DNA from: Pseudoalteromonas xiamenensis
GTDB taxonomy: Bacteria; Pseudomonadota; Gammaproteobacteria; Enterobacterales; Alteromonadaceae
DNA length: 64,000 nt
Assembly (NCBI RefSeq): GCF_030994125.1
Contig: NZ_CP099917.1
Location: 2,136,501-2,200,500, forward strand
Direction of reading: 5' to 3'
The translations under genes and the position numbers were made by a program. Shown piece after piece: positions 1 through 64,000 of this stretch; within the stretch, counting starts at the first letter, position 1; each line of letters opens with the position of its first letter. Under the pieces are notes generated by a model. It searched no databases. It saw nothing but the letters and a program-made list of their open reading frames with translations, and was not told the origin of the DNA.

Positions 1-474
1 CGCATTCAGCACAAACAGACGTTCACTGCCTTGGTAACGGCGCTTTTTAAGTCGTAGCAACACCTCTTCTACACTCATTTTGTCATCCAAAACCAACGTC
101 GAAGCTTCTATCCAAGCGCCAACCGTGTATTCTGGGTAACTCACCAACATTTTGCATAAAGTTTGTTTTTTGAGAGACAAAAGCGCGAGTTTTTGTGCAA
201 AAAAAGGTTCGTCTAGATGCCTAAAAATGGCGGCGATGTCTGTCGTATTCAATGCATCGAGCCAACGCGTTGCCTCAACATCATCGATGTGCATAAACAA
301 CTCCGCGGCAAAACTCGGGTGCGTTACTTTCAGTACCTTTATTGCCGCTTCCAAAGGCAGCGTTTTGATCAGCTCAACCGCGACCTCAGGCGATTGCAGC
401 TCCAACCGCCGCGCTGCTCCCGCGGGTTCTTCTTGCAAAAAATGCTGTGCGAGTTTTAATGACAATGAAGACAT
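1..474 (-). CDS. MgtE-type magnesium transporter, N-terminal part (runs off the window)
   Basis: The reading frame is open from an ATG at 474 to the window edge, giving the first 158 residues. These residues resemble the MgtE intracellular N domain: a helical repeat region over roughly residues 5-110, then the beginning of what looks like a CBS domain near 125-158 (VLDDKMSVEEVLLRLKKRRY). In the family this cytosolic part senses Mg2+ and gates the membrane pore; the pore would lie outside the window. A good ribosome site (AGAGGAAG) precedes the ATG. It starts 11 bp after the MscS-like gene, so the two are probably one operon. A stand-alone MgtE_N/CBS protein cannot be excluded because the C-terminus is missing. 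Confidence 0.75.
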   Translation of the reverse strand, partial: MSSLSLKLAQHFLQEEPAGAARRLELQSPEVAVELIKTLPLEAAIKVLKVTHPSFAAELFMHIDDVEATRWLDALNTTDIAAIFRHLDEPFFAQKLALLSLKKQTLCKMLVSYPEYTVGAWIEASTLVLDDKMSVEEVLLRLKKRRYQGSERLFVLNA

Positions 475-485
475 AGCCGCTTCCT

Positions 486-1343
486 CTACTGTGAAGATTC
501 GTTAACTGACGCGGCTTGCGCCGAACAAGGCTGTTGAAGGAAAACACTGGCGGGGATCAGTGTGCGGCCTTTTTCGGTTTCAATCACGACCATTGTTCCG
601 GTAATTTCCGTTAACTTACCAGACAGACCTGCAATCTCAATTTGGTCATTGACCCGGCAATGGCGAAGTACTTGGCGTGCGGCCACCGTGTTTGCGATTA
701 AATCTCGGCTTCCAAGTCCGAACGCAAGCGCAATACCAAAACACATCACACCTGTAAGCACGATAACCAAATGTGTCACGAACTGAATATTGATACCCAG
801 TTGTTCAACACCAATAACGACAGCGGTGAAGAGCACAATGAGTTTTGCAACACGAGCAGCGGTGTCGACACGCGAAAAACCTATCGACTGCGCACTCGCT
901 CGCGCCATCACGCTTATCACGTTGCCAGCTAAATAGCCGCCGATAATGATAAGCACACCAGCAATAAGCTTAGGTAAATAGCCAAACAATGACGCTAACC
1001 AGCCGCTAAAAAAATCTAACCCAAGAGAAGACGCCGCTGCCGCGAAAAAGAACATCATCGTAAGCCAAAAAACGACCCGACTAATAAGCAACATGTGGTT
1101 GGGGCGAAGTTGAAACGGCTTATCAGAGTGCAGTTTTTGGCTAAACCCAATCGCTGCGCGATTGGTAAACGCAAGGAAGCCCGCGGTCACTTTGCTGAGT
1201 AACCACGCCACCAGCCATCCGATGAGTAACAAAACCAACACCGCGGTCACTTGCGGCAAGTAGCTAACGATTTGATAAACAAGGTGTTCATAGCTACCCG
1301 CCAGAATACTTTGCCAATCATTGGTATTTTGAGCACTTTCCAT
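486..1343 (-). CDS. Small MscS-family mechanosensitive channel
   Basis: 285 residues. Several hydrophobic segments (about 33-55, 85-112, 125-150, 165-190 and 195-220) are followed by the pore-lining and beta-domain region typical of MscS: FGIALAFGLGSRDLIAN, then a beta-rich stretch ending near residue 270. The family forms inner-membrane channels that open under membrane tension and release solutes after osmotic downshock. The protein stops just after the beta domain, so the C-terminal alpha/beta vestibule of full-length MscS is missing, as in many short family members. The ATG at 1343 has a GGAGG site six bases upstream. It is first in a likely operon with the MgtE-like gene. Confidence 0.85.
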   Translation of the reverse strand: MESAQNTNDWQSILAGSYEHLVYQIVSYLPQVTAVLVLLLIGWLVAWLLSKVTAGFLAFTNRAAIGFSQKLHSDKPFQLRPNHMLLISRVVFWLTMMFFFAAAASSLGLDFFSGWLASLFGYLPKLIAGVLIIIGGYLAGNVISVMARASAQSIGFSRVDTAARVAKLIVLFTAVVIGVEQLGINIQFVTHLVIVLTGVMCFGIALAFGLGSRDLIANTVAARQVLRHCRVNDQIEIAGLSGKLTEITGTMVVIETEKGRTLIPASVFLQQPCSAQAASVNESSQ

Positions 1344-1597
1344 TCGCGCCTCCGAAACAGTTAGTTAAGCATCGACTCGCCATCGAGAGGCGCTATTCTC
1401 ATCCTATTGTGATGACTGGATGATGTATTGTCCAGAAATTGCACACCCTTTTTGGTTCGAATGAATAAAAAAATCCTTATAAAAACAAATAAATAAAAAA
1501 ACTTTCAAAAAAACGCCTTTGACGTGTCAACCGAATGAGCGGTCACCCGTTTTATAGATTGTGACGCTTATGACACATCATAACAGGAGATAACCTC

Positions 1598-2233
1598 ATG
1601 AATTTTAAAAAAAGCCTATTAAATCTTAGTGTTGTATTACTTGCCGTGGGTGGAATGAATGCGGCGTACGCGGACAATCACGAAGCCCGTGGAGGACACC
1701 AGGGTAAACAAAAAGGCGGTGAACATCGCCTTTCGGGCAAATTTAAACACCTTGATGCAGATGAAAGTGGTGCCATTACACTTGATGAAATGACCGCGAA
1801 TATCGCGGACCAAGCGCAGAAAAAGCTGACTCGCGCGGATAGCGACACCAGTGGTGCAATAAGTTTAGAAGAGTATTTAGCAGCAAAACCCCATGTCCAC
1901 GACTATTCAGCGATTGCTGACGCATTAGTCGAATGTGTCGCAGCGATAAAAGCTGAATCGGGAGATGACAACATTGTTGTACCTGAGGCAAGCAAATTTA
2001 CTTCGCCTGAAGCCAAGTTTGCAGTTATCGACGCAAATTCGGATGGCGGTATCACGCTTGAAGAGCTACAAACACATATGCAAACGCAGATAGAAAGTGC
2101 GTTTACGACAATGGATTCGGACAGCAACGGTGAAGTCACGCTTGAAGAATTTACTGCGGCGGCCGAAGTGAGAAAAGCCACAAAACACGCAGTAAAACAA
2201 TGTGCTGAAGAGTTGCTCGACGACGAAGAGTAA
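1598..2233 (+). CDS. Secreted EF-hand calcium-binding protein
   Basis: 211 residues with a signal peptide (about 1-25, ending AAYA). Four canonical 12-residue EF-hand loops lie at about 53-64, 81-92, 145-156 and 173-184. All begin with Asp, have a central Gly and end with Glu (for example DADESGAITLDE), so Ca2+ binding by all four is likely. The two pairs are separated by a helical region holding one Cys, with a second Cys near the C-terminus. AGGAG lies upstream of the ATG and a strong hairpin follows the stop. The specific role is unknown; it may be a periplasmic Ca2+ buffer or sensor. Confidence 0.85.
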   Translation: MNFKKSLLNLSVVLLAVGGMNAAYADNHEARGGHQGKQKGGEHRLSGKFKHLDADESGAITLDEMTANIADQAQKKLTRADSDTSGAISLEEYLAAKPHVHDYSAIADALVECVAAIKAESGDDNIVVPEASKFTSPEAKFAVIDANSDGGITLEELQTHMQTQIESAFTTMDSDSNGEVTLEEFTAAAEVRKATKHAVKQCAEELLDDEE

Positions 2234-2242
2234 TCGTCAAAC

Positions 2243-2268
2243 GGAAAAGCAAGTTTGCTTGCTTTTCC
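2243..2268 (+). terminator. Hairpin terminator after the EF-hand gene
   Basis: Perfect 11-bp inverted repeat (GGAAAAGCAAG, loop TTTG, CTTGCTTTTCC) ten bases after the stop codon. The T-rich descending arm fits an intrinsic terminator, although no long T-run follows. Confidence 0.65.
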
Positions 2269-2404
2269 CCATTCTTTAACCCCTCAACGCCGACCATCTC
2301 TCGACATCAACCTGTCCGTGCTTCGCCCTTTCACGACACGCTTCTCTAAATTCATAAAATTGATATAGACTAATCAACCTATTATCTGAATTGTTGACTA
2401 CACC

Positions 2405-3286
2405 ATGCGTTTTGGATCACAACTCTTTGCGCTCAGCCTCGGCATGCTGCCTACCTACGTATTTGCCCATCAGTTTTACGTCAGTTATGACCAAAGCCAA
2501 CAGACGCATAATGTGCTCGATACGACGGCCACGGTCGATGCAACTGGCAGCACACTCACGACCAGTTTCGAGCTTAACGACCAATGGCAATGGTCTTTTA
2601 ATGTTGGTCGCGCATCTGGCAACGAGCCTTTCAACGAGCGTCTAAGTACCAACCTCGAGACCAAACACCTAAGCAGTACACTGAGTTTTTACCAAGATGC
2701 TTGGTCTTACTCGCTTAATGTTGCACGTTACCGTGATGAAGTGGCCGTTTTACGCCCTGACGCTCGAGAGTTGTTCACCAGTAGCGCCGCCTCACCAAGC
2801 ATCAGTATTGCTGCACAATATCAATTCCCGATAACAAATTGGTATTTCGGACTCGATGTGGGGCTCAGTTACGGCGAATACGAAATAGACTCCGTAGCAA
2901 CAAAAGATCGTAATGTAACCACCCGTACAGAGGAAGACAGTGCGAGCGTAACAGCTTCGATTGGCCTTACAGCCTCCTATTGGATTGAAATAACCCAATC
3001 ACAAAGTCTGTATCTCGGAAGCAGTATGTATTGGGATCAAGTACTAGATTCAGATCATTCGCAAACGCAAATTCGAGCGACTCGTACACCCAGAACAAGG
3101 CAGCCCGCCACCGTTCGTCGTCAGCAATTTGAAGGGGGTTATCGCGATGAAAACTCAGGCCAACTGAGTGTGTTTGTAACCTACGGATTTGCTTCAGATT
3201 GGTCTCTTGCCGCCAGTTACGCGTATCCACTTAACAGTGATTACAGTGATGATGCTTTTTCGGTCATGTTGGGCTATCAATTCTAG
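2405..3286 (+). CDS. Outer-membrane beta-barrel protein, unknown function
   Basis: 293 residues with a signal peptide ending near VFAHQ. The mature part is a series of alternating polar/hydrophobic strands with aromatic girdles and ends in ...SVMLGYQF. A C-terminal Phe with hydrophobic residues at alternating positions is the signature of BAM-assembled outer-membrane proteins. I recognise no specific family. No clear ribosome site precedes the ATG. An inverted repeat (GTTGGGCT/AGCCCAAC) spans the stop codon and may end transcription from both convergent genes. Confidence 0.7.
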   Translation: MRFGSQLFALSLGMLPTYVFAHQFYVSYDQSQQTHNVLDTTATVDATGSTLTTSFELNDQWQWSFNVGRASGNEPFNERLSTNLETKHLSSTLSFYQDAWSYSLNVARYRDEVAVLRPDARELFTSSAASPSISIAAQYQFPITNWYFGLDVGLSYGEYEIDSVATKDRNVTTRTEEDSASVTASIGLTASYWIEITQSQSLYLGSSMYWDQVLDSDHSQTQIRATRTPRTRQPATVRRQQFEGGYRDENSGQLSVFVTYGFASDWSLAASYAYPLNSDYSDDAFSVMLGYQF

Positions 3287-3303
3287 CCCAACATACGGAT
3301 ACA

Positions 3304-3741
3304 TTAGTGCCCACCGCGTTTGGGCGGACGCACAGGGTTATTTTGGCGACTTCGTTTAAATTGCTCTCGTAGCTGCTTTTGCTTATCTATCGGCAAACGT
3401 TTAAATTTAGCGTGCGCATCACGAATTTTACGTTGTTCCGCCAAGGGCAACTGTTTGAAGCGTTTAAAATTCTCGCTTAACGCTTGACGCTTTTCCGCGG
3501 GCATCGCCTCCCACGTTTTGTATTGTTCACTCACTTGTTGGCGCTGTTGCTCATCCATCGACAACCAACGTTTTGCACCAAGTCGAAGCGTTTCTTGCTC
3601 TTGGCTCGACAGTGCTGACCAACCGGACTTAAATTCTGCAAGCACCTGTTGCTCGCTTGCACTCAATGATTGCCAACTGTCTGATGCAAAAGACGATGCT
3701 GACAAGAAAAGCGCAAAACACAAACACATTATTTTTTGCAT
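3304..3741 (-). CDS. DUF3106 family secreted protein
   Basis: 145 residues. A signal peptide (about 1-19) precedes repeated Trp/Leu-rich helical motifs (WSALSSQEQETLRLGAKRW, WEAMPAEKRQALSENFKRF) and a basic, Pro-rich tail. This pattern is characteristic of DUF3106, whose members sit next to ECF sigma genes in many proteobacteria. Its start overlaps the preceding small gene by 13 bp, so it is the last gene of a translationally coupled four-gene operon led by the sigma factor. The biochemical function of the family is not known. Confidence 0.8.
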   Translation of the reverse strand: MQKIMCLCFALFLSASSFASDSWQSLSASEQQVLAEFKSGWSALSSQEQETLRLGAKRWLSMDEQQRQQVSEQYKTWEAMPAEKRQALSENFKRFKQLPLAEQRKIRDAHAKFKRLPIDKQKQLREQFKRSRQNNPVRPPKRGGH

Positions 3742-4007
3742 TCGTTTTTACTCCTATCACACTTCACATCCACCTCATCTCTACGTTTGTTCTCTTGCTC
3801 AAGTAATGCGTCCATATCGAGTGGACCGACCCATTCTTCATTCACTCGTTCAAGCTCAGCGAGATACATTAAAAAGGCTTTGCTTGGTGTCGATTCATTA
3901 ACAATAGGTGATTCGGGCTTAACCTTGAGGTCATTTTGTCCTACACACGGTATCGCCACGCAAATCAGCGACGCACTCATAAAATTAAAGTATCTGTTGG
4001 TTTTCAT
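3729..4007 (-). CDS. Small secreted protein in the ECF sigma operon
   Basis: 92 residues if translation starts at MKTNRYF. I chose this start because a signal-peptide-like stretch (SASLICVAIPCVG) follows it; upstream extension adds sequence that shadows the neighbouring gene. The mature part is charged and ends in a Cys/Lys-rich tail (KCDRSKNECKK). It overlaps the anti-sigma-like gene by 23 bp and the DUF3106 gene by 13 bp, suggesting tight translational coupling. I do not recognise the family. Confidence 0.6.
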   Translation of the reverse strand: MKTNRYFNFMSASLICVAIPCVGQNDLKVKPESPIVNESTPSKAFLMYLAELERVNEEWVGPLDMDALLEQENKRRDEVDVKCDRSKNECKK

Positions 4008-4347
4008 TTGCCGCCAACCACGTTGCAAACTCAAGATCTTCCAACAACGCCAAATCTTCCGATGGCACATCTGCACTCGCCACATTTGGCATTACTGTGA
4101 TTGACGGCACGGATTGTGACTGCCAACTGGGCCACAACAGCACGGCAAACAACACCGCAAAACTCAGGCCTATCGAATAGGTTACGGGGTGCATAAACCA
4201 GTGAGGTTTTCGTTGAGAACGTGCTGCAAGCGCCTCTTGTCGTGCCGCGCGAATAGCGCGCACCGTTTTATCACTCATTTGCGCGTTGTGAGCATCAAGG
4301 GCTTGGATCATCTGCTGCTCGAGCGGTTCTTGATTATCCTTTGTCAT
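3985..4347 (-). CDS. Putative anti-sigma factor, single-pass membrane protein
   Basis: 120 residues: a cytosolic N-terminal helical region (about 1-48), one transmembrane segment (about 53-70, YSIGLSFAVLFAVLLW) and a short extracytoplasmic tail. It overlaps the end of the ECF sigma gene by 14 bp, the usual place for an anti-sigma factor. The small N-terminal domain has no zinc-finger motif. The layout resembles DUF3619-type proteins, but that assignment is tentative. The role is inferred from topology and gene position. Confidence 0.6.
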   Translation of the reverse strand: MTKDNQEPLEQQMIQALDAHNAQMSDKTVRAIRAARQEALAARSQRKPHWFMHPVTYSIGLSFAVLFAVLLWPSWQSQSVPSITVMPNVASADVPSEDLALLEDLEFATWLAANENQQIL

Positions 4348-4897
4348 CTTGCCCCTCCAATACGACTTTTAATTTAGCGACTGCACGCGAGTAGTGCGTT
4401 TTCACACTTCCTTCCGAACACCCCATTACGTCCGCCGTTTCTTTTACCGAGAGCCCTTCCCAACTGCGCAATAAAAAACATTGTTGTTGCTGCGTAGGTA
4501 ACGCTTTCAGTACCGTCAGTGATTGTGCTTGTTGTTCCGCCTTTGCCCATTGTTCATCCGGCTCACTTAACGGCGAATCCGCGTTGTCGGGCCAATCCAT
4601 TTCATCATCGGAGTCTTGGTTGCGCCAGAAAAACAGCATGTTTTTTAACTTTTGCTGGCGCTGCCAATCTCGGATCGCGTTTTGCAAAATTTTATAAAAC
4701 AATGGTTTCCACTGTTCGCAAGGTTTGTCACTGTAATGGATGACCAATTTCGTCATCGCCTCTTGCAACACATCCAATGCGTCGGCATGACTACCTAGCG
4801 CCATTTCCGCCATCCGGTAGCCCTTGCGTTCGACCTGCTGTAAAAATGCGTCCATGCTCACAGGGAAAGTCTGTGTCGATGCATGATTGGATACCAT
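4334..4897 (-). CDS. ECF-type RNA polymerase sigma factor
   Basis: 187 residues. Sigma region 2 spans about residues 20-85 (DALDVLQEAMTKLVIHY, WKPLFYKILQNAIRDW). An acidic linker follows, then region 4 at about 130-180 with its helix-turn-helix (LPTQQQQCFLLRSWEGLSV, then MGCSEGSVKTHYSRAVAKL). It leads an operon with an anti-sigma-like membrane protein, a small secreted protein and a DUF3106 protein, so an envelope signal is a reasonable guess. Its targets are unknown, although autoregulation is common for such operons. Confidence 0.9.
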   Translation of the reverse strand: MVSNHASTQTFPVSMDAFLQQVERKGYRMAEMALGSHADALDVLQEAMTKLVIHYSDKPCEQWKPLFYKILQNAIRDWQRQQKLKNMLFFWRNQDSDDEMDWPDNADSPLSEPDEQWAKAEQQAQSLTVLKALPTQQQQCFLLRSWEGLSVKETADVMGCSEGSVKTHYSRAVAKLKVVLEGQDDKG

Positions 4898-5546
4898 ACT
4901 GGTGCTAACGTGTTGAATTGTTGTTTTATCCTATCACAAAGACTGAAAATTGCGCGTTTCTACACCTTATAACGTTCCGCAAAGCGTTCGGTTGACAATA
5001 CAACGCAAATTTTTTGCGTTGCCGATATCGCAATGATTTGTGATTTACTTTTTGGGTTTTGGATACAGCATGCCCAAACTTGCTTGCTGAAAAAGACACA
5101 TCAGGTCTCATGAGACCCTCAATGAAGAGGCTTCACTGACCAATTATATAGTCGAATAACATCAACATAAGTTACTGAACCCTTAATCCGCACCAGAGGG
5201 ACTACGATCTTCAGCCTTGTAACCAAACGCGCACTTACAAACAAAAGAACTTTATTTCAAAGACTTAAAACCAATCTCTTATCTAACACGCTCGTTCTCG
5301 TGTTATTCGGTGCTGCCGCACGACTATCCAAACAAAACATCTTATTCAATATCAGTGAATCACTCCAAAAAATTCATCTTTCTGTAAAGACAATGTAAAG
5401 AAAAAAGAAATAAAACTTCACAATATATTTTATATTGTATACATTGTGTCCTGTGCAGTTTTTAGGCACACACCATCAACGTAGGTTTTTTACGTTGCTA
5501 TTTCCCAACAACAAGAACTGTTTTGCTAATAACCAGAGTACACATA
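4898..5546. promoter_or_regulatory. Long divergent intergenic region between sigma operon and collagenase
   Basis: No credible gene is seen in 649 bp. A perfect 14-bp palindrome GGTCTCATGAGACC lies at 5104-5117. A second perfect inverted repeat (ACAATATA, TTT, TATATTGT) lies at 5420-5438, about 110 bp before the collagenase start, inside an AT-rich stretch that may hold its promoter. Both look like protein-binding sites, but no regulator can be named. Confidence 0.4.
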
Positions 5547-8093
5547 ATGAAAAAAATATCGCTAAGTCTCGCTATCGCAAGTGCCGCTTTTTGTAGCTCA
5601 CTTGCATCTGCGAATGAACACCCAAGCCATGCTTACAATCAAGAGAACATGCCTGAATACCTGCGAGCGCCAACATTAGGGATAACTCCTTTACAACTCG
5701 AACACGTTGAAGCGCAAGATCAAATGAGTCATGTCCATACACACGTCACTCGTGCGGACCTGACATCCTCTTTACGTAATGAAAACAGTACTGCCGCAGC
5801 CATCTGCTTAACACCAACACAATTGGCCGCGGTGAGCGGCCAACAGCGTATTGATTTGTTAGAAACGAACCGCGACTACGCCTGTTTTGAAAACAACATG
5901 TGGGCGGTTGCAGATAGTCTTAAAACATCGCTGTTTGATCAAGCCACTCTGGTTGCGGTTGCACAACGCGCGCAAGTCTTAGCTACGCAATACAATGGCA
6001 CCGACAGCAATGGTTTGCGCAATTTTATTAACTATCTGCGCGTCGGCTTGTGGGCAGTTAGCAATAATCGTGGCACAAACTTAACGTCTGCAATGCAAAA
6101 CTTTTTAGACGCGTTGGTTGCCAACCCAAATTATTTCAATACCGATAGTGTAAATGCATTTAATGTCAAAGAAGCGATGATTTTGATGTATGTCGAAGGT
6201 TGGCGTAGCCGGTATATTCAAGCGGGTATAGGTTGGTTACAGCGTTACGATGTGAATTGGGGCTCTGATATGCAACGCCTACTAACCAAAACGTTAACGT
6301 TGTTTTACCGCGGCGGCAGCGACAGTGCATTTAAAGCTGCTGTAGAAAAAGATCGTGCTTTGGTTACTGCGCTCAGTGACTTTTTAACCAACAACGAGCA
6401 TTTGATTGGCCATAAAAACGAATACCAATATAACGATGCAGCCTCAGAACTAGCGCGACTCTTAGGTGTGGGTGGACAAACCTACCAACAAACGAAAGTC
6501 CTCGTGCGCGACTTTTTAACCGCAAACAGCATGACAGGTAATCATCGCAAAGCGTGGTTTAACATGGCCGGTCAAGTGGATTACCATGATGGCAACAACT
6601 GTAATTACTACAATATTTGTAACTATAAGCAAACTCTCGAAGCCACAGTACTGCCAATTACCTATAGCTGTTCGTCAACCCTGAGAGTGCGCGCACAAGA
6701 ACTGACCAACGAACAATTAGTCGGGATTTGTAGTGATCTCGCAGCGCAAGAAACCTATTTTCATAATAAGTTAAACACGGGAAATGTGCCTGTTGCGGAC
6801 GATTTCAATTCCACCCTTGAGCTTGTTATTTACAACAATTCTACGGATTACAAATTTTATTCCGCCATTTTATTCAACCACAGCACAGACAACGGTGGGA
6901 TTTATTTAGAAGGTAACCCTTCCGTGCAAGGCAACGTACCTCGTTTCATGGCACATGAAGCGGAATGGCTTCCTGAATTTACCGTTTGGAATTTAGAACA
7001 CGAGTACGTTCATTATTTAGATGGACGTTTCAACAAGAAAGGCAATTATAAGGATGGGGAAAACCACAATACCGTCTGGTGGGGAGAAGGTTTAGCGGAA
7101 TACGTGTCGAAGAAAAACCGTAATGACAAAGCGATTGTGCAAGCGCGTAAGAGTACATACAACCTCAGTGAGCTGTTTCAAACCAAGTATAAAGTCCATG
7201 ATTCAACACGCATCTACGATTGGGGCTATTTAGCCGTTCGCTATTTGTTTGAAGAGCACCGCGCCGATATTGATGGAATGCTCGTCGAATTGCGTGACGG
7301 TGACTACGTTGGATTTGATAGTTACCTCGCAAATCTCGGTACACAGTACAACAGTGGTTTCAAAAGCTGGCTACAAACCGTTGAAAGTAATGATGATAAT
7401 GGCAATGACCACGCTGGATCGTTAAAAAACAATCAATCCGTTACGGTAAACTCAAATGGTACAGAGCTACCTGCGTATTTCGTGGACGTGCCTGCAGGCG
7501 CGACCAATTTGGTGATCCAAACCAGTGGCGGTACATCGGGAGATGCGGATTTACACGTCAAGTTCGGTCGTGAAGCAACTCGCACGGACTATGACTTTCG
7601 CCCATGGAAATCGGGCAGCAATGAAACCGTGAGTATTGCCACGCCACAGTCTGGTCGTTGGCACATCATGGTGAGTCCGTACGGTAATCAAGCGATGACC
7701 GATGTGAAACTGACTGCAAGCTGGATGGAAACGGGTGGTGACAATGGCGGCTCAACCATTGACAATGCCTGCACCTCTCAAAATCCGGTCAGTTCTGGCA
7801 ACCTTACACCTGACAACACCATTTGCCTTGATGGCAGCCGTACAGCCTACTTGTCTATTTGGGTACCCGCTGGCAAGTCAACCTTGGCGTTTACGGGTGG
7901 CCATGGCACAGGTGACCTGACAATGTATCATAAAGCAGGCGGTTGGCCGAACACCAGTAGCTATGATCACCTATCAACAGCTGCAGGCAGCAATAACGAT
8001 AGTATAACTATCAGCAGCCCAAATTCAGGCTGGCACTATCTCATGGTAACGGGGCAGCACAGTGGTGCGGCTTTACTCACTAAGATGAACTAA
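5547..8093 (+). CDS. Secreted M9-family collagenase with C-terminal PPC domains
   Basis: 848 residues from the ATG at 5547. A TTG eight codons upstream is possible, but the signal peptide (KKISLSLAIASAAFCSSLASA) begins right after this ATG. A helical activator-like region (about 80-390) precedes the gluzincin metallopeptidase domain. The zinc motif HEYVH is at about 485-489 and the third ligand Glu near 514 (WWGEGLAEY), matching M9 (Vibrio-type) collagenases. Two prepeptidase C-terminal (PPC) type domains follow, at about 630-720 and 745-845, thought to help bind insoluble substrate. It is probably secreted to digest collagen or gelatin. It stands alone with its own terminator. Confidence 0.9.
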   Translation: MKKISLSLAIASAAFCSSLASANEHPSHAYNQENMPEYLRAPTLGITPLQLEHVEAQDQMSHVHTHVTRADLTSSLRNENSTAAAICLTPTQLAAVSGQQRIDLLETNRDYACFENNMWAVADSLKTSLFDQATLVAVAQRAQVLATQYNGTDSNGLRNFINYLRVGLWAVSNNRGTNLTSAMQNFLDALVANPNYFNTDSVNAFNVKEAMILMYVEGWRSRYIQAGIGWLQRYDVNWGSDMQRLLTKTLTLFYRGGSDSAFKAAVEKDRALVTALSDFLTNNEHLIGHKNEYQYNDAASELARLLGVGGQTYQQTKVLVRDFLTANSMTGNHRKAWFNMAGQVDYHDGNNCNYYNICNYKQTLEATVLPITYSCSSTLRVRAQELTNEQLVGICSDLAAQETYFHNKLNTGNVPVADDFNSTLELVIYNNSTDYKFYSAILFNHSTDNGGIYLEGNPSVQGNVPRFMAHEAEWLPEFTVWNLEHEYVHYLDGRFNKKGNYKDGENHNTVWWGEGLAEYVSKKNRNDKAIVQARKSTYNLSELFQTKYKVHDSTRIYDWGYLAVRYLFEEHRADIDGMLVELRDGDYVGFDSYLANLGTQYNSGFKSWLQTVESNDDNGNDHAGSLKNNQSVTVNSNGTELPAYFVDVPAGATNLVIQTSGGTSGDADLHVKFGREATRTDYDFRPWKSGSNETVSIATPQSGRWHIMVSPYGNQAMTDVKLTASWMETGGDNGGSTIDNACTSQNPVSSGNLTPDNTICLDGSRTAYLSIWVPAGKSTLAFTGGHGTGDLTMYHKAGGWPNTSSYDHLSTAAGSNNDSITISSPNSGWHYLMVTGQHSGAALLTKMN

Positions 8094-8114
8094 ATCACCT
8101 AGTTCTCGCACACA

Positions 8115-8144
8115 AAAAGAACCCGCTTCAAAGCAGGTTCTTTT
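8115..8144 (+). terminator. Terminator of the collagenase gene
   Basis: Inverted repeat AAAAGAACCCGCTT / AAGCAGGTTCTTTT with one mismatch, 21 bp after the stop codon and ending in TTTT. It also has A-runs on the other side, so it may serve the convergent catalase-like gene too. Confidence 0.7.
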
Positions 8145-8198
8145 GTCATGTGAGAACACGGTATTTCTGACAACCAACCCCTTGCCTGCGCAAAACGC

Positions 8199-9140
8199 TT
8201 ACTCGCGTTTTTGCGTTAGCTTTGCCGCCTCAGATAGGCGCTTCCCAAAGGATATTGCGTAAGCTGGGGAACGAAATCTCAACACAGGATCATCTGATAA
8301 TTCAAACCCAGGGCTTACCATTGTCGGGTCAAAATTTACAGGCTCACAATCCGCTCCAAGCCCTGTAATGTGTAACTGACCAAAATGAACCCGTTCACCA
8401 GAAGTTACCCACTGGTACGTCGGGTCATTGAGCTTGTCTGACTCGTGAGGGAAAGACACAATCATGTCCATTGTCACCGGACCTAACGCCAATTTTTGCT
8501 CGGCTTGCTGTTCAAAATTGAGCGTAGCACCATCCGCCAACGCCTGCATAGTCTGCGAATAAAAAGTCCAACGTACTGGTTGCTTTTCTTTCGCTTTGTT
8601 TACTAAATAGAACGTATGAATGCTGTTGTAATATTGCTCAAAGTAATCATGGGAACCGGCTACACGCTCAACCAGCGCCTGTTCAAATTGCCCAACTGAA
8701 GGGTACTTTGCTTTGAATGCCTCTCGTTCTGCTGGCGTAATCGTCAATTGTTCAACAAACGCCTCAGGCGTGGGGACTGAAAAAAATGGCACGTTCAACA
8801 TCGCCATTTTATGATGAATGTCGTTATAACGAAAATCCAGCGCCATCCCCAGCACTTTGGTCTTCGCATCCTCACTATGAAGGTTTCCGCCCGGATGAGA
8901 AAAGCGTCCCACGACTGCGATAGGTTCACCACTAAAAATAGGACTCACCGTGTACTTGGCAGCCTCAGGGGTTGCCGTAAACGTAGCCACAAAACATAGC
9001 CCTTTCGTGTGATTACGGCGTTTGCCTTCAGACACCCCAAATTTCTTTTCAAACGCACTGATAGCCGCGTTCGGGTCGACTTGGTTTGCTGCTACCCCAA
9101 AAGGTACAGCCGCTATCAGTAACAAAACGATTGCGTTCAT
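8199..9140 (-). CDS. Periplasmic catalase-related peroxidase (SrpA-like)
   Basis: 313 residues from the ATG at 9140, which has GGAGAG upstream; a TTG four codons earlier overlaps that site. A signal peptide (about 1-18) is followed by a compact catalase fold: distal-side RNHTKGLCFVATF with its His, the substrate-channel stretch VVGRFSHPGGN, and the proximal Arg-x-x-x-Tyr motif RSPAYAISFG that would ligate heme. It lacks the long N- and C-terminal regions of true catalases, as expected for the small catalase-related family. Organic-peroxide reduction in the periplasm is the likely role. A monocistronic unit. Confidence 0.8.
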   Translation of the reverse strand: MNAIVLLLIAAVPFGVAANQVDPNAAISAFEKKFGVSEGKRRNHTKGLCFVATFTATPEAAKYTVSPIFSGEPIAVVGRFSHPGGNLHSEDAKTKVLGMALDFRYNDIHHKMAMLNVPFFSVPTPEAFVEQLTITPAEREAFKAKYPSVGQFEQALVERVAGSHDYFEQYYNSIHTFYLVNKAKEKQPVRWTFYSQTMQALADGATLNFEQQAEQKLALGPVTMDMIVSFPHESDKLNDPTYQWVTSGERVHFGQLHITGLGADCEPVNFDPTMVSPGFELSDDPVLRFRSPAYAISFGKRLSEAAKLTQKRE

Positions 9141-9298
9141 TGCTCTCTCCAAATTGATGACATTGAAAAGACCGGAGCGCAGAGATAAATCATTCAGAGA
9201 TTCGGGTTGATAAATGTCTAGAATGTTGGTGACGATTCACCATGGTTACTATTATAAGCCTGCATAAAACCTCCACGTTGTGGAGCACATTGATTTCA

Positions 9299-10444
9299 TC
9301 AGTAAGTCATGCGGTCACTATGCGTTTCAGGAAACCAGGATTCAACGAAAATTAAAAGCATAACAATGATAATCAACAGAGCTACCTGGATAAGAGCAGA
9401 GCAACCAACTCCAGCCCAATATGTTGCAATTGCACAAATAGCGCCTACTACCCTTATGAAGACAGGGTGTAAATCGAATACGCCCCTAAACGCAGAAATA
9501 CCCAATAAATATAGAGCTGTGCCTGAACCGAGCAACAATGCGAATTCAGATGGTAGAGTATGAGTAATATGGCTTACCGCATGTCCAAGCCCTGCCGACA
9601 AGCAAACGATCCCGAGCATGATGGGAATAAACGTAAAATAATACCCTAGCAGAGCAAGACGCACTTTATCTTTTACTGGTGCGGCATGAAGTCTACGCTC
9701 GGACCATACTTGGTCCGATGTGAAAAATAACCACCACAATGAAGAAATCAATCCCAAGCCCGGTAATGCGGAAAAGGATACTATAGGTGTAAATTCGACC
9801 CTACCTAATGCAATGCCAATAGCAATAATCGATTCACCAAAGGCAATGATTAGCAACAATCCATGACGTTCGACAAAGTGTCCTGGTTGCAGGTTGTAAC
9901 CTGAACTTTTCTGATCGCTGATGTTTCCTGCTAGCAGTGCAGTGACCAAAAACAGTAGCCCAATAGCTACTCCCCACAAAGCCACCTGTATACTCTCATT
10001 TGTAAATGCAGCAGCAATCAAACATATTGCCCCAATAAGGTTAAAAGGCACAAAGCGCCACACAGTAGCTCGGTGCTCCAAAGCGTAAAGGCAGGAATGC
10101 ACCAAGACGACCAATGAATAGCTCACTGCAAACGCTAAAGCACTTTTGTCAAAAGCATTTGGAATCGCTAGGGCACAAGTTAAAAATGCTGCCATACCAC
10201 CAAGTAACAAAACTCTCCTTGAAAGGGCGTTTGGAGGAACTTGATTGGTCAACCAAGAATATCCGCTGTACATCCAATACAGCAGCGTGAAAATTGCTGT
10301 AGCTTTTAATATTCCAACTAATGACAAATGATGCTCTACAAAGACAGTAAGTTGCGTAATAGTGAACACAAAGACCAAATCGAAAAAGAGCTCCAGAGTG
10401 GATACCCTTAGTTCATTTTTATCCTGGTTAAGGTCATTTTTCAT
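9299..10444 (-). CDS. LtrA-family integral membrane protein
   Basis: 381 residues, almost entirely hydrophobic with about ten to eleven predicted membrane segments. The N-terminus VSTLELFFDLVFVFTITQ is the hallmark of the low-temperature-requirement protein A family, and a later HGLLLIIAFGESIIAIG segment is also typical. The function of the family is not firmly known. A very strong AGGAGGAG site precedes the ATG. It lies downstream of the SDR gene on the same strand, with a stem-loop between them, so cotranscription may be partial. Confidence 0.85.
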   Translation of the reverse strand: MKNDLNQDKNELRVSTLELFFDLVFVFTITQLTVFVEHHLSLVGILKATAIFTLLYWMYSGYSWLTNQVPPNALSRRVLLLGGMAAFLTCALAIPNAFDKSALAFAVSYSLVVLVHSCLYALEHRATVWRFVPFNLIGAICLIAAAFTNESIQVALWGVAIGLLFLVTALLAGNISDQKSSGYNLQPGHFVERHGLLLIIAFGESIIAIGIALGRVEFTPIVSFSALPGLGLISSLWWLFFTSDQVWSERRLHAAPVKDKVRLALLGYYFTFIPIMLGIVCLSAGLGHAVSHITHTLPSEFALLLGSGTALYLLGISAFRGVFDLHPVFIRVVGAICAIATYWAGVGCSALIQVALLIIIVMLLIFVESWFPETHSDRMTY

Positions 10445-10486
10445 AATCTCCTCCTACACCAATACTACTTCGTTCTATCAAAAAGC

Positions 10487-10515
10487 GAGCTAAGGCACAT
10501 TAGCGACCTTAGCTC
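10487..10515 (-). terminator. Stem-loop between SDR and LtrA genes
   Basis: Perfect 9-bp inverted repeat GAGCTAAGG / CCTTAGCTC with an 11-base loop. No T-run follows, so it may be an attenuator or mRNA-stabilising hairpin rather than a full terminator. Confidence 0.4.
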
Positions 10516-10541
10516 AAATCCAGCTAAACAACAGAGAGTCA

Positions 10542-11294
10542 CTACAATTTGTTAGCAACGAAGTCGAACTTAGGCCCTTGCAAAATTAGCTGTTCATTTT
10601 CTACGTAGCCTACAACTTGATCACTTTGATATAACTGATAGGTGTAGTCAGCTAGAACGGATGCTGGCGTATATTGAGATCGATCTGTTGCAGCTTCTGC
10701 TTCTAAGCCAGCATTTGTGTATGCTTGATTGAAGAAATCTGTCGCTGTCGCAGCTGGCGCGAGTACTTTTGCCTTCATTTGTTTATTGCCCACCTTTAGG
10801 TCTTCAGCAATACCCTCAGTAAATGCCGATACAAAAAACTTAGTTGCACAGTAAGTGACCGCTGTGGGGAACATTTTGTAACCGCCAATAGAAGCAACAT
10901 TGATAAGTGTTGCTGGCTTGTCATGATAGTCACGCACATAATTTAACGACAGCATTGTCAAAGCATTTACATTTAGATTCAGCATGTTCTCTGCTTTCTC
11001 TAAATTCATATCCCAGATATTGCTGAAATCGCCAAAACCTGCGTTGTTTATCAAAACCTCTACTTCGAATTTTTTACATTGGTCGTAAAGACTTTGCGCA
11101 GCACCTGATATTGATAAATCAACCGCTTTGACCTGAACATCTATACCATACTCAGATATCAATGACTGCTTAAGCTGTAGTAACTTGTCTTCACTCCTTG
11201 CGACAATGATCAGGTTGTGACCTTTCTGAGCAAACTCATGTGACATGGCAAGTCCGATTCCAGAACTAGCACCCGTAATTAATACGTATTTCAT
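10542..11294 (-). CDS. Short-chain dehydrogenase/reductase
   Basis: 250 residues starting at MKYVLITGASS, chosen because GGAGGC lies just upstream. Classical SDR features are present: the TGASSGIG dinucleotide motif (about 7-14), NNAGFGD near 85, a catalytic Ser in NVASIGGY, and the YCATK catalytic motif. Substrate is unknown; the N-terminal cofactor motif is NADP-like. It lies 13 bp downstream of the quinone-reductase gene and shares its leader sequence style, so they form an operon. Confidence 0.85.
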   Translation of the reverse strand: MKYVLITGASSGIGLAMSHEFAQKGHNLIIVARSEDKLLQLKQSLISEYGIDVQVKAVDLSISGAAQSLYDQCKKFEVEVLINNAGFGDFSNIWDMNLEKAENMLNLNVNALTMLSLNYVRDYHDKPATLINVASIGGYKMFPTAVTYCATKFFVSAFTEGIAEDLKVGNKQMKAKVLAPAATATDFFNQAYTNAGLEAEAATDRSQYTPASVLADYTYQLYQSDQVVGYVENEQLILQGPKFDFVANKL

Positions 11295-11307
11295 AAAGCC
11301 TCCAAAA

Positions 11308-11904
11308 TTATCGCGTAGCATGGATATAATGATCGAGGTGTGCCTCAAGGCGAACGAAGTCTTCCTCAATTGAAGGGTTTTTCATCACGTCATAGCAAAC
11401 GAATGTCGGTAATGATTCCATACCTAGAAAACGATAATTCACATGCATATGCAACATCAAATCTTCTACATTTTTACCTTGCATGAGAAATTCAGTTGGA
11501 TTATCAAATGCTTCTTCTGGTGCGTTAAAAGTCATTGAAAGCATCAATTTTTTGCCATTAAGCGTACCGCCGGTACCATAGTTTTCTTTCGGCTTTTCTA
11601 CAATTCTTCCATCGCTATTACAGACCCTGCCATCAAGCCCTGCGGTATAAACATCGTCCATGTATTTTTTCATAGACCACGGAATACTGAACCAATTCAA
11701 TGGCGCTTGGATAATAATCAAATCGGCCCAGCGATGCTTCTCTAGCTCACGATCAACATCATAATCAACAGATGTTTTTGTGTGCTCTACATCGAACCCT
11801 CTCGCGAGTAAGTTATTTTCAATTCGTCGGACAAGTTCCGCAGAGAGCTTTCCTTCTGAGAAAGGATATGGGTGATGTGCATTGATAATTAAAGCATTTT
11901 TCAT
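11308..11904 (-). CDS. NAD(P)H quinone oxidoreductase, flavodoxin-like fold
   Basis: 198 residues. The flavodoxin-like FMN/FAD-binding start (ALIINAHHPYPFSEGKL), the conserved IIIQAPLNWFSIPWSMKKYMDDV segment (residues about 62-85) and the GGTLNGKK loop identify the MdaB/modulator of drug activity family. Members reduce quinones by two electrons and protect against redox cycling. GGAGGC precedes the ATG. It is the first gene of a set with an SDR and an LtrA protein, with a LysR-type regulator immediately upstream on the same strand. Confidence 0.8.
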   Translation of the reverse strand: MKNALIINAHHPYPFSEGKLSAELVRRIENNLLARGFDVEHTKTSVDYDVDRELEKHRWADLIIIQAPLNWFSIPWSMKKYMDDVYTAGLDGRVCNSDGRIVEKPKENYGTGGTLNGKKLMLSMTFNAPEEAFDNPTEFLMQGKNVEDLMLHMHVNYRFLGMESLPTFVCYDVMKNPSIEEDFVRLEAHLDHYIHATR

Positions 11905-11977
11905 AAAGCCTCCACAATTATGTTTGGTCTAAGTGAGAACACTGAAAGCTTAGCGAGGATTATCAAAAAAATATAAT

Positions 11978-11989
11978 TATCAATTGATA
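11978..11989. promoter_or_regulatory. Candidate LysR operator upstream of the quinone-reductase operon
   Basis: The perfect palindrome TATCAATTGATA lies 74 bp upstream of the quinone-reductase start, and a related half (CATCAATTGAAA) occurs about 40 bp further upstream. Palindromes in AT-rich sequence fit LysR-type binding sites, and a LysR gene lies next door. Binding is inferred. Confidence 0.4.
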
Positions 11990-12042
11990 TTAGTGTGATA
12001 ACAATTTGCTATCGATAGAGCATCAATTGAAATCCTTTATAT

Positions 12043-12942
12043 TTATGTACGCAGGTTGTTTGAATATAACTTTACTCGCTCCGCCAGATAGTCCATGACG
12101 TAGCGGTTTCGAGGATGTAGGGGCCATTGATTTTTGTAGATGAAATTGATTTCGTCGGACGAAACATTTTCAGAATTCACTATATTGAGTTTGTCGAACA
12201 CAGGGCTGAGGCGTACCATGAATTCATCTAAAACGGTATAACCTAGGCCTTCAGCGACATGGTGACAAATTTTGGGAGCCGAATTCGTATAAGAAGAAAC
12301 ACAAAGTGAGTCAGCAGTAGAGTATTCTTTAGGGAATAAATACGGCAGAACTTTTTCCGCCATTTTTTTTCCATCAGGATGATCGATAAAGCCTATTTTT
12401 TGAAGTTGTTCAAAGCTAGTTGGTTCAACCCCTTTAGGTAATACCAGCCATAATTTTTCTGCAAGAAAAGGTTCACTGTCACATAGCGAACTATTTATTT
12501 CATGAGTTACCAGACCAATATCACACTCATTACTTAAAACGCGGCTTTCAACCATTTTAGTAGGGTTAAACTCTATGTGAATCTTAAGCTGTGGGAACTT
12601 AACTTGAAGATCAAGCAGCCATGGGTATATAAGATTTCCGGCACCACCAGGCATCGATAATCTGCATATACCTCTATAGGGATCTACGTCACTAATCCTC
12701 TCTTTCAGCAATTGTTCGTTTTTTAACAAATCTCTTGCATAGAGTAAAACCTCAAGGCCTTTTGGAGTAATTTCAAACGACTTTCCGTCTCTGATGATAA
12801 GTGTTTGATTTAAATGTTGCTCCAACTTCAATATGTGCTGACTAACGCCAGGTTGAGTCATATGCAAAATGTTCGCTGCTTTTCTGAAGTTCTCAGTGTC
12901 AGCAAGTATGCTAAAAGTTTTCAACCACTCTGAATTGATCAT
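12043..12942 (-). CDS. LysR-family transcriptional regulator
   Basis: 299 residues from MINSEWLK; the longer start would place eight residues before the usual N-terminus. The winged helix-turn-helix is at about 5-62 (FRKAANILHMTQPGVSQHILKLE). A LysR substrate-binding domain spans about 88-295. It is encoded just upstream of the quinone-reductase/SDR/LtrA group in the same orientation and probably controls it in response to a redox-active compound. The effector is unknown. Confidence 0.9.
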   Translation of the reverse strand: MINSEWLKTFSILADTENFRKAANILHMTQPGVSQHILKLEQHLNQTLIIRDGKSFEITPKGLEVLLYARDLLKNEQLLKERISDVDPYRGICRLSMPGGAGNLIYPWLLDLQVKFPQLKIHIEFNPTKMVESRVLSNECDIGLVTHEINSSLCDSEPFLAEKLWLVLPKGVEPTSFEQLQKIGFIDHPDGKKMAEKVLPYLFPKEYSTADSLCVSSYTNSAPKICHHVAEGLGYTVLDEFMVRLSPVFDKLNIVNSENVSSDEINFIYKNQWPLHPRNRYVMDYLAERVKLYSNNLRT

Positions 12943-13076
12943 ATATATCAACCTAATCATTACCATACTAAATCACTATATCACTAGTTGATTACTAATT
13001 GTAATGAGCATCCTACTTTTAGCCATCGACTCTTTCTTTCCGATCTATCTCAACTTAGCAATGGTACTAAAATGAC

Positions 13077-13101
13077 AAAAGCCGACATGAGAGTCGGCTT
13101 T
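13077..13101. terminator. Hairpin downstream of glmS
   Basis: Inverted repeat AAAGCCGAC / GTCGGCTTT with a six-base loop, between glmS and the LysR promoter. It is a second stem-loop after glmS, in addition to the terminator beside the stop codon. Confidence 0.45.
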
Positions 13102-13141
13102 GCGATTTGCAAGTTGGTATGAAACTTTATTCCTAAGTTAC

Positions 13142-13167
13142 AAAAAAGGCGCTTTCGCGCCTCTTTT
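13142..13167 (-). terminator. glmS terminator
   Basis: GC-rich stem GGCGC/GCGCC with a four-base loop, followed on the minus strand by a run of six T, immediately after the glmS stop codon. A typical intrinsic terminator. The region just beyond glmS is the classical Tn7 target in many bacteria; no Tn7 genes are seen here. Confidence 0.85.
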
Positions 13168-14988
13168 TTATTCTACTGTCACGCTCTTAGCGAGGTTACG
13201 AGGTTGGTCTACGTCTGTACCTTTAATCACTGCTACGTAATAAGATAGAAGTTGCAGTGGGATTGTATAGACAACTGGGGCAATGACATCTTCAACGTGA
13301 TTGACGTTCATTACGCGCATAGTCTCATCAGACTCGAAATGCGATTCTTTGTCCGCAAACACATAAATAATGCCACCACGAGCACGAACTTCTTCAACGT
13401 TGGATTTCAGCTTTTCCAATAGCTCATTGTTTGGTGCAACAACAATGATTGGCATGTCAGCATCAATCAACGCCAATGGTCCGTGTTTTAATTCACCCGC
13501 CGCGTAGGCTTCCGCGTGAATGTATGAAATTTCTTTCAGCTTTAACGCGCCTTCCATTGCGATTGGGTATTGTGAACCACGGCCTAAAAACAGAGAGTGG
13601 TGCTTATCTGCAAATTCTTCAGCAAGCGTTTCAATGCCACCAGCCAGCGTCAACGCCTCTTCCAGTTTCGATGGCAGTGACTTAACCGCATTCACGATAT
13701 GTGTTGCATCGATGCCTTTTTCTTGGGCGATTGCAGCAGTCAGCATCAACAAACCAACTAACTGAGTCGTGAAGGCTTTTGTGGATGCCACGCCAATTTC
13801 AGCACCGGCTTTGGTCATAAACGCTAAGTCTGATTCGCGAACCAACGAACTACCTGGGACGTTACAAATCGTCATTGAAGCCATGTAGCCTTGCTCTTTT
13901 GCAAGACGCAATGCTGCAAGCGTATCGGCCGTTTCACCCGATTGTGAAATGGTCACCAGCAAACTGTTTTCATGCACAAACGATTGGCGATAACGGAATT
14001 CAGACGCAATTTCAACGTTGCAACTTACACCCGCAAATTGCTCTAGCCAATAACGCGCAACCATGCCTGAGTGGTATGACGTGCCACATGCGATGATTTG
14101 GACGTGTTTCACATCTTTAAAAATTTCAGTGGCGCGTTCTCCGAACGCTTTCACCGCCACGCGCGACCCTTCTAAGCGGTCTTCCAACGTGTTACGTACT
14201 GCAACTGGTTGCTCGTAAATCTCTTTTAACATGTAATGGCGGTATTCGCCTTTACCGGTGTTGTCTTGGTGAATGGTCGACTCGACGATTTCACGTTCAA
14301 CACGTTCACCCGCTTTGTTGTAGATTTCAACTGTTTCACGTGTAACACGCGCTACATCACCTTCTTCTAGGAAGATAAACGTGCGGGTGACCGCAAGCAG
14401 GGCAAGTTGATCCGACGCAATAAAGTTTTCACCAAGACCTAAACCAATCACCAGTGGGCTGCCAGAACGTGCCACAATGATTTCATCGGCATTGTTTTTA
14501 TCAAAAACCACCGTGCCGTATGCGCCTTCAAACTGTTTTACTGCCGCTTGCACCGCCGCAAGTAACGAGGTGTGTTGTTCGCGCAATTGGTGAATCAGGT
14601 GAACCATGACTTCTGTGTCGGTATCCGACAAAAACTCATATCCATCACCCTTCAGCGCTTCGCGTAAACTTGCGTGGTTTTCAATAATGCCGTTATGAAC
14701 GAGCGCGATGTGATTCTTTGAAACGTGTGGATGCGCGTTCGTTTCTGTAACACCACCGTGCGTTGCCCAGCGGGTATGTGCAATACCTGTCGTTCCTTTC
14801 ACGCCCGCATGCGTGAGCGCATTTTCTAGGTTCGCTACTTTACCTACCGCTTTTACCGTGTGAAGTTGGCCGTTGTCTGCAAGCGCAACACCTGCGGAAT
14901 CATAACCGCGGTATTCAAGGCGCTTTAAGCCTTCGATTAAAATTTTGTTTACTGGACGTTCAGTGACCGCCCCTACGATTCCACACAT
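13168..14988 (-). CDS. glmS: Glutamine-fructose-6-phosphate aminotransferase
   Basis: 606 residues. The N-terminal class II glutamine amidotransferase domain starts MCGIVGAV, with Cys2 as the nucleophile after Met removal. Two SIS sugar-isomerase domains follow ([47 protein letters not shown]), and the protein ends AKSVTVE as in E. coli GlmS. It makes glucosamine-6-phosphate, the first step to UDP-GlcNAc for peptidoglycan and LPS. A DeoR-type regulator is encoded 38 bp upstream, so the pair is probably cotranscribed. In many gammaproteobacteria glmU lies close by; here about 13 kb, mostly accessory genes, separates them. Confidence 0.98.
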
Positions 14989-15026
14989 AATTTCTCCATT
15001 ATTTGCACGTTGTGTGAGCCTTTCGG

Positions 15027-15800
15027 CTATTCGTTCACATCAGCACATATTACTGTGACGCCCTGCTTCTCAATCGCTAGACGCGTTCTGCTGTCTAGGT
15101 TGTTGTCAGTGATAAGCGTCGTCACTTTATGCCAAGGTAATTCTAAATTCGGGATTTTTCGACCTACTTTATCGGACTCAACCATGACGATGACTTCACG
15201 CGCGGATTCCGCCATAACTTGGCTTAAACCAACCAGCTCGTTAAAGGTCGTAGTACCTCTTTCAACATCAATGCCATCCGCACCTATAAAGAGCTGATCA
15301 AAATCATAAGAACGCAAAACTTGCTCTGCGACTTGCCCTTGAAAAGATTCGGAATGCGGATCCCACGTGCCACCAGTCATCAATAAGGTTGGCTCATTCT
15401 CGAGTTCAAGCAAACGGTTAGCGACATTGATAGCATTTGTCATCACCACTAATCCTCGCTTTGAAATCAGCATTGGGATCATCGCAGCGGTTGTTCTACC
15501 ACTGTCAATAATGATGCGGTTATGATCTTTAATGAGATCTGCCGCTGCCTTTGCAACCGCTTGTTTGCGTAATGAATCGCGTTTTTCGTCACTTTTTGCC
15601 ACGATTTCTTGTGGCAGTGCCACAGCGCCACCATAACGACGAAGCAACAAACCACTTTGCTCAAGCGCGGTTAAGTCTTTGCGGATCGTTACTTCTGAGG
15701 TCGCAAATTCTGCGGCTAGCGCCTCGACACTCACTTCGCCCTGCTCATTCACTAAAGACAAAATTGTATGGCGTCGTTGTTGCGTGTTGCGTTTAGTCAT
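15027..15800 (-). CDS. DeoR-family transcriptional regulator linked to glmS
   Basis: 257 residues from [10 protein letters not shown]. The frame is open further upstream, but that extension runs through the operator-like repeats. The DeoR helix-turn-helix is at about 8-60 ([29 protein letters not shown]). The sugar-phosphate-sensing DeoRC domain spans about 75-235 ([21 protein letters not shown]). It sits directly upstream of glmS, so control of amino-sugar synthesis is likely. Repeated GTTTCG-type sites in front of the gene suggest autoregulation. The effector, perhaps an amino-sugar phosphate, is inferred. Confidence 0.85.
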
Positions 15801-15816
15801 CGATGGGATCAAATAA

Positions 15817-15903
15817 GTTTCGTTTCGAAAGTTTTTGGATTTTAAACGAAACTTAGTCACATTTTCAAGCGATCTTTGGTGATTTTTTGTTTCATTTCGA
15901 AAG
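15817..15903. promoter_or_regulatory. Candidate DeoR operator repeats
   Basis: GTTTCGTTTCGAAAG at 15817-15831 and GTTTCATTTCGAAAG at 15889-15903 are direct repeats with one mismatch, 72 bp apart. An inverted half-site AAACGAAAC lies between them at 15844-15852. TTTCGTTTCG-like elements are typical of DeoR-family operators. The distal copy overlaps the last codons of the neighbouring small gene. Confidence 0.6.
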
Positions 15904-16188
15904 GTATATAGGCATATAGCTGGTAATGTCAGCAAATCCGCCAACCATTTCCGTATCGGGATTATGCATTTCAAAGAAAGCCGCACTCAGGTTAAAGTCC
16001 AAAAGACTTTGTTGGGCTTGTTTCAGCGAAGCAAACGAAATTGGATCGCCATTGTCATCTGCTAACCAGTAATGATTTCCTCGGTTATCTATCACCCCAA
16101 TAAAATAGTGCGTCGCTTCACTACAATGTGTAACTATTGGTGTATAGAGGGGATTGTCAACTAAAGCTGCAAAGTGTGCGTGATTCAT
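15892..16188 (-). CDS. Small conserved-looking protein (DUF6482-like)
   Basis: 98 residues, no signal peptide. It reads like a compact alpha/beta protein with a PISFASLKQAQQSLLD helix and a C-terminal AFFEMHNPDTEMVGG segment. This resembles small marine gammaproteobacterial proteins annotated DUF6482, but I am not certain of the family. GAGG precedes the ATG. Its stop codon lies within the operator region of the DeoR gene. Function unknown. Confidence 0.6.
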   Translation of the reverse strand: MNHAHFAALVDNPLYTPIVTHCSEATHYFIGVIDNRGNHYWLADDNGDPISFASLKQAQQSLLDFNLSAAFFEMHNPDTEMVGGFADITSYMPIYLSK

Positions 16189-16460
16189 ACAAGTACCTCT
16201 GTCTATTTCTTCACCCTAGTGGGTTATTTCGCAAAGTCGAATCCAGCTTCAGCCCTTCGCTACGCAGAAATCATCAAACTGGACAGATAAATTGCCAACT
16301 CGCTCAAAATGAAGAGACACAACACTTGTATATACAAACATGCTTAACGTCGCCTTTTGCGACTAAATGTAATTTTTATGAATAAATACAGACACTTTTT
16401 TACAACTTGTCGTGTTTCCTCACGTTACACTCCGGTTAAAAACCACAAGGAGTTCGTCTG

Positions 16461-17021
16461 ATGCCTATTCTTCTGATTCTAGGACTGTTATTTACCTGCT
16501 CTGTTCACGCCAACTCGACCTATCAAAATGCGACGTCTATTGGCATGATATTTAAAAATGAATGGCACGACTCCGATACCATCACTGGTGTTGGAATTGA
16601 AGCAATGGGGTACTTTAATCGATCGCCATTTGGCTTTAGCGTAAGCTCTGCACTTGGTATTGCCGATGTAAGCGTAAAAAACCAACAGGGTAAAGAAAGT
16701 TACGCAACGCTCGATACGGGTATCAAAGTGGGTTATTTTGCGGATGTCTTTGTGTATGGTGAAGTCGGTTTAGATCTGTTTGAATTACTTTTCTATGATC
16801 TCTCTCGCTCACATCGGGTCGCCTATAATGATGGCTTTTATCTCGATACGGACGATGAACCGAGAAACAACAGCATTGATGGGTATATCGGTTTAGGTGC
16901 AGGTGTTAATGCAAAACCATTCAAAATAGAAGTGTTTACTCGCTATCGCCAAATTGACAGTGAAAACTGGGAAGCAAAGAACTCCGTTTTCAGTGGTGTA
17001 CAAATCTCCATGATGTTCTAG
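16461..17021 (+). CDS. Small outer-membrane beta-barrel (YfaZ-like)
   Basis: 186 residues with a signal peptide (about 1-17, ending VHA). The mature part is an alternating beta pattern with many Gly and aromatic residues and ends GVQISMMF, with the C-terminal Phe of BAM substrates. Size and style resemble YfaZ-type porin-like proteins, but the match is not firm. AAGGAG lies eight bases upstream of the ATG. It is convergent with the next gene, overlapping by 4 bp at the 3' ends. Confidence 0.65.
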   Translation: MPILLILGLLFTCSVHANSTYQNATSIGMIFKNEWHDSDTITGVGIEAMGYFNRSPFGFSVSSALGIADVSVKNQQGKESYATLDTGIKVGYFADVFVYGEVGLDLFELLFYDLSRSHRVAYNDGFYLDTDDEPRNNSIDGYIGLGAGVNAKPFKIEVFTRYRQIDSENWEAKNSVFSGVQISMMF

Positions 17022-17794
17022 GGTTCATTGGATTCGTCCATCCGGCTACCATATTGCGCGTAAATTCGCGCAACATCCCCCGAATTGACCATCTTTTCCA
17101 GCACCTGATTCAACGTATCGCGCAATGAGCTAAGACGTGGTTGTATTCGCATCGCAACCGGTAAATTGGAAATTTCATAAACCTCCTGAAAACTGCGATA
17201 TTCTGGCTGCGTTAACTTGTAATAGTCTGCCGTGATGTCACCTATCATCATGTAGTCAAAGCGTTGATGATACAATTGAGCAAGCAATTCACGTTCGGAG
17301 GTATTGTCATATACGGTGATTTTGTTCGTTTCGTTCTCCCGATTGAAATGCACTTCGAACCCACCATAGCGATAACCTCTGACCCGACCGATGACCTTGC
17401 CATACAATTGTTCGGGCGACGTTAAAATAGGGCCAACCCGAGCGAGGATGATTTCTCTAGAACGCGCGTAAAAATAGCTATAAATCCCCGGATTTGTTGA
17501 TTCTTGTCGCCAAGTAGGACTGACGCCTGGTTCAATATCAATCTCGCCTTTTTCAAACAAACGCTGCCCTCGCGCTACAGACACAGGAAGATATTCAAAA
17601 CATAATCCTGTTTGCGCCGAGATTTCATCAAAAATATCAACGAACAAACCACTGAACTGACCGTTACTTTCAAAGCTATATGGCGGATTTGCGCCATGAT
17701 AAATCATCACGGTGTAACACGCCGCGTGCAAGGACCACGAATAAGTGGCAAAAAGGGCACTCCACCACCAACGCATAGACAAACCTTTCATCAT
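17018..17794 (-). CDS. Periplasmic substrate-binding domain protein (SBP_bac_3 type)
   Basis: 258 residues. A short signal peptide ends near SLHAA. The rest is a family 3 solute-binding fold (MIYHGANPPYSFESNGQFSG, then LFVDIFDEISAQTGL, near residues 32-65). No ABC permease genes are nearby, so it may be a stand-alone binding protein, as is common in marine gammaproteobacteria. The ligand is unknown. Confidence 0.75.
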   Translation of the reverse strand: MMKGLSMRWWWSALFATYSWSLHAACYTVMIYHGANPPYSFESNGQFSGLFVDIFDEISAQTGLCFEYLPVSVARGQRLFEKGEIDIEPGVSPTWRQESTNPGIYSYFYARSREIILARVGPILTSPEQLYGKVIGRVRGYRYGGFEVHFNRENETNKITVYDNTSERELLAQLYHQRFDYMMIGDITADYYKLTQPEYRSFQEVYEISNLPVAMRIQPRLSSLRDTLNQVLEKMVNSGDVARIYAQYGSRMDESNEP

Positions 17795-18060
17795 GCTGCT
17801 GCTTTTAAGTGTAGAATGTTCCTAAATTTTATCGACTTTCCAGCTTCTCAACGCATTTTTCATGACAGATTACTTGTATATACAAATATCCCTTCTCTTT
17901 TAATCATAATAAAGACTGGTTTTTTAGGTCAATTTGTACGTCTAGATCGGTATTTATGCTCAACATTCAGATAGGCGCTATACTGAACATAGGGACTGAT
18001 AACTAGGTCGATTACACGGAACCGTAGCAACAATTGCCATTGTCGTTATGCGGAGGTTTT

Positions 18061-18705
18061 ATGTTTAATCGCTTATCACTCAAAGCTTTTGAACCGGATG
18101 AGCTCAGAGCCATCCGTCATTTGTGTTTATATGAAGGTGAAGTAAACCATTTGTATTTGGATTCTAAAGGCAATCCCACCATTGGAGCTGGGTTCCATAT
18201 TCCAAATAAAGCGGCGTTTGCCAACCTACCCTTACGCGAAAACCGCACCAAGCGGGCGGCAAGTCGGGATCACAAGTTAAGTGAATTTGACCGTATAAAG
18301 CGTTTGCCTCCCGGCTATGCGGCGAACTTTTATACCCAACACTGTGAACTTTATTTATCTCACAGAGCATGCCAAAAAGTGCTACAGGGGAAAATAAACC
18401 AGTTTAAACATGAGTTAATGGTTATTTACGGTGAGTCGTTTTATCAAAGCCTGCCACGCAGTATCAAGCTGGCGCTGCTCGACATGATTTATAATTTGGG
18501 GCAGACGCAGCTACAGACAAAATGGCCAAAGTTCAATGCAGCAATACAAGCTCGAGATTGGCAGGCTGCTGCGCTCGAATGTCATCGGGTTGGGGTTTCC
18601 GCTAAGCGTAACGAGCGCGTAAAACAACTTTTAATGAGTACTCGCTCGCCCAAGTTAAGCTGGTGGCATCGTGCCATTGATTGGTTTTTTAAAACTGCCC
18701 AATGA
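18061..18705 (+). CDS. T4-type (GH24-like) lysozyme, no signal peptide
   Basis: 214 residues from the ATG at 18061, preceded by CGGAGG. Near the N-terminus, a Glu (LCLYEGEVNHLYLD), an Asp nine residues later and a Thr in GNPTIGAGFH reproduce the Glu-8-Asp-5-Thr spacing of the T4 lysozyme active site. SIKLALLDMIYNLGQ in the second half matches the conserved helical core. It would cleave peptidoglycan. The lack of a signal peptide and of phage genes nearby suggests a prophage relic or a domesticated effector. Confidence 0.75.
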   Translation: MFNRLSLKAFEPDELRAIRHLCLYEGEVNHLYLDSKGNPTIGAGFHIPNKAAFANLPLRENRTKRAASRDHKLSEFDRIKRLPPGYAANFYTQHCELYLSHRACQKVLQGKINQFKHELMVIYGESFYQSLPRSIKLALLDMIYNLGQTQLQTKWPKFNAAIQARDWQAAALECHRVGVSAKRNERVKQLLMSTRSPKLSWWHRAIDWFFKTAQ

Positions 18706-18727
18706 CCGTCTTCACGGCACCTAACGC

Positions 18728-19252
18728 CTATTTAAACTTCACGTTTTTTTCACTCGGTTGGTAAACTCGCGTTTCCGGTGATGTCCATTTTTCTTGTTTT
18801 AAATATTGCGTACTGACAATGATTTGTCCGTCACGTAACGTGCTGGTGGATTTCACTTTTGTTATGCCATCTTTGTTGCCCGTCACGTCCTCGTAGGCAA
18901 TAAATTCGTGATCGTTCACCATTTCCATTGTGCCTTGTGTGTAGAATCCAGCCGTCGTGAAGTAATAGAACACCAAACTATTTTTGCTTTTATCCCAAAA
19001 AATCAGTGACTCACCACCGTAAAGCCCATCATTGATGGAGTGCAAAGTTCGCACCGCAGTGCCATTGAGCGCACGTGCCCAATGTGAAACGTCCTGCATC
19101 GCCGGTTGACCTTCCGCTACCGGAAAATCCGCTTGCCACGTTCCAAAATATGGCTCAAATACGCGTAGTTCAGGCGCCAATTCGGCGTCCGCGGCGGCGT
19201 TGAACGCACTACAAAAACACCATACAGACAGCCATTTCATTATTGTTTTCAT
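18728..19252 (-). CDS. Secreted protein of unknown function (DUF1579-like)
   Basis: 174 residues from MKTIMKWLS, the start that leads into a signal peptide ending AFNAAADA. The mature domain is a small beta-rich fold with FEPYFGTWQADFPV, a GGESLIFWDKSKNSLVFYYFTTAG core and repeated Thr-rich strands. It is reminiscent of DUF1579/lipocalin-like proteins, but I would not insist. It ends in front of the lanthipeptide-type genes and is separated from them by a terminator. Confidence 0.55.
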   Translation of the reverse strand: MKTIMKWLSVWCFCSAFNAAADAELAPELRVFEPYFGTWQADFPVAEGQPAMQDVSHWARALNGTAVRTLHSINDGLYGGESLIFWDKSKNSLVFYYFTTAGFYTQGTMEMVNDHEFIAYEDVTGNKDGITKVKSTSTLRDGQIIVSTQYLKQEKWTSPETRVYQPSEKNVKFK

Positions 19253-19320
19253 TGTTATTTCTATCCAATTAATCCGCATGACAAAAGCCTAGCGGTAGTT
19301 TAATGAAATTACCAGACAAT

Positions 19321-19347
19321 AAAAAAGCCAGCAGCGCTGGCTTTTTT
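19321..19347. terminator. Bidirectional intrinsic terminator after lanB
   Basis: AAAAAAGCCAGC, loop AGC, GCTGGCTTTTTT: a strong stem with A/T runs on both sides, 16 bp after the LanB stop codon. It ends the LanC/LanB operon. Confidence 0.9.
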
Positions 19348-19362
19348 AACAACGATTAGCGA

Positions 19363-22300
19363 TTAACTACCGTGTTGCATCGACACATATTTGCGTCGCA
19401 TTAAATCATGCACCACCAACTCTTGCTCTCGGCCGTAAGCCTTAAACATGCGATTGTTGTGCATGTGTAATAATGAGCCCATTAAATCATTCAAACTACA
19501 ATTCAAGTCACCGTTCGCATTGAGACTCGTCAACTGTGACACTACCGCAGCCGCTTGATCACGCCACTGGGCTACGAGCGAAAACAAAGGCGCCAGCTCG
19601 GCATCTAGGTGACCACGTTCAATCCAAATTGCCCAGTTTGCGAAATCGTTGTCTATTGTTGTTTCGTACTCACGATAACGCTCCCCTAGTTTCTTTCTGA
19701 GGGCGGCTGATTCATTGAATTCTTTGCCGAAACCTTGGCGTAAATTAGAGACCAAATCGAAGCGTGTTTCTTGAGAATAACCAAATAAATCAAACAAGTT
19801 GTGCGTATACAACATAGCCACACGCCAACGAAGTGATTCGTCCAATTCTTCGACTAGTGTGCAGGTCTGTGCAATCAATTCACTGTCGAGCATAAAGAGT
19901 TGCTCAACCAATTCCATGGATTTAGGCCCGCCATAACGTTCAACTTCACGTTCATAGGTCATCAATTCCACTTTATGCAGCACACCCGCTTCCACTTTAG
20001 GATCAAGCAACGCATTAAGTTTTGGTAACAACTCGCCGCAAAGTTTGCTCGGCTCACCATAAAAACGCAGCCTCAAATGCCAGTTAGGATCGCCATAACG
20101 AATGAAGAACCATTTCTCAAATAACGCTTTATGTTCTTGAATAAATGGCATCAACGTTTCAGTGAGCAATTGCTCAACGACTGTATTTCCAGAGTAAATT
20201 TTGAGGCTTAACCACTCAGATCCCGCACTAAATCGGCGTTTAATCGGCACAGCGGTGATGTTGGCCTGTGGATTCGCTGCAAAGTGACGAGGTGGGTTTG
20301 CACTCGTATTGAACAACGGCACAATCACTTCATTGTTGTATTGATTACCGCTCGTATCGCGTACTCGAGAGCGATAGCTTGTCGTTAATACTTCGGTTAG
20401 TTCAATTGTCTCATGATAAGTAGTTTCACCGATTAACACCGAGAGCATTTCAGGATGTGTTAAATCAATCCGTAGAACGTTATCACCACTTGAAAAACTC
20501 ACCCAACGGTCGAGTTGATATTCTTCTAAAAACGCTTTGAGTTTCGTTGTATTCAGAATACCTTTTTCGAACACCGCTTCTAACTTTTTACGTTCTACAC
20601 GCCACGTTTTTTCAAAGACCACCAAGTTGTCTATCATGATCCGCGGAACAAACGCCGCGCTACGTACACACTTTGGCAGCATAACAGCAGGCGTATTCCC
20701 TTCTTGTGATTGCAAAATACACAAGAATTTATAGGCGCTTAGGCTTCTAGCACCATAGTTATGAGCGGAAGACAAACGAGGAATAATCCGTTTATTCAGG
20801 CGCTTACTCCATAGTTTTACCGTTTGCCCTTCAATCCAAACGTACAGATCACTCAGCGGGATTTGATACTCAAGCTCCACACTGCTGTCCGCCATAAAGA
20901 CGATTTCGTACGGACGCAAGTGGGGACGCGCGATAACGTTGCCAGGACGCCCATCTGGCATATGAACGACTTCAGCAAGAATAACGTCTTCCATATGCTG
21001 TTGTTCTTGTGCGAGATGGTCAGTTACCGACGCTTGCAGTTTCTCGTTCAAATGGCAAAAACGCCCTAAAAGATTTGCTGCAGAGGGTCCGTAACACCCG
21101 TTATATTTGAAGACAGGTCGCTCATTCTCATCTTCAAATAAGCTTAGCATCGCACCTGTTGAATATGGGATTTTGGCCACTTCACTTTTAAATTTCGCGA
21201 CTTCTTTGAGCTGCTTTGAACTAATGGTAATACAAGATTTACTGCGATTAGCCGATTTTGTCAGCTCCTCTTCAATCAGTTTTTGCAAGGGACTTGTTCG
21301 TACTTTTTCCGTATCCTGTCCACCACTTCTCGCAAGTTGTAATCCTGCCACCAGCGGTGCTTCGTAACCGGTTTCACTGGAAATACCAATGCCTGTTTCA
21401 TCGTCCAAAATTTGGTCTAAACGAACAAATTGTCCTTCGAAACGGGCTTGAAACGCACTCATAAAGGCACTTAACGCTTCGGTTGACGGCGTTTCGCTCG
21501 ACATTGAAACTAACTCTAATGTGCGTTGCACACGGGTCAGCTCTTGCGCGCTTAACGAGCATTGCTCGAACTGACGGTATACATCACTTTGCAGAAGCTT
21601 GTTCTCTTCGATGCGGATCCCAAGCCCTTCAAGGTGCGTGATCAGCGCCTTGTATTTTGAAATATCGCCAAATCCTTGCTGATCCAACTGTTCGATTAAA
21701 GATAAGGCCGTTGCAAGGCTGTCTGCTTCGCTATTTGCACCTACTCGCACCAGTGAACGGTACAAGGCTAAATCCGGTGATTCCCCCGTTAATGGTAATG
21801 GAACATCCGCAATTAAAATGCCTTCATCAATCAAGGACTGAATGTATTCTTCAACTTCCTCGCGTTCCACATCGTTGTACAACGCGACAAACTCATTAAC
21901 CAAGCGTTCAAAACTTGAACCATGTTTGGCCAACTCTAGAAATTGTGTAAAGTATTCATCGCTTTCAATGGCACTAAGACGGTAGTGAACTTCTTTTTCC
22001 GAAAGATAACTTTCAATATAACGACATTGATTTTCAATAAAATAATGTGAGGGATTCAGTCGATATTGAAGCGACTCTGCTCGGCTATAGTGTTTAATTA
22101 CGTGTTCTTTCAACGCAGAAAGGAAGAACATGTCTAGGCGAGTTTTGCGACTATCTTGCTTAAACGAGCCTGAAATTAGCGATGTTTGCTCGGCAATCTG
22201 ACCCAACGTGATCCCAGAAAAAAGCCCGAATGGCGTAGGGCGAGAAGCCATCCGAATAAGGTATTTTAGTAGCGCCTGCGCAACCTTCTTGCCTTGTTTA

Positions 22301-22509
22301 GAGTCGGGTTTAGCACGCCACTGCGCCACACGTTCAAGTAAAGAGGGACTGGCTGCATAAAGCGCTTCTTTTACTTCATCTTGCTCTAGCCAATCATTTA
22401 ATTGTGCTTGAAATTCGTCAGGCTTGTCGGCTAACTGATGTAGCGTGGTGAGACTGAGTCTCGGTGTACGAATAACGAAAAAGTTATCGTGCTGTAATGC
22501 GTTTGACAT
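19363..22509 (-). CDS. Class I lantibiotic dehydratase (full-length LanB)
   Basis: 1048 residues, the normal length for a full LanB. The N-terminal glutamylation domain (about 1-720) begins with the RTPRLSLTTL and RMASRPTPFGLFSGI segments typical of the family. The C-terminal elimination domain (about 755-1035) has WLSLKIYSGNTVVEQLL and WFFIRYGDPNWHLRLRF, where the conserved RYxDxxxHLRLR motif is seen as RYGDPNWHLRLR. Family enzymes use glutamyl-tRNA to dehydrate Ser/Thr in a precursor peptide. AAGGAG precedes the ATG, 9 bp after a LanC gene. No precursor gene lies in this operon, so its substrate must be sought among the small genes at 30.5-40.2 kb or at 45.5 kb. Confidence 0.93.
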   Translation of the reverse strand: MSNALQHDNFFVIRTPRLSLTTLHQLADKPDEFQAQLNDWLEQDEVKEALYAASPSLLERVAQWRAKPDSKQGKKVAQALLKYLIRMASRPTPFGLFSGITLGQIAEQTSLISGSFKQDSRKTRLDMFFLSALKEHVIKHYSRAESLQYRLNPSHYFIENQCRYIESYLSEKEVHYRLSAIESDEYFTQFLELAKHGSSFERLVNEFVALYNDVEREEVEEYIQSLIDEGILIADVPLPLTGESPDLALYRSLVRVGANSEADSLATALSLIEQLDQQGFGDISKYKALITHLEGLGIRIEENKLLQSDVYRQFEQCSLSAQELTRVQRTLELVSMSSETPSTEALSAFMSAFQARFEGQFVRLDQILDDETGIGISSETGYEAPLVAGLQLARSGGQDTEKVRTSPLQKLIEEELTKSANRSKSCITISSKQLKEVAKFKSEVAKIPYSTGAMLSLFEDENERPVFKYNGCYGPSAANLLGRFCHLNEKLQASVTDHLAQEQQHMEDVILAEVVHMPDGRPGNVIARPHLRPYEIVFMADSSVELEYQIPLSDLYVWIEGQTVKLWSKRLNKRIIPRLSSAHNYGARSLSAYKFLCILQSQEGNTPAVMLPKCVRSAAFVPRIMIDNLVVFEKTWRVERKKLEAVFEKGILNTTKLKAFLEEYQLDRWVSFSSGDNVLRIDLTHPEMLSVLIGETTYHETIELTEVLTTSYRSRVRDTSGNQYNNEVIVPLFNTSANPPRHFAANPQANITAVPIKRRFSAGSEWLSLKIYSGNTVVEQLLTETLMPFIQEHKALFEKWFFIRYGDPNWHLRLRFYGEPSKLCGELLPKLNALLDPKVEAGVLHKVELMTYEREVERYGGPKSMELVEQLFMLDSELIAQTCTLVEELDESLRWRVAMLYTHNLFDLFGYSQETRFDLVSNLRQGFGKEFNESAALRKKLGERYREYETTIDNDFANWAIWIERGHLDAELAPLFSLVAQWRDQAAAVVSQLTSLNANGDLNCSLNDLMGSLLHMHNNRMFKAYGREQELVVHDLMRRKYVSMQHGS

Positions 22510-22518
22510 CGGTACTCC

Positions 22519-23733
22519 TTATGCCATTAATAAACTTTCAGTCCAGTCGAGGTCTTCGTTGAGCACGCTCAACAAAGCAAGTCCTACGCCTGCATACCCC
22601 ATTAAAAAGCCAAATTCTTCTTCATAACTTGGTGGTATACCTTGATACGTGTAGAAGGCTTGCTCTCCTAATTCTGCGTATTTCGCTAAACCATACTCAA
22701 GCCAATAATGGTGAGCTTTTGAAAATTCAGGGTGAGGAACAATGCGGTTTAGTAACTGAAATATCGTCACCAATCCAAATATGCCATGACACAATCCCGC
22801 ATCTTCTATTGAGGCGGATTGTGCATTTCGTGTCGCAGCCATCAAGGCTACTTCTCTCGCGTGGTCCACATAATTAGGTCTATCGAGCGCTATCCCTGCC
22901 CGCGCCAAAGTCAGTGCAATGGTCAAATCTCCGTAGCACCAACCAAGGCGGCTCCGATGAGAACCCGTAGCGCATCCATAAGCACATTCAGCGCGGTGTT
23001 CCGGGTTGCGCTCTGCAACTAACCAATCACACGCGCCTTCTAACAAGGCGCGTGCTCGAGCATGAAGTGTAGAAGATTGCAGTGCAGGCAATAACGCGGC
23101 AATGATCCCTGGCACGCCATGCGCTAAACCTAAATTGAATTCAGGTTGAGTACGGTCGCTGCCTTCAAATCGAAATGCCGAGTAGCTTGGTTGTGACCAG
23201 CTCAAAGTCCCATCAGGGAATGCGGTATGAAGCTGTTCGTAATAGGTAACTAGGCGTTCAAACAACAAATCCTGATTGGTTGTTTTGGCACGGCGAATAA
23301 TATACGGGGCGTAACCTGCAAGTCCGTTAATCGCTTCAATTTCACCTTCCCAGTATTCGACCGACATGACCCTCAGCAGTAGTTCATCAATGTCGTTCAA
23401 CAACGTTGCATCATAACCCTCATGTTCCGCTTGATTCAGCAACTCGATTAACCAAGCCTGACCTGCTAAACCACTCGCCAAGCCAAATTGACTTCCTGCC
23501 ATATTGTCTTGAAGAAGCTCAAATTGCTGACCAAAAAGGTCCTCATTCACCGCGTCGGGTTGATACTGATGCATCTTGTATAAAAACAGCAATTGCCCAG
23601 CCACACCACCGAGCAGACCATACTCTTGATTTGACTGTATATGCATCGATATTTTTTGAGTAAGGAGGGTGAGAATCGAATTGATGGTTTCTCGCTGTTC
23701 ATCGGAAACCATGCTTTGTGCACAAAGCGCCAT
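22519..23733 (-). CDS. LanC-like lanthionine synthetase C protein (copy 1)
   Basis: 404 residues. The alpha/alpha-toroid LanC family is identified by GLLGGVAGQLLFLY at the N-terminus, LGLAHGVPGIIAALLPAL in the middle, and zinc-ligand motifs GWCYGD and GLCHGIFG towards the C-terminus. In the family, the two Cys and one His bind zinc that activates substrate Cys thiols for attack on dehydroamino acids. AAGGA lies seven bases upstream of the ATG. It is followed by LanB after 9 bp. It is a clear paralogue of the next upstream gene. Confidence 0.92.
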   Translation of the reverse strand: MALCAQSMVSDEQRETINSILTLLTQKISMHIQSNQEYGLLGGVAGQLLFLYKMHQYQPDAVNEDLFGQQFELLQDNMAGSQFGLASGLAGQAWLIELLNQAEHEGYDATLLNDIDELLLRVMSVEYWEGEIEAINGLAGYAPYIIRRAKTTNQDLLFERLVTYYEQLHTAFPDGTLSWSQPSYSAFRFEGSDRTQPEFNLGLAHGVPGIIAALLPALQSSTLHARARALLEGACDWLVAERNPEHRAECAYGCATGSHRSRLGWCYGDLTIALTLARAGIALDRPNYVDHAREVALMAATRNAQSASIEDAGLCHGIFGLVTIFQLLNRIVPHPEFSKAHHYWLEYGLAKYAELGEQAFYTYQGIPPSYEEEFGFLMGYAGVGLALLSVLNEDLDWTESLLMA

Positions 23734-23906
23734 AAATCATCCTTAACACTTATTATTATTCTGAAGCTACAACACAGGGGAACGAGATAAAATGACGTTG
23801 CCAAAGACACCCTGATCAATACGAACAAGTTAACCCATTATACACAAATAATAAACAATATAATTCAATTAGGGGACAAGCGATGTCTTGTATTTAAGCT
23901 GATTTG

Positions 23907-23935
23907 GGGAAGAGTCACAGGTCTAAGCTCTTCCC
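23907..23935 (-). terminator. Stem-loop between the two LanC genes
   Basis: GGGAAGAG / CTCTTCCC with a 13-base loop, eight bases after the copy 2 stop codon. No T-run follows, so it may only attenuate read-through into LanC copy 1 and LanB. The 210-bp gap holds no precursor gene that I can see. Confidence 0.4.
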
Positions 23936-23943
23936 TATCGATG

Positions 23944-25155
23944 TTAAGCCATTAACAAACTGTCAATCCAATCAAGTCGGTCATCCACCACGCCAATGAG
24001 TGACAAGGCCATCCCTGAATAACCCATTAAAAAGCCAAAATTCTCCGTATAGCATTTATTCTGCGCATCATAAAAATACAGCGCCGACTCGCCTTTTTCT
24101 TTATAGTTTGCAAGGAAAATGTGCAGCCATCGATCCGCCGCCGCGGCGAGTTCAGGGTGTGGCAACAGTTGATTCATCGCTTGAAAAATCGTAGCTAAAC
24201 CTAAACTACCATGGCACAGACCTGCGTCATAAATGACTGCTGAGGATTCATCTCGTGAAGCTGAATGTAAGGCAATTTCTAACGCGGATTCAATAAAATC
24301 ATCACGTTGTAATTCCAAACCAACACGAGCCAATGTAAGTGCTATCGTTAAATCACCGTAACACCACCCCAATCGAGAACGATGCTGATCCCCGACACAC
24401 GTACCAAAACAAGCATAATCATCCTGTTTGGGGTTACGCTGCGCGAGCAACCATTCACATCCCCCTTCCAACAATCTTTTCGTGCGAAGTGTTAACGAGG
24501 GTACGCGAACCGCGGGAAGTAATGCTGCGATGATGCCCGGCACACCATGCGCTAAACCTAAGTTGTACTCCGCTTCATTGCTCTGTCTATCAAAAAGATA
24601 TACAGACTCTTTCGGTTGCGCCCAGGTGAGGTGCTTTAAATTCAATTGGCTTACGGTACTTTCAAAGCCAGAAACAATGGCGTCGAACAATTCGGTTTGA
24701 TCTGCATGCCTTGCTCGACGAGCAGCGTAAGGCGAATATCCGGCTAATCCAAGCACCATTTCTAACTCACCGGACCACGGACTCTGTTTTAACGCGTTAG
24801 TAAATAACTCATCAATTTCACTTAGCAGCTCAGGGTCATACTCGTCTGGGGCCGATTGATTAAAATACTCTAATAACCATGCTTGCCCTGCCAATCCATT
24901 GCTTAATTCCAAGGATTGTTCGCCTAACCCTTCTTGCAGCACATCGAGCTGTTCTTGAAATACCGATTCTTCGACAAACTCAGGATTGAATTGATGAGCT
25001 TTAAATAAAAACAACAATTCTCCTGCAAGGCCACTCAACAAACCGTGCGGTATCGTGGTGTCTGATACATGGTTTGCAACCTTTTTACTGAGAGTTTCGA
25101 TGAGTTCATAAACAAGCGCTTTATCTGCGGGTTCTAAACGAAATACGGTGCTCAT
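23944..25155 (-). CDS. LanC-like lanthionine synthetase C protein (copy 2)
   Basis: 403 residues, collinear with copy 1 over the whole length: GLLSGLAGELLFLFKAHQ, NLGLAHGVPGIIAALLPAV, GWCYGDLTIALTLAR and GLCHGSLGLATIFQ, including all predicted zinc ligands. Two intact LanC enzymes suggest either two substrate classes or a gene-dosage effect. AAGGAAAAAC precedes the ATG. An intrinsic terminator separates it from the transporter gene upstream, so it probably has its own promoter in 25160-25250. Confidence 0.92.
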   Translation of the reverse strand: MSTVFRLEPADKALVYELIETLSKKVANHVSDTTIPHGLLSGLAGELLFLFKAHQFNPEFVEESVFQEQLDVLQEGLGEQSLELSNGLAGQAWLLEYFNQSAPDEYDPELLSEIDELFTNALKQSPWSGELEMVLGLAGYSPYAARRARHADQTELFDAIVSGFESTVSQLNLKHLTWAQPKESVYLFDRQSNEAEYNLGLAHGVPGIIAALLPAVRVPSLTLRTKRLLEGGCEWLLAQRNPKQDDYACFGTCVGDQHRSRLGWCYGDLTIALTLARVGLELQRDDFIESALEIALHSASRDESSAVIYDAGLCHGSLGLATIFQAMNQLLPHPELAAAADRWLHIFLANYKEKGESALYFYDAQNKCYTENFGFLMGYSGMALSLIGVVDDRLDWIDSLLMA

Positions 25156-25252
25156 GTTTTTCCTTAACGGTGTCTTATTAGAAACAAAAATACCTTTTAG
25201 TTATCAATATGTAAACACTTGTAACTATCTTTCAGGTACAAGCAAATCCGAG

Positions 25253-25282
25253 CAAAAAAAAGCAACGTCATGCGTTGCTTAT
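25253..25282 (-). terminator. Terminator of the first transporter operon
   Basis: AAGCAACG, loop TCATG, CGTTGCTT, followed on the minus strand by a run of eight T. It lies 28 bp after the ABC transporter stop codon. Confidence 0.85.
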
Positions 25283-25309
25283 TAAGTCCAATCGGAAGGA
25301 GGAACGTAT

Positions 25310-27457
25310 TTAGTAACGCTCCACGCTTTGTTCCGTGTATTTTTTCAATTTAACTTCACGTTGTGCCGAAGCGATGGTTTCTTTTCGATGCGCGATAATC
25401 ACACGCGTCACTTTGAGTCCAGAGACCGCTTCGTTGATGTCGGACTCCAGCTTGGTGTCCAAATGGCTTGTCGCTTCATCCATAAAGAGTAAGCGTGGGT
25501 TTTTATACAGAGCACGGGCCAAAATGATACGCTGCTTCTGACCTCCAGACAGGCTCGAGCCCATATCCCCGATTAAACTGTCATACCCCATCGGCATTGC
25601 ACTAATATCATCATGGATAGAGGCCAGTTCCGCACAATAAACAACACGCTCCATATCCACTGGCGATTCAAAAAACGCGATGTTATCGGACACCGATCCG
25701 GAAAACAGCTCGTCGTCTTGCATTACTGCCGCAATTTGCTGTCGATATTGTCTCGCGCCTATTTGGTGCAAAGGAATATCATCGATAAGCACCTCGCCAT
25801 CGGTTGGTTTGATGAGGCCTAACATAATTTTTAACAGCGTTGACTTGCCGCAGCCAGACGGCCCGGTGAGCGCGACAGACTCACCCGCTTGAATAGCGAG
25901 GTTCACGTCTTTAAGAACAAAGGGCGTAGCGTCCGAATAGCGGAAAGACACATTGCGAAGCTCAATTTTGCCCGTTACCTTATGCACTTTCATTTGCTTT
26001 GGCGTTAACTCTTCACGTTCTGTCAGTGCAATATCCGCAATCCGGTCAAAGTGCAGGCCAAGCATCTTAAACTCGATGAACTTGTCGATGAGTTTCGCTG
26101 TTTTCTCAATGAATTGACGTTTGTATGCCATAAAGGCAAAGAGCATACCGGTACTAAAACCACCCGCTATCACTAATTTGGCGGCAAGAAAAATCACGAC
26201 AATGTTTTCAATTCCAAACAAAGCTCGGTTGATTGAGTCGTAACCAATTTGAAAATTACCCAAGCGAATGCTTTGGTTTATTGCCTTCGCGTAGCGGTTT
26301 TGCCATTGACCCTCGCGTTTGACTTCCGAGCCAAACAACTTAATCGTTTGGATCCCACGCACGGTCTCCATAAAATTAGAACTTTCTTCAGCTCGAGCCA
26401 TGATTTCTTGTTCACTGATCGTTCTAAAGGGACGATACATTGCCACTCGAACGCCTGCGTAAAGTAATACCGCGACCAAGACTACAGCCGACAGTGTTGG
26501 ACTATAGAAAAAAATCATGCCCAGTGTAACTAACGCCATTAAACCGTCGATAATCGCTTCTATCACCCCTTGCGTAAGTAGTTGCTTCACTTGCTGCAGC
26601 GACCCAAAGCGAGACACGATGTCTCCCATGTGGCGCTTTTCAAAGTAAGTTAACGGTAAACGAACTAAGTGATGAAACAGATTCGCGCCGAGCTGAATGT
26701 TCATCTGATTACCAAAATGCAATAACGTAAAGCCGCGCAACGCATTGGTGGCTATCTCAAAACCGAGCACTAAAAAGAACCCGACGGCGAGCACCGTTAA
26801 GAGCGATGTATCGCCACTCAAAATCACGTCATCAATGACGAGTTGGATATAGTAAGGACTTGCCAACGTAAAAATTTGCAGTAACAAAGACAACGAGAAA
26901 ATCAGTAACAATGAACGTTTTAGGCCCGAGATTTTGCTCCAAAAGTCAGAGAATCGTAACGACGCCTTTTTCTCTTTTTTCTCGAACTCCTTGGTCGGCA
27001 TAAGTTCCAACGCAACGCCCGTGAAATGCTTCGACGCTTCGTCCAACGAGAGTTTTTTCTCTCCTTCTGCAGGATCATGAATGATGACGTATTTATCGGT
27101 GGCTTTTTTTAATACGACAAAATGATTCAAATTCCAATGAAGAATGCTTGGCGCTTGCAACAATTCAAGTTCTTCAAGCTCAATACGCAAGGGTCGGGTT
27201 GCCAATCCTAATTTCTCAGCAAAGTGCATAATATCAAGGAGCGTACAGCCCTCGATTGAAATACTGAACTTTTGCCGCATCGACACTAAATCACTGTGAT
27301 AACCATGGTATGCCGCAACCATTGCAAGACTAGCTAACCCACATTCAGCCGCTTCTGACTGTAAAATGACGGGCAAACTACTTTTGGACCAAAACTCCAG
27401 CAAGCTTCGTGGATTATCAAACAAATCTTCGTTTTGTTGTTCTGGTTCCGTACTCAT
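25310..27457 (-). CDS. C39-peptidase ABC transporter (bacteriocin/lanthipeptide exporter), copy 1
   Basis: 715 residues. The C39 peptidase domain (about 28-155) has the catalytic Cys near 39 (AAECGLASLAMVAAYHGY), His near 112 (WNLNHFVVL) and Asp near 128 (IHDPAEG), so it should cut leaders after Gly-Gly or Gly-Ala. A six-helix ABC membrane domain (about 170-450) and an ATPase domain with GPSGCGKSTLL, LSGGQKQR and LLFMDEATSHLD follow. It lies in the inner membrane and would work with the HlyD adaptor and an outer-membrane TolC. It overlaps the HlyD gene by 4 bp. Very similar to the transporter at 40362-42575. Confidence 0.95.
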   Translation of the reverse strand: MSTEPEQQNEDLFDNPRSLLEFWSKSSLPVILQSEAAECGLASLAMVAAYHGYHSDLVSMRQKFSISIEGCTLLDIMHFAEKLGLATRPLRIELEELELLQAPSILHWNLNHFVVLKKATDKYVIIHDPAEGEKKLSLDEASKHFTGVALELMPTKEFEKKEKKASLRFSDFWSKISGLKRSLLLIFSLSLLLQIFTLASPYYIQLVIDDVILSGDTSLLTVLAVGFFLVLGFEIATNALRGFTLLHFGNQMNIQLGANLFHHLVRLPLTYFEKRHMGDIVSRFGSLQQVKQLLTQGVIEAIIDGLMALVTLGMIFFYSPTLSAVVLVAVLLYAGVRVAMYRPFRTISEQEIMARAEESSNFMETVRGIQTIKLFGSEVKREGQWQNRYAKAINQSIRLGNFQIGYDSINRALFGIENIVVIFLAAKLVIAGGFSTGMLFAFMAYKRQFIEKTAKLIDKFIEFKMLGLHFDRIADIALTEREELTPKQMKVHKVTGKIELRNVSFRYSDATPFVLKDVNLAIQAGESVALTGPSGCGKSTLLKIMLGLIKPTDGEVLIDDIPLHQIGARQYRQQIAAVMQDDELFSGSVSDNIAFFESPVDMERVVYCAELASIHDDISAMPMGYDSLIGDMGSSLSGGQKQRIILARALYKNPRLLFMDEATSHLDTKLESDINEAVSGLKVTRVIIAHRKETIASAQREVKLKKYTEQSVERY

Positions 27458-28698
27458 AATTGTCCCTTAATGCTGAAAACAGGATCAAATAACCAACGCA
27501 GCAGGCTACGCTCTTCTATCACAACATCGGCATCCAAGGTCATCCCCGCACGCAGCGGCGTGGCCTTACCGTATGCGGTGACGTTTTGCTCTGCTAATTT
27601 CACCACGACACGATACGCGGGCGTTGAGATAATGCCGGGCAAAGCAGCTTCTTCAGGCAAAATCACCGAAGCGCTCACTTCAACGATTTGCCCTTCATAA
27701 ATGCCAAACTTCTCGTAAGGGAAAGCATGGTATCGAAGACGCGTCGATTGGCCCTCTTTAATAAAACCATACGCTTCAGTTGGGATGTAAATCACCGCCT
27801 GCATTTCACTATGGGTTGGCAAAATACTCAGTAAATTTTGATTGAGGCCCACTTGTTTTCCCGGTTTAGCCAATAGACCCGTCACCGTACCTGACTTGGG
27901 CGCTCGAATTTCAGCCAACCTAAGTTGTTGCGTCGAAGAAAGTTGAATATCCACATCGGCAATTTGAGAATTCAACGAGGCGACTTGTCGCTCGTGTTCA
28001 AGGGGTAACGTGGCAAGACGACTCTCAAGCTGTGAAATTGAGTTCTCAATCGACAATGATTCATTATGAATAGATGAGGACTGCTGCTCTAAAGCGAGCA
28101 AGGTATCTTGCTGACGCGTCAACTCAAGTTCAGAAACGTAACCACTGCCTTTCAATGTACTAATTTGCTCCACGATGCCTTTATTGAGCGCTAAACGTGT
28201 TTGAAAGGTATGCGCCTGTTTTCGCAGTTCATCTAAACGCGAGACTTGGCTCTGTTTTTCTGCACGAAGTTGTGCCATGTCTAAATCATGCTGCTGTTGA
28301 AGTTGTGCAAGCTGCGCTTCAAGAAGTTGTTTTTGAAAACGATATTGATTGAGTAGCCCTTGATTCAGCTCCAAACCTTCAACACTGTGGCGAGCGGACT
28401 CGATACGTAAGATGGGTTGCCCTTGCTCAACCGTATCGCCTTCTTTGACCAATACCTCGGAAATGACCCCTACTTGAGGAGCAAAAAGTTTGAGTACGCC
28501 AGTATTTGGCTCTATAAAGCCGCTGACGCGTTCTTTGCGTGTGTAATTTCCCCACGCTAAAAAGAGAAGAGAGATAATAACTATGAGTACGATGAGTGCA
28601 GCCAAACGATAAAAAACAGGAGGCTGAATTAGACTGACCGTTCCTTCAAGTCGGTGAACTTTGTATTCGAATACTTCGCGGCGAAATAAGTTGTCCAT
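27454..28698 (-). CDS. HlyD-family periplasmic adaptor, copy 1
   Basis: 414 residues: a cytoplasmic N-terminus, one membrane segment (about 30-52), two halves of a lipoyl domain (GVISEVLVKEGDTVEQGQPIL and APKSGTVTGLLAKPGKQVG) flanking a long coiled coil (about 105-250), and a C-terminal beta-barrel domain. This is the CvaA/HlyD type used in type I export with C39 transporters. The stop overlaps the transporter start (ATGA). No convincing ribosome site precedes its own ATG. Paralogue at 42572-43816. Confidence 0.92.
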   Translation of the reverse strand: MDNLFRREVFEYKVHRLEGTVSLIQPPVFYRLAALIVLIVIISLLFLAWGNYTRKERVSGFIEPNTGVLKLFAPQVGVISEVLVKEGDTVEQGQPILRIESARHSVEGLELNQGLLNQYRFQKQLLEAQLAQLQQQHDLDMAQLRAEKQSQVSRLDELRKQAHTFQTRLALNKGIVEQISTLKGSGYVSELELTRQQDTLLALEQQSSSIHNESLSIENSISQLESRLATLPLEHERQVASLNSQIADVDIQLSSTQQLRLAEIRAPKSGTVTGLLAKPGKQVGLNQNLLSILPTHSEMQAVIYIPTEAYGFIKEGQSTRLRYHAFPYEKFGIYEGQIVEVSASVILPEEAALPGIISTPAYRVVVKLAEQNVTAYGKATPLRAGMTLDADVVIEERSLLRWLFDPVFSIKGQL

Positions 28699-28890
28699 AG
28701 CTTAATTGGGGTAACATTATTGTTAATATTATTATGCTGAACAACCAATTTACCATGCTCCGCCAGATAAGGGAACGAAATGAGCTTTATAAAGGCTTAC
28801 AAGACAGAATGGCGTTGTAAATTGCTGGCGAACACAATTTAGGAATTAACGTTTTCTCAATAATCAAAGAAACGTTTGTACCGAATAAAG
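28699..28890. promoter_or_regulatory. Promoter region of the first transporter operon
   Basis: No gene is seen. This AT-rich stretch between the glmU terminator and the HlyD gene must hold the promoter for the HlyD/ABC pair. It contains CTCCGCCAGATA near 28757, close to the conserved hairpin-loop sequence of the precursor region but without the flanking stem. Confidence 0.35.
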
Positions 28891-28914
28891 CAAAACGCAC
28901 TACTGTGCGTTTTG
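28891..28914 (-). terminator. glmU terminator
   Basis: CAAAACGCAC / GTGCGTTTTG with a four-base loop, just after the glmU stop codon; T-rich on both exits. Confidence 0.8.
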
Positions 28915-28934
28915 TTTATATTCAGTCGAGCTGT

Positions 28935-30293
28935 TTATTTTTTGCTTGGGCGTTGCCAACCATCTAAGTTGCGCTGCTTTGTGCGCGCTACAGCAAGTTG
29001 ATTATCATCAACCTTCGCAGTTATCACACTGCCTGCTCCAACCGTTGCCATTGCACCAATTTCAACCGGTGCAACCAACGATGAATTTGAACCGATAAAG
29101 GCATTGTCACCAATAATGGTTTTTGATTTGTTTACGCCATCGTAGTTACACGTAATGGTGCCAGCGCCAATGTTTACTTTCTCACCGACGTCTGTGTCAC
29201 CTAAATACGTTAAATGGTTGGCTTTTGAACCTTTGCCTAGGCGCGTTTTTTTCATTTCAACAAAGTTACCCACGTGCGAATCGTCTTCCATCACCGCACC
29301 TGGGCGTAAACGCGCAAATGGTCCCAATGTACATTTAGCGCCGACGATGGCGTCTTCTATCATCGTATTTGCTTTCACAACCGCGCCATCGGCGATTTTA
29401 CAGTTTTTCAAAACACAATTTGGGCCAATCACCACATTGTTACCCAGTTCCACGTGACCTTCAAAAATCACGTTCACGTCAATGTGTACATCTTCACCCG
29501 TCACCACGGTACCACGTACGTCAACGCGCGACGGATCGGCTAATGTAGCACCATTGAGCATCAATGCTTCCGCTTGCCAGACTTGGTAAGCGCGTTCAAG
29601 TGCCGCAAGTTGTACGCGATTGTTCGCCCCTTCAACTTCCATCGGGTGCACAGGGTGCGCCGAAGTAATTTCAACACCTTCAGCGTGTGCCATCGCGACG
29701 ATATCCGTTAAATAGTATTCTCCTTGCGCATTGTTGTTAGACAATTTGCCCAACCACGATTTCAGCAAGCCACCATTAACCGCCATAATCCCAGTGTTGA
29801 TCTCTTTGATGTTCAACTGCTCTGGCGTCGCATCCTTTTGTTCAACAATCCCAACTAACTTGCCATTTTCACGGATCATTCGACCATAACCCATTGGATT
29901 TTCTAACACGACAGTTAACACCGCTAATCCTTGTTTTGGCGTCACATCGAGCAAACGCTGCAATGTATCTTGTTTTGTCAGTGGCACGTCACCGTATAAA
30001 ATAAGGATTGTTTCATCGTCCGCGAAGTGTTCTTTTGCAACAGACACCGCATGCCCCGTGCCCAACTGCTCCGCCTGCAGTACCCAATTGATTTCATTGT
30101 GCGCCAATTGTTCTTTTAACTGATCGCCTCCGTGTCCAAACACCAAATGCGTTTCCCGTGCACCTAGGGCTTTCGCATTATCGATAACGTGTTGCACCAT
30201 GGGACGACCAGCAACGGGATGAAGTACTTTTGGTAGTTTTGAGCGCATGCGAGTGCCTTTTCCCGCAGCTAAAATCACTGTTGATAGTGTCAT
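28935..30293 (-). CDS. glmU: Bifunctional GlmU: GlcN-1-P acetyltransferase / GlcNAc-1-P uridyltransferase
   Basis: 452 residues from the ATG at 30293 (a GTG two codons earlier is also possible). The N-terminal pyrophosphorylase has [20 protein letters not shown], and the C-terminal left-handed beta-helix has many hexapeptide repeats ([41 protein letters not shown]). It makes UDP-GlcNAc from glucosamine-1-phosphate. It is normally adjacent to atpC and glmS; here it is flanked on both sides by peptide-secretion genes. It has its own terminator and presumably its own promoter in 30300-30530. Confidence 0.98.
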
Positions 30294-30537
30294 GAACACT
30301 AAATCCTTATTTTTTATCGCTTTATTAGCACTAAATGATTCTCTTGGTGTTGTCAGACTGGTCGCGCATGGATACTCAAGCGCAACGAAAGTGGAGAATC
30401 ACAAAATTTGATTGCTATTGTAGCCAGCTAAGATGCTTTTTTTAAGTGAAATGTAAGGCTGTTTTACAGGTGAGGGTTAGTGACACGTGGAATGGGGTCG
30501 ATTCAATCGCGTTGCGAACAGACAAAGTGACTGGATT

Positions 30538-30564
30538 GTGGGTGTTCTTAACCAGAACACCCAC
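30538..30564 (-). terminator. Strong stem-loop after the last precursor gene of block III
   Basis: GTGGGTGTTCT, loop TAACC, AGAACACCCAC: a perfect 11-bp stem, nine bases beyond the stop of the last small gene and upstream of glmU. There is no T-run on the minus strand, so it may be a Rho-assisted terminator or an mRNA-stabilising end. Confidence 0.6.
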
Positions 30565-30573
30565 GTTGCTTAC

Positions 30574-30681
30574 TTAAAATAAGCTTAAAATAGCGTCAAC
30601 GAGCGCTTGTTCTGCACCAAAATAATTTGTGTTTACGCCGCCATTCGCTTGTTTCAACTCTTGGGTATTCAATGTACGCAT
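30574..30681 (-). CDS. GG-leader peptide precursor, helix type
   Basis: 35 residues. The leader MRTLNTQELKQANGG matches the double-glycine type cut by C39 peptidases. The 20-residue remainder (VNTNYFGAEQALVDAILSLF) has no Cys and reads as an amphipathic helix ending in Phe. AGGAA precedes the ATG. It is the last gene of precursor block III. A membrane-active or signalling peptide is possible; no modification site is obvious. Confidence 0.75.
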   Translation of the reverse strand: MRTLNTQELKQANGGVNTNYFGAEQALVDAILSLF

Positions 30682-30696
30682 TTTACTTGTTCCTAA

Positions 30697-30807
30697 TTAA
30701 TTGAACATTTCGCCAACTTCTTGACCGCGCCATGAAACACAACCGCCTGCAACGATGCCACCAGTTACTTCTTTTGATTCTTCTGCTGTTAATGAAAATG
30801 GATGCAT
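30697..30807 (-). CDS. MHPFSL-family GG-leader peptide precursor
   Basis: 36 residues: leader MHPFSLTAEESKEVTGG, core IVAGGCVSWRGQEVGEMFN. The core begins with the xVxGGC motif shared with the precursors at 32576 and 33092 and has one Cys and one Ser, so a single thioether ring is conceivable. A second GG four residues into the core could be an alternative cleavage point. A conserved-loop hairpin lies 57 bp upstream. Confidence 0.75.
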   Translation of the reverse strand: MHPFSLTAEESKEVTGGIVAGGCVSWRGQEVGEMFN

Positions 30808-30863
30808 TTTCCTGTCCTTATTTCTGTTTCTCTAAATTATGCCTAGAAAGGCCCTTATTTAAG

Positions 30864-30889
30864 TGGATGGTCCCGCCAAGTTCCATCCA
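30864..30889 (-). other. Conserved-loop hairpin 1 (CCGCCAAG element)
   Basis: Stem TGGATGG/CCATCCA (7 bp) around loop TCCCGCCAAGTT. It lies between two MHPFSL precursor genes. The stem differs from the other copies while the loop core is kept. Confidence 0.6.
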
Positions 30890-30896
30890 GCAAAAA

Positions 30897-31061
30897 TTAC
30901 ATTATTTTAAAATCACGCGGGTCGCTGCCATCTTCAGGAATCGCCATCGTTACCATGATAGGACCCCCATTTTCTCTCAGTGCAGATGAAACGAAGCCGT
31001 CAGCTACCGAACCACCTGTAACTTGTGAAGATTGTTCTTTTTGCAAAGAAAATGGATGCAT
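30897..31061 (-). CDS. MHPFSL-family GG-leader peptide precursor with IPEDG tail
   Basis: 54 residues: leader MHPFSLQKEQSSQVTGG, core of 37 residues ending MAIPEDGSDPRDFKIM. The core tail is a diverged copy of the VVVTQAIPEDGNDPRL tail in the precursors at 32316 and 32576. No Cys; Ser, Thr, Asp and Glu are present. AAGGAAAC precedes the ATG. Confidence 0.75.
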   Translation of the reverse strand: MHPFSLQKEQSSQVTGGSVADGFVSSALRENGGPIMVTMAIPEDGSDPRDFKIM

Positions 31062-31113
31062 GATTGTTTCCTTATTACATTTAGTGATTGAAATGCCATT
31101 ATTGGCGTATTTA

Positions 31114-31146
31114 AGGTCGGTCTACTCCGCCAAGAATGCCCGACCT
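31114..31146 (-). other. Conserved-loop hairpin 2
   Basis: Stem AGGTCGG/CCGACCT (7 bp), 19-base loop containing CTCCGCCAAGA. It lies about 50 bp upstream of the precursor gene starting at 31061. Confidence 0.6.
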
Positions 31147-32272
31147 CTCAATTCGTTATTTAAATGCGCACTTTTTTGCGGCGCAAGCACATGACGACAG
31201 GATGAAAAAAGTGGACGTCCTGGTCCAAAGCGCGTAATTCCTTCGCTGAAGTCACCATGTTAAGACTCATTACGTTGTCGGGGTTTTTGGTGTCATTATC
31301 AGGACAAACAAGTCCACTAAACACGCCCCCTCGAAAATTGATGAAGCCATGTTGGCTTAAAAAAAGAAAGAATCAAATCAAGCGAAAAATAAAATTATCA
31401 TTACATATCAATATAATAAGTTAAAAACTTATCTGCATATAACGACTATTTACGCGGTAAATATCCTTAGAACAAAACGGAGAAATGAAATGTGCGATTC
31501 GCAATAAAACAACGATGAAAATTAAGGTTTGCTGCAAGTGAGTTTGTACAGACCGCAGCAAACAATGTGCAAATTCAGCTATTTTATCTTGCATTAGATT
31601 GATCATTTGATGTGATTTCCGACACTGCAGAAGCACAACCTTATTCCCGAAATCACTCTCACGAACATTGTTATGAGGTATTCGTTCACCTGGGTCTTTG
31701 ACCCCCAACTGAACATGTCTTTTTCATCAATAAATAACGGGTAACAAAGAGTGTCACTTGCCTTTAAGCAACACAACCTAAAGGCAAATATCTGTTTAGA
31801 CGATGACATCAAATTACACCGTTAGACAAACCAACATATTCATCAAACATGGCTGGACAATAGAAGTTAGCGGCAAACATAACACGCTTATCGACAATCA
31901 TAGACGACCAAATATGCACACTCGGTTCGTTTATACGAGTGAATGCGGGCGTTTAATTTTAAAGGGTTTTACTTATGTTTATCTCATTCGTGATAGTTTG
32001 GAAAGTACGCCATCGGTAGGTGAAAACTCGCCTTTTGTCTAACCCATAAGGTTTTTAGGAGAACATTCCTTGGCCGGATATAGACGTTGCCTTTAGTTAC
32101 AGAGGAATAAGTTGCTTGATAGGTAGATGAGGAAAAATCAGGATAGATGTGGTGGATTTCAACTTGATGGCTTTAGCATTACATTACAGTGTTGTCGGGA
32201 AACGATGAGCCAATCCCCTTTGGCAATTGCTGTCGTGACTACGTGACCATAACAGCCAAGTAGGTAAGTCTA

Positions 32273-32305
32273 GAGAAGGCTGTCTCCGCCAAGATAAGCC
32301 TTCTC
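32273..32305 (-). other. Conserved-loop hairpin 3
   Basis: Stem GAGAAGGCT/AGCCTTCTC (9 bp), loop GTCTCCGCCAAGATA. It lies just after the precursor gene ending at 32316. Confidence 0.65.
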
Positions 32306-32315
32306 CACCGAACGA

Positions 32316-32483
32316 TTACATCGTTAGGTCTAGACGCGGATCATTTCCGTCTTCTGGGATCGCTTGCGTTACCACTACTGGGCCGCCCGCTTCTTTCAGT
32401 GACATCGTAATTTCTACATTGCCAGCAAAAACGCCGCCAGTAACTTGTGAAGCTTGGTCATTTTTTAGTGAAAATGGGTGCAT
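32316..32483 (-). CDS. MHPFSL-family GG-leader peptide precursor with IPEDG tail
   Basis: 55 residues: leader MHPFSLKNDQASQVTGG, then a Cys-free core with VEITMSLKEAGG and the tail IPEDGNDPRLDLTM. It is nearly identical in its C-terminal half to the 66-residue precursor at 32576, which carries an extra Cys-containing insert. AAGGAAAC precedes the ATG. It lies between conserved-loop hairpins 3 and 4. Confidence 0.78.
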   Translation of the reverse strand: MHPFSLKNDQASQVTGGVFAGNVEITMSLKEAGGPVVVTQAIPEDGNDPRLDLTM

Positions 32484-32534
32484 GTTTGTTTCCTTATTTC
32501 TGATTTCTCTTAAGTGCCAAAGGCAGGTTGTTTT

Positions 32535-32566
32535 GGGAAGGTTTCTCCGCCAAGATTCACCTTCCC
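32535..32566 (-). other. Conserved-loop hairpin 4
   Basis: Stem GGGAAGGT/ACCTTCCC (8 bp), loop TTCTCCGCCAAGATTC, between two related precursor genes. Confidence 0.65.
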
Positions 32567-32575
32567 TACGGACGA

Positions 32576-32776
32576 TTACATCGTTAGTTCTAGACGCGGA
32601 TCGTTACCGTCTTCTGGGATTGCTTGCGTTACTACAACTGGGCCGCCCGCTTCTTTCAGTGACAATGTAATTTCTACACCGCCAGTTTCTTTAAATTCGT
32701 ATGTGACACAGCCGCCAGCTACAACGCCGCCTGTTACTTGTGATGATTGGTCATTTTTTAATGAAAATGGGTGCAT
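32576..32776 (-). CDS. MHPFSL-family GG-leader peptide precursor, longest member
   Basis: 66 residues: leader MHPFSLKNDQSSQVTGG, then VVAGGCVTYEFKETGG, then the shared tail with SLKEAGGPVVVT and IPEDGNDPRLELTM. One Cys with several Thr/Ser. It combines the GGC head of the 30697/33092 peptides with the tail of the 32316 peptide, so the family appears to be built by module shuffling or internal deletion. AAGGAG precedes the ATG. Confidence 0.82.
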   Translation of the reverse strand: MHPFSLKNDQSSQVTGGVVAGGCVTYEFKETGGVEITLSLKEAGGPVVVTQAIPEDGNDPRLELTM

Positions 32777-32825
32777 AATAGTCTCCTTATTTCTGATTTC
32801 TCAATGGTGCCCTGATGGGCGTGTT

Positions 32826-32860
32826 AAAGTTGATAGACTCCGCCAAGACTCTTCAACTTT
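32826..32860 (-). other. Conserved-loop hairpin 5
   Basis: Stem AAAGTTGA/TCAACTTT (8 bp), 19-base loop containing GACTCCGCCAAGACT, about 50 bp upstream of the 66-residue precursor gene. Confidence 0.65.
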
Positions 32861-32980
32861 CATTACTTTTAAATTCAAACACGGATTTGACTAACCTAGC
32901 ATGTGATAAAACATACTTTAATCTTGTGTGCTTGATGTTTGAGTCCACGTCACTCAAACGTACTTCATTGCACTCTTTAT

Positions 32981-33082
32981 TTAGAAGAAATTGCGAAGTA
33001 CTTCAATCAAGTTGTCGATTTCCGTTTGAGCCGGATGACCACCTGAAATAGATGAAAGTGCTTTATTATCAATAGATAACAT
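32981..33082 (-). CDS. GG-leader peptide precursor, helix type
   Basis: 33 residues: leader MLSIDNKALSSISGG, core HPAQTEIDNLIEVLRNFF. Cys-free and probably helical, ending Phe-Phe. It resembles in style the peptides at 30574 and 35827. AAGGAT precedes the ATG. It follows the next precursor after nine bases. Confidence 0.72.
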   Translation of the reverse strand: MLSIDNKALSSISGGHPAQTEIDNLIEVLRNFF

Positions 33083-33091
33083 AGTAAATCC

Positions 33092-33199
33092 TTAGTTTTG
33101 AGCACCGTGCTCTGCGAATACGACTGTCATACAACCGCCTTCGATGATTCCGCCATTAACTTGTTGCTGTTCTACTTTCGTTAGTGAAAATGGGTGCAT
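33092..33199 (-). CDS. MHPFSL-family GG-leader peptide precursor
   Basis: 35 residues: leader MHPFSLTKVEQQQVNGG, core IIEGGCMTVVFAEHGAQN with one Cys and one Thr. It shares the xxxGGC core start with two other family members. AGGAG precedes the ATG. Confidence 0.75.
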   Translation of the reverse strand: MHPFSLTKVEQQQVNGGIIEGGCMTVVFAEHGAQN

Positions 33200-33336
33200 T
33201 TTGATCTCCTAAATTTGTCTTAAATGCTCTGTATATTTTATTAGAACGGTGGATGATAGGGCTCAGACAATCAATTTTTTGAGCCTATTCATCTCAACCG
33301 GTAACACCTATTGTTAACGTGTTTAATGGGTTACGA

Positions 33337-33492
33337 TTAGTAAGGAATACAATCGCCACACACGTAGCCACATGTTTCATTTTGTGACCATGCAACTTTT
33401 GGCATGCCGCCGTTAACTTGGTCTGTCAATGAAGGTGACATTGCTTGTTTGTTTAGGTTTTTTACTACTGATTTTTTGATAGTTAATTTCAT
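33337..33492 (-). CDS. Cys-rich GG-leader peptide precursor next to the ATP-grasp gene
   Basis: 51 residues. The leader is long and basic at its start (MKLTIKKSVV...) and ends DQVNGG at residue 29. The core MPKVAWSQNETCGYVCGDC (then IPY) holds three Cys plus Ser and Thr, so it is one of the better candidates for lanthionine or disulfide formation. AGAGGAAA precedes the ATG. It begins 40 bp after the ATP-grasp stop codon on the same strand. Confidence 0.78.
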   Translation of the reverse strand: MKLTIKKSVVKNLNKQAMSPSLTDQVNGGMPKVAWSQNETCGYVCGDCIPY

Positions 33493-33531
33493 TTGTTTTT
33501 CCTCTTGTGTAAGAACTGTCGTTAATAAATT

Positions 33532-34455
33532 TTAGTGTGATTGACCTAACATGTAGTCAATCAAATATTCGGTTACAGGGATCCCTGACCCTTGCTCAAA
33601 TCCCATAAACATCGGCGATGGATTGGCCTCCAAAAAGAAATATTCCCCTTGTTCATTGCGACGCCAATCAATGGCCGTCCAATTCAAAAACAGCGTCTTT
33701 GTTATACTAAGAGCCTGTTCTTCTATCTCTTTTGGAGTATCAATTAAAACCAATTCCATCGCCGCATCGTTTCTGAAATCAGCCTGATCACTTTTTAATT
33801 CAACTGAAAATACTTTTTGCCCAATCACGTACGTTCGAATATTTGTTCCAGCAATAAATTCCTGCACGGTAATTGGCGATTTTGCCAGCGCACTTGCAAC
33901 ACGTTCTGAAGCTAAGTGCGCTTCGGTTAGTATTTCCGTATGGGCACCACCGTATACTGGTTTGAAGATGCTACGCGGTAACATTTCAAAAGCTTGGCGA
34001 ATATCCTCTAAGCTGTTACCTACGTAGGTCTTTGGGATCTTTACTCCGAGCTGACCGACCTTAAGTAATTGAAAAGGCTTTTCTTTATGGTGCTGAAAGG
34101 CTGTCCAGCTATTCACCCATTTAGTGCCAGTATCTAAATGAAACCATGTACGCAGACACGCTAAACTGTCTTGTGCTGCAATACTGTCTTCGGACATAAA
34201 ATTGCTTCGAGTAGCCTCATCACTGACTCCTGAAAAATTGCGCCAAAATACGGCTTGAATTTCGCTTAATTCAAGCGTTTTGCCTTCCGGTAATGTCAAC
34301 CGACCGGTACCATCATTTGGGCAAATACTCAGCTGCGCCTTTTTCGGAAAATCGTAGGTTTGCAACAAATACGCTTCAACGCCACGTAGTTTGAGTTGTT
34401 CTAACATATGCATTGCATGCGGATCTTGATGTTGCCCCATAACGATTACTGCCAT
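33532..34455 (-). CDS. ATP-grasp enzyme, RimK/graspetide-ligase-like
   Basis: 307 residues. An N-terminal pre-ATP-grasp domain (about 1-110) precedes the ATP-grasp fold: a nucleotide-binding Lys in SIFKPVYGGAHTEIL, the hinge ITVQEFIAGTNIRTYVIG, and metal ligands in AIDWRRN and FFLEANPSPMFMGFEQ. The layout resembles RimK-type and MvdC/MvdD-type ligases, which join carboxylates to amines or hydroxyls; graspetide ligases make side-chain ester or amide rings. It lies between a non-GG acidic/His-rich small gene upstream and a Cys-rich precursor downstream, either of which could be its substrate. Which reaction it performs is inferred. Confidence 0.82.
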   Translation of the reverse strand: MAVIVMGQHQDPHAMHMLEQLKLRGVEAYLLQTYDFPKKAQLSICPNDGTGRLTLPEGKTLELSEIQAVFWRNFSGVSDEATRSNFMSEDSIAAQDSLACLRTWFHLDTGTKWVNSWTAFQHHKEKPFQLLKVGQLGVKIPKTYVGNSLEDIRQAFEMLPRSIFKPVYGGAHTEILTEAHLASERVASALAKSPITVQEFIAGTNIRTYVIGQKVFSVELKSDQADFRNDAAMELVLIDTPKEIEEQALSITKTLFLNWTAIDWRRNEQGEYFFLEANPSPMFMGFEQGSGIPVTEYLIDYMLGQSH

Positions 34456-34472
34456 GACTTACTCCTCGCCGA

Positions 34473-34646
34473 TTAATGGATGTGATGAACATCTAAATGG
34501 TCAAAATTGCTGTCACTAGTATTGAACAGATGGCAATCTGCTGAAGCACTGTCCATCAATAGTGTGTCAATACTGTCCACGGCCATTTGTTTATCTAAAA
34601 ATCGTGCTAGTTCGTACTCTGAATAAAAGAATTTTTTGTTCGCCAT
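34473..34646 (-). CDS. Small peptide without GG motif upstream of the ATP-grasp gene
   Basis: 57 residues, no signal peptide, no double glycine. An N-terminal basic/aromatic part (MANKKFFYSEYELARFL) and a middle SIDTLLMDSASADCHLF lead to an acidic, His-rich end NFDHLDVHHIH. AAGGCT lies upstream. It is 17 bp before the ATP-grasp gene, so the two are cotranscribed. It could be the dedicated ATP-grasp substrate, since Ser/Thr and Asp side chains for ring closure are present. A metal-binding role for the His cluster is an alternative. Confidence 0.65.
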   Translation of the reverse strand: MANKKFFYSEYELARFLDKQMAVDSIDTLLMDSASADCHLFNTSDSNFDHLDVHHIH

Positions 34647-35826
34647 ATTTAAAGCCTTATTTCCTGTCCGACGTTTCTCATCTGAGCACGTAAGGACGTT
34701 TAATGATTAACCAATGTCGGGTCCAATTTCATTTTTAGGTGTTAGTTTATTGCCAAGTTTCTTCACTCGACGGAAACCATCATGACGAACATTTTTATAT
34801 TTTTCAAACCACAGAAAAAACGTATTTATACTTAATATTCAACAAGATAAGTTTAAATATTATCTTTGTATAAGTGCTAATTATTGGCTAAATATGGTTG
34901 TTTAAGCGTCAGTCTTGATTTTACTTTTATGCACTAAACACAAGAATCTATCCGCGTATTACCTAGCAGATAACGCTGATGATTAAACGTTTGGTTGAGA
35001 TGGTTTTGAAGAGCATAATCACGCGTTAAGATAGACGCGTTTTTGAGTTTGGGTACAGTTTCGAGACAGGAGAAGCCAACATAGTGTGGTTGATTTAACT
35101 TTGTTGCTTAAACCAGATAAAAACAAAGAAATAATGTTTGTCTCAGATACGATGGATTTAATGTGGCTTGTTTAACACGCTGGTCTAGTAAAAAAATATT
35201 CGGTTGTTCACCATCCGTCAGCTTGACTTATCCGTAAGTCGATAGACTAAAACGAAGTCAATCTGGTCGAATCGCTCTACACCGTTTTTTATTAAGATCA
35301 CAGTTGACGAGCTTGCAGGGTTAAAACGATGGGTCCAACGTCCGTAGTACGACATGCACATCACTTTCCATTCCAACGACAACGTATTCGCCAGTCGAGT
35401 TCCGAAACATTATTGATATACCAGCCCTTTCGTTTCGAACTTTCGTCCATAACTTTTTGGTTGGAGGAACGACACTCTCTTTGATGTAAATAGGTTTTCA
35501 TACGTATCTCGAACACTTGGAATTCTGAGTGTTCAAAGTCAATCACACGTATGGCGTAGACGCTGTTGGCATCAACTACGACAGAACATCAACTGAGACA
35601 ATCGCTCAATGTTTCATTGGTAATGTGTGTGGCGATAATAAAGTGGAGAGAGAAGTCGTATGCTATCGGAATTGAAAAGACAGCGACTTCATTTAGGCAA
35701 TAAAAAAGGGAAGTGCCTGTTTCTACTTCCCTTTTTCAAAAAGAAATTACGGTGTGAAGCGCGTAATTTCAGTACAGAGTCGGACTCTGGTTTCGGTTCG
35801 ACAACTAACCAACTGCTTTTGCGGTC
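34647..35826. other. 1.18-kb stretch without a convincing gene, probable promoter region
   Basis: No GG-leader gene and no recognisable protein is seen; one 61-codon minus-strand frame at 35361-35546 looks random. It should hold the promoter of the ATP-grasp operon (block III) and contains the block II terminator at 35703-35736. Confidence 0.4.
35703..35736 (-). terminator. Terminator of precursor block II
   Basis: AAAAAGGGAAGT / ACTTCCCTTTTT with a ten-base loop, followed on the minus strand by T-rich sequence. It lies about 90 bp after the last gene of block II. Confidence 0.85.
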
Positions 35827-35928
35827 TTAGAATAATGCAAAGCTACTTAAACTGTTGACGATATCTTCGATACTCTGTGGTAAACCGCCATTTACGGCTA
35901 CTACATCATTAACACTAAGTTGTTTCAT
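35827..35928 (-). CDS. GG-leader peptide precursor, helix type
   Basis: 33 residues: leader MKQLSVNDVVAVNGG, core LPQSIEDIVNSLSSFALF. Cys-free, amphipathic and ending in Phe, like the cores at 30574 and 32981. AGGTG precedes the ATG. Last gene of block II. Confidence 0.75.
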   Translation of the reverse strand: MKQLSVNDVVAVNGGLPQSIEDIVNSLSSFALF

Positions 35929-35987
35929 TAAATCACCTATTCAAAATAATTTATTTGTTGTTCGTAAAGTCGCTATGTATCCCGTCT

Positions 35988-36095
35988 TCAAACGTAAACT
36001 TTTGAGCAAAACTTACATTCAATTTGTTTGTGACCACTTCTAGGATAAACGGTATAACCGCCGTAGTAGTCACCAAGAGATGCTCTGAACTTCAC
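35988..36095 (-). CDS. Possible GTG-started GG-leader peptide precursor
   Basis: 35 codons starting at GTG: KFRASLGDYYGG then YTVYPRSGHKQIECKFCSKV (ending YV). A 13-residue leader ending in GG and a Cys-x-x-Cys core fit the array and fill an otherwise empty gap. However, no ribosome site is seen, and it could be a decayed copy. Confidence 0.35.
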   Translation of the reverse strand: MKFRASLGDYYGGYTVYPRSGHKQIECKFCSKVYV

Positions 36096-36128
36096 TTTTA
36101 TCGATAAAAGACAGGGCCAATCTTTACT

Positions 36129-36221
36129 TTAAAGGTCGCATTCAATTTTTGAATAGTCTTCTTTAATTGGATTTAAGCTTCCGCCAATGACTGATTTCAA
36201 TTGTTCAACTGTGAGTGTCAT
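36129..36221 (-). CDS. GG-leader peptide precursor, short acidic
   Basis: 30 residues: leader MTLTVEQLKSVIGG, core SLNPIKEDYSKIECDL with a single Cys near the C-terminus. AAGGAG precedes the ATG. Confidence 0.72.
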   Translation of the reverse strand: MTLTVEQLKSVIGGSLNPIKEDYSKIECDL

Positions 36222-36244
36222 TTCTCGCTCCTTTTCTGACGATA

Positions 36245-36412
36245 TTAAACTGGCAATTTCATTGCTTGCTCATGTGTGAATCGATCGCCGCCGCCACAGC
36301 CACATTCAACGCCACATGAGGAGATCACGCCACCGGCAACCGCGGGTGTCGCCGCAAATGGTAGTGATTTACTTACGCTCAGGTTTTTTATTTTCTTAAC
36401 TGTTACTTTCAT
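36245..36412 (-). CDS. Cys/Gly-rich GG-leader peptide precursor
   Basis: 55 residues from the ATG at 36412, which has AAAGGAG upstream. The leader is 28 residues with a basic start (MKVTVKKIKN) and ends TPAVAGG. The core VISSCGVECGCGGGDRFTHE (then QAMKLPV) has three Cys and two adjacent Ser in its first part, so it is a good candidate lanthionine peptide. The long basic leader resembles that of the precursors at 33337, 36781 and 45482. Confidence 0.78.
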   Translation of the reverse strand: MKVTVKKIKNLSVSKSLPFAATPAVAGGVISSCGVECGCGGGDRFTHEQAMKLPV

Positions 36413-36484
36413 TTTAGAAACTCCTTTCAAACAAAGAGAGGCACAAAACTAAGTGTGGTTTAAATGCCCAAACAAACCCGTGGA

Positions 36485-36613
36485 TTAAAATTCAACCAGC
36501 GTTCTATCGATAGTTTCTCCACAAAAGTGGACTGTTGGAGGGCAGCCACCTGCAACTTGAATTAACGTAGCGTCACAGTGAAGTTCTTTAAGTTTGATTT
36601 TCTTAATTTTCAT
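36485..36613 (-). CDS. CPPT-family GG-leader peptide precursor (copy 1)
   Basis: 42 residues: leader MKIKKIKLKELHC... ending QVAGG at 23, core CPPTVHFCGETIDRTLVEF. It starts with Cys-Pro-Pro-Thr and has a second Cys seven residues later. Paralogue of the next gene upstream, with identical length and spacing. Confidence 0.75.
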   Translation of the reverse strand: MKIKKIKLKELHCDATLIQVAGGCPPTVHFCGETIDRTLVEF

Positions 36614-36634
36614 AAATATTCCTACGAATTTTGA

Positions 36635-36763
36635 TTAGTTAGCAAACTCAGGGATTGTTCTGTCAAAATCACATCCATGGATAGTAGGAGGACACCCACC
36701 TGCTACTTTGCCTAATACAGAATCATTGTTCAGTTCTTTTAGATTTAGTTTCTTAAGTTTCAT
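36635..36763 (-). CDS. CPPT-family GG-leader peptide precursor (copy 2)
   Basis: 42 residues: leader MKLKKLNLKELNNDS... ending KVAGG, core CPPTIHGCDFDRTIPEFAN. Both Cys, the Pro pair and the DRT motif are shared with copy 1, while other positions vary. This suggests selection on a disulfide or thioether loop. AAGGAAAAC precedes the ATG. Confidence 0.75.
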   Translation of the reverse strand: MKLKKLNLKELNNDSVLGKVAGGCPPTIHGCDFDRTIPEFAN

Positions 36764-36780
36764 CTTGTTTTCCTTATGAA

Positions 36781-36933
36781 TTAGAATGCGATTTGTTCTA
36801 TCGTTTTTTGGCTATGGCAACCGCGATACATTGTTGGATCGGTGTGTGTACCACCCGCAACTTTTTCCGTTAATGAATCAGAGAATTGCTTACCAGATAA
36901 ACCCTTCATTACTTTTTTATTTAACTTAATCAT
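36781..36933 (-). CDS. GG-leader peptide precursor with His/Thr-rich core
   Basis: 50 residues: basic leader of 28 residues (MIKLNKKVMKGLSG...) ending EKVAGG, core THTDPTMYRGCHSQKTIEQI (then AF). One Cys, three Thr and one Ser would allow a lanthionine ring. AAAGGT precedes the ATG. Confidence 0.75.
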   Translation of the reverse strand: MIKLNKKVMKGLSGKQFSDSLTEKVAGGTHTDPTMYRGCHSQKTIEQIAF

Positions 36934-36944
36934 TTAATGACCTT

Positions 36945-37037
36945 TTATTTTTTAATTAGATCGATCAAGTGTGGAGGTAGACAGCCACCTTCAGAACGGC
37001 CACCATGAACTAAACTTACATTTTCAATATTCAACAT
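36945..37037 (-). CDS. GG-leader peptide precursor, very short leader
   Basis: 30 residues: leader MLNIENVSLVHGG (13), core RSEGGCLPPHLIDLIKK. It contains a second GG just before the Cys and a CxPP motif echoing the CPPT pair. GAGG precedes the ATG. Confidence 0.7.
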   Translation of the reverse strand: MLNIENVSLVHGGRSEGGCLPPHLIDLIKK

Positions 37038-37057
37038 AAAAACCTCTTTATATAAAA

Positions 37058-37198
37058 TTAAAGCGCTGCCAGTGTGCAGACACTTTGGCATGAATTTTCA
37101 ATAATATCGTTTGGTCTAGCTACACCAGCCCCAACGACTTTTGATGCCTCATTGTTCGATAAATTTTTAATCGATTTTTTGCTAACTTTTAACTTCAT
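37058..37198 (-). CDS. GA-leader peptide precursor
   Basis: 46 residues: basic leader (MKLKVSKKSIKNLSNNEASK) ending VVGA, core GVARPNDIIENSCQSVCTL (then AAL). Gly-Ala replaces Gly-Gly, which C39 peptidases also accept. Two Cys four residues apart, with Ser and Thr. GGAG precedes the ATG. First gene of block II. Confidence 0.72.
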   Translation of the reverse strand: MKLKVSKKSIKNLSNNEASKVVGAGVARPNDIIENSCQSVCTLAAL

Positions 37199-37550
37199 CG
37201 TTATCTCCAACTACATTACACATCGTGTACAAAACACATCGTACAGCCAGAAAATTAGCAACAATTCCTCGATGAGTCAAAAACACAAAAAACCAAAAAT
37301 ACCTTTTTAAATCAATGCGAAATAGTAAAAAGTGATTAATACATATCGCAATAGTAACAATAGAAAATTTTTCATTTTCCATTTCCCTGTACTGAACTTA
37401 CTGATTGATAAGTCAAGTTGGGGTGCGGCGCTCACTTCTATAAGAGGCTGAGCACCAGTAATCAAAAAAAGGATTATAGAAAACCGCTTTTAATCGAACC
37501 GACACCTCAAAAGAAGAAAGAATAAATATAAAAAACACATCTACACCGAC
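37199..37550. promoter_or_regulatory. Promoter-bearing gap upstream of precursor block II
   Basis: AT-rich, without a credible gene. The block II promoter should lie here, with the octanucleotide repeat directly upstream of it. Confidence 0.35.
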
Positions 37551-37790
37551 AGATAAACAGATAAACAGATAAACAGATAAACAGATAAACAGATAAACAG
37601 ATAAACAGATAAACAGATAAACAGATAAACAGATAAACAGATAAACAGATAAACAGATAAACAGATAAACAGATAAACAGATAAACAGATAAACAGATAA
37701 ACAGACAAACAGACAAACAGACAAACAGACAAACAGACAAACAGACAAACAGACAAACAGACAAACAGACAAACAGACAAACAGACAAAT
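37551..37790. repeat. Octanucleotide tandem repeat, about 30 units
   Basis: Nineteen copies of AGATAAAC (37551-37702) are followed by ten copies of AGACAAAC (37703-37782) and one degenerate unit. All three minus-strand frames are open through it and would encode Leu/Val/Cys/Tyr octapeptide repeats, but no ribosome site precedes them, so it is probably non-coding. It lies between the block I terminator and block II. The sharp switch between two unit types suggests expansion of two separate founder units. Confidence 0.95.
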
Positions 37791-37805
37791 TTACAGGCAT
37801 AAAAA

Positions 37806-37825
37806 AAGGAGTGATATCACTCCTT
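37806..37825 (-). terminator. Terminator of precursor block I
   Basis: Perfect 20-bp palindrome AAGGAGTGATATCACTCCTT followed on the minus strand by T-rich sequence. It lies 47 bp after the last gene of block I. Confidence 0.8.
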
Positions 37826-37836
37826 ATTCATCAAAA

Positions 37837-37870
37837 TCTCGCTTATCTTTCCGCCAAAAGAGAAGAGAGA
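37837..37870 (-). other. Diverged conserved-loop hairpin 7
   Basis: Imperfect 14-bp stem (12 pairs) TCTCGCTTATCTTT / AAAGAGAAGAGAGA around loop CCGCCA. The loop resembles the CCGCCAAG element of hairpins 1-6. It lies between the last block I gene and its terminator. Confidence 0.4.
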
Positions 37871-37871
37871 A

Positions 37872-37982
37872 TTAGTCCCATTGATATGTGACTTCTAGTG
37901 ACTCGTTACCTTTGGTGTATTTCACCGTAAAAGAACCAGCACCGTTTACTGCTTGAATGTCGTATTGAGTTAACGTTTTCAT
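37872..37982 (-). CDS. NGAG beta-hairpin peptide precursor, copy 1
   Basis: 36 residues: leader MKTLTQYDIQAVNGA, core GSFTVKYTKGNESLEVTYQW plus a final Asp. Two alternating strands (FTVKY, LEVTYQW) around a KGNE turn predict a beta-hairpin. No Cys. Ribosome site AAGGGG. Confidence 0.8.
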   Translation of the reverse strand: MKTLTQYDIQAVNGAGSFTVKYTKGNESLEVTYQWD

Positions 37983-37993
37983 TGTTTGTCCCC

Positions 37994-38101
37994 TTACCAT
38001 TGATATGTGATTTCTAGTGACTCGTCACCTTTCGTGTATTTCACCGAAAATGAGCCTGCGCCGTTTACTGCTTGAATATCGTATTGAGTTAACGTTTTCA
38101 T
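37994..38101 (-). CDS. NGAG beta-hairpin peptide precursor, copy 2
   Basis: 35 residues: same leader, core GSFSVKYTKGDESLEITYQW, ending in Trp without the final Asp. The C-terminal residues W, Y, I and L occupy positions 1, 3, 5 and 7 from the end. Ribosome site AAGGGG. Confidence 0.8.
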   Translation of the reverse strand: MKTLTQYDIQAVNGAGSFSVKYTKGDESLEITYQW

Positions 38102-38112
38102 TGTTTGTCCCC

Positions 38113-38220
38113 TTACCATTGATATGTGATTTCTAGTGACTCGTCGCCTTTCGTGTATTTCACCGAAAATGAGCCTGCGCCGTTTACTGCTTGAATATCG
38201 TATTGAGTTAACGTTTTCAT
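38113..38220 (-). CDS. NGAG beta-hairpin peptide precursor, copy 3
   Basis: 35 residues, same protein sequence as copy 2 (core GSFSVKYTKGDESLEITYQW), with at least one silent difference (GGC for GGT in the turn). Identical protein with silent change suggests purifying selection or recent duplication. Confidence 0.8.
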   Translation of the reverse strand: MKTLTQYDIQAVNGAGSFSVKYTKGDESLEITYQW

Positions 38221-38231
38221 TGTTTGTCCCC

Positions 38232-38339
38232 TTACCATTGATATGTGATTTCTAGTGACTCGTCACCTTTCGTGTATTTCACCGAAAATGAGCCTGCGCC
38301 GTTTACTGCTTGAATGTCGTATTGAGTTAACGTTTTCAT
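38232..38339 (-). CDS. NGAG beta-hairpin peptide precursor, copy 4
   Basis: 35 residues, same protein as copies 2 and 3, with silent differences (GAC instead of GAT at Asp8). Ribosome site in the 119-bp unit spacer. Confidence 0.8.
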   Translation of the reverse strand: MKTLTQYDIQAVNGAGSFSVKYTKGDESLEITYQW

Positions 38340-38350
38340 TGTCTGTCCCC

Positions 38351-38458
38351 TTACCATTGATATGTGATTTCTAGTGACTCGTCGCCTTTCGTGTATTTCA
38401 CCGAAAATGAGCCTGCACCGTTTACTGCTTGAATGTCGTATTGAGTTAACGTTTTCAT
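38351..38458 (-). CDS. NGAG beta-hairpin peptide precursor, copy 5
   Basis: 35 residues, same protein as copies 2-4. The upstream spacer changes here to the 141-bp type (AGGAGAAATCG before the ATG), marking the junction of the two duplication arrays. Confidence 0.8.
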   Translation of the reverse strand: MKTLTQYDIQAVNGAGSFSVKYTKGDESLEITYQW

Positions 38459-38488
38459 CGATTTCTCCTATTTTTATCTACTTGAGAC

Positions 38489-38599
38489 TCAGTCCCATTG
38501 GTATTTGATTTCTAGTGATTCATTACCTTTGGTGTATTTCACTGTAATTGATCCAGCACCATTTACGGCTTGAATGTCGTTTTGAGTTAACGTTTTCAT
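38489..38599 (-). CDS. NGAG beta-hairpin peptide precursor, copy 6
   Basis: 36 residues: leader MKTLTQNDIQAVNGA, core GSITVKYTKGNESLEIKYQW plus Asp. Second subfamily (Asn7, Ile17, Lys in the last strand). Stop codon TGA, where its neighbours use TAA. Confidence 0.8.
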   Translation of the reverse strand: MKTLTQNDIQAVNGAGSITVKYTKGNESLEIKYQWD

Positions 38600-38629
38600 T
38601 GATTTCTCCTATTTTTATCTACTTGAGAC

Positions 38630-38740
38630 TTAGTCCCATTGGTATTTGATTTCTAGTGACTCATTACCTTTGGTGTATTTCACTGTAATTGATCCAGCAC
38701 CATTTACGGCTTGAATGTCGTTTTGAGTTAACGTTTTCAT
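38630..38740 (-). CDS. NGAG beta-hairpin peptide precursor, copy 7
   Basis: 36 residues, same protein as copy 6. AGGAG precedes the ATG in the 141-bp unit. Confidence 0.8.
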   Translation of the reverse strand: MKTLTQNDIQAVNGAGSITVKYTKGNESLEIKYQWD

Positions 38741-38770
38741 TGATTTCTCCTATTTTTATCTACTTGAGAC

Positions 38771-38881
38771 TTAGTCCCATTGGTATTTGATTTCTAGTGA
38801 TTCATTACCTTTGGTGTATTTCACTGTAATTGAACCAGCACCATTTACGGCTTGAATGTCGTTTTGAGTTAATTGTTTCAT
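38771..38881 (-). CDS. NGAG beta-hairpin peptide precursor, copy 8
   Basis: 36 residues, same core as copies 6 and 7; the leader begins MKQLTQ instead of MKTLTQ. The first gene of the NGAG array in transcription order and the least similar at its 5' end. Confidence 0.8.
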   Translation of the reverse strand: MKQLTQNDIQAVNGAGSITVKYTKGNESLEIKYQWD

Positions 38882-38897
38882 TTTTTGACCTTACAAC

Positions 38898-39014
38898 TTA
38901 GAAACTGATTTGAAATCCAACACCGATAGAACCTGTATCTGCGTTGTATTCCACATAGTAATTAACGCCACCAAAAACATGGCCAAGTAGATTTTTATTA
39001 ATTTCGTTCATCAT
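38898..39014 (-). CDS. GG-leader precursor with beta-signal-like core, copy 1
   Basis: 38 residues (two adjacent ATGs; the second would give 37): leader ending GHVFGG, core VNYYVEYNADTGSIGVGFQI plus SF. The core has two alternating strands and ends in Phe with hydrophobic residues at 3, 5, 7 and 9 from the C-terminus, as in outer-membrane-protein beta-signals. Confidence 0.78.
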   Translation of the reverse strand: MMNEINKNLLGHVFGGVNYYVEYNADTGSIGVGFQISF

Positions 39015-39025
39015 AAAACCTTATA

Positions 39026-39139
39026 TTAGAAGCTAATCTTGAAACCGACACCAATTGTCCGGTTATCCGCGTTGTACTCGATGTAATAATCAACACCGCC
39101 AGAAATCTCACTTAACATAACACCATTAATATCTTTCAT
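39026..39139 (-). CDS. GG-leader precursor with beta-signal-like core, copy 2
   Basis: 37 residues: leader MKDINGVMLSEISGG, core VDYYIEYNADNRTIGVGFKI plus SF. Same spacing and C-terminal rule as its neighbours. No Cys. Confidence 0.78.
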   Translation of the reverse strand: MKDINGVMLSEISGGVDYYIEYNADNRTIGVGFKISF

Positions 39140-39151
39140 AACCACTCCAAA

Positions 39152-39265
39152 TTAAAATCTAATTTTAAAACCAACACCAATTGTTTTATTATCTGCGTTG
39201 TATTCGATGTAATAATCAACACCACCAGCAACCAACGCAACACTTGAGCTATTTAATTCAACCAT
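39152..39265 (-). CDS. GG-leader precursor with beta-signal-like core, copy 3
   Basis: 37 residues: leader MVELNSSSVALVAGG, core VDYYIEYNADNKTIGVGFKI plus RF. The same protein is encoded by the next gene upstream, so the pair is a recent duplication of about 127 bp. Confidence 0.78.
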   Translation of the reverse strand: MVELNSSSVALVAGGVDYYIEYNADNKTIGVGFKIRF

Positions 39266-39278
39266 TTAAAACTCCAAA

Positions 39279-39392
39279 TCAAAATCTAATTTTAAAACCA
39301 ACACCAATTGTTTTATTATCTGCATTGTATTCGATGTAATAATCAACACCACCAGCAACCAACGCAACACTTGAGCTATTCAATTCAACCAT
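39279..39392 (-). CDS. GG-leader precursor with beta-signal-like core, copy 4
   Basis: 37 residues, protein identical to copy 3. It differs by silent changes and by using TGA as stop. Confidence 0.78.
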   Translation of the reverse strand: MVELNSSSVALVAGGVDYYIEYNADNKTIGVGFKIRF

Positions 39393-39406
39393 TTAAAACC
39401 CCCAAA

Positions 39407-39520
39407 TTAAAATCTAACAGTAATACCAAAACCAACCGAACCAGTATCAGCATTATATTCCAAATAATAACCAATGCCGCCATTCACTTCTTTTACACTT
39501 TCTAAACTTAATAAATTCAT
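39407..39520 (-). CDS. GG-leader precursor with beta-signal-like core, copy 5
   Basis: 37 residues: leader MNLLSLESVKEVNGG, core IGYYLEYNADTGSVGFGITV plus RF. The most diverged member, yet it keeps YYxEYNAD, the central Gly pair and the C-terminal Phe rule. Confidence 0.78.
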   Translation of the reverse strand: MNLLSLESVKEVNGGIGYYLEYNADTGSVGFGITVRF

Positions 39521-39529
39521 TTTTAAACC

Positions 39530-39622
39530 TTATTCGCAAAATTGATGTTCAATGATGTCGCAGCTGTTACCTATTGGACTTTGTCCACCTGCAACTCTTT
39601 CTTTAAAAACCAGCTCTATCAT
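39530..39622 (-). CDS. GG-leader peptide precursor, two-Cys type
   Basis: 30 residues: leader MIELVFKERVAGG, core QSPIGNSCDIIEHQFCE with two Cys eight residues apart, acidic. Possible disulfide or lanthionine loop. Confidence 0.7.
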   Translation of the reverse strand: MIELVFKERVAGGQSPIGNSCDIIEHQFCE

Positions 39623-39631
39623 GGCAATCAC

Positions 39632-39724
39632 CTAAAGAATTTTCTCAAATTCAGCAAACTCTTCACCGCAGTATTCGCAATAACTTCCACCAAAAACGTC
39701 TTTCAAATTAAGTAACTCTTTCAT
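39632..39724 (-). CDS. GG-leader peptide precursor, CxxC type
   Basis: 30 residues: leader MKELLNLKDVFGG, core SYCEYCGEEFAEFEKIL. The Cys-x-x-Cys pair and acidic helix-like tail are reminiscent of a half zinc-knuckle. Neighbour of other short acidic Cys peptides. Confidence 0.7.
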   Translation of the reverse strand: MKELLNLKDVFGGSYCEYCGEEFAEFEKIL

Positions 39725-39747
39725 AAAACCCTCTTTTCAAACACTAA

Positions 39748-39843
39748 TTAATTAAAGAAGTCTCGAGGATCGCAAGGGTCATCATATTCACGCCCAGCTC
39801 CACCAAATACATCATTAATTTCAAAGTCATTTAATAAATACAT
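39748..39843 (-). CDS. GG-leader peptide precursor, acidic single-Cys type
   Basis: 31 residues: leader MYLLNDFEINDVFGG, core AGREYDDPCDPRDFFN. The DDPCDPRD motif is strongly acidic around one Cys. No Ser or Thr in the core, so it cannot be a lanthionine substrate on its own. Confidence 0.7.
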   Translation of the reverse strand: MYLLNDFEINDVFGGAGREYDDPCDPRDFFN

Positions 39844-39856
39844 TTTAAATACCTCT

Positions 39857-39955
39857 CTATCGCGTATACTCTTCAATATCTGGACACATAGGCACATCAT
39901 CACCAGATTCACCACCAGACACTTTTTTAAGACTATGTAACGTTAATGCTTTCAT
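39857..39955 (-). CDS. GG-leader peptide precursor, acidic single-Cys type
   Basis: 32 residues: leader MKALTLHSLKKVSGG, core ESGDDVPMCPDIEEYTR with one Cys in a MCPD motif. Similar in style to the preceding gene product. Confidence 0.7.
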   Translation of the reverse strand: MKALTLHSLKKVSGGESGDDVPMCPDIEEYTR

Positions 39956-40059
39956 AACAAACCTTCCATATTAAGAAATTAAAACAAAATAAAATAGACA
40001 GAAAATTAAGATAACAGCAAATTACCGAACAAATTTAAAACTGCCTATTTTAGTATTAT

Positions 40060-40155
40060 CTAGTTTGGAAGCTGATTCCAAAGCTTGGTTTGGTCAAGTT
40101 TTGGATCGTAGTTCTGACCACCAGAAACTAGATTTAATGCTGTTAATTCTTTCAT
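40060..40155 (-). CDS. GG-leader peptide precursor, first gene of block I
   Basis: 31 residues: leader MKELTALNLVSGG, core QNYDPKLDQTKLWNQLPN, Cys-free. AAAGGAAAAATC precedes the ATG. A conserved-loop hairpin lies 100 bp upstream, between it and the transporter stop codon. Confidence 0.7.
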   Translation of the reverse strand: MKELTALNLVSGGQNYDPKLDQTKLWNQLPN

Positions 40156-40254
40156 GATTTTTCCTTTTAAAAATTAGAAACTTAAAAACCAGAAAAGAAA
40201 GCTTAATTAAAAATATAAAGGAGACTTTATCTCGCAACCTTATTACACTTTTTG

Positions 40255-40290
40255 ATTTAAGCTTATCTCCGCCAAGATTTAAGCTTAAAT
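40255..40290 (-). other. Conserved-loop hairpin 6
   Basis: Stem ATTTAAGCTT/AAGCTTAAAT (10 bp) around loop ATCTCCGCCAAGATTT, between the second C39 transporter gene and the first block I precursor gene. The stem is AT-rich, unlike the GC-rich copies, but pairing and loop are kept. Confidence 0.65.
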
Positions 40291-40361
40291 TTAAATTAAC
40301 ACACAAAATTAAAATGTCAACAAATTATATTGTTAATTTTTACATTATATAAATACAAAAA

Positions 40362-42575
40362 TTACACCATTAAAAAATCACCACTAAAACTAGTGTTTTT
40401 ACAAAACTCTTTTTTAATACATAATCTAGGTTTTATCTTATTGGATATTCGCCCGTCTAAATTAGGCCTATCGACATCGATTGCATCACCATACCGAAGT
40501 TCTACAACTCTATCTGCACTGGCAATCGTCTCGGGCCGATGAGCGATGATAATTCGAGTGATATCAAGCCGTTTAACCGCCTCATTTACTGAGCTTTCCA
40601 ATCGTGTATCCAGATTACTCGTTGCTTCATCCATGAACAAAATCTTCGGTTTTCGATATAAGGCTCGAGCAAGCAGTAATCGTTGTATTTGCCCGCCTGA
40701 CAGTGCAGCCCCCATATCACCTACAAGCGAGTTGTAACCCATGGTCATTTTGGCAATGTCGTTGTCAATTGCCGCAATTTTTGCAGCCCATCGAACCCGC
40801 TCCATGTCCATATTAGGGTCAAAGAAGCAGATATTATCCGCGATGGAACCTGAGAGTAGTTGGTCATCTTGCATGACTGCAGCTATCTGTCCTCGGTAAT
40901 GTCCGAGCCCTATTTGTCGGATATCCACACCATCTACAAGTACCTTTCCTGAGTCTGGTTCAAATAAACCCAGCATTATCTTTGCCAGCGTCGTCTTGCC
41001 ACAGCCGGAAGGTCCGATAATGGCAATAGACTCTCCTGCTTTTATTTTTAAATTCAAATTTCGAAATACTGGGTCTTCTTTTTTATTGTATCGATACTGA
41101 ATATTCTGCAATTCAATTTCACCGGACAGTTCTCGACTCTTTACTTTGCTCTCAATATCACTTTCTTTGTCAGAGAGCGAAATATCGGCAAGTCGATTAA
41201 AGTGCAAACTAAGCATTTTAAATTCGATCATTTTCTCAATAAGGCTTGCCATCTTTTCTATAAACTGTCGCTTGTACGCCATAAAAGCGAAAAGCATCCC
41301 AACGGTCAGATCCCCACTCATCACTAAAAGTGCAGCAAAATAAACCACCAACACGTTTTCTAAACCAAAGATCATTTTATTAAATGCTTCGTAGCCAATA
41401 TTTAGATGTCCGACTCGGATCCCTGCGTTTAGGCTGTCTGCAAATTTGTTGTGCCAAACACTTTGTCGCTGTACTTCTCTCCCGAACAACTTGATTGTTT
41501 GAATACCGCGTACGGTTTCCATAAAGTTAGATTGCTCTTTCGCTTGATTGACTATCACTTCTTCCGACATTTGACGAAGTGGTCGATACATGGCAATGCG
41601 AAACACGGCATAAATAGCGGTAGCAATAAGTACAACGACACTTAATTTAGGACTATAAATAAAGATCATCACAAGCGTTGCAATAGCCATCACACCATCA
41701 ATTAACGCTTGGATCACACCGGTTGTAAGTAGTTCTTTCACCTTTTGCAAAGAGCCAAAACGTGAAACCACGTCACCAATGTGACGTTTTTCAAAATATT
41801 GAAGCGGCAGTCGCACTAAATGATGGAATAAGTTTGCACCTAGTTGAATACTCATCAGGTTACCAAAATGCAGCAACAGAATACTACGTACGGCCCCGGT
41901 CACCATTTCAATCATTAACAGCAGCCCAAATCCAAGTGCTAAGATGGCCAACAAATTCTGGTCGTAACTTAGTACCACTTCATCAACTACCAACTGCATA
42001 TAGTAAGGACTTGCTATCGCAAAAACCTGCAACAATAGAGAAAGTAAAAACACTTTGCCCAAGGTTGATTTTAGGCCTGTAACCTTACTCCAAAAGTCAG
42101 ATAGCTTTAAATTGACTCGGGTATCTTCCGATTTAAACTCTTCCGTTGGATTGAGCTCCAATGCAACACCCGTAAAGTGCTTCGAAAACTCTGCCATGGT
42201 GTATTTACGGTAACCAAGGCCAGGATCATGAACTTCAACCGAGTCTCTATTCACTTTTTTAAGTACCACAAAGTGGTTCATATCCCAGTGCAAAATACAG
42301 GGCGTTTTCAACTGAGGAAGATGTTCCATTTCGAGTCTTAACGCTCGAGAACTCAACTTCAGCTTGTCTGCAATTTGCATCAGCTCTTCTAGGTTAGCGC
42401 CTTTGAGTGAGATTTCATGCGCTTGACGCAGCGTAGTAAGATCCGTCTGGTAGCCATGATATGCGGCAACCATAGCTAAACTGGCTAACCCACATTCAGC
42501 CGCTTCGGTTTGAATGATCACTGGCAAACGTTTTTTGCCACTGAATTTAAGCAAGTGCATTGGGTTTTCCATCAT
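40362..42575 (-). CDS. C39-peptidase ABC transporter, copy 2
   Basis: 737 residues, collinear with copy 1. The C39 domain has Cys near 28 (AAECGLASLAMVAAYHGYQ), His near 101 (WDMNHFVVLKK) and Asp near 117 (VHDPGLG). Six membrane helices and an ATPase domain with GPSGCGKTTLA, LSGGQIQR and ILFMDEATSNLD follow. The C-terminus has an extra tail of about 35 residues (DVDRPNLDGRISNKIKPRL...) absent from copy 1. It overlaps the HlyD gene by 4 bp and lies directly upstream of precursor block I, so it is the most likely exporter of those peptides. Confidence 0.95.
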   Translation of the reverse strand: MMENPMHLLKFSGKKRLPVIIQTEAAECGLASLAMVAAYHGYQTDLTTLRQAHEISLKGANLEELMQIADKLKLSSRALRLEMEHLPQLKTPCILHWDMNHFVVLKKVNRDSVEVHDPGLGYRKYTMAEFSKHFTGVALELNPTEEFKSEDTRVNLKLSDFWSKVTGLKSTLGKVFLLSLLLQVFAIASPYYMQLVVDEVVLSYDQNLLAILALGFGLLLMIEMVTGAVRSILLLHFGNLMSIQLGANLFHHLVRLPLQYFEKRHIGDVVSRFGSLQKVKELLTTGVIQALIDGVMAIATLVMIFIYSPKLSVVVLIATAIYAVFRIAMYRPLRQMSEEVIVNQAKEQSNFMETVRGIQTIKLFGREVQRQSVWHNKFADSLNAGIRVGHLNIGYEAFNKMIFGLENVLVVYFAALLVMSGDLTVGMLFAFMAYKRQFIEKMASLIEKMIEFKMLSLHFNRLADISLSDKESDIESKVKSRELSGEIELQNIQYRYNKKEDPVFRNLNLKIKAGESIAIIGPSGCGKTTLAKIMLGLFEPDSGKVLVDGVDIRQIGLGHYRGQIAAVMQDDQLLSGSIADNICFFDPNMDMERVRWAAKIAAIDNDIAKMTMGYNSLVGDMGAALSGGQIQRLLLARALYRKPKILFMDEATSNLDTRLESSVNEAVKRLDITRIIIAHRPETIASADRVVELRYGDAIDVDRPNLDGRISNKIKPRLCIKKEFCKNTSFSGDFLMV

Positions 42576-43816
42576 ATGGCTCCTTTCATGCTGTAAAATG
42601 GTTCAAATAACCACTCAAAAAGTGTGCGACTATCAACCATAATGTCGGCTTCTAATAGCATTCCTGCTTGCAATGGCACTGATGCGCCATAGGCTTTCGC
42701 ACTTTGTGAATCTAGTTTCACAATGACTTGGTATACAGGCTCTTGCAGACGCACAGGCACGGTCGCCTCTGTTGGAAGGAGAATGGATTTAGACACTTTT
42801 ACAATTTCCCCTTCATAGATCCCAAAACGTTGATATGGAAACGCTTGATAACGGATCCGTGTAGATTGGCCAGTTTGCACAAATCCATAAGCACGCGTAG
42901 GAACAAACAGCACCGCTTCTAAATCCGAGTCTGCTGGGAGAATCGTCATCACTGGTGTCGAGGGCTGAACGACCATGCCAGGCTTTATTTGCAAATTAGA
43001 GACGATGCCATCTCGCAGGCTCCGCACTTCAAAGCTTTGTTGTGCGACAGCTTGTGCCAATTGTTGATTAATGTTTGCCAACTGCGACTGCAACTGCGAT
43101 AACGCTTCCTCTTCTTGGATAGGCATTTGAGTATTTTCAAACTCGAGTTGGCTGACTTGCTCTTCTAAGCTAAAGATACGACTTTGTAATTCCTGCTTTT
43201 GCTGCTGCAATGCCAACAAATTATCCGTTAGACTTTGATAATCGGTCTGTGAAACAAAGTTTTGCTTCATTAGAACGGTTACGTCTTCTACTCGTTTCTT
43301 ACTTAATAATTCACGTTCAGAGAGTAATTGGTGTTGCTTTCTCGTTTGCTCTAACTGCAACTTCGCTGAGGCGATTTGTGAGACAAGTTTGTCTTTATTT
43401 ACGGAAAACAATTGCTTTTGATTGACTAAATTGACTTCGAGTAACTGTTTTTGTTTTCCTAGCTCTTCGCTAATAAACACATTCATGTCTAATCCGGTAT
43501 TGAGCAAACGTTCCATCCGCACCCGCGCAAGAAGCTGGCCCTTACGAACATGCTGGCCTTCTTCAACGAGCAGCTCATCAATGGTGCCCATATTAATCGG
43601 ATAAACTTTGCTCAACCCTTGAGAAGGTTGTAGGTAACCTGCAACCACTTCTTTACGATGATATTCACCCAAGAATAGATAACTGCAGGCAATCACCACA
43701 ATGGCCACAATGAGTGCCAATATCCAATTGAACGACATGTGTGTCGCGATAGTCACTTCACCATCTAACTTTTGTCCTTGATGTTGGATGGCTTCTTTAC
43801 GAAATAAATCAGACAT
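42572..43816 (-). CDS. HlyD-family periplasmic adaptor, copy 2
   Basis: 414 residues, the same length as copy 1. One membrane segment (about 30-52), lipoyl half-motifs (IDELLVEEGQHVRKGQLLARV and RDGIVSNLQIKPGMVVQ), a long coiled coil (about 100-250) and a C-terminal beta domain (TRIRYQAFPYQRFGIYEGEI). It starts inside the stop codon of the SnoaL-like gene (TAATG), so the three genes are translationally coupled. Confidence 0.92.
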   Translation of the reverse strand: MSDLFRKEAIQHQGQKLDGEVTIATHMSFNWILALIVAIVVIACSYLFLGEYHRKEVVAGYLQPSQGLSKVYPINMGTIDELLVEEGQHVRKGQLLARVRMERLLNTGLDMNVFISEELGKQKQLLEVNLVNQKQLFSVNKDKLVSQIASAKLQLEQTRKQHQLLSERELLSKKRVEDVTVLMKQNFVSQTDYQSLTDNLLALQQQKQELQSRIFSLEEQVSQLEFENTQMPIQEEEALSQLQSQLANINQQLAQAVAQQSFEVRSLRDGIVSNLQIKPGMVVQPSTPVMTILPADSDLEAVLFVPTRAYGFVQTGQSTRIRYQAFPYQRFGIYEGEIVKVSKSILLPTEATVPVRLQEPVYQVIVKLDSQSAKAYGASVPLQAGMLLEADIMVDSRTLFEWLFEPFYSMKGAI

Positions 43817-44166
43817 TACAACACCATTGATTCAGGTAGAGGGTTGCTGCTGTATACACACCAGTTGTCATCCGATTTAACCAAAGTATGGATATTGCTC
43901 GAACGCTTTGTACGAGTTTCTCCTTCAATCGTGGCTTCAAACACTAATTGATCACGCACAATAAGAAGCTCGTCTTGTTTTGCAAGTAACGAGACATCCA
44001 TCAATTTCAATTCAAAGCTGAATTGTTTTCGCATCGCCTCAAATTGCTGCTTGTTCGTTTCGCCAAGTGGCGAATTGGGAAAATAAAAAGCATCAAGATC
44101 AGCGAGGTCGCCACGACTTATTACTGAATAGTAGTTGTCAAAATATTCTCTCAACGTCATTGCCAT
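43816..44166 (-). CDS. SnoaL/NTF2-like small protein in the exporter operon
   Basis: 116 residues from the ATG at 44166, seven bases after AAGGTG. It begins with an NTF2-like helix (MTLREYFDNYYSVISRGDLADLDAF) and continues with curved beta strands ending WCVYSSNPL. NTF2-like folds serve as small-molecule enzymes or binding scaffolds. It leads the HlyD/C39 operon, so a role in peptide maturation or export is possible; this is inferred from position alone. Confidence 0.65.
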   Translation of the reverse strand: MAMTLREYFDNYYSVISRGDLADLDAFYFPNSPLGETNKQQFEAMRKQFSFELKLMDVSLLAKQDELLIVRDQLVFEATIEGETRTKRSSNIHTLVKSDDNWCVYSSNPLPESMVL

Positions 44167-44932
44167 CTTAGTCACCTTGCCTCACGCCTTCTTATCGTTG
44201 TTAAAACTTGTCCGTTGTATCGAACGTCTTGTTGGTATATTGGCGAAACGAGCAACGAAAATCAAAACCTGAAAAAAATGATTTTTTCTTTTATTTTCTT
44301 ACAGTTAAGATTAAATATTATCTTGAGATATTGACAATCTTTGCTTTAATTAGAAGCTTTAAAGGAGTGAAAACCGAAATTGATAATCCTCTCGAGGCAA
44401 ATTATTATTTCACTGAGTGAAAGAGTTCAAATTGAGCGGTGCGGTCACCCTACAACTCAGTTTCGATATGGTGAAATGGATGTGCCTTCAGTGAGTAAAG
44501 GGGCAATGCGAAGAACGAACCGATGTCCTACTGCAGAACATACATTGGATGTGATGTTTATGGTTCACGCTCTCCATCAAGTTCTATCGTTCAATAGTTC
44601 ATGCCGAACCCGATAAATATCCTCTTGCTCCATTAAATGAAGATCAAAAGGCGGGGGCACTTCTTGATTTATGCTGGCAAGACGAAATACAAAGGGACTT
44701 TTGGGCAGTAACGAATGTATAGCCGTTGAATTTCAATCCCTCCGCAATTGAAAATACAGTGATGGTATATCATGTTATTGCACCAGAATACCAAAAGAAG
44801 TCTTTGCAGAAATAAGGGATTTTCCCAATTGAGACATAAATTTAGTATCTGAAAAGATGTATTTTAATTAGGGTATTTGTGGGGTTTGAAAATGGGGAAT
44901 AACATAAAAAGGATATTGAAATATCTGGGCTA
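44167..44932. other. Gap upstream of the second exporter operon, with a possible gene relic
   Basis: No intact gene. On the plus strand about 44554-44719 an open stretch reads FYRSIVHAEPDKYPLAPLNE and QDEIQRDFWAVTNV before a stop, with protein-like composition but no start codon. It may be a decayed gene. The promoter of the SnoaL/HlyD/C39 operon should lie in 44200-44350. Confidence 0.3.
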
Positions 44933-45433
44933 CTAGTTTAGCCCAGACGTTTCACAATGTTCATGCATGGCCTGCATGGAAAGATGCTTAAACTCGTTCA
45001 ACCGCTCGTTTCCTGCGAGCTCTCCTTGAAAAAACATCCAATTTCCTTGCTTACGCACAAAGGTTACTTCTACCGCGCGACCATCAATACACAGCTTTGA
45101 TAAACTACCTACTTGAAACTGCGTAGTGTCATCCGCCAGCACACCTTGAATGATATTCGGTTTTATGCCAACCAATAACTCACCTTCATCAAAGGACTCT
45201 TTTTTTATAACCTGAAAGGCAGAGCCTGAAAATGAAGCGACTATAGTTTTATGCTTTCCTTTTGTATCACAATAGCTTAAAACCTTATCATTGATTTGAA
45301 CTTCGTCATCTATATCAATAAACCTCTGAATACAATTTCCCTTTTCCGAAGCATAAATATACTCATTTTGAGGTTCAATCAGTGTAGGTGTGCTACTCAC
45401 CAATGCCATGTGTAGAATTATATTGCTCAGCAT
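44933..45433 (-). CDS. Small protein with lipoyl-like hairpin, unknown function
   Basis: 166 residues, start chosen for the GGAGG site upstream. A short hydrophobic N-terminus (about 1-13) is followed by a region with the pattern of lipoyl/biotinyl halves: IDIDDEVQINDKVLSYCDTK then ASFSGSAFQVIKKESFDEGE (LLVGIKP), similar to HlyD-type adaptors but without a coiled coil. The C-terminal part contains four Cys in total. It lies 48 bp downstream of the orphan GG precursor at 45482, so they may be cotranscribed. Function unknown. Confidence 0.5.
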   Translation of the reverse strand: MLSNIILHMALVSSTPTLIEPQNEYIYASEKGNCIQRFIDIDDEVQINDKVLSYCDTKGKHKTIVASFSGSAFQVIKKESFDEGELLVGIKPNIIQGVLADDTTQFQVGSLSKLCIDGRAVEVTFVRKQGNWMFFQGELAGNERLNEFKHLSMQAMHEHCETSGLN

Positions 45434-45481
45434 AGCCTATTGCCTCCATTCTTGAGCAGCAGTCATCTCCCTACAATAAAA

Positions 45482-45628
45482 TTATGCCTGTGTTCGTGAA
45501 GGCTCTGTTTTCGTTGAGTGCGAGATATCTTCAAGTCCACCACCAATTTTGTGTGTGTGTTTAGCATTAATTAGTGACGCATCAGAAAGTTGCTTTAGTG
45601 ATTTCTTTTTAAGAGTCAATTTAAACAT
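45482..45628 (-). CDS. Orphan GG-leader peptide precursor, Ser/Thr-rich core
   Basis: 48 residues: basic leader MFKLTLKKKSLKQLSDASLI then NAKHTHKIGGG, core LEDISHSTKTEPSRTQA with five Ser/Thr and no Cys. It is 5.3 kb away from the main array. AAAGGAAA precedes the ATG. A dehydrated or ATP-grasp-modified product is conceivable. Confidence 0.72.
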   Translation of the reverse strand: MFKLTLKKKSLKQLSDASLINAKHTHKIGGGLEDISHSTKTEPSRTQA

Positions 45629-46215
45629 TGTGTATTTCCTTTTAATTAAAGTTGGTATTTCGTTTTGTGTTATTTCGTTTAACTGACTACAAAGTTACCG
45701 ACTAAAATCAAAATAGACTAGTTATCAAACCTTATAAATCATCATAATTTTTAAAGGTAAGTTATTGTTTTTAAAATTGTTGTAATAACATTATTACTTA
45801 ATGAGATATAAGTGTTGATTTTTTTCTTGGTTTGATAGATTAATGACTCCTTATTACATCTGCATTTCTCGCATTTGTATTGCCCAAAGCACCGCCATGC
45901 TTTGGGCGTTTCTTAGATTTTCTCTCATTCTATACTCGAAATTCTGCTTTCCTATGCTTTTATTCTCGATGAATTGACTTTGTCGTACTTTAAAGAAGCG
46001 TATTGTTCGTAGCGATTTAGATTCACCGAATTCCCATACTTTCATGCCTTTATGAACAATGAAACTGACTAAGGGACTCACGTGATATAAGCCATTGGCT
46101 GGATATTATTAGCAGGGGATTCGAAGTAGGTGTGAGCAAATGACGAGCAGAAAAAGGAATAAGGAGGTATAGAGGCACAAGTAGATACAGCCTCTATACA
46201 CTAAATAGCCGAGCG
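45629..46215. other. Gap between the orphan precursor and the ToxR-like regulator
   Basis: AT-rich; one 75-codon minus-strand frame at 45854-46081 has no ribosome site and no recognisable motif. I see no convincing gene. The promoter for the 45482/44933 genes must be near 45650-45800. Confidence 0.35.
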
Positions 46216-48339
46216 TTACTGTTCAGGCATCGCCATTAACATTAGATTTGAACGAGTTTCAACTGTTCCAATATACAGCTTATTGTCCGAAGAAGACCAT
46301 TCAATGCTCGTAATTAACTTATCAACAAATTGGCTTATCTTCGATAATGAGAGCGTTTGATTAGCCAAATCCAACTGGTACAGTCCATAACCATCACTGT
46401 ATAAGAGTTCATTTCCTTTGATAGTGAAAAGGTGTTTGTAGGTTTTATTTTCGAAACCGGATAATTCAAACTCATTTTCAACATCAAACGAAGCGTTGAG
46501 TACCTCTAACTTGTTTTCAGAATTAAAGATAACGTATTTATCATTACCAATAAAACCAAACCACTGAAGATTGTTCACGGGAAAACTAATGAGCTGATTC
46601 GTTTTTGTTTCATAAAGTACAGATGTACTTGGAGCCCGCACATCTAAATGCATAATCAGCCCCAAATAGCCTTCTTTTGCGTAGAAGGCGTCCACAATAC
46701 TTTCTTCCAGCAACTTCTCCTGAACAATAGTACCGGTACTGATATCAAGTTGCTTAATAAAGTGCTCACCTATCAAAAACAAACTTTGATTATCATCACC
46801 AAAAATAAGTTGCTTTACCCCTTTGGTATCCGTATTGATTGTCGTTCTTTGATCACCCTTAACTAAAACAATGCTTCTATTCATCTTCGACCCTGCAAGG
46901 TAGGCTTGCGTGGAATTACGGCTAGTAAACGCAAACTCCTTTATGTCATTGGTCGCAAAGCTCGTTACTTGTGTGGAATCAATGTCCATTACGTATATGT
47001 CCCACTCTCTAGGTTCGGTAAACGCGAGTACGCGCATATCAGACATTAAAATGGCGTAATAGAAATCTTCGTTCGAGAGAGGTATAACGGCTTCAATTGC
47101 ATTCTTGTTAGAAATGTCATACCGGAAAAACTTATTTTCAATACCATTAAACCAAGCCAAGAAATGGCCATCAACGATGTTTGCAGCCCAAATTCTTTGA
47201 GACTGGACAGCAAGCTTTTGGGCTTCCATACCTTCAATATCAGTAACAAAAAGTTCCGATTGATCTAGTTGAACGCGCTCGAAATAGAGCTTTTCATTTT
47301 GCGCATCAAAATATAGTAATTTGTCCCCAAACGAGTTCACGTTTGGCGATGTTATCTGAAATTCATCGCCCGTTTTCAGGTCACGAAGTACTAATACGGA
47401 TAATTCCGGATTACCACGGTAGCCATATCGTTCATAGATTAGCTTATCGTTGAAACCTGCGACCATCAGCTGATTAGGATCGCACTCCATGACCTTTTCA
47501 TGTTTATGTTCCGGTGCAGTGTAATCCATTTGCCACAGTTCACATTGCCGATTGTCACCGGCCTTAAAAGACATGTAATACAATACATTTTTTGTTGAAG
47601 ACCACCCTAACGCTTCAAGCTGTTTACCTGGTAAAGCCACTTTATCCTCTTTCCCAGAAGCTAAATCTCTAAGAATAAGATGTTGATCCTTTGAATTTTT
47701 TGGAACATAAGAGAAAGCTAATTTGTGTTGAGAAGGATGTAATTTGGGCAGGAAATAGTTACCTTCCAGCCAAGATAAAATGTTCTCTCGATATTTAACT
47801 GTAATGTCCGATGCAATAATTGGCTGAGGCTCATTTTTGACTAACGCAGTTTGAAAATACACCGCTAAACATACGACAAACAACAAAACACTTGCCGCGA
47901 TGTAATACCAATGATTTGAACTTGCTGTCTTTAATTCATTTTGAGGACGAGATTCAGAAATGTTGGGGGTTACATTGGCAGTCACGACAACATCATGATA
48001 TACGATGTCGCGTTCAAGAAAGAAACTATAACCTTTGCGGTAATGTGTTTTTATGACAATACCACGTTGCTTATTGGATTTAAGTACTCGCCTTAGCTCA
48101 GACATCGCGCGGTTAATCGCGTTGTCATCGACATACTTCTGACACCAAACATCATCAACCAAATCTTGTCGGGTCACTATTCGGTCATTATTGATCATTA
48201 AATAGCACAAAATCTTGAACAACAAAGGTTCAAGTTCTCGTTCGTGCTCACCATCGTTTATCGTTTGCCTCTTAGGATCTAATACCCAAGCGCCAAACTT
48301 CACTTCTTTTACGGTTCTTGAAAAACTGACTTCATTCAT
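46216..48339 (-). CDS. Membrane-bound ToxR/CadC-type regulator with beta-propeller sensor
   Basis: 707 residues. The N-terminal OmpR-type winged helix (about 15-110) includes DRIVTRQDLVDDVWCQKYVD, NAINRAMSELRRVLKS and the wing THYRKGYSF. A single transmembrane segment (about 147-166, YYIAASVLLFVVCLAVYF) leads to a large periplasmic domain (about 185-705) of repeated WxSxxNxLYY-like strands, resembling a TolB/WD-type beta-propeller. Such proteins sense an extracytoplasmic signal and bind DNA directly from the membrane. Lying at the edge of the precursor region, it is the best candidate local regulator; its targets are unproven. Confidence 0.85.
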   Translation of the reverse strand: MNEVSFSRTVKEVKFGAWVLDPKRQTINDGEHERELEPLLFKILCYLMINNDRIVTRQDLVDDVWCQKYVDDNAINRAMSELRRVLKSNKQRGIVIKTHYRKGYSFFLERDIVYHDVVVTANVTPNISESRPQNELKTASSNHWYYIAASVLLFVVCLAVYFQTALVKNEPQPIIASDITVKYRENILSWLEGNYFLPKLHPSQHKLAFSYVPKNSKDQHLILRDLASGKEDKVALPGKQLEALGWSSTKNVLYYMSFKAGDNRQCELWQMDYTAPEHKHEKVMECDPNQLMVAGFNDKLIYERYGYRGNPELSVLVLRDLKTGDEFQITSPNVNSFGDKLLYFDAQNEKLYFERVQLDQSELFVTDIEGMEAQKLAVQSQRIWAANIVDGHFLAWFNGIENKFFRYDISNKNAIEAVIPLSNEDFYYAILMSDMRVLAFTEPREWDIYVMDIDSTQVTSFATNDIKEFAFTSRNSTQAYLAGSKMNRSIVLVKGDQRTTINTDTKGVKQLIFGDDNQSLFLIGEHFIKQLDISTGTIVQEKLLEESIVDAFYAKEGYLGLIMHLDVRAPSTSVLYETKTNQLISFPVNNLQWFGFIGNDKYVIFNSENKLEVLNASFDVENEFELSGFENKTYKHLFTIKGNELLYSDGYGLYQLDLANQTLSLSKISQFVDKLITSIEWSSSDNKLYIGTVETRSNLMLMAMPEQ

Positions 48340-48431
48340 AATAGCAATAGATTTGTAACGTTTAGTAATCTACACCTAGCATCATTCTAACGATTTTTCC
48401 GATATTTAAAACAGTTTACAATATATGAGGC

Positions 48432-48462
48432 AAAAAAAAACCCGCTCTGTGAGCGGGTTTTT
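48432..48462 (-). terminator. atp operon terminator
   Basis: CCCGCTC, loop TGT, GAGCGGG, followed on the minus strand by a run of nine T, 16 bp after the atpC stop. Confidence 0.95.
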
Positions 48463-48477
48463 CGATTAAGTGTAAGC

Positions 48478-48894
48478 TTACTTACGTAGCTGGCTGATGA
48501 TACGTAGCTGAGCAACTGCTTCTGCAAGCTGTACCGCAGCTTCGTGGTAGTCAAGCTCAGAGGCATTCGATGATGCCATCTGCGCTTCAGCTTCGCGCTT
48601 TGCCGCTTCAGCGGCTTGCTCATCAAGATCTTCGCCACGCATTGCAACGTCTGCAAGTACCGTTACGCCTTTTGGAAGAACTTCCAGCGTACCACCTGCA
48701 ACGTAGACGATGTTTTCTGCACCGTCTGCTGTTACGTAACGTACCATACCAGGCTTCAGGGTGGTCAATAGTGGCGCGTGACCTGGGTGGATACCCAATT
48801 CACCTTCACTACCAGTCACTTGAATCGAAGCAACATCACCTGAAAACAGGCTTTTTTCAACGCTTACGACATCAAGATGTACAGTCATTGTCAT
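48478..48894 (-). CDS. atpC: ATP synthase epsilon subunit
   Basis: 138 residues: N-terminal beta-sandwich ([38 protein letters not shown]) and C-terminal helical hairpin (from about 90). It couples the F1 central stalk and inhibits ATP hydrolysis. Last gene of the atp operon. In related chromosomes glmU usually follows; here the precursor and secretion region intervenes. Confidence 0.97.
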
Positions 48895-48907
48895 AACGAC
48901 CCCCTAA

Positions 48908-51186
<2,279 letters not shown>

Positions 51187-51235
51187 GACTCTTTCTCCGA
51201 ATCAGGGTGAGTGTTGCCACTCACCTTTTAATACA

Positions 51236-52777
51236 TTACCAAGTTTGCGTTGCTTTGAACTTCTCAAGAAGTTCTTTTAACTTCGCTTCGATCTCGGCGT
51301 TGTAATCACCTGTTTCATTGATTTTAGCCATAAGCTCTGCGTATGTGCTGTTCGCGTAAGCAAGTGCTGCGGCTTCGAAGTCACCAATCTTGTTGATAGC
51401 AACGTCTTTTAGGTAGCCTTTTTCAGCTGCGAATAGCGAAAGCGACATGTCAGCAACAGACATTGGTGCGTACTGTTTCTGCTTCATTAGCTCTGTTACA
51501 CGCTCACCGTGTTCAAGTTGTGAACGCGTAGCATCGTCAAGGTCAGAAGCGAATTGCGAGAACGCCGCAAGTTCACGGTACTGAGCAAGAGCTAGACGGA
51601 TACCACCACCTAGTTTCTTAACGATCTTAGTTTGCGCTGCACCACCTACACGCGATACCGAGATACCAGCGTTAACCGCTGGACGGATACCTGCGTTGAA
51701 CAAATCAGATTCTAAGAAGATCTGACCGTCAGTGATTGAGATAACGTTAGTTGGTACGAATGCAGAAACGTCACCACCTTGAGTTTCAATGATTGGCAAT
51801 GCCGTCAATGAACCTGTTTGACCTTTCACTTCACCGTTCGTGTACTTCTCAACGTAATCAGCGTTAACACGTGATGCACGCTCTAGAAGACGTGAGTGAA
51901 GATAGAAAACGTCACCTGGGTAAGCTTCACGACCTGGTGGACGACGTAGTAGCAACGAGATTTGACGGTAAGCAACTGCTTGCTTTGACAAATCATCGTA
52001 TACGATTAGTGCGTCTTCACCGCGGTCACGGAAGTATTCACCCATTGTACAACCAGCAAATGGCGCTAGGAATTGAAGCGCTGCTGATTCAGAAGCCGAT
52101 GCTACTACAACGATAGTGTTTTCTAGTGCACCGTGCTCTTCAAGCTTACGAACTACGTTAGCGATTGTAGACGCTTTCTGACCGATAGCGACGTACACAC
52201 ACTTAACACCAGTCCCTTTTTGGTTGATGATAGCGTCGATTGCTAGCGCAGTTTTACCTGTTTGACGGTCACCGATAACAAGCTCACGCTGACCACGACC
52301 AACTGGGATCATCGCGTCGATTGACTTATAACCAGTTTGTACTGGTTGGTCTACCGATTGACGCTCGATTACGCCTGGTGCGATTTTCTCAACTGGCTCA
52401 AAACCGTCGTTTGCGATTGGACCTTTACCGTCGATTGGCTCACCTAGTGTGTTAACAACACGGCCTAGTAGTGCACGACCAACTGGTACTTCAAGGATAC
52501 GACCTGTCGCTTGTACTTTTACGCCTTCTTTAAGGTCAGCGTATGGACCCATAACTACCGCACCTACTGAGTCACGCTCAAGGTTTAGTGCGATTGCATA
52601 ACGGTTGCCTGGAAGCTCGATCATTTCACCTTGCATACAGTCAGCAAGACCGTGGATGCGGATGATACCGTCAGTAACAGATACGATTGTACCTTCGTTA
52701 CGAGCTTCACTTACAACTTCGAACTGCTCAATGCGTTGCTTGATCAGCGCAGAAATTTCAGTGGAATTAAGTTGCAT
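51236..52777 (-). CDS. atpA: ATP synthase alpha subunit
   Basis: 513 residues from MQLNSTEIS (AGAAGAG upstream; a longer start adds five residues). Walker [16 protein letters not shown] and the conserved SVGAVVMG and [20 protein letters not shown] segments are present. Non-catalytic nucleotide-binding subunit of F1. Confidence 0.98.
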
Positions 52778-52792
52778 TGCTCTTCTTCCCAA

Positions 52793-53326
52793 TTACGATT
52801 GTAGTGCAGTGGCTAAGCGATTTAGCTTGCCGCGAATTGATCCGTCAATAACTGTGTCGCCTGCTTTAATCACAAGACCACCTACAGTATTGGCATCAAC
52901 ACTACAATTCAGCTTAACTTTGCGTGCGAAACGTTTTTCTAGTGCTGTCACTAATTTAGCTTGCTGCTCAGCAGCAAGTTCAGTTGCAGAAACAACGTCA
53001 ACGTCGATTTCTTTATCATAGTCTGCTTTGAATTCAGCAAACAATTTAGCAACTGCTGGTAGTGCAACCAAACGTCCATTCTCAGCCATTACTTTAATCA
53101 AGTTTTGGCCATGCTCGTTGATTTGTTCTGCACAAACCTGAACGAATACGTCAGCTTGTTTTTGTGCAGAAGCGCTGCTTGCTAGAAACTGCGCTACTTG
53201 TTCATTTTTTGCAACTTCAGCTGCAAAGAACAACATATCGTTCCAGCTTTCTACAGCGCCCTTATCAACAGCAAACTCAAAAGCCGCTTTAGCGTAAGGA
53301 CGAGCGATAGTAGTCAATTCTGACAT
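52793..53326 (-). CDS. atpH: ATP synthase delta subunit
   Basis: 177 residues from [11 protein letters not shown]. The ATG two codons upstream is too close to its AGGAGG site, so this start is preferred. Peripheral stalk subunit with N-terminal helical bundle [16 protein letters not shown] and C-terminal [20 protein letters not shown]. Confidence 0.95.
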
Positions 53327-53342
53327 GCTCATACCCTCCTAA

Positions 53343-53813
53343 TTAAAGCTCAGCTACAAGTTTTTCAACGATGTCGCTGTGCGCGGCTACATTGATTTCA
53401 CGGCCTAAAATCTTTTCTGCGCCAGTAACCGCAAGAGAAGCTACTTGTTGACGTAGTTCTTCTTTAGCACGGTTACGCTCAGCTTCAACTTCAGAGTGAC
53501 CTTGAGCAATGATTTTCTCACGCTCTTGCTGACCACGGATAGTTTCCTCGTCAACAATAAGCGCAGCACGCTTTTTAGCTTGTTCGATGATTTCAGCCGC
53601 TTGCGATTTTGCTTCTTTAAGCTGCTCAGCTGCTTTTTGACGAGCAAGTTCTAAGTCTTTTTCAGCTTTATCAGAAGCGGCAAGGCCGTCTTCGATTTTC
53701 TTTTGGCGAGCTTCAATCGCACCATTTAACGGTGGCCATACATACTTCATGCAGAACCAAACGAAAACGATGAACGCGATTAATTCGCCTAGTAGAGTGG
53801 CGTTTAAGTTCAC
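53343..53813 (-). CDS. atpF: ATP synthase b subunit
   Basis: 156 residues: a single N-terminal membrane helix ([20 protein letters not shown]) and a long charged coiled coil. Dimeric peripheral stalk of FO. Confidence 0.97.
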
Positions 53814-53870
53814 AACCGCTCCTCCTCAAATAGTTGTTCGACAAACAAATTGGTTTAATTAAACCAGCTA

Positions 53871-54125
<255 letters not shown>

Positions 54126-54166
54126 TTATTTAAAAATTAAAAGTAATGAATTTGTTTTATTGTGTA

Positions 54167-55036
<870 letters not shown>

Positions 55037-55417
55037 TTAATGATTAAAAAAAATCGATGTAAACCAGCTCACTACCGTCACGCTAATAAAACTCACAAAC
55101 AACCAAAGTGGTTCTACTTGCAATGTTTTAAACGCCACAATAAAAAGTAGAGCGGTTAACAAAAATTTTAGCCCAGCGCCTCGTTTAAACGATTTATGCA
55201 CTTGGTTTGCCTTACTCGCGCCCACATATCGGAAGGCGTAAACGGCAAATATTAAATTGGGAAGCACAGCAATCACTCCACCGGACAGAGCCGATAGGGC
55301 GGCTAAAGCTCCCCAACCAACAAAAACGATAACTGCGATGGCGAATGCCACGACGCCCTGAGATAAAACACCTTTTAATGCAGCTCTTCGATACGGGCTG
55401 GCTAACGATTGAGTCAC
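55037..55417 (-). CDS. atpI: ATP synthase protein I
   Basis: 126 residues, four predicted membrane helices, first gene of the atp operon. It is thought to assist c-ring assembly and Mg2+ uptake. Short charged N-terminus (SLASPYRRAALKGVLSQG). Confidence 0.9.
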   Translation of the reverse strand: MTQSLASPYRRAALKGVLSQGVVAFAIAVIVFVGWGALAALSALSGGVIAVLPNLIFAVYAFRYVGASKANQVHKSFKRGAGLKFLLTALLFIVAFKTLQVEPLWLFVSFISVTVVSWFTSIFFNH

Positions 55418-55556
55418 TTTTAGTTAACCTTCGATGGTGTAAAAATCAATCAGGGTATTAAAACTGGCGAAATTATACTTGTTTCTAGCGATTTTGCAAC
55501 TTGACTCGGTGGACAACGGTGCCATTTCGGCACCATTTTTGCCTATAAAATAAGCG

Positions 55557-56477
55557 TTAGGAAGGTTGTTGGAGGTCAGGGTGGATACGGCCGAGTATCC
55601 CGTCGAGTTCATCGAGACTAGCGTAAGAAATAACCAGCTTGCCTTTTCCCTTTTGGTTGTAACTAATCTCAACTTTCGCGCCTAAATTATCCGCTAATTG
55701 TTGTTCCAATAACTGCACATCAGGGTCTTTGTCTTTAACCGTCTTTTCAGGCATTGGTTCAAGCATTTTACGGACAAGTTTTTCCGTTTCACGAACCGTT
55801 AAAGCCTTGGCAACGACTGCATTTGCGGCTTCGGATTGTGACGCACCTTCGAGGCCGAGCAAGCAACGAGCATGACCCATTTCAATGTCACCATGCTCTA
55901 ACAAAATTTTTACATCATCATTAAGATTATTCAAACGCAGTAAATTGGTGACCGTAGTGCGAGATTTACCAACCGCTTCTGCCACTTGCTGATGAGTTAA
56001 TGCAAATTCATCAATTAAGCGTTGCAGCGCAATTGCTTCTTCCATGGCATTAAGATCTTCACGTTGAATGTTTTCAATCAACGCGATAGCAACCGCCGCT
56101 TCATCCGCGACATCCTTGATGATACACGGAACGACATCAAGCTTGGCTAATTGCGAAGCTCGCCATCGACGTTCACCCGCAATAATTTCGTATTTATTTT
56201 CGGCAACCGGACGAACTACGATAGGTTGAATAACACCCTGTGCACGAATTGAACTGGCCAACTCTTCAAGTGCTTCTTCTGACATGTCTTTACGCGGTTG
56301 ATATTTACCGCGCTGCAAAAACTCGATAGGCAGGGTAAGCAAGGTTTTGTCTTGTGAGGCAGTCGCGACATCCTGTGTCGTTTCTACGTGTTCAAGTTTG
56401 GGTTCCACCGCGTTCGGTTTCGCTGAACTTAGCAAAGCATCCAAACCACGACCTAAGCCTCGTTTTTTCACCGACAT
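55557..56477 (-). CDS. parB: Chromosome-partitioning protein ParB
   Basis: 306 residues. The N-terminal GRGLDALLS motif is followed by the CTPase/ParB-box region (PIVVRPVAENKYEIIAGERR), a helix-turn-helix (LTHQQVAEAVGKSRTTVTNL) and a C-terminal dimerisation domain. It loads onto parS and spreads near the origin. Operon with parA. Confidence 0.97.
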   Translation of the reverse strand: MSVKKRGLGRGLDALLSSAKPNAVEPKLEHVETTQDVATASQDKTLLTLPIEFLQRGKYQPRKDMSEEALEELASSIRAQGVIQPIVVRPVAENKYEIIAGERRWRASQLAKLDVVPCIIKDVADEAAVAIALIENIQREDLNAMEEAIALQRLIDEFALTHQQVAEAVGKSRTTVTNLLRLNNLNDDVKILLEHGDIEMGHARCLLGLEGASQSEAANAVVAKALTVRETEKLVRKMLEPMPEKTVKDKDPDVQLLEQQLADNLGAKVEISYNQKGKGKLVISYASLDELDGILGRIHPDLQQPS

Positions 56478-56495
56478 GTTTTTGTTATCCTCAAA

Positions 56496-57281
56496 TTATG
56501 CCACTGCGGCTGCTTGTTTTTCTTTTCTGCGCAGAATTTCACCCGCCAATGCAAGATAAGACTTCGCACCACTTGATGCTCTGTCGTAGTACATCGCTGG
56601 TGCACCAAAACTAGGCGCTTCGGCGAGTCTTACATTACGTGGAATGACCGTACGATACACCTTATCACCAAAATGTTGCTTCAATTGTTCTGAAACATCA
56701 TTGGCTAATCGGTTGCGAGGATCGTACATGGTTCGCAAAATTCCCTCAATCTGGAGTTTCGGGTTTACCAGTTTAGACAATTGAGTGATGGTGTCCATGA
56801 GCGCCGTTAACCCTTCAAGCGCATAGTACTCGCATTGCATTGGTACTAAAATAGAATCTGCTGCGGCCATTGCATTGACCGTCAGCATGTTAAGCGAAGG
56901 CGGGCAATCAATAAAAATAAAGTCATATTCAGCCAATACACTTTCTAGTGCATTGCGCAACCGTACTTCGCGCGCAAATAATTCCATTAATTTCACTTCT
57001 GCCGCAGTTACATCACCATTTGCAGCAATTAAATGGTATTCACCTGACGTCTCTTTTGAGATCACGTCATGGATTGGCTTATCTTCAATTAATAAATCGT
57101 AAATCGTGGGGACATCACCGTATTTATCAACGCCGCTGCCCATCGTTGCATTACCTTGAGGGTCAAGGTCAATCAACAAGACTTTGCGCTTCGTTGCAGC
57201 CATCGACGCCGCCAAATTCACTGCTGTGGTGGTTTTTCCGACTCCACCTTTCTGATTTGCAATCGCAATAACTCGAGCCAC
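56496..57281 (-). CDS. parA: Chromosome-partitioning ATPase ParA
   Basis: 261 residues with deviant Walker A KGGVGKTTTAVNLA, Walker A' LLIDLDPQGNATMGSG and Walker B FIFIDCPPSLNML. It drives origin segregation together with ParB. Confidence 0.97.
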   Translation of the reverse strand: MARVIAIANQKGGVGKTTTAVNLAASMAATKRKVLLIDLDPQGNATMGSGVDKYGDVPTIYDLLIEDKPIHDVISKETSGEYHLIAANGDVTAAEVKLMELFAREVRLRNALESVLAEYDFIFIDCPPSLNMLTVNAMAAADSILVPMQCEYYALEGLTALMDTITQLSKLVNPKLQIEGILRTMYDPRNRLANDVSEQLKQHFGDKVYRTVIPRNVRLAEAPSFGAPAMYYDRASSGAKSYLALAGEILRRKEKQAAAVA

Positions 57282-57296
57282 GATATCCCCTGATGC

Positions 57297-57920
57297 TTAT
57301 TGATTTTTGGCCAGTATGACGAGATGACGCTCGGCACCGAGCTCAGGAACAGACAGTTCAATGTCTTGAACCATAGTGACCCCGGTAGGTAATCCCGAGA
57401 GTTCTTCTACAGGAAATTGGCCTTTGAGCGCCAAAAAGAATCCTGAATCATCAATCAAATGCTGACACCAGTCAACCATATCCTGTAAAGAAGCGAATGC
57501 TCGACTCAACACACCATCTAATTTAACACTTGGTTGATATTCTTCAACACGAGACTGCACTGGGGTGACGTTTTTTAAATCAAGCGCATGTTTTACTTGA
57601 GTTAAAAAACGAACACGCTTGCCAAGGCTATCAAGAAGCACAAAATTTACATCAGGTAGAGCAATGGCCAACACGATACCAGGTAAACCAGGACCCGTAC
57701 CCACATCAATGTAGTTACTGCCTTTGAGATGTTGCGCTACAACCAAACTGTCCATGATGTGCTTAACCATCATTTCGTTTGGATCACGCACCGAGGTAAG
57801 GTTGTATGCTTTATTCCATTTATTCAGCAGTTCAACATAACTCACGAGTTGGTTTTGTTGATGCTCTGTTAGCGCAATGTCCGTTTGCGCTAATAATCGA
57901 GAAAGTTGTTGTTGTAACAC
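57297..57920 (-). CDS. rsmG: 16S rRNA (guanine-527-N7) methyltransferase
   Basis: 207 residues: SAM-binding [39 protein letters not shown] and [15 protein letters not shown]. Formerly gidB. Fourteen bases after mnmG. Confidence 0.97.
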
Positions 57921-57934
57921 AGTGTACCTTTTCG

Positions 57935-59824
57935 TTACGCAGACTTGCGTAATAGACCTTGCTTCTTCAGATACACTAATAATAGCGAAATCGCCGCCGG
58001 CGTGATACCAGAAATACGCGAAGCTTGACCAATCGTCTGAGGACGAGCATCCGACAACTTCGTGATGACTTCATTTGATAAGCCACTCACTTGACGATAA
58101 TCAAAGTCCAATGGCAATGCGGTTTGTTCATGGCGCATTTGTTTTTCAATTTCGTCTTGTTGACGAGCAATGTAACCTGCGTATTTCGTTTGGATCTCAA
58201 CTTGTTCAAGCGCTTGAAGATTTTCAGACTCAGATCCTAAACCCTCTATCGCCATCAGATCGTGATAATTGATCTCTGGACGGCGCAAAAGATCTTCCAA
58301 ACTCGCTTCACGTGAAAGCGGCGCTTTTAATAAATTATTCACCGCATTTAAAGCTGGGTGATCTTTATGGATCCATGTAGAACGAATACGTTGTGTTTCT
58401 TGCTCCATAACTTCCAACTTTTCATTGAATGCAGCCCAGCGAGCATCATCAACCAGGCCGAGGTCACGGCCTTTAGCGGTTAAACGCAGATCCGCGTTAT
58501 CTTCACGAAGCAATAAACGGTATTCCGCGCGGCTGGTAAACATGCGATACGGCTCTTTCGTACCGAGCGTTGCTAAGTCATCAATTAATACGCCAACGTA
58601 TGCTTCGTCACGACGTGGTGTCCAAGCTTCTTTATCTTGCACTTGTAATGCGGCATTCATACCAGCGATAAGACCTTGTGCTCCGGCTTCTTCATAACCG
58701 GTTGTACCGTTGATTTGACCCGCAAAAAAGAGTCCGTCGACGAACTTAGTTTCAAGAGATTGTTTCAAATCACGAGGGTCAAAGAAATCGTACTCAATGG
58801 CATAACCAGGTCGGCAAATATGCGCGTTTTCAAACCCTTTAATCGAGCGTACGATTTCAAGTTGCACATCAAATGGCAAACTCGTCGAAATTCCGTTCGG
58901 GTACAACTCGTAAGTATTTAACCCTTCTGGTTCTACGAAGATCTGATGTTTTTCTTTGTCCGCAAAACGCACAATTTTATCTTCAATTGACGGACAATAA
59001 CGCGGTCCAATTCCTTCGATAACGCCTGCATACATAGGAGAGCGATGAAGGTTATTACGGATCGTATCGTGCGTCTTTTCATTCGTGTAAGTGATATAGC
59101 ATGGGATCTGCGTTGGGTGATCCGATTGTTTGCCCATGAATGAAAATACCGGTGTCGGCGTGTCACCTGGCTGTTCTTGCATTACAGTAAAATCAACCGT
59201 ACGAGCATCGATACGCGGCGGAGTACCGGTTTTTAAACGATCAACACGGAAAGGCATTTCACGAAGACGGTTTGCAAGCGCGATAGAAGGTGGATCACCA
59301 GCACGACCACCGTTGTAATTTTCCATACCAATGTGAATACGGCCACCAAGAAAGGTACCGACCGTCAGTACTACTGCTTTGGCTTTAAAGCGCAAACCCA
59401 TTTGCGTTACAACACCCGTTGCACGGTTGTTTTCGACAATTAGGTCATCACAAGATTGTTGGAAAATCGTCAAGTTTGGTTGGTGTTGTAAAATGTCTTG
59501 GATCGCCGCTTTGTACAGTTGGCGATCGGCTTGTGCACGAGTTGCACGAACAGCAGGGCCTTTTGAGCTGTTCAACGTTCTAAATTGGATCCCACCTTTA
59601 TCGATGGCTCTCGCCATAGCGCCACCTAGCGCATCGATCTCTTTAACAAGATGTCCTTTGCCGATCCCTCCAATCGCAGGATTACAAGACATCTGTCCTA
59701 ACGTATCCATATTGTGGGTCAATAAAAGCGTATTCATACCCATACGAGCCGACGCTAAAGCGGCTTCGGTACCAGCATGACCACCACCAACAACAATGAC
59801 ATCAAACTGTTCGTGATAAAGCAT
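57935..59824 (-). CDS. mnmG: tRNA uridine-5-carboxymethylaminomethyl modification protein MnmG
   Basis: 629 residues with the FAD motif [38 protein letters not shown] and the conserved [20 protein letters not shown]. Works with MnmE on wobble uridines. It is transcribed away from the origin, exactly as gidA is in E. coli. Confidence 0.98.
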
Positions 59825-59929
59825 TAACGGGATCCTAATTAAACACTAACCAGTAATTTCTGAAAGGGAGCGTATTCTACCTAGAAATTGAGAGAAGTGA
59901 AATGATTAAATATTGTACAGAAGCTAAAG

Positions 59930-60240
59930 TGGATCACTAAAAATATATAAGATCTTTTAAAGAGATCTTTATTGATCTTATATTTAAGCAAGCCAATATC
60001 TGTGAGTAAGTCATTTTTCATTTTGTAAAACAGTTAATTAGATCGGATCAATTGATGTGAATTAGATCGGATCTAACTAAGCATAAGCTTTGATCAAAAT
60101 CGCTATTTATACACAGCCTCGATCTCGAGGATTTTTATCCAATGGATAAGTATGCATAGATCCGCAGTTAGATCAGAACTTATCCACATAGCGAACTAAT
60201 TTTAGATCTAAATGTGAATAAGTTGGATATAACGATCATT
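59930..60240. other. Chromosomal replication origin (oriC)
   Basis: AT-rich region between mnmG and mioC with 14 GATC (Dam) sites in about 310 bp. A perfect DnaA box TTATCCACA lies at 60180-60188, with near matches TTATACACA (60107), TTATCCAAT (60135), reverse TTATCCATT (60141-60149) and reverse TTATTCACA (60213). AT-rich repeats with GATC at 59940-59990 could be the unwinding element. Same gene order and orientation as E. coli oriC. Confidence 0.9.
60180..60188 (+). promoter_or_regulatory. Consensus DnaA box in oriC
   Basis: Exact TTATCCACA, the high-affinity DnaA box. Confidence 0.85.
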
Positions 60241-60242
60241 CT

Positions 60243-60686
60243 CTATAAGGTATGTAGCACATCGGCAAGTGAAGGAGCCCAAGCTTCTGCGGTATCTTCC
60301 GGTAAGGATTGATCCAATACGTTAATGTAAAGAGCTGGCAGTAATTGCGTTGCACCTTTATTGAGTAGTAGCTGTGCGACATTTTTTGCTGCGAAATTAA
60401 AGGTATCGTAGCTTGAATCACCAATTCCTATCACTGCAAATTGAATAGCAGTAAGATCCACAGTGTTATTTAGCCGTTCAATAAAAGGCAATAAATTGTC
60501 AGGATAATCGCCTGCACCGTAAGTTGATGTCACGATAAGCCATGTTGAATGAACAAGGTCATTAAACTCAGGCTGTAAATGCAAAGTCACATCAAACCCT
60601 TGATCTACCAGAACTTGCTGTACTTGTTCTGCTACATATTCGGCCGATCCCATTTGGCTACCAACAATGATCTCGAGGTTCTGCAT
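60243..60686 (-). CDS. mioC: MioC flavodoxin-like protein
   Basis: 147 residues from MQNLEIIVG, which aligns with the E. coli N-terminus; a TTG eight codons upstream is an alternative. Flavodoxin FMN-binding loop GSQMGSAEYVAEQVQ, IVTSTYGAGDYPDNLLPF and IGIGDSSYDTF. It is transcribed towards oriC, as in E. coli, where such transcription can influence initiation. Confidence 0.93.
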   Translation of the reverse strand: MQNLEIIVGSQMGSAEYVAEQVQQVLVDQGFDVTLHLQPEFNDLVHSTWLIVTSTYGAGDYPDNLLPFIERLNNTVDLTAIQFAVIGIGDSSYDTFNFAAKNVAQLLLNKGATQLLPALYINVLDQSLPEDTAEAWAPSLADVLHTL

Positions 60687-61391
60687 CTGTTCATTACATG
60701 AAAAATTCAATGCGGCGATTTTACCGTGCTTTTACCTAGAACAAAAGTGATCAACGGATTGTTGATAAAGCCATTTCGCGATAAAACTAGGCTAAATGGC
60801 AAATATAATAAATAACTACCTGATTTTGTTTGTTATTTATTATATTTATAGTTGCGTAACAAAGTGATCTAATTGTGGATAAGCAGGGAGATAAATGCGT
60901 AAAACAGGAATGTTGGCTCTAACATTTCGATTAAAATTCGCCATAAATAGCGGTGTTTTTGATCGAAATATACCGTAATGGTCAGCTGTGGAAGAAAGTC
61001 TGTGGATAGTGGCAAAAACCACATAAATAGGTCTCTAGAAATGGATCCTAAAAAGATGATCAATATAAGAAAAAAATCTAAAAAAATGGATTGAATGGTA
61101 AAAAAGAGAACATCTGCGAGCGTAGAATCGCTTTTTGTGGTTCAAATCGCGCACAATTTGACCGAGTCAAAGTGCTAAACATGGGTGTTATTGAGATCAT
61201 TTTGTGCGAAGAAGAATTACGAGTGACACGTTACGAGTCATTTTTACGTCTTCGGAAGTTGAGGTTGTGGTGAATTCAGGCGTGAATGTATAGGCTGCAG
61301 AGCTTGCATCTGTCTTTTTTTGAACTTGGAAATAGGTAGAGTGAGTGAAGCAAGCTGAGTTGGCTGAACTGCCAACTCAGTGAACTTGGGC
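60687..61391. other. mioC-mnmE intergenic region with further DnaA boxes
   Basis: 705 bp without a credible gene. A perfect reverse DnaA box (TGTGGATAA) lies at 60874-60882, and a near match (TGTGGATAG) at 61001-61009. It may hold the mioC promoter and an extension of the origin region. Confidence 0.6.
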
Positions 61392-62756
61392 TTATTTGCC
61401 GATACAAAAAGAGCTGAAAATCTTGCCAAGTAAATCATCCGAACTGAATTCTCCAGTGATCTCGTTAAGATATTGTTGAGTGAGACGCAGCTCTTCGGCC
61501 AAAATTTCTCCCGCGATATGCATTTCCAGTTGATCTCGACCAATCTCAAGATGCTCCGCTGCACGTTCAAGCGCGTCTAGGTGGCGACGACGAGCCATAA
61601 AACCACCTTCTGTTGCGCCTTGGAAACCAATACAACGTTTTAAATGGTCGCGAAGAAGGTCAATGCCTAACTCATCTTTGGCACTTAAACGCAGTACTGG
61701 GTGGTGACCCTGCTGGCACAATCCTGCTTGTTCATCACTGAGATCTATTTTATTGCGTACGACGGTTACAGCCATTCCTTGTGGTAATTTAGCCATGAAA
61801 TCTGGCCAAATTTTGGTGGGATCGCTTTCGCGGGTTTCGAGCCCATCAACCATAAAGAGAACATGGTCCGCACCACGGATCTCATCCCAAGCACGTTCAA
61901 TCCCGATTTGCTCCACTTTATCTGGGCTTTCACGAAGACCAGCTGTATCAATGATATGCAGCGGCATGCCATCAATATGGATGTGTTCACGTAATACGTC
62001 ACGAGTTGTACCCGCAATATCAGTGACAATGGCGGCTTCGCGGCCAGCTAGAGCATTAAGTAGGCTTGATTTTCCCGCATTTGGTCGACCTGCAATAACC
62101 ACTTTCATGCCTTCGCGCATTATCGCGCCTTGCTTAGCTTGAACGCGGACTTCACTCAACTGATCGATGATTTTGTTGAGATCGTTAGCTACTTTGCCAT
62201 CCGAAAGAAAATCGATTTCTTCATCTGGGAAATCAATTGCGGCCTCAACGTACATACGTAAGTGGATCACTTGCTCCACCAGCGTATGGATGTGTTTTGA
62301 AAAGTTGCCTTGCATAGAATGAAGTGCACTTTTTGCCGCCTGTTCGCTGGTCGCATTAATTAAATCCGCAATTGCTTCAGCTTGTGTTAAATCCAGCTTA
62401 TCGTTTAAAAAGGCACGCTCAGAGAATTCACCAGGGTTTGCTAGCCGTACGCCGTCTAATTGACTAATTTCGCGCAGCAGCATATCCATCACGACAGGAC
62501 CTCCATGGCCTTGCAATTCTAGTACATCTTCACCTGTAAATGAGTTTGGACCCTGAAAGAACAAGGCAATACCTTGATCGAGTTGTTCTCCCGCGAGGGT
62601 TTTAAACGGCAGATATTCGGCGTATCGCGTTTTAGGGCACTTGCCCAAAATGTGCTCAGCAACCTGTTTTGCAAGCTGTCCAGATACTCGAATAATGCCA
62701 ACGCCACCGCGACCGGGTGCGGTAGCCTGAGCGGCTATGGTGTCTTGTGCGATCAT
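61392..62756 (-). CDS. mnmE: tRNA modification GTPase MnmE
   Basis: 454 residues: N-terminal tetrahydrofolate-binding domain ([21 protein letters not shown]), G domain with [24 protein letters not shown] and NKID, and the C-terminal Cys motif ending SSFCIGK. Partner of MnmG. Confidence 0.98.
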
Positions 62757-62883
62757 GACGACTCTTTGACTGACGGTTTAATAAGCTTAATTGTACAGCA
62801 ATCGAGATTTGTCAGGTATAGTAAGTGGACAATATCTACATCTTGTTCCGCTGTTTAATACTTGTTTAAGGACAATTCTTCCT

Positions 62884-64000
62884 GTGTTGTATTTTCGTCA
62901 GTATCGCTTCGATTTAGCCTCGTTAAGTTTGTACAGGGAGGAAGAGCAGATAGCTTTGCGGCCTAAGGTTGCGCAATTGTTGAGTTACTTTCTGACGCAT
63001 CCCAACCAAACGGTGACGCGCGAGGCGTTATTATCGGCCTTATGGCAACATGGTGAATTTCGCGAAGCCGCGCTGACGCAAAGCATAACGGAGCTGCGTC
63101 AGGCGTTAAACGACAGCGCACAGCAACCTATTTTCATCAAAACGGTGCCTCAACAAGGCTATCATTGGATTTGTCCCGTCGAAAACCGAATTAAGCGTCG
63201 AGTAGATCTTTTGAATAAAGCAAAATGGGCGTCCATTTTGATGGTGCTATTCATCGTCGGTGGGGTGGGTGTGAAAACGCTTTTTACCGAAGAACAGATA
63301 CCCTATCAGTCGGTCAATAAAAGGCGGCTGATCATTTTTCCTCTACAAAATGAGACTGGAGTTGACGCGAATACGTGGTGGGGTTACGCCCTAGAAGCGT
63401 CATTGCGAGAACAATTGCACGACCAGTTTCAATTGATGCCCAAAAGCCAAAACGCCGAATTCGAAACAGAAAAGAATACTGATAAGCTCACACTTAAGCT
63501 TAAACCCATGCAGCAGCGCTTTGTCTTGGAAGCTCATTATGGAAACCAAACGCTGCAATTGGTCGTTGAGCAACTAGACGAGCAATTTCCGAGTGTTGCT
63601 AATCAGTTAATTATCCAATTAAAAATGCGCAAGCAGCCTAACGATAACACTGATACACCACAAAACCAGGGCATGAGTGATTATTATCGAGGCGTGCAGG
63701 CTCTGATGGAACACGGTCCGAAACTCGCGAAAGCGTATTTCGACGCAGCATTATTGCAAATGCCAGACCATCTACCGAGCCAACTAGAGCTGGCTCAGTT
63801 GAGTTGGCAATTGGGCGAGATAGAGGAAGCGGAACGACGCTTTGCAGAGATTTCACTGACTTCAGCAAAAGTAGCCACCCAAGCGCGTTTTCATCTCTAT
63901 TATGGTGAGTTTTATAAGGCACAAGGACAATTTACTAAGGCGTTGAGTCAAGCAGATCAAGCCTTATTGTCAGCGCAGCGAAGCCAGCAAGTTGAATTGA
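62884..64000 (+). CDS. CadC-like winged-helix regulator with TPR-like periplasmic part (runs off the window)
   Basis: Open from a GTG at 62884 to the window edge, 372 codons; no ATG is near, and AAGGA lies 11 bases upstream. An OmpR-type winged helix spans about 10-100 (TREALLSALWQHG, LTQSITELRQALND, IFIKTVPQQGYHW). One transmembrane segment is at about 115-135 (WASILMVLFIVGGVGV). A periplasmic region follows with helical, TPR-like repeats from about 255. The start codon is uncertain. Confidence 0.75.
   Translation, partial: MLYFRQYRFDLASLSLYREEEQIALRPKVAQLLSYFLTHPNQTVTREALLSALWQHGEFREAALTQSITELRQALNDSAQQPIFIKTVPQQGYHWICPVENRIKRRVDLLNKAKWASILMVLFIVGGVGVKTLFTEEQIPYQSVNKRRLIIFPLQNETGVDANTWWGYALEASLREQLHDQFQLMPKSQNAEFETEKNTDKLTLKLKPMQQRFVLEAHYGNQTLQLVVEQLDEQFPSVANQLIIQLKMRKQPNDNTDTPQNQGMSDYYRGVQALMEHGPKLAKAYFDAALLQMPDHLPSQLELAQLSWQLGEIEEAERRFAEISLTSAKVATQARFHLYYGEFYKAQGQFTKALSQADQALLSAQRSQQVEL

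Follow-up and report, generated by a model that had tools for sequence, protein, structure and literature searches.

A one-strand array of 35 small GG/GA-leader precursor genes beside two C39 exporters in Pseudoalteromonas xiamenensis

The locus described here, which lies in a 64-kb window (the whole stretch of DNA that was analyzed), is probably a common hub through which small peptides of three or more kinds are secreted, most likely in competition with other bacteria. Its 35 small open reading frames (ORFs) are confirmed as real, gene-like precursors with leaders ending in Gly-Gly (GG) or Gly-Ala (GA), and comparison with relatives shows that they are under selection as genes.

An array of small precursor genes on one strand

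We scanned the window for ORFs with an ATG start, a length of 25-80 aa, a Shine-Dalgarno-like match, and a leader of 12-34 residues, ending in G[GA], in which position -4 and either -7 or -12 are hydrophobic or Ala. Thirty-five ORFs passed; every one lies on the minus strand between 30574 and 45628, with no match on the plus strand of this region or in the rest of the window; a stricter first version of the scan returned 31 ORFs in the same place. The precursors are 30-66 aa long, with leaders of 13-31 aa (26 GG and 9 GA) and cores of 16-49 aa, of which 29 are distinct. A preliminary description of this DNA had reported 35 minus-strand peptides with these lengths, and the mechanical scan and shuffles bear it out. 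Pfam and NCBIfam likewise recover the two C39 exporters, LanB, two LanC proteins, and ATP-grasp enzyme that it had named (coordinates are window positions; minus strand, -).

45482..45628 (-) GG ORF 5' of exporter 1; leader rich in Lys, no Cys (scan)
43816..44175 (-) 119-aa conserved protein, weakly NTF2-like, adjoins exporter 1 (Pfam DUF4440 E 0.0085, below cut-off)
42572..43816 (-) HlyD-type membrane fusion protein 1 (Pfam)
40362..42575 (-) C39 peptidase/ABC exporter 1 (Pfam; motifs)
34473..34646 (-) 57-aa ORF without GG, directly upstream of the ATP-grasp gene
33532..34455 (-) ATP-grasp peptide ligase, MvdC/D-like (Pfam/NCBIfam)
27454..28698 (-) HlyD-type membrane fusion protein 2 (Pfam)
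25310..27457 (-) C39 peptidase/ABC exporter 2 (Pfam; motifs)
23944..25155 (-) LanC cyclase-like protein a (Pfam; WCYG/CHG present)
22519..23733 (-) LanC cyclase-like protein b (Pfam; WCYG/CHG present)
19363..22509 (-) full-length LanB dehydratase, N and C domains (Pfam/NCBIfam)

These two exporters are the only C39 peptidases found genome-wide. Both the C39 Cys/His/Asp and the ATPase motifs are present in them; we take the former, and the LanC WCYG/CHG, to be catalytic and zinc residues. The 57-aa ORF, the single non-GG peptide of the preliminary description, has 44-45% identical ORFs upstream of ATP-grasp in two of six relatives (G016 and G001; G and L handles denote relatives). No immunity gene had been seen earlier and none was recognized at the locus here; the 119-, 166-, and 183-aa neighbors have no Pfam family above cut-off.

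That the ORFs are chance or decayed DNA is extremely unlikely. AT-rich DNA readily yields small ORFs, and two stretches (34647-35826 and 31062-32315) hold no assignable open frame; against this, 60 dinucleotide shuffles of the array region gave a mean of 0.5 minus-strand matches (maximum, 2) versus 35 in the real sequence, which are confined to one strand and one place. Counterparts also occur in order in relatives. Arrays follow a C39 exporter 80-85% identical to exporter 1 in six further genomes, and GG ORFs lie 3' of exporter 1 in G062, G016, G001, G061, G076, and G046. Upstream of exporter 1, ORFs resembling 45482..45628 are found in G062, G061, and G001, and orthologs of the 119-aa protein precede HlyD in G062, G016, G061, and G001, as well as in G031 and G042.

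Substitutions between relatives follow a gene-like pattern. In DNA alignments, mismatch at codon positions 1/2/3 was 0.187/0.136/0.472 (window versus G062), 0.096/0.062/0.196 (G062 versus the P. rubra group), 0.021/0.014/0.039 (G046 versus G076), and 0.143/0.116/0.223 (G001 versus G016), so that position 2 is the most and position 3 the least conserved. Pooled pN/pS was 0.24, with values below 1 in 148 of 163 pairs, which are non-independent and preselected for protein similarity. Mismatch in the remaining array DNA, which includes the ATP-grasp gene, was 0.273, 0.151, 0.020, and 0.111 in the same four comparisons; overall, the GG ORFs are no more conserved than this remainder, and for G001 versus G016 the remainder mismatches less than any of the three codon positions. 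In G031, exporter 1 is kept but the stretch from it to glmU holds just two scan matches, and a large array is therefore not obligatory. The set is made up of a conserved part, whose genes recur in matching order in a relative, and an amplified, replaceable part.

Precursor groups and modifying enzymes

The leaders form three unlike groups, with a mean column identity of only 18% over all 35: 23 short leaders, 7 Lys-rich lanthipeptide-type leaders, and 5 MHPFSL graspetide-like leaders. The locus had been called RiPP-like and its precursors a combinatorial set. RiPP enzymes are indeed present; the idea of a single combinatorial RiPP set does not hold. The precursors fall into three or more groups, no modifying enzyme matches the largest of these, and evidence for the term RiPP therefore covers at most 12 of the 35. 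In a search against RiPP models, as had been proposed, one precursor of 35 matched the lanthipeptide-leader model (37058..37198, NCBIfam lant_leader_L1b, E 0.00016, 21.7 bits, cut-off 27) and one the CCRG-2 model (36129..36221, E 0.0017, 18.3 bits, cut-off 24), both below curated cut-offs.

Besides 45482..45628, these scan ORFs have lanthipeptide-type leaders:

37058..37198 (-) GA, two Cys; G062 ortholog 60%, pS 0.78, pN 0.23
36781..36933 (-) GG, one Cys; counterpart in G062
36635..36763 (-) GG, two Cys; G062 ortholog 71%, pS 0.60, pN 0.16
36485..36613 (-) GG, two Cys
36245..36412 (-) GG, three Cys; counterpart in G062
33337..33492 (-) GG, three Cys

One promiscuous LanB/LanC machinery could in principle act on nearly all 35 precursors, much as for prochlorosins, given the many diverse cores with GG leaders and the linked LanB/LanC genes. 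We regard this as very unlikely: the leader groups are unlike one another, 17 of the 23 short-leader cores have no Cys, and LanB is found in 51 of 108 genus genomes versus 14 of 108 for exporter 1 (at least 75% identity), so the LanB and exporter-1 modules are separable.

The MHPFSL genes, also found by the scan, pair with the ATP-grasp gene.

33092..33199 (-) MHPFSL ORF without T-x4-E-D core motif
32576..32776 (-) MHPFSL graspetide-like precursor, repeated T-x4-E core
32316..32483 (-) MHPFSL graspetide-like precursor
30897..31061 (-) MHPFSL graspetide-like precursor
30697..30807 (-) MHPFSL ORF without T-x4-E-D core motif

A close relative of the ATP-grasp protein occurs in 12 of 108 genus genomes, all among the 14 with exporter 1, and an MHPF...GG ORF lies at most 817 nt 3' of it in 11 of these 12 loci; a contig end truncates the remaining one. 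In G031, where exporter 1 occurs but a close ATP-grasp does not, no such ORF was found in the 20 kb read. The best solved structure for the enzyme is 7drm (E 2.7e-29), which we take to be the plesiocin synthetase PsnB; the protein scores below the cut-offs of every named NCBIfam family that it matches.

The region also carries RNA hairpin elements, whose stems covary, and a repeat tract, which in G062 has a positional equivalent of period 8 with a different unit.

40255..40290 (-) hairpin RNA element, loop CTTGGCGG
37549..37789 (no strand) 8-bp repeat tract, 30 copies (TRF)
32826..32860 (-) hairpin RNA element, ~70 nt before the next MHPFSL start
32535..32566 (-) hairpin RNA element
32271..32307 (-) hairpin RNA element
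31113..31147 (-) hairpin RNA element
30864..30889 (-) hairpin RNA element, loop CTTGGCGGG

Short-leader precursors and amplified hairpin families

No obvious modifying enzyme was found for the 23 short-leader peptides, whose cores are 16-22 aa long and whose leaders (MKxLxxxxLxxVxGG) resemble, as we understand them, those of class II microcins. The scan found these outside the amplified families:

40060..40155 (-) GG ORF
39857..39955 (-) GG ORF, acidic one-Cys core VPMCPDI; counterpart in same place in G062, L031-L033
39748..39843 (-) GG ORF, acidic core GREYDDPCDP; counterpart in same place in G062, L032, L034
39632..39724 (-) GG ORF, acidic two-Cys core; counterpart in same place in G062, L032, L033
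39530..39622 (-) GG ORF, two-Cys core
36945..37037 (-) GG ORF, core RSEGGCLPPHL; G062 ortholog 68%, pS 0.70, pN 0.20
36129..36221 (-) GG ORF (SKIECDL); counterpart in G062, L041
35827..35928 (-) GG ORF
32981..33082 (-) GG ORF
30574..30681 (-) GG ORF

Thirteen of the 35 precursors are copies of two beta-hairpin families, E and D (all from the scan):

39407..39520 (-) family E copy 1
39279..39392 (-) family E copy 2
39152..39265 (-) family E copy 3 (modeled)
39026..39139 (-) family E copy 4
38898..39014 (-) family E copy 5
38771..38881 (-) family D copy 1, ends YQWD
38630..38740 (-) family D copy 2, ends YQWD
38489..38599 (-) family D copy 3, ends YQWD
38351..38458 (-) family D copy 4, ends ITYQW
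38232..38339 (-) family D copy 5, ends ITYQW
38113..38220 (-) family D copy 6, ends ITYQW
37994..38101 (-) family D copy 7, ends ITYQW
37872..37982 (-) family D copy 8, ends YQWD

Gene number therefore reflects dosage as well as diversity, and the "large diverse set" of the preliminary description stands as to its unusual number, with its diversity reduced to the 29 distinct cores. In the model of E copy 3 (12 sequences), the core forms strands at 16-23 and 28-35, with a pLDDT of 68 for the whole and 67, 81, and 76 for residues 11-20, 21-30, and 31-37.

Nine of the 13 copies, and amplified families in four relatives' loci, have C termini like the beta-signal of outer membrane proteins (OMPs), and the boldest reading is therefore that the leader-free hairpins (candidates GSFSVKYTKGDESLEITYQW, VDYYIEYNADNKTIGVGFKIRF, and GGYVYGKVTKDGWEIGFKYEF) act as decoys that block competitors' BamA/BamD. 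We hold this reading only tentatively, as improbable. A beta-signal pattern (C-terminal F/W/Y, with hydrophobic residues at -3, -5, and -7 and non-hydrophobic ones at -2, -4, and -6) occurs in 15 of 293 distinct GG cores (chance ORFs included; Shine-Dalgarno match at least 4) versus a mean of 0.32 and a largest value of 4 in 500 within-core shuffles. All 15 belong to amplified families of the window, G062, G001, L032, and L033. Of ten families with three or more copies in a region, six show the pattern. In G062 and L033, the C termini EIGFKYEF and EIGVKYEF agree with the zeta-x-G-x-x-[aromatic/hydrophobic]-x-[aromatic/hydrophobic] signal as published, and beta-signal peptides are reported to inhibit OMP assembly in vitro (PMC10945584). 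Comparable ends are found in four of the producer's own OMP_b-brl proteins (WGVGMSYRF, FGVKYNF, LGVERRF, and MLGYQF), and the strands of the model are those of a hairpin. However, the families may be homologous, which would leave two to four cases; the last residues are WD in four of the eight D copies; the signal Gly is missing in the D and G001 copies; and the pattern is absent from the other four multi-copy families (the G062 upstream set, G016, and two in L038). The model's pLDDT also weighs against it, and any amphipathic hairpin with a terminal aromatic residue would fit.

The same peptides may instead be structural, secreted in bulk as self-assembling beta fibers or surface material, which would call for gene copies like the five E and eight D here, the 11 of one peptide in G062, and the six in G001. 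Copies differ little and the model is a beta-hairpin; yet leader type, exporter, and array are common to other precursors, the C-terminal aromatic residue would go unexplained, and to our knowledge the peptides are unlike known curli repeats. We consider fibers distinctly unlikely.

Known systems and possible function

The size of the set had been thought unusual; precursors are unusually many, but there is precedent in ProcM, which modifies 29 prochlorosins, and SyncM, with up to 79 substrates (PMC9872173). As in those systems, whose biological function is described as unknown (PMC9872173), one genome encodes many small precursors with diverse cores. There, however, one class II enzyme acts; here we find LanB/LanC, ATP-grasp, and apparently unmodified peptides, with three leader groups, two C39 exporters, and a single array amplified in place. 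Class II microcins of Enterobacterales share the GG/GA leader and the peptidase-containing ABC exporter with membrane fusion protein, and one exporter can serve several peptides (PMC10233263, PMC9746304); they are about 5-10 kDa, unlike our short-leader cores, with far fewer genes, and an immunity gene is lacking from our locus as far as recognized.

An MvdC/D-like ATP-grasp beside a Pro-Phe leader motif and Thr...Glu/Asp cores recalls graspetides (microviridin, plesiocin), about half of whose precursors have GG motifs and whose top neighbors are C39 transporters (PMC8939145); plesiocin too has repeated core units (PMC12291112). Unlike in graspetides, PFSL agrees only partly with the published Phhx(1,2)h, the core is present in only three of the five MHPFSL members in the window, and we found no named graspetide group with the core [VI]T[MQ]A-x-PEDG-x-DP. 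In the genus, genome mining has already turned up LANC_like together with both LanB domains (N and C), for example at a locus of P. viridis BBR56 that was likened to thalassomonasin (PMC11015633); the main text of that report does not contain the word "precursor," and our candidate precursors occupy a larger array of their own, upstream of glmU. If real, mimicry of the OMP beta-signal would be shared with darobactin and dynobactin (darobactin resembles the beta-signal; PMC10945584, PMC10135246), from which our 20-22-residue hairpins, whose BAM target is putative, differ in being apparently unmodified and in their many gene copies.

From sequence, we infer export, modification, activity, and targets as follows. 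One or both C39 exporters would read and cut the GG/GA leaders of the 35 precursors, acting with their HlyD partners and presumably TolC. LanB/LanC would dehydrate about seven Lys-rich-leader, mostly Cys-bearing precursors and close their rings, the ATP-grasp enzyme would cross-link the MHPFSL group through ester or amide bonds, and the other 23, including both hairpin families, would be exported linear or disulfide-bonded. Protease-inhibiting graspetides, lanthipeptides, and microcin-like peptides might thus be released together against other bacteria. With a net charge of 0 or below in 34 of 35, the cores do not look like a membrane-lytic cationic arsenal.

Several observations count against the secretion hub: the unrecognized immunity gene, the small and nearly all neutral or acidic cores, the single below-cut-off match to each of the two leader models, the ATP-grasp scores, the overall conservation of the GG ORFs, and G031. 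The first two would also suit a signaling repertoire within or between strains, as would the small acidic one-Cys cores that keep their order between species. Signaling nonetheless seems quite improbable: no histidine kinase or receptor appeared among the 20 larger window proteins scanned by Pfam, the nearest regulator being a winged-helix protein (PF00486); many receptors would be needed for the 29 distinct cores; and modifying enzymes of two classes are present.

Many-precursor sets are already known from the prochlorosins. Should the decoy reading of the amplified hairpins prove true, they may represent a way of jamming rival bacteria.

Coding status of the small open reading frames

The small precursor open reading frames (ORFs) with leaders ending in GG or GA are confined to one strand of the array locus: a scan found 35 within 15 kb and none elsewhere in the 64 kb, against a mean of 0.5 and a maximum of 2 in 60 shuffles. 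A Shine-Dalgarno-like match, 4 or 5 bases long, accompanies each of the 35. We then compared mismatch rates by codon position among this locus and those of other genomes of the genus (G-numbers, from a set of 108), using DNA-level alignments selected without regard to protein similarity.

Mismatch rates in the ORFs at codon positions 1, 2 and 3, and in the rest of the same stretches (everything else, ATP-grasp gene included)
Window vs G062: 0.187, 0.136, 0.472; rest 0.273
Window vs all: 0.194, 0.137, 0.359; rest 0.305
G062 vs rubra group: 0.096, 0.062, 0.196; rest 0.151
G001 vs G016: 0.143, 0.116, 0.223; rest 0.111
G046 vs G076: 0.021, 0.014, 0.039; rest 0.020

Position 2 is the lowest and position 3 the highest in all five comparisons, a pattern that indicates translated genes under purifying selection. 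The preliminary description had named, as an outcome that would refute it, relatives losing the frame and the motif as fast as noncoding DNA; these rates contradict that outcome, and together with the shuffles they reject chance ORFs. Pooled pairwise pN/pS is 0.24; of 163 pairs, which were preselected by protein similarity, include tandem copies and are not independent, 148 have a value below 1. Overall, the ORFs are no better conserved than their surroundings, and between G001 and G016 they change faster.

Exporters, neighbors and precursor groups

The genes that separate glmS from those for ATP synthase lie on the minus strand in this order: a winged-helix regulator, a single GG ORF, a 166-amino-acid (aa) protein, a 119-aa protein, HlyD 1, C39 exporter 1, the array, glmU, HlyD 2, C39 exporter 2, two LanC and LanB (the glmU, glmS and ATP-synthase names are assigned from sequence and Pfam domains). 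Features discussed below are as follows.

25310..27457, minus: C39 exporter 2
27454..28698, minus: HlyD 2
34473-34646, minus: 57-aa ORF without a GG motif, just upstream of the ATP-grasp gene
37872-39520, minus: amplified precursor families E (5 copies) and D (8 copies)
40362..42575, minus: C39 exporter 1
42572..43816, minus: HlyD 1
43816-44175, minus: 119-aa protein, weakly similar to NTF2 (DUF4440 at E 0.0085, under the cut-off)

A C39 peptidase model matched only twice in the whole genome (two contigs, 4.6 Mb), both times at this locus, so GG cleavage is most likely the work of exporters 1 and 2. The closest relatives of exporter 1 among named records are mostly from Pseudoalteromonas rubra (84-85% identical). 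The preliminary description had seen no immunity gene, and indeed none was recognized at the locus; for its 119-, 166- and 183-aa proteins, no family scores above cut-off. The 119-aa protein precedes HlyD 1 in each of the six relatives read at that position, and its best match among solved structures is not significant (E 1.5); it is a possible candidate for an immunity or exporter accessory protein. The 57-aa ORF is 44-45% conserved at the corresponding place in G016 and G001 and is present in three of seven regions compared. Two gaps of 1.2 kb each inside the array (31062-32315 and 34647-35826) hold no assignable open frame, and six-frame translations of the intergenic stretches, read by eye for decayed genes, gave nothing nameable. 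Elsewhere in the window, an M9-family collagenase with two PPC domains (5523-8093, plus strand) is unrelated to the array.

By leader, the precursors fall into 23 with short leaders (13-16 residues, MKxLxxxxLxxVxGG type), seven with Lys-rich leaders (23-31 residues) and five starting MHPFSL. Against Pfam, the 35 gave a single weak hit that looks like chance; against NCBIfam they gave two matches below cut-off, one of them between a short-leader ORF and the CCRG-2 RiPP model. At E 1e-3, a protein-database search gave six homologues of an MHPFSL precursor and two of the D family.

Several known classes were weighed. A prochlorosin-type or other single-family RiPP set is disfavored by the distinct leader groups and by separable modules; no LanM was found among the locus proteins scanned, which include LanB and LanC instead, and none of the 35 precursors matches a Nif11-type leader. 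The short-leader group shares with class II microcins the GG/GA leader, the C39 exporter and the membrane fusion protein, and its cores of 16-22 aa do not reach the size of about 5-10 kDa given for that class in a table of PMC10233263. Thirty-four of the 35 cores carry a net charge of 0 or below, an argument against simple membrane lysis as the mode of action.

Six of the seven Lys-rich-leader ORFs resemble class I lanthipeptide precursors: their cores contain one to three Cys along with Ser/Thr (the ORF at 45482-45628 has no Cys), and lanthionine rings are predicted. One of the seven matches the NF038158 leader model, at 21.7 bits against a cut-off of 27, and the other six do not match. The 1048-aa LanB unites both of its domains in one protein (PF04738, E 1.3e-122; PF14028, E 7e-63), and both LanC carry WCYG and CHG, presumably the zinc ligands.

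The MHPFSL ORFs accompany the ATP-grasp gene. Twelve loci of the genus contain a close ATP-grasp relative; in 11 of them an MHPFSL-type ORF lies at most 817 nucleotides (nt) downstream of this gene, and the twelfth is cut by a contig end. None occurs in the 20 kb read of G031, which has exporter 1 and no close ATP-grasp relative. The ATP-grasp protein itself, a ligase of the RiPP maturase superfamily, matches PF21068 and PF08443 above cut-off, and TIGR04187 (E 1.9e-36), TIGR04185 and TIGR04184 under the NCBIfam cut-offs. Three of the five MHPFSL ORFs in the window have VTQA or VTMA followed by IPEDGxDPR and contain T-x4-E-D, which the other two lack; the ORF at 32576-32776 has three consecutive T-x4-E units, and MHPFSL-type members in G061 have TTLAVGEEGG. 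In a Colwellia record (L038, Colwellia sp. TT2012, 13440-19573), the region downstream of an exporter 81% identical to exporter 1 encodes tandem GG peptides that are hydrophobic, along with microviridin-like precursors with PFFANFL leaders and a TMKYPSD core, the microviridin signature. Set against the graspetide leader motif PFFARFL, as given in part of PMC8939145, or against Phhx(1,2)h, the PFSL of the window leaders reads as P, one hydrophobic residue, Ser and Leu. We regard the MHPFSL ORFs as graspetide-like, with ring cross-links as a prediction; a passage of PMC8939145 describes all graspetides characterized by then as protease inhibitors.

Modules, repeat tracts and hairpin RNA elements

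Of the 108 genus genomes, 51 have LanB relatives and 14 have an exporter 1 with at least 75% identity; all 12 with a close ATP-grasp are among those 14. For two genomes that possess both LanB and exporter 1, G016 and G001, no exporter-2 type is listed (a type about 60% identical to exporter 1). These distributions indicate that a wider lanthipeptide module and a module of exporter 1, array and ATP-grasp meet near glmU. Counterpart cassettes keep the same order in the window and G062, with extra ORFs between them: acidic Cys peptides (VPMCPDI, GREYDDPCDP, C-x2-C), an amplified family, an 8-bp repeat tract, lanthipeptide-type and GGC peptides, and the ATP-grasp and MHPFSL genes. The amplified family varies, with five E and eight D copies here, 11 copies of another family in G062 and six of yet another in G001.

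Scans for plus-oriented GG ORFs after exporter 1 gave 31 in G062 (and four upstream), 17 in G001, 15 in G061, 14 in G016, 11 in G046 and 10 in G076, some single hits being doubtful. Six of the seven drafts with exporter 1 (G051, G054, G095, G053, G033, G042) end at most 1.6 kb 3' of it, as do five records (L031-L035) that are partly from the same strains. Because drafts break here, such loci and their sizes are probably under-counted; short-read assemblies tend to break inside such arrays.

The 8-bp tracts, whose unit sequences differ between genomes, lie between the amplified beta-hairpin genes and the lanthipeptide-type genes in the window and G062, and elsewhere in G016 and G076; they may be a phase-variation device.

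Window 37549-37789: about 30 copies
G062 region 14995-15467: 47-58 copies
G016 region 11474-11583: 14 copies
G076 region 5936-5994: seven copies

A hairpin RNA element with a common CTTGGCGG loop and differing stems recurs at six array sites.

30864-30889, minus: hairpin
31113-31147, minus: hairpin
32271-32307, minus: hairpin
32535-32566, minus: hairpin
32826-32860, minus: hairpin
40255-40290, minus: hairpin

Copies are also found in G062, G016, G001, G031, L031, L043, L114 and L116, and hairpins of a similar kind, with TGGCGG, occur in G061 and G076. MAFFT placed the stems out of register, so pairing was assessed by flank permutation instead of a covariance model, using 24 intergenic copies from this locus and related ones. 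These copies were selected with the string CTTGGCGG[AG], which makes the loop constant by choice. Stems formed with a copy's own flanks average 7.33 bp, against 4.30 with swapped flanks (maximum 5.50; the observed value was reached in 0 of 5,000 permutations), so the stems covary. A comparison of 30 of the 38 CTTGGCGGA sites in this genome gave stems of 8-11 bp for five array copies and of 5 bp or fewer for the 25 others. Singly, the six array copies give P 0-0.075 in a contiguous-stem test, and several relatives' copies only 0.1-0.6. When loop-enclosing pairs were counted loosely, the six copies did not stand out from shuffles (the same count was reached by 7-51 of 100) because scattered pairs were included, and the contiguous-stem tests were used in place of this count.

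The element often lies 58-76 nt ahead of the next MHPF start; other copies are found 121-318 nt upstream of a GG ORF, and one sits shortly after exporter 1. No Rfam family matched at gathering score in the window, and the three weak hits in the array (E 0.69-0.97, search E up to 1) miss the hairpin sites, so a known structured RNA was rejected. No T-run was seen directly behind the stems, which makes a terminator less likely; an intercistronic stabilizer, a processing site or a protein-binding site would be the more likely role.

Amplified beta-hairpin families and a candidate target

Polar and hydrophobic residues alternate in families E and D, as they do in the amplified families of G062, L032, L033 and G001, and the peptides end in F or W (WD in four D copies). 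An AlphaFold model of one E copy, built with 12 sequences, has strands at residues 16-23 and 28-35, both in the core, and a third at 8-12 in the leader; pLDDT is 67 for residues 11-20, 81 for 21-30 and 76 for 31-37 (68 overall). The loci scanned yield 293 distinct cores in all, and 15 of them show a strict C-terminal pattern (shuffled cores, mean 0.32, maximum 4), every one in the amplified families of the window, G062, L032, L033 and G001. These 15 represent two to four families rather than 15 events, and their ancestry may be common. Amplification and beta-signal are not always associated, since four of the ten families with at least three copies in one region lack the pattern. An alternating aromatic C terminus is present in nine of the 13 window copies; the full consensus zeta-x-G-x-x-[Om/Phi]-x-[Om/Phi], with polar residue and Gly, occurs only in relatives' copies.

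These tails resemble the C-terminal beta-signal of outer membrane proteins (OMPs). The organism's own genome has six matches to an outer-membrane beta-barrel family, of which four end WGVGMSYRF, FGVKYNF, LGVERRF and MLGYQF; one other frame ends KVKVQRK, and the last was read incompletely. According to parts of PMC10945584, C-terminal peptides taken from OMPs inhibit the assembly of these proteins in vitro, and the BAM inhibitor darobactin resembles the OMP beta-signal. On the strength of these likenesses, the amplified hairpins are candidate BAM decoys, our boldest reading and one we consider unlikely; binding to BamA or BamD is a prediction from sequence. Equally doubtful is the combined reading, in which unmodified beta-signal-mimic hairpins would be mass-produced to jam competitors' BAM, the amplifiable array would also ship lanthipeptides and graspetides via the same two exporters, and the hairpin RNAs and the 8-bp tract would tune or phase-vary each cassette's dose.

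Export, modification, activity and target of the peptides are all predicted here. No published description of the array or the hairpin families was found in the literature searched, which covered few subscription journals. If these readings are true, the locus would offer dozens of short, readily synthesized peptides, with BAM inhibition by the hairpins as a specific and cheap test. One locus in a Gram-negative bacterium would pool three peptide chemistries behind common GG exporters, and its repertoire would evolve by keeping a conserved core of cassettes while one cassette is amplified and swapped.
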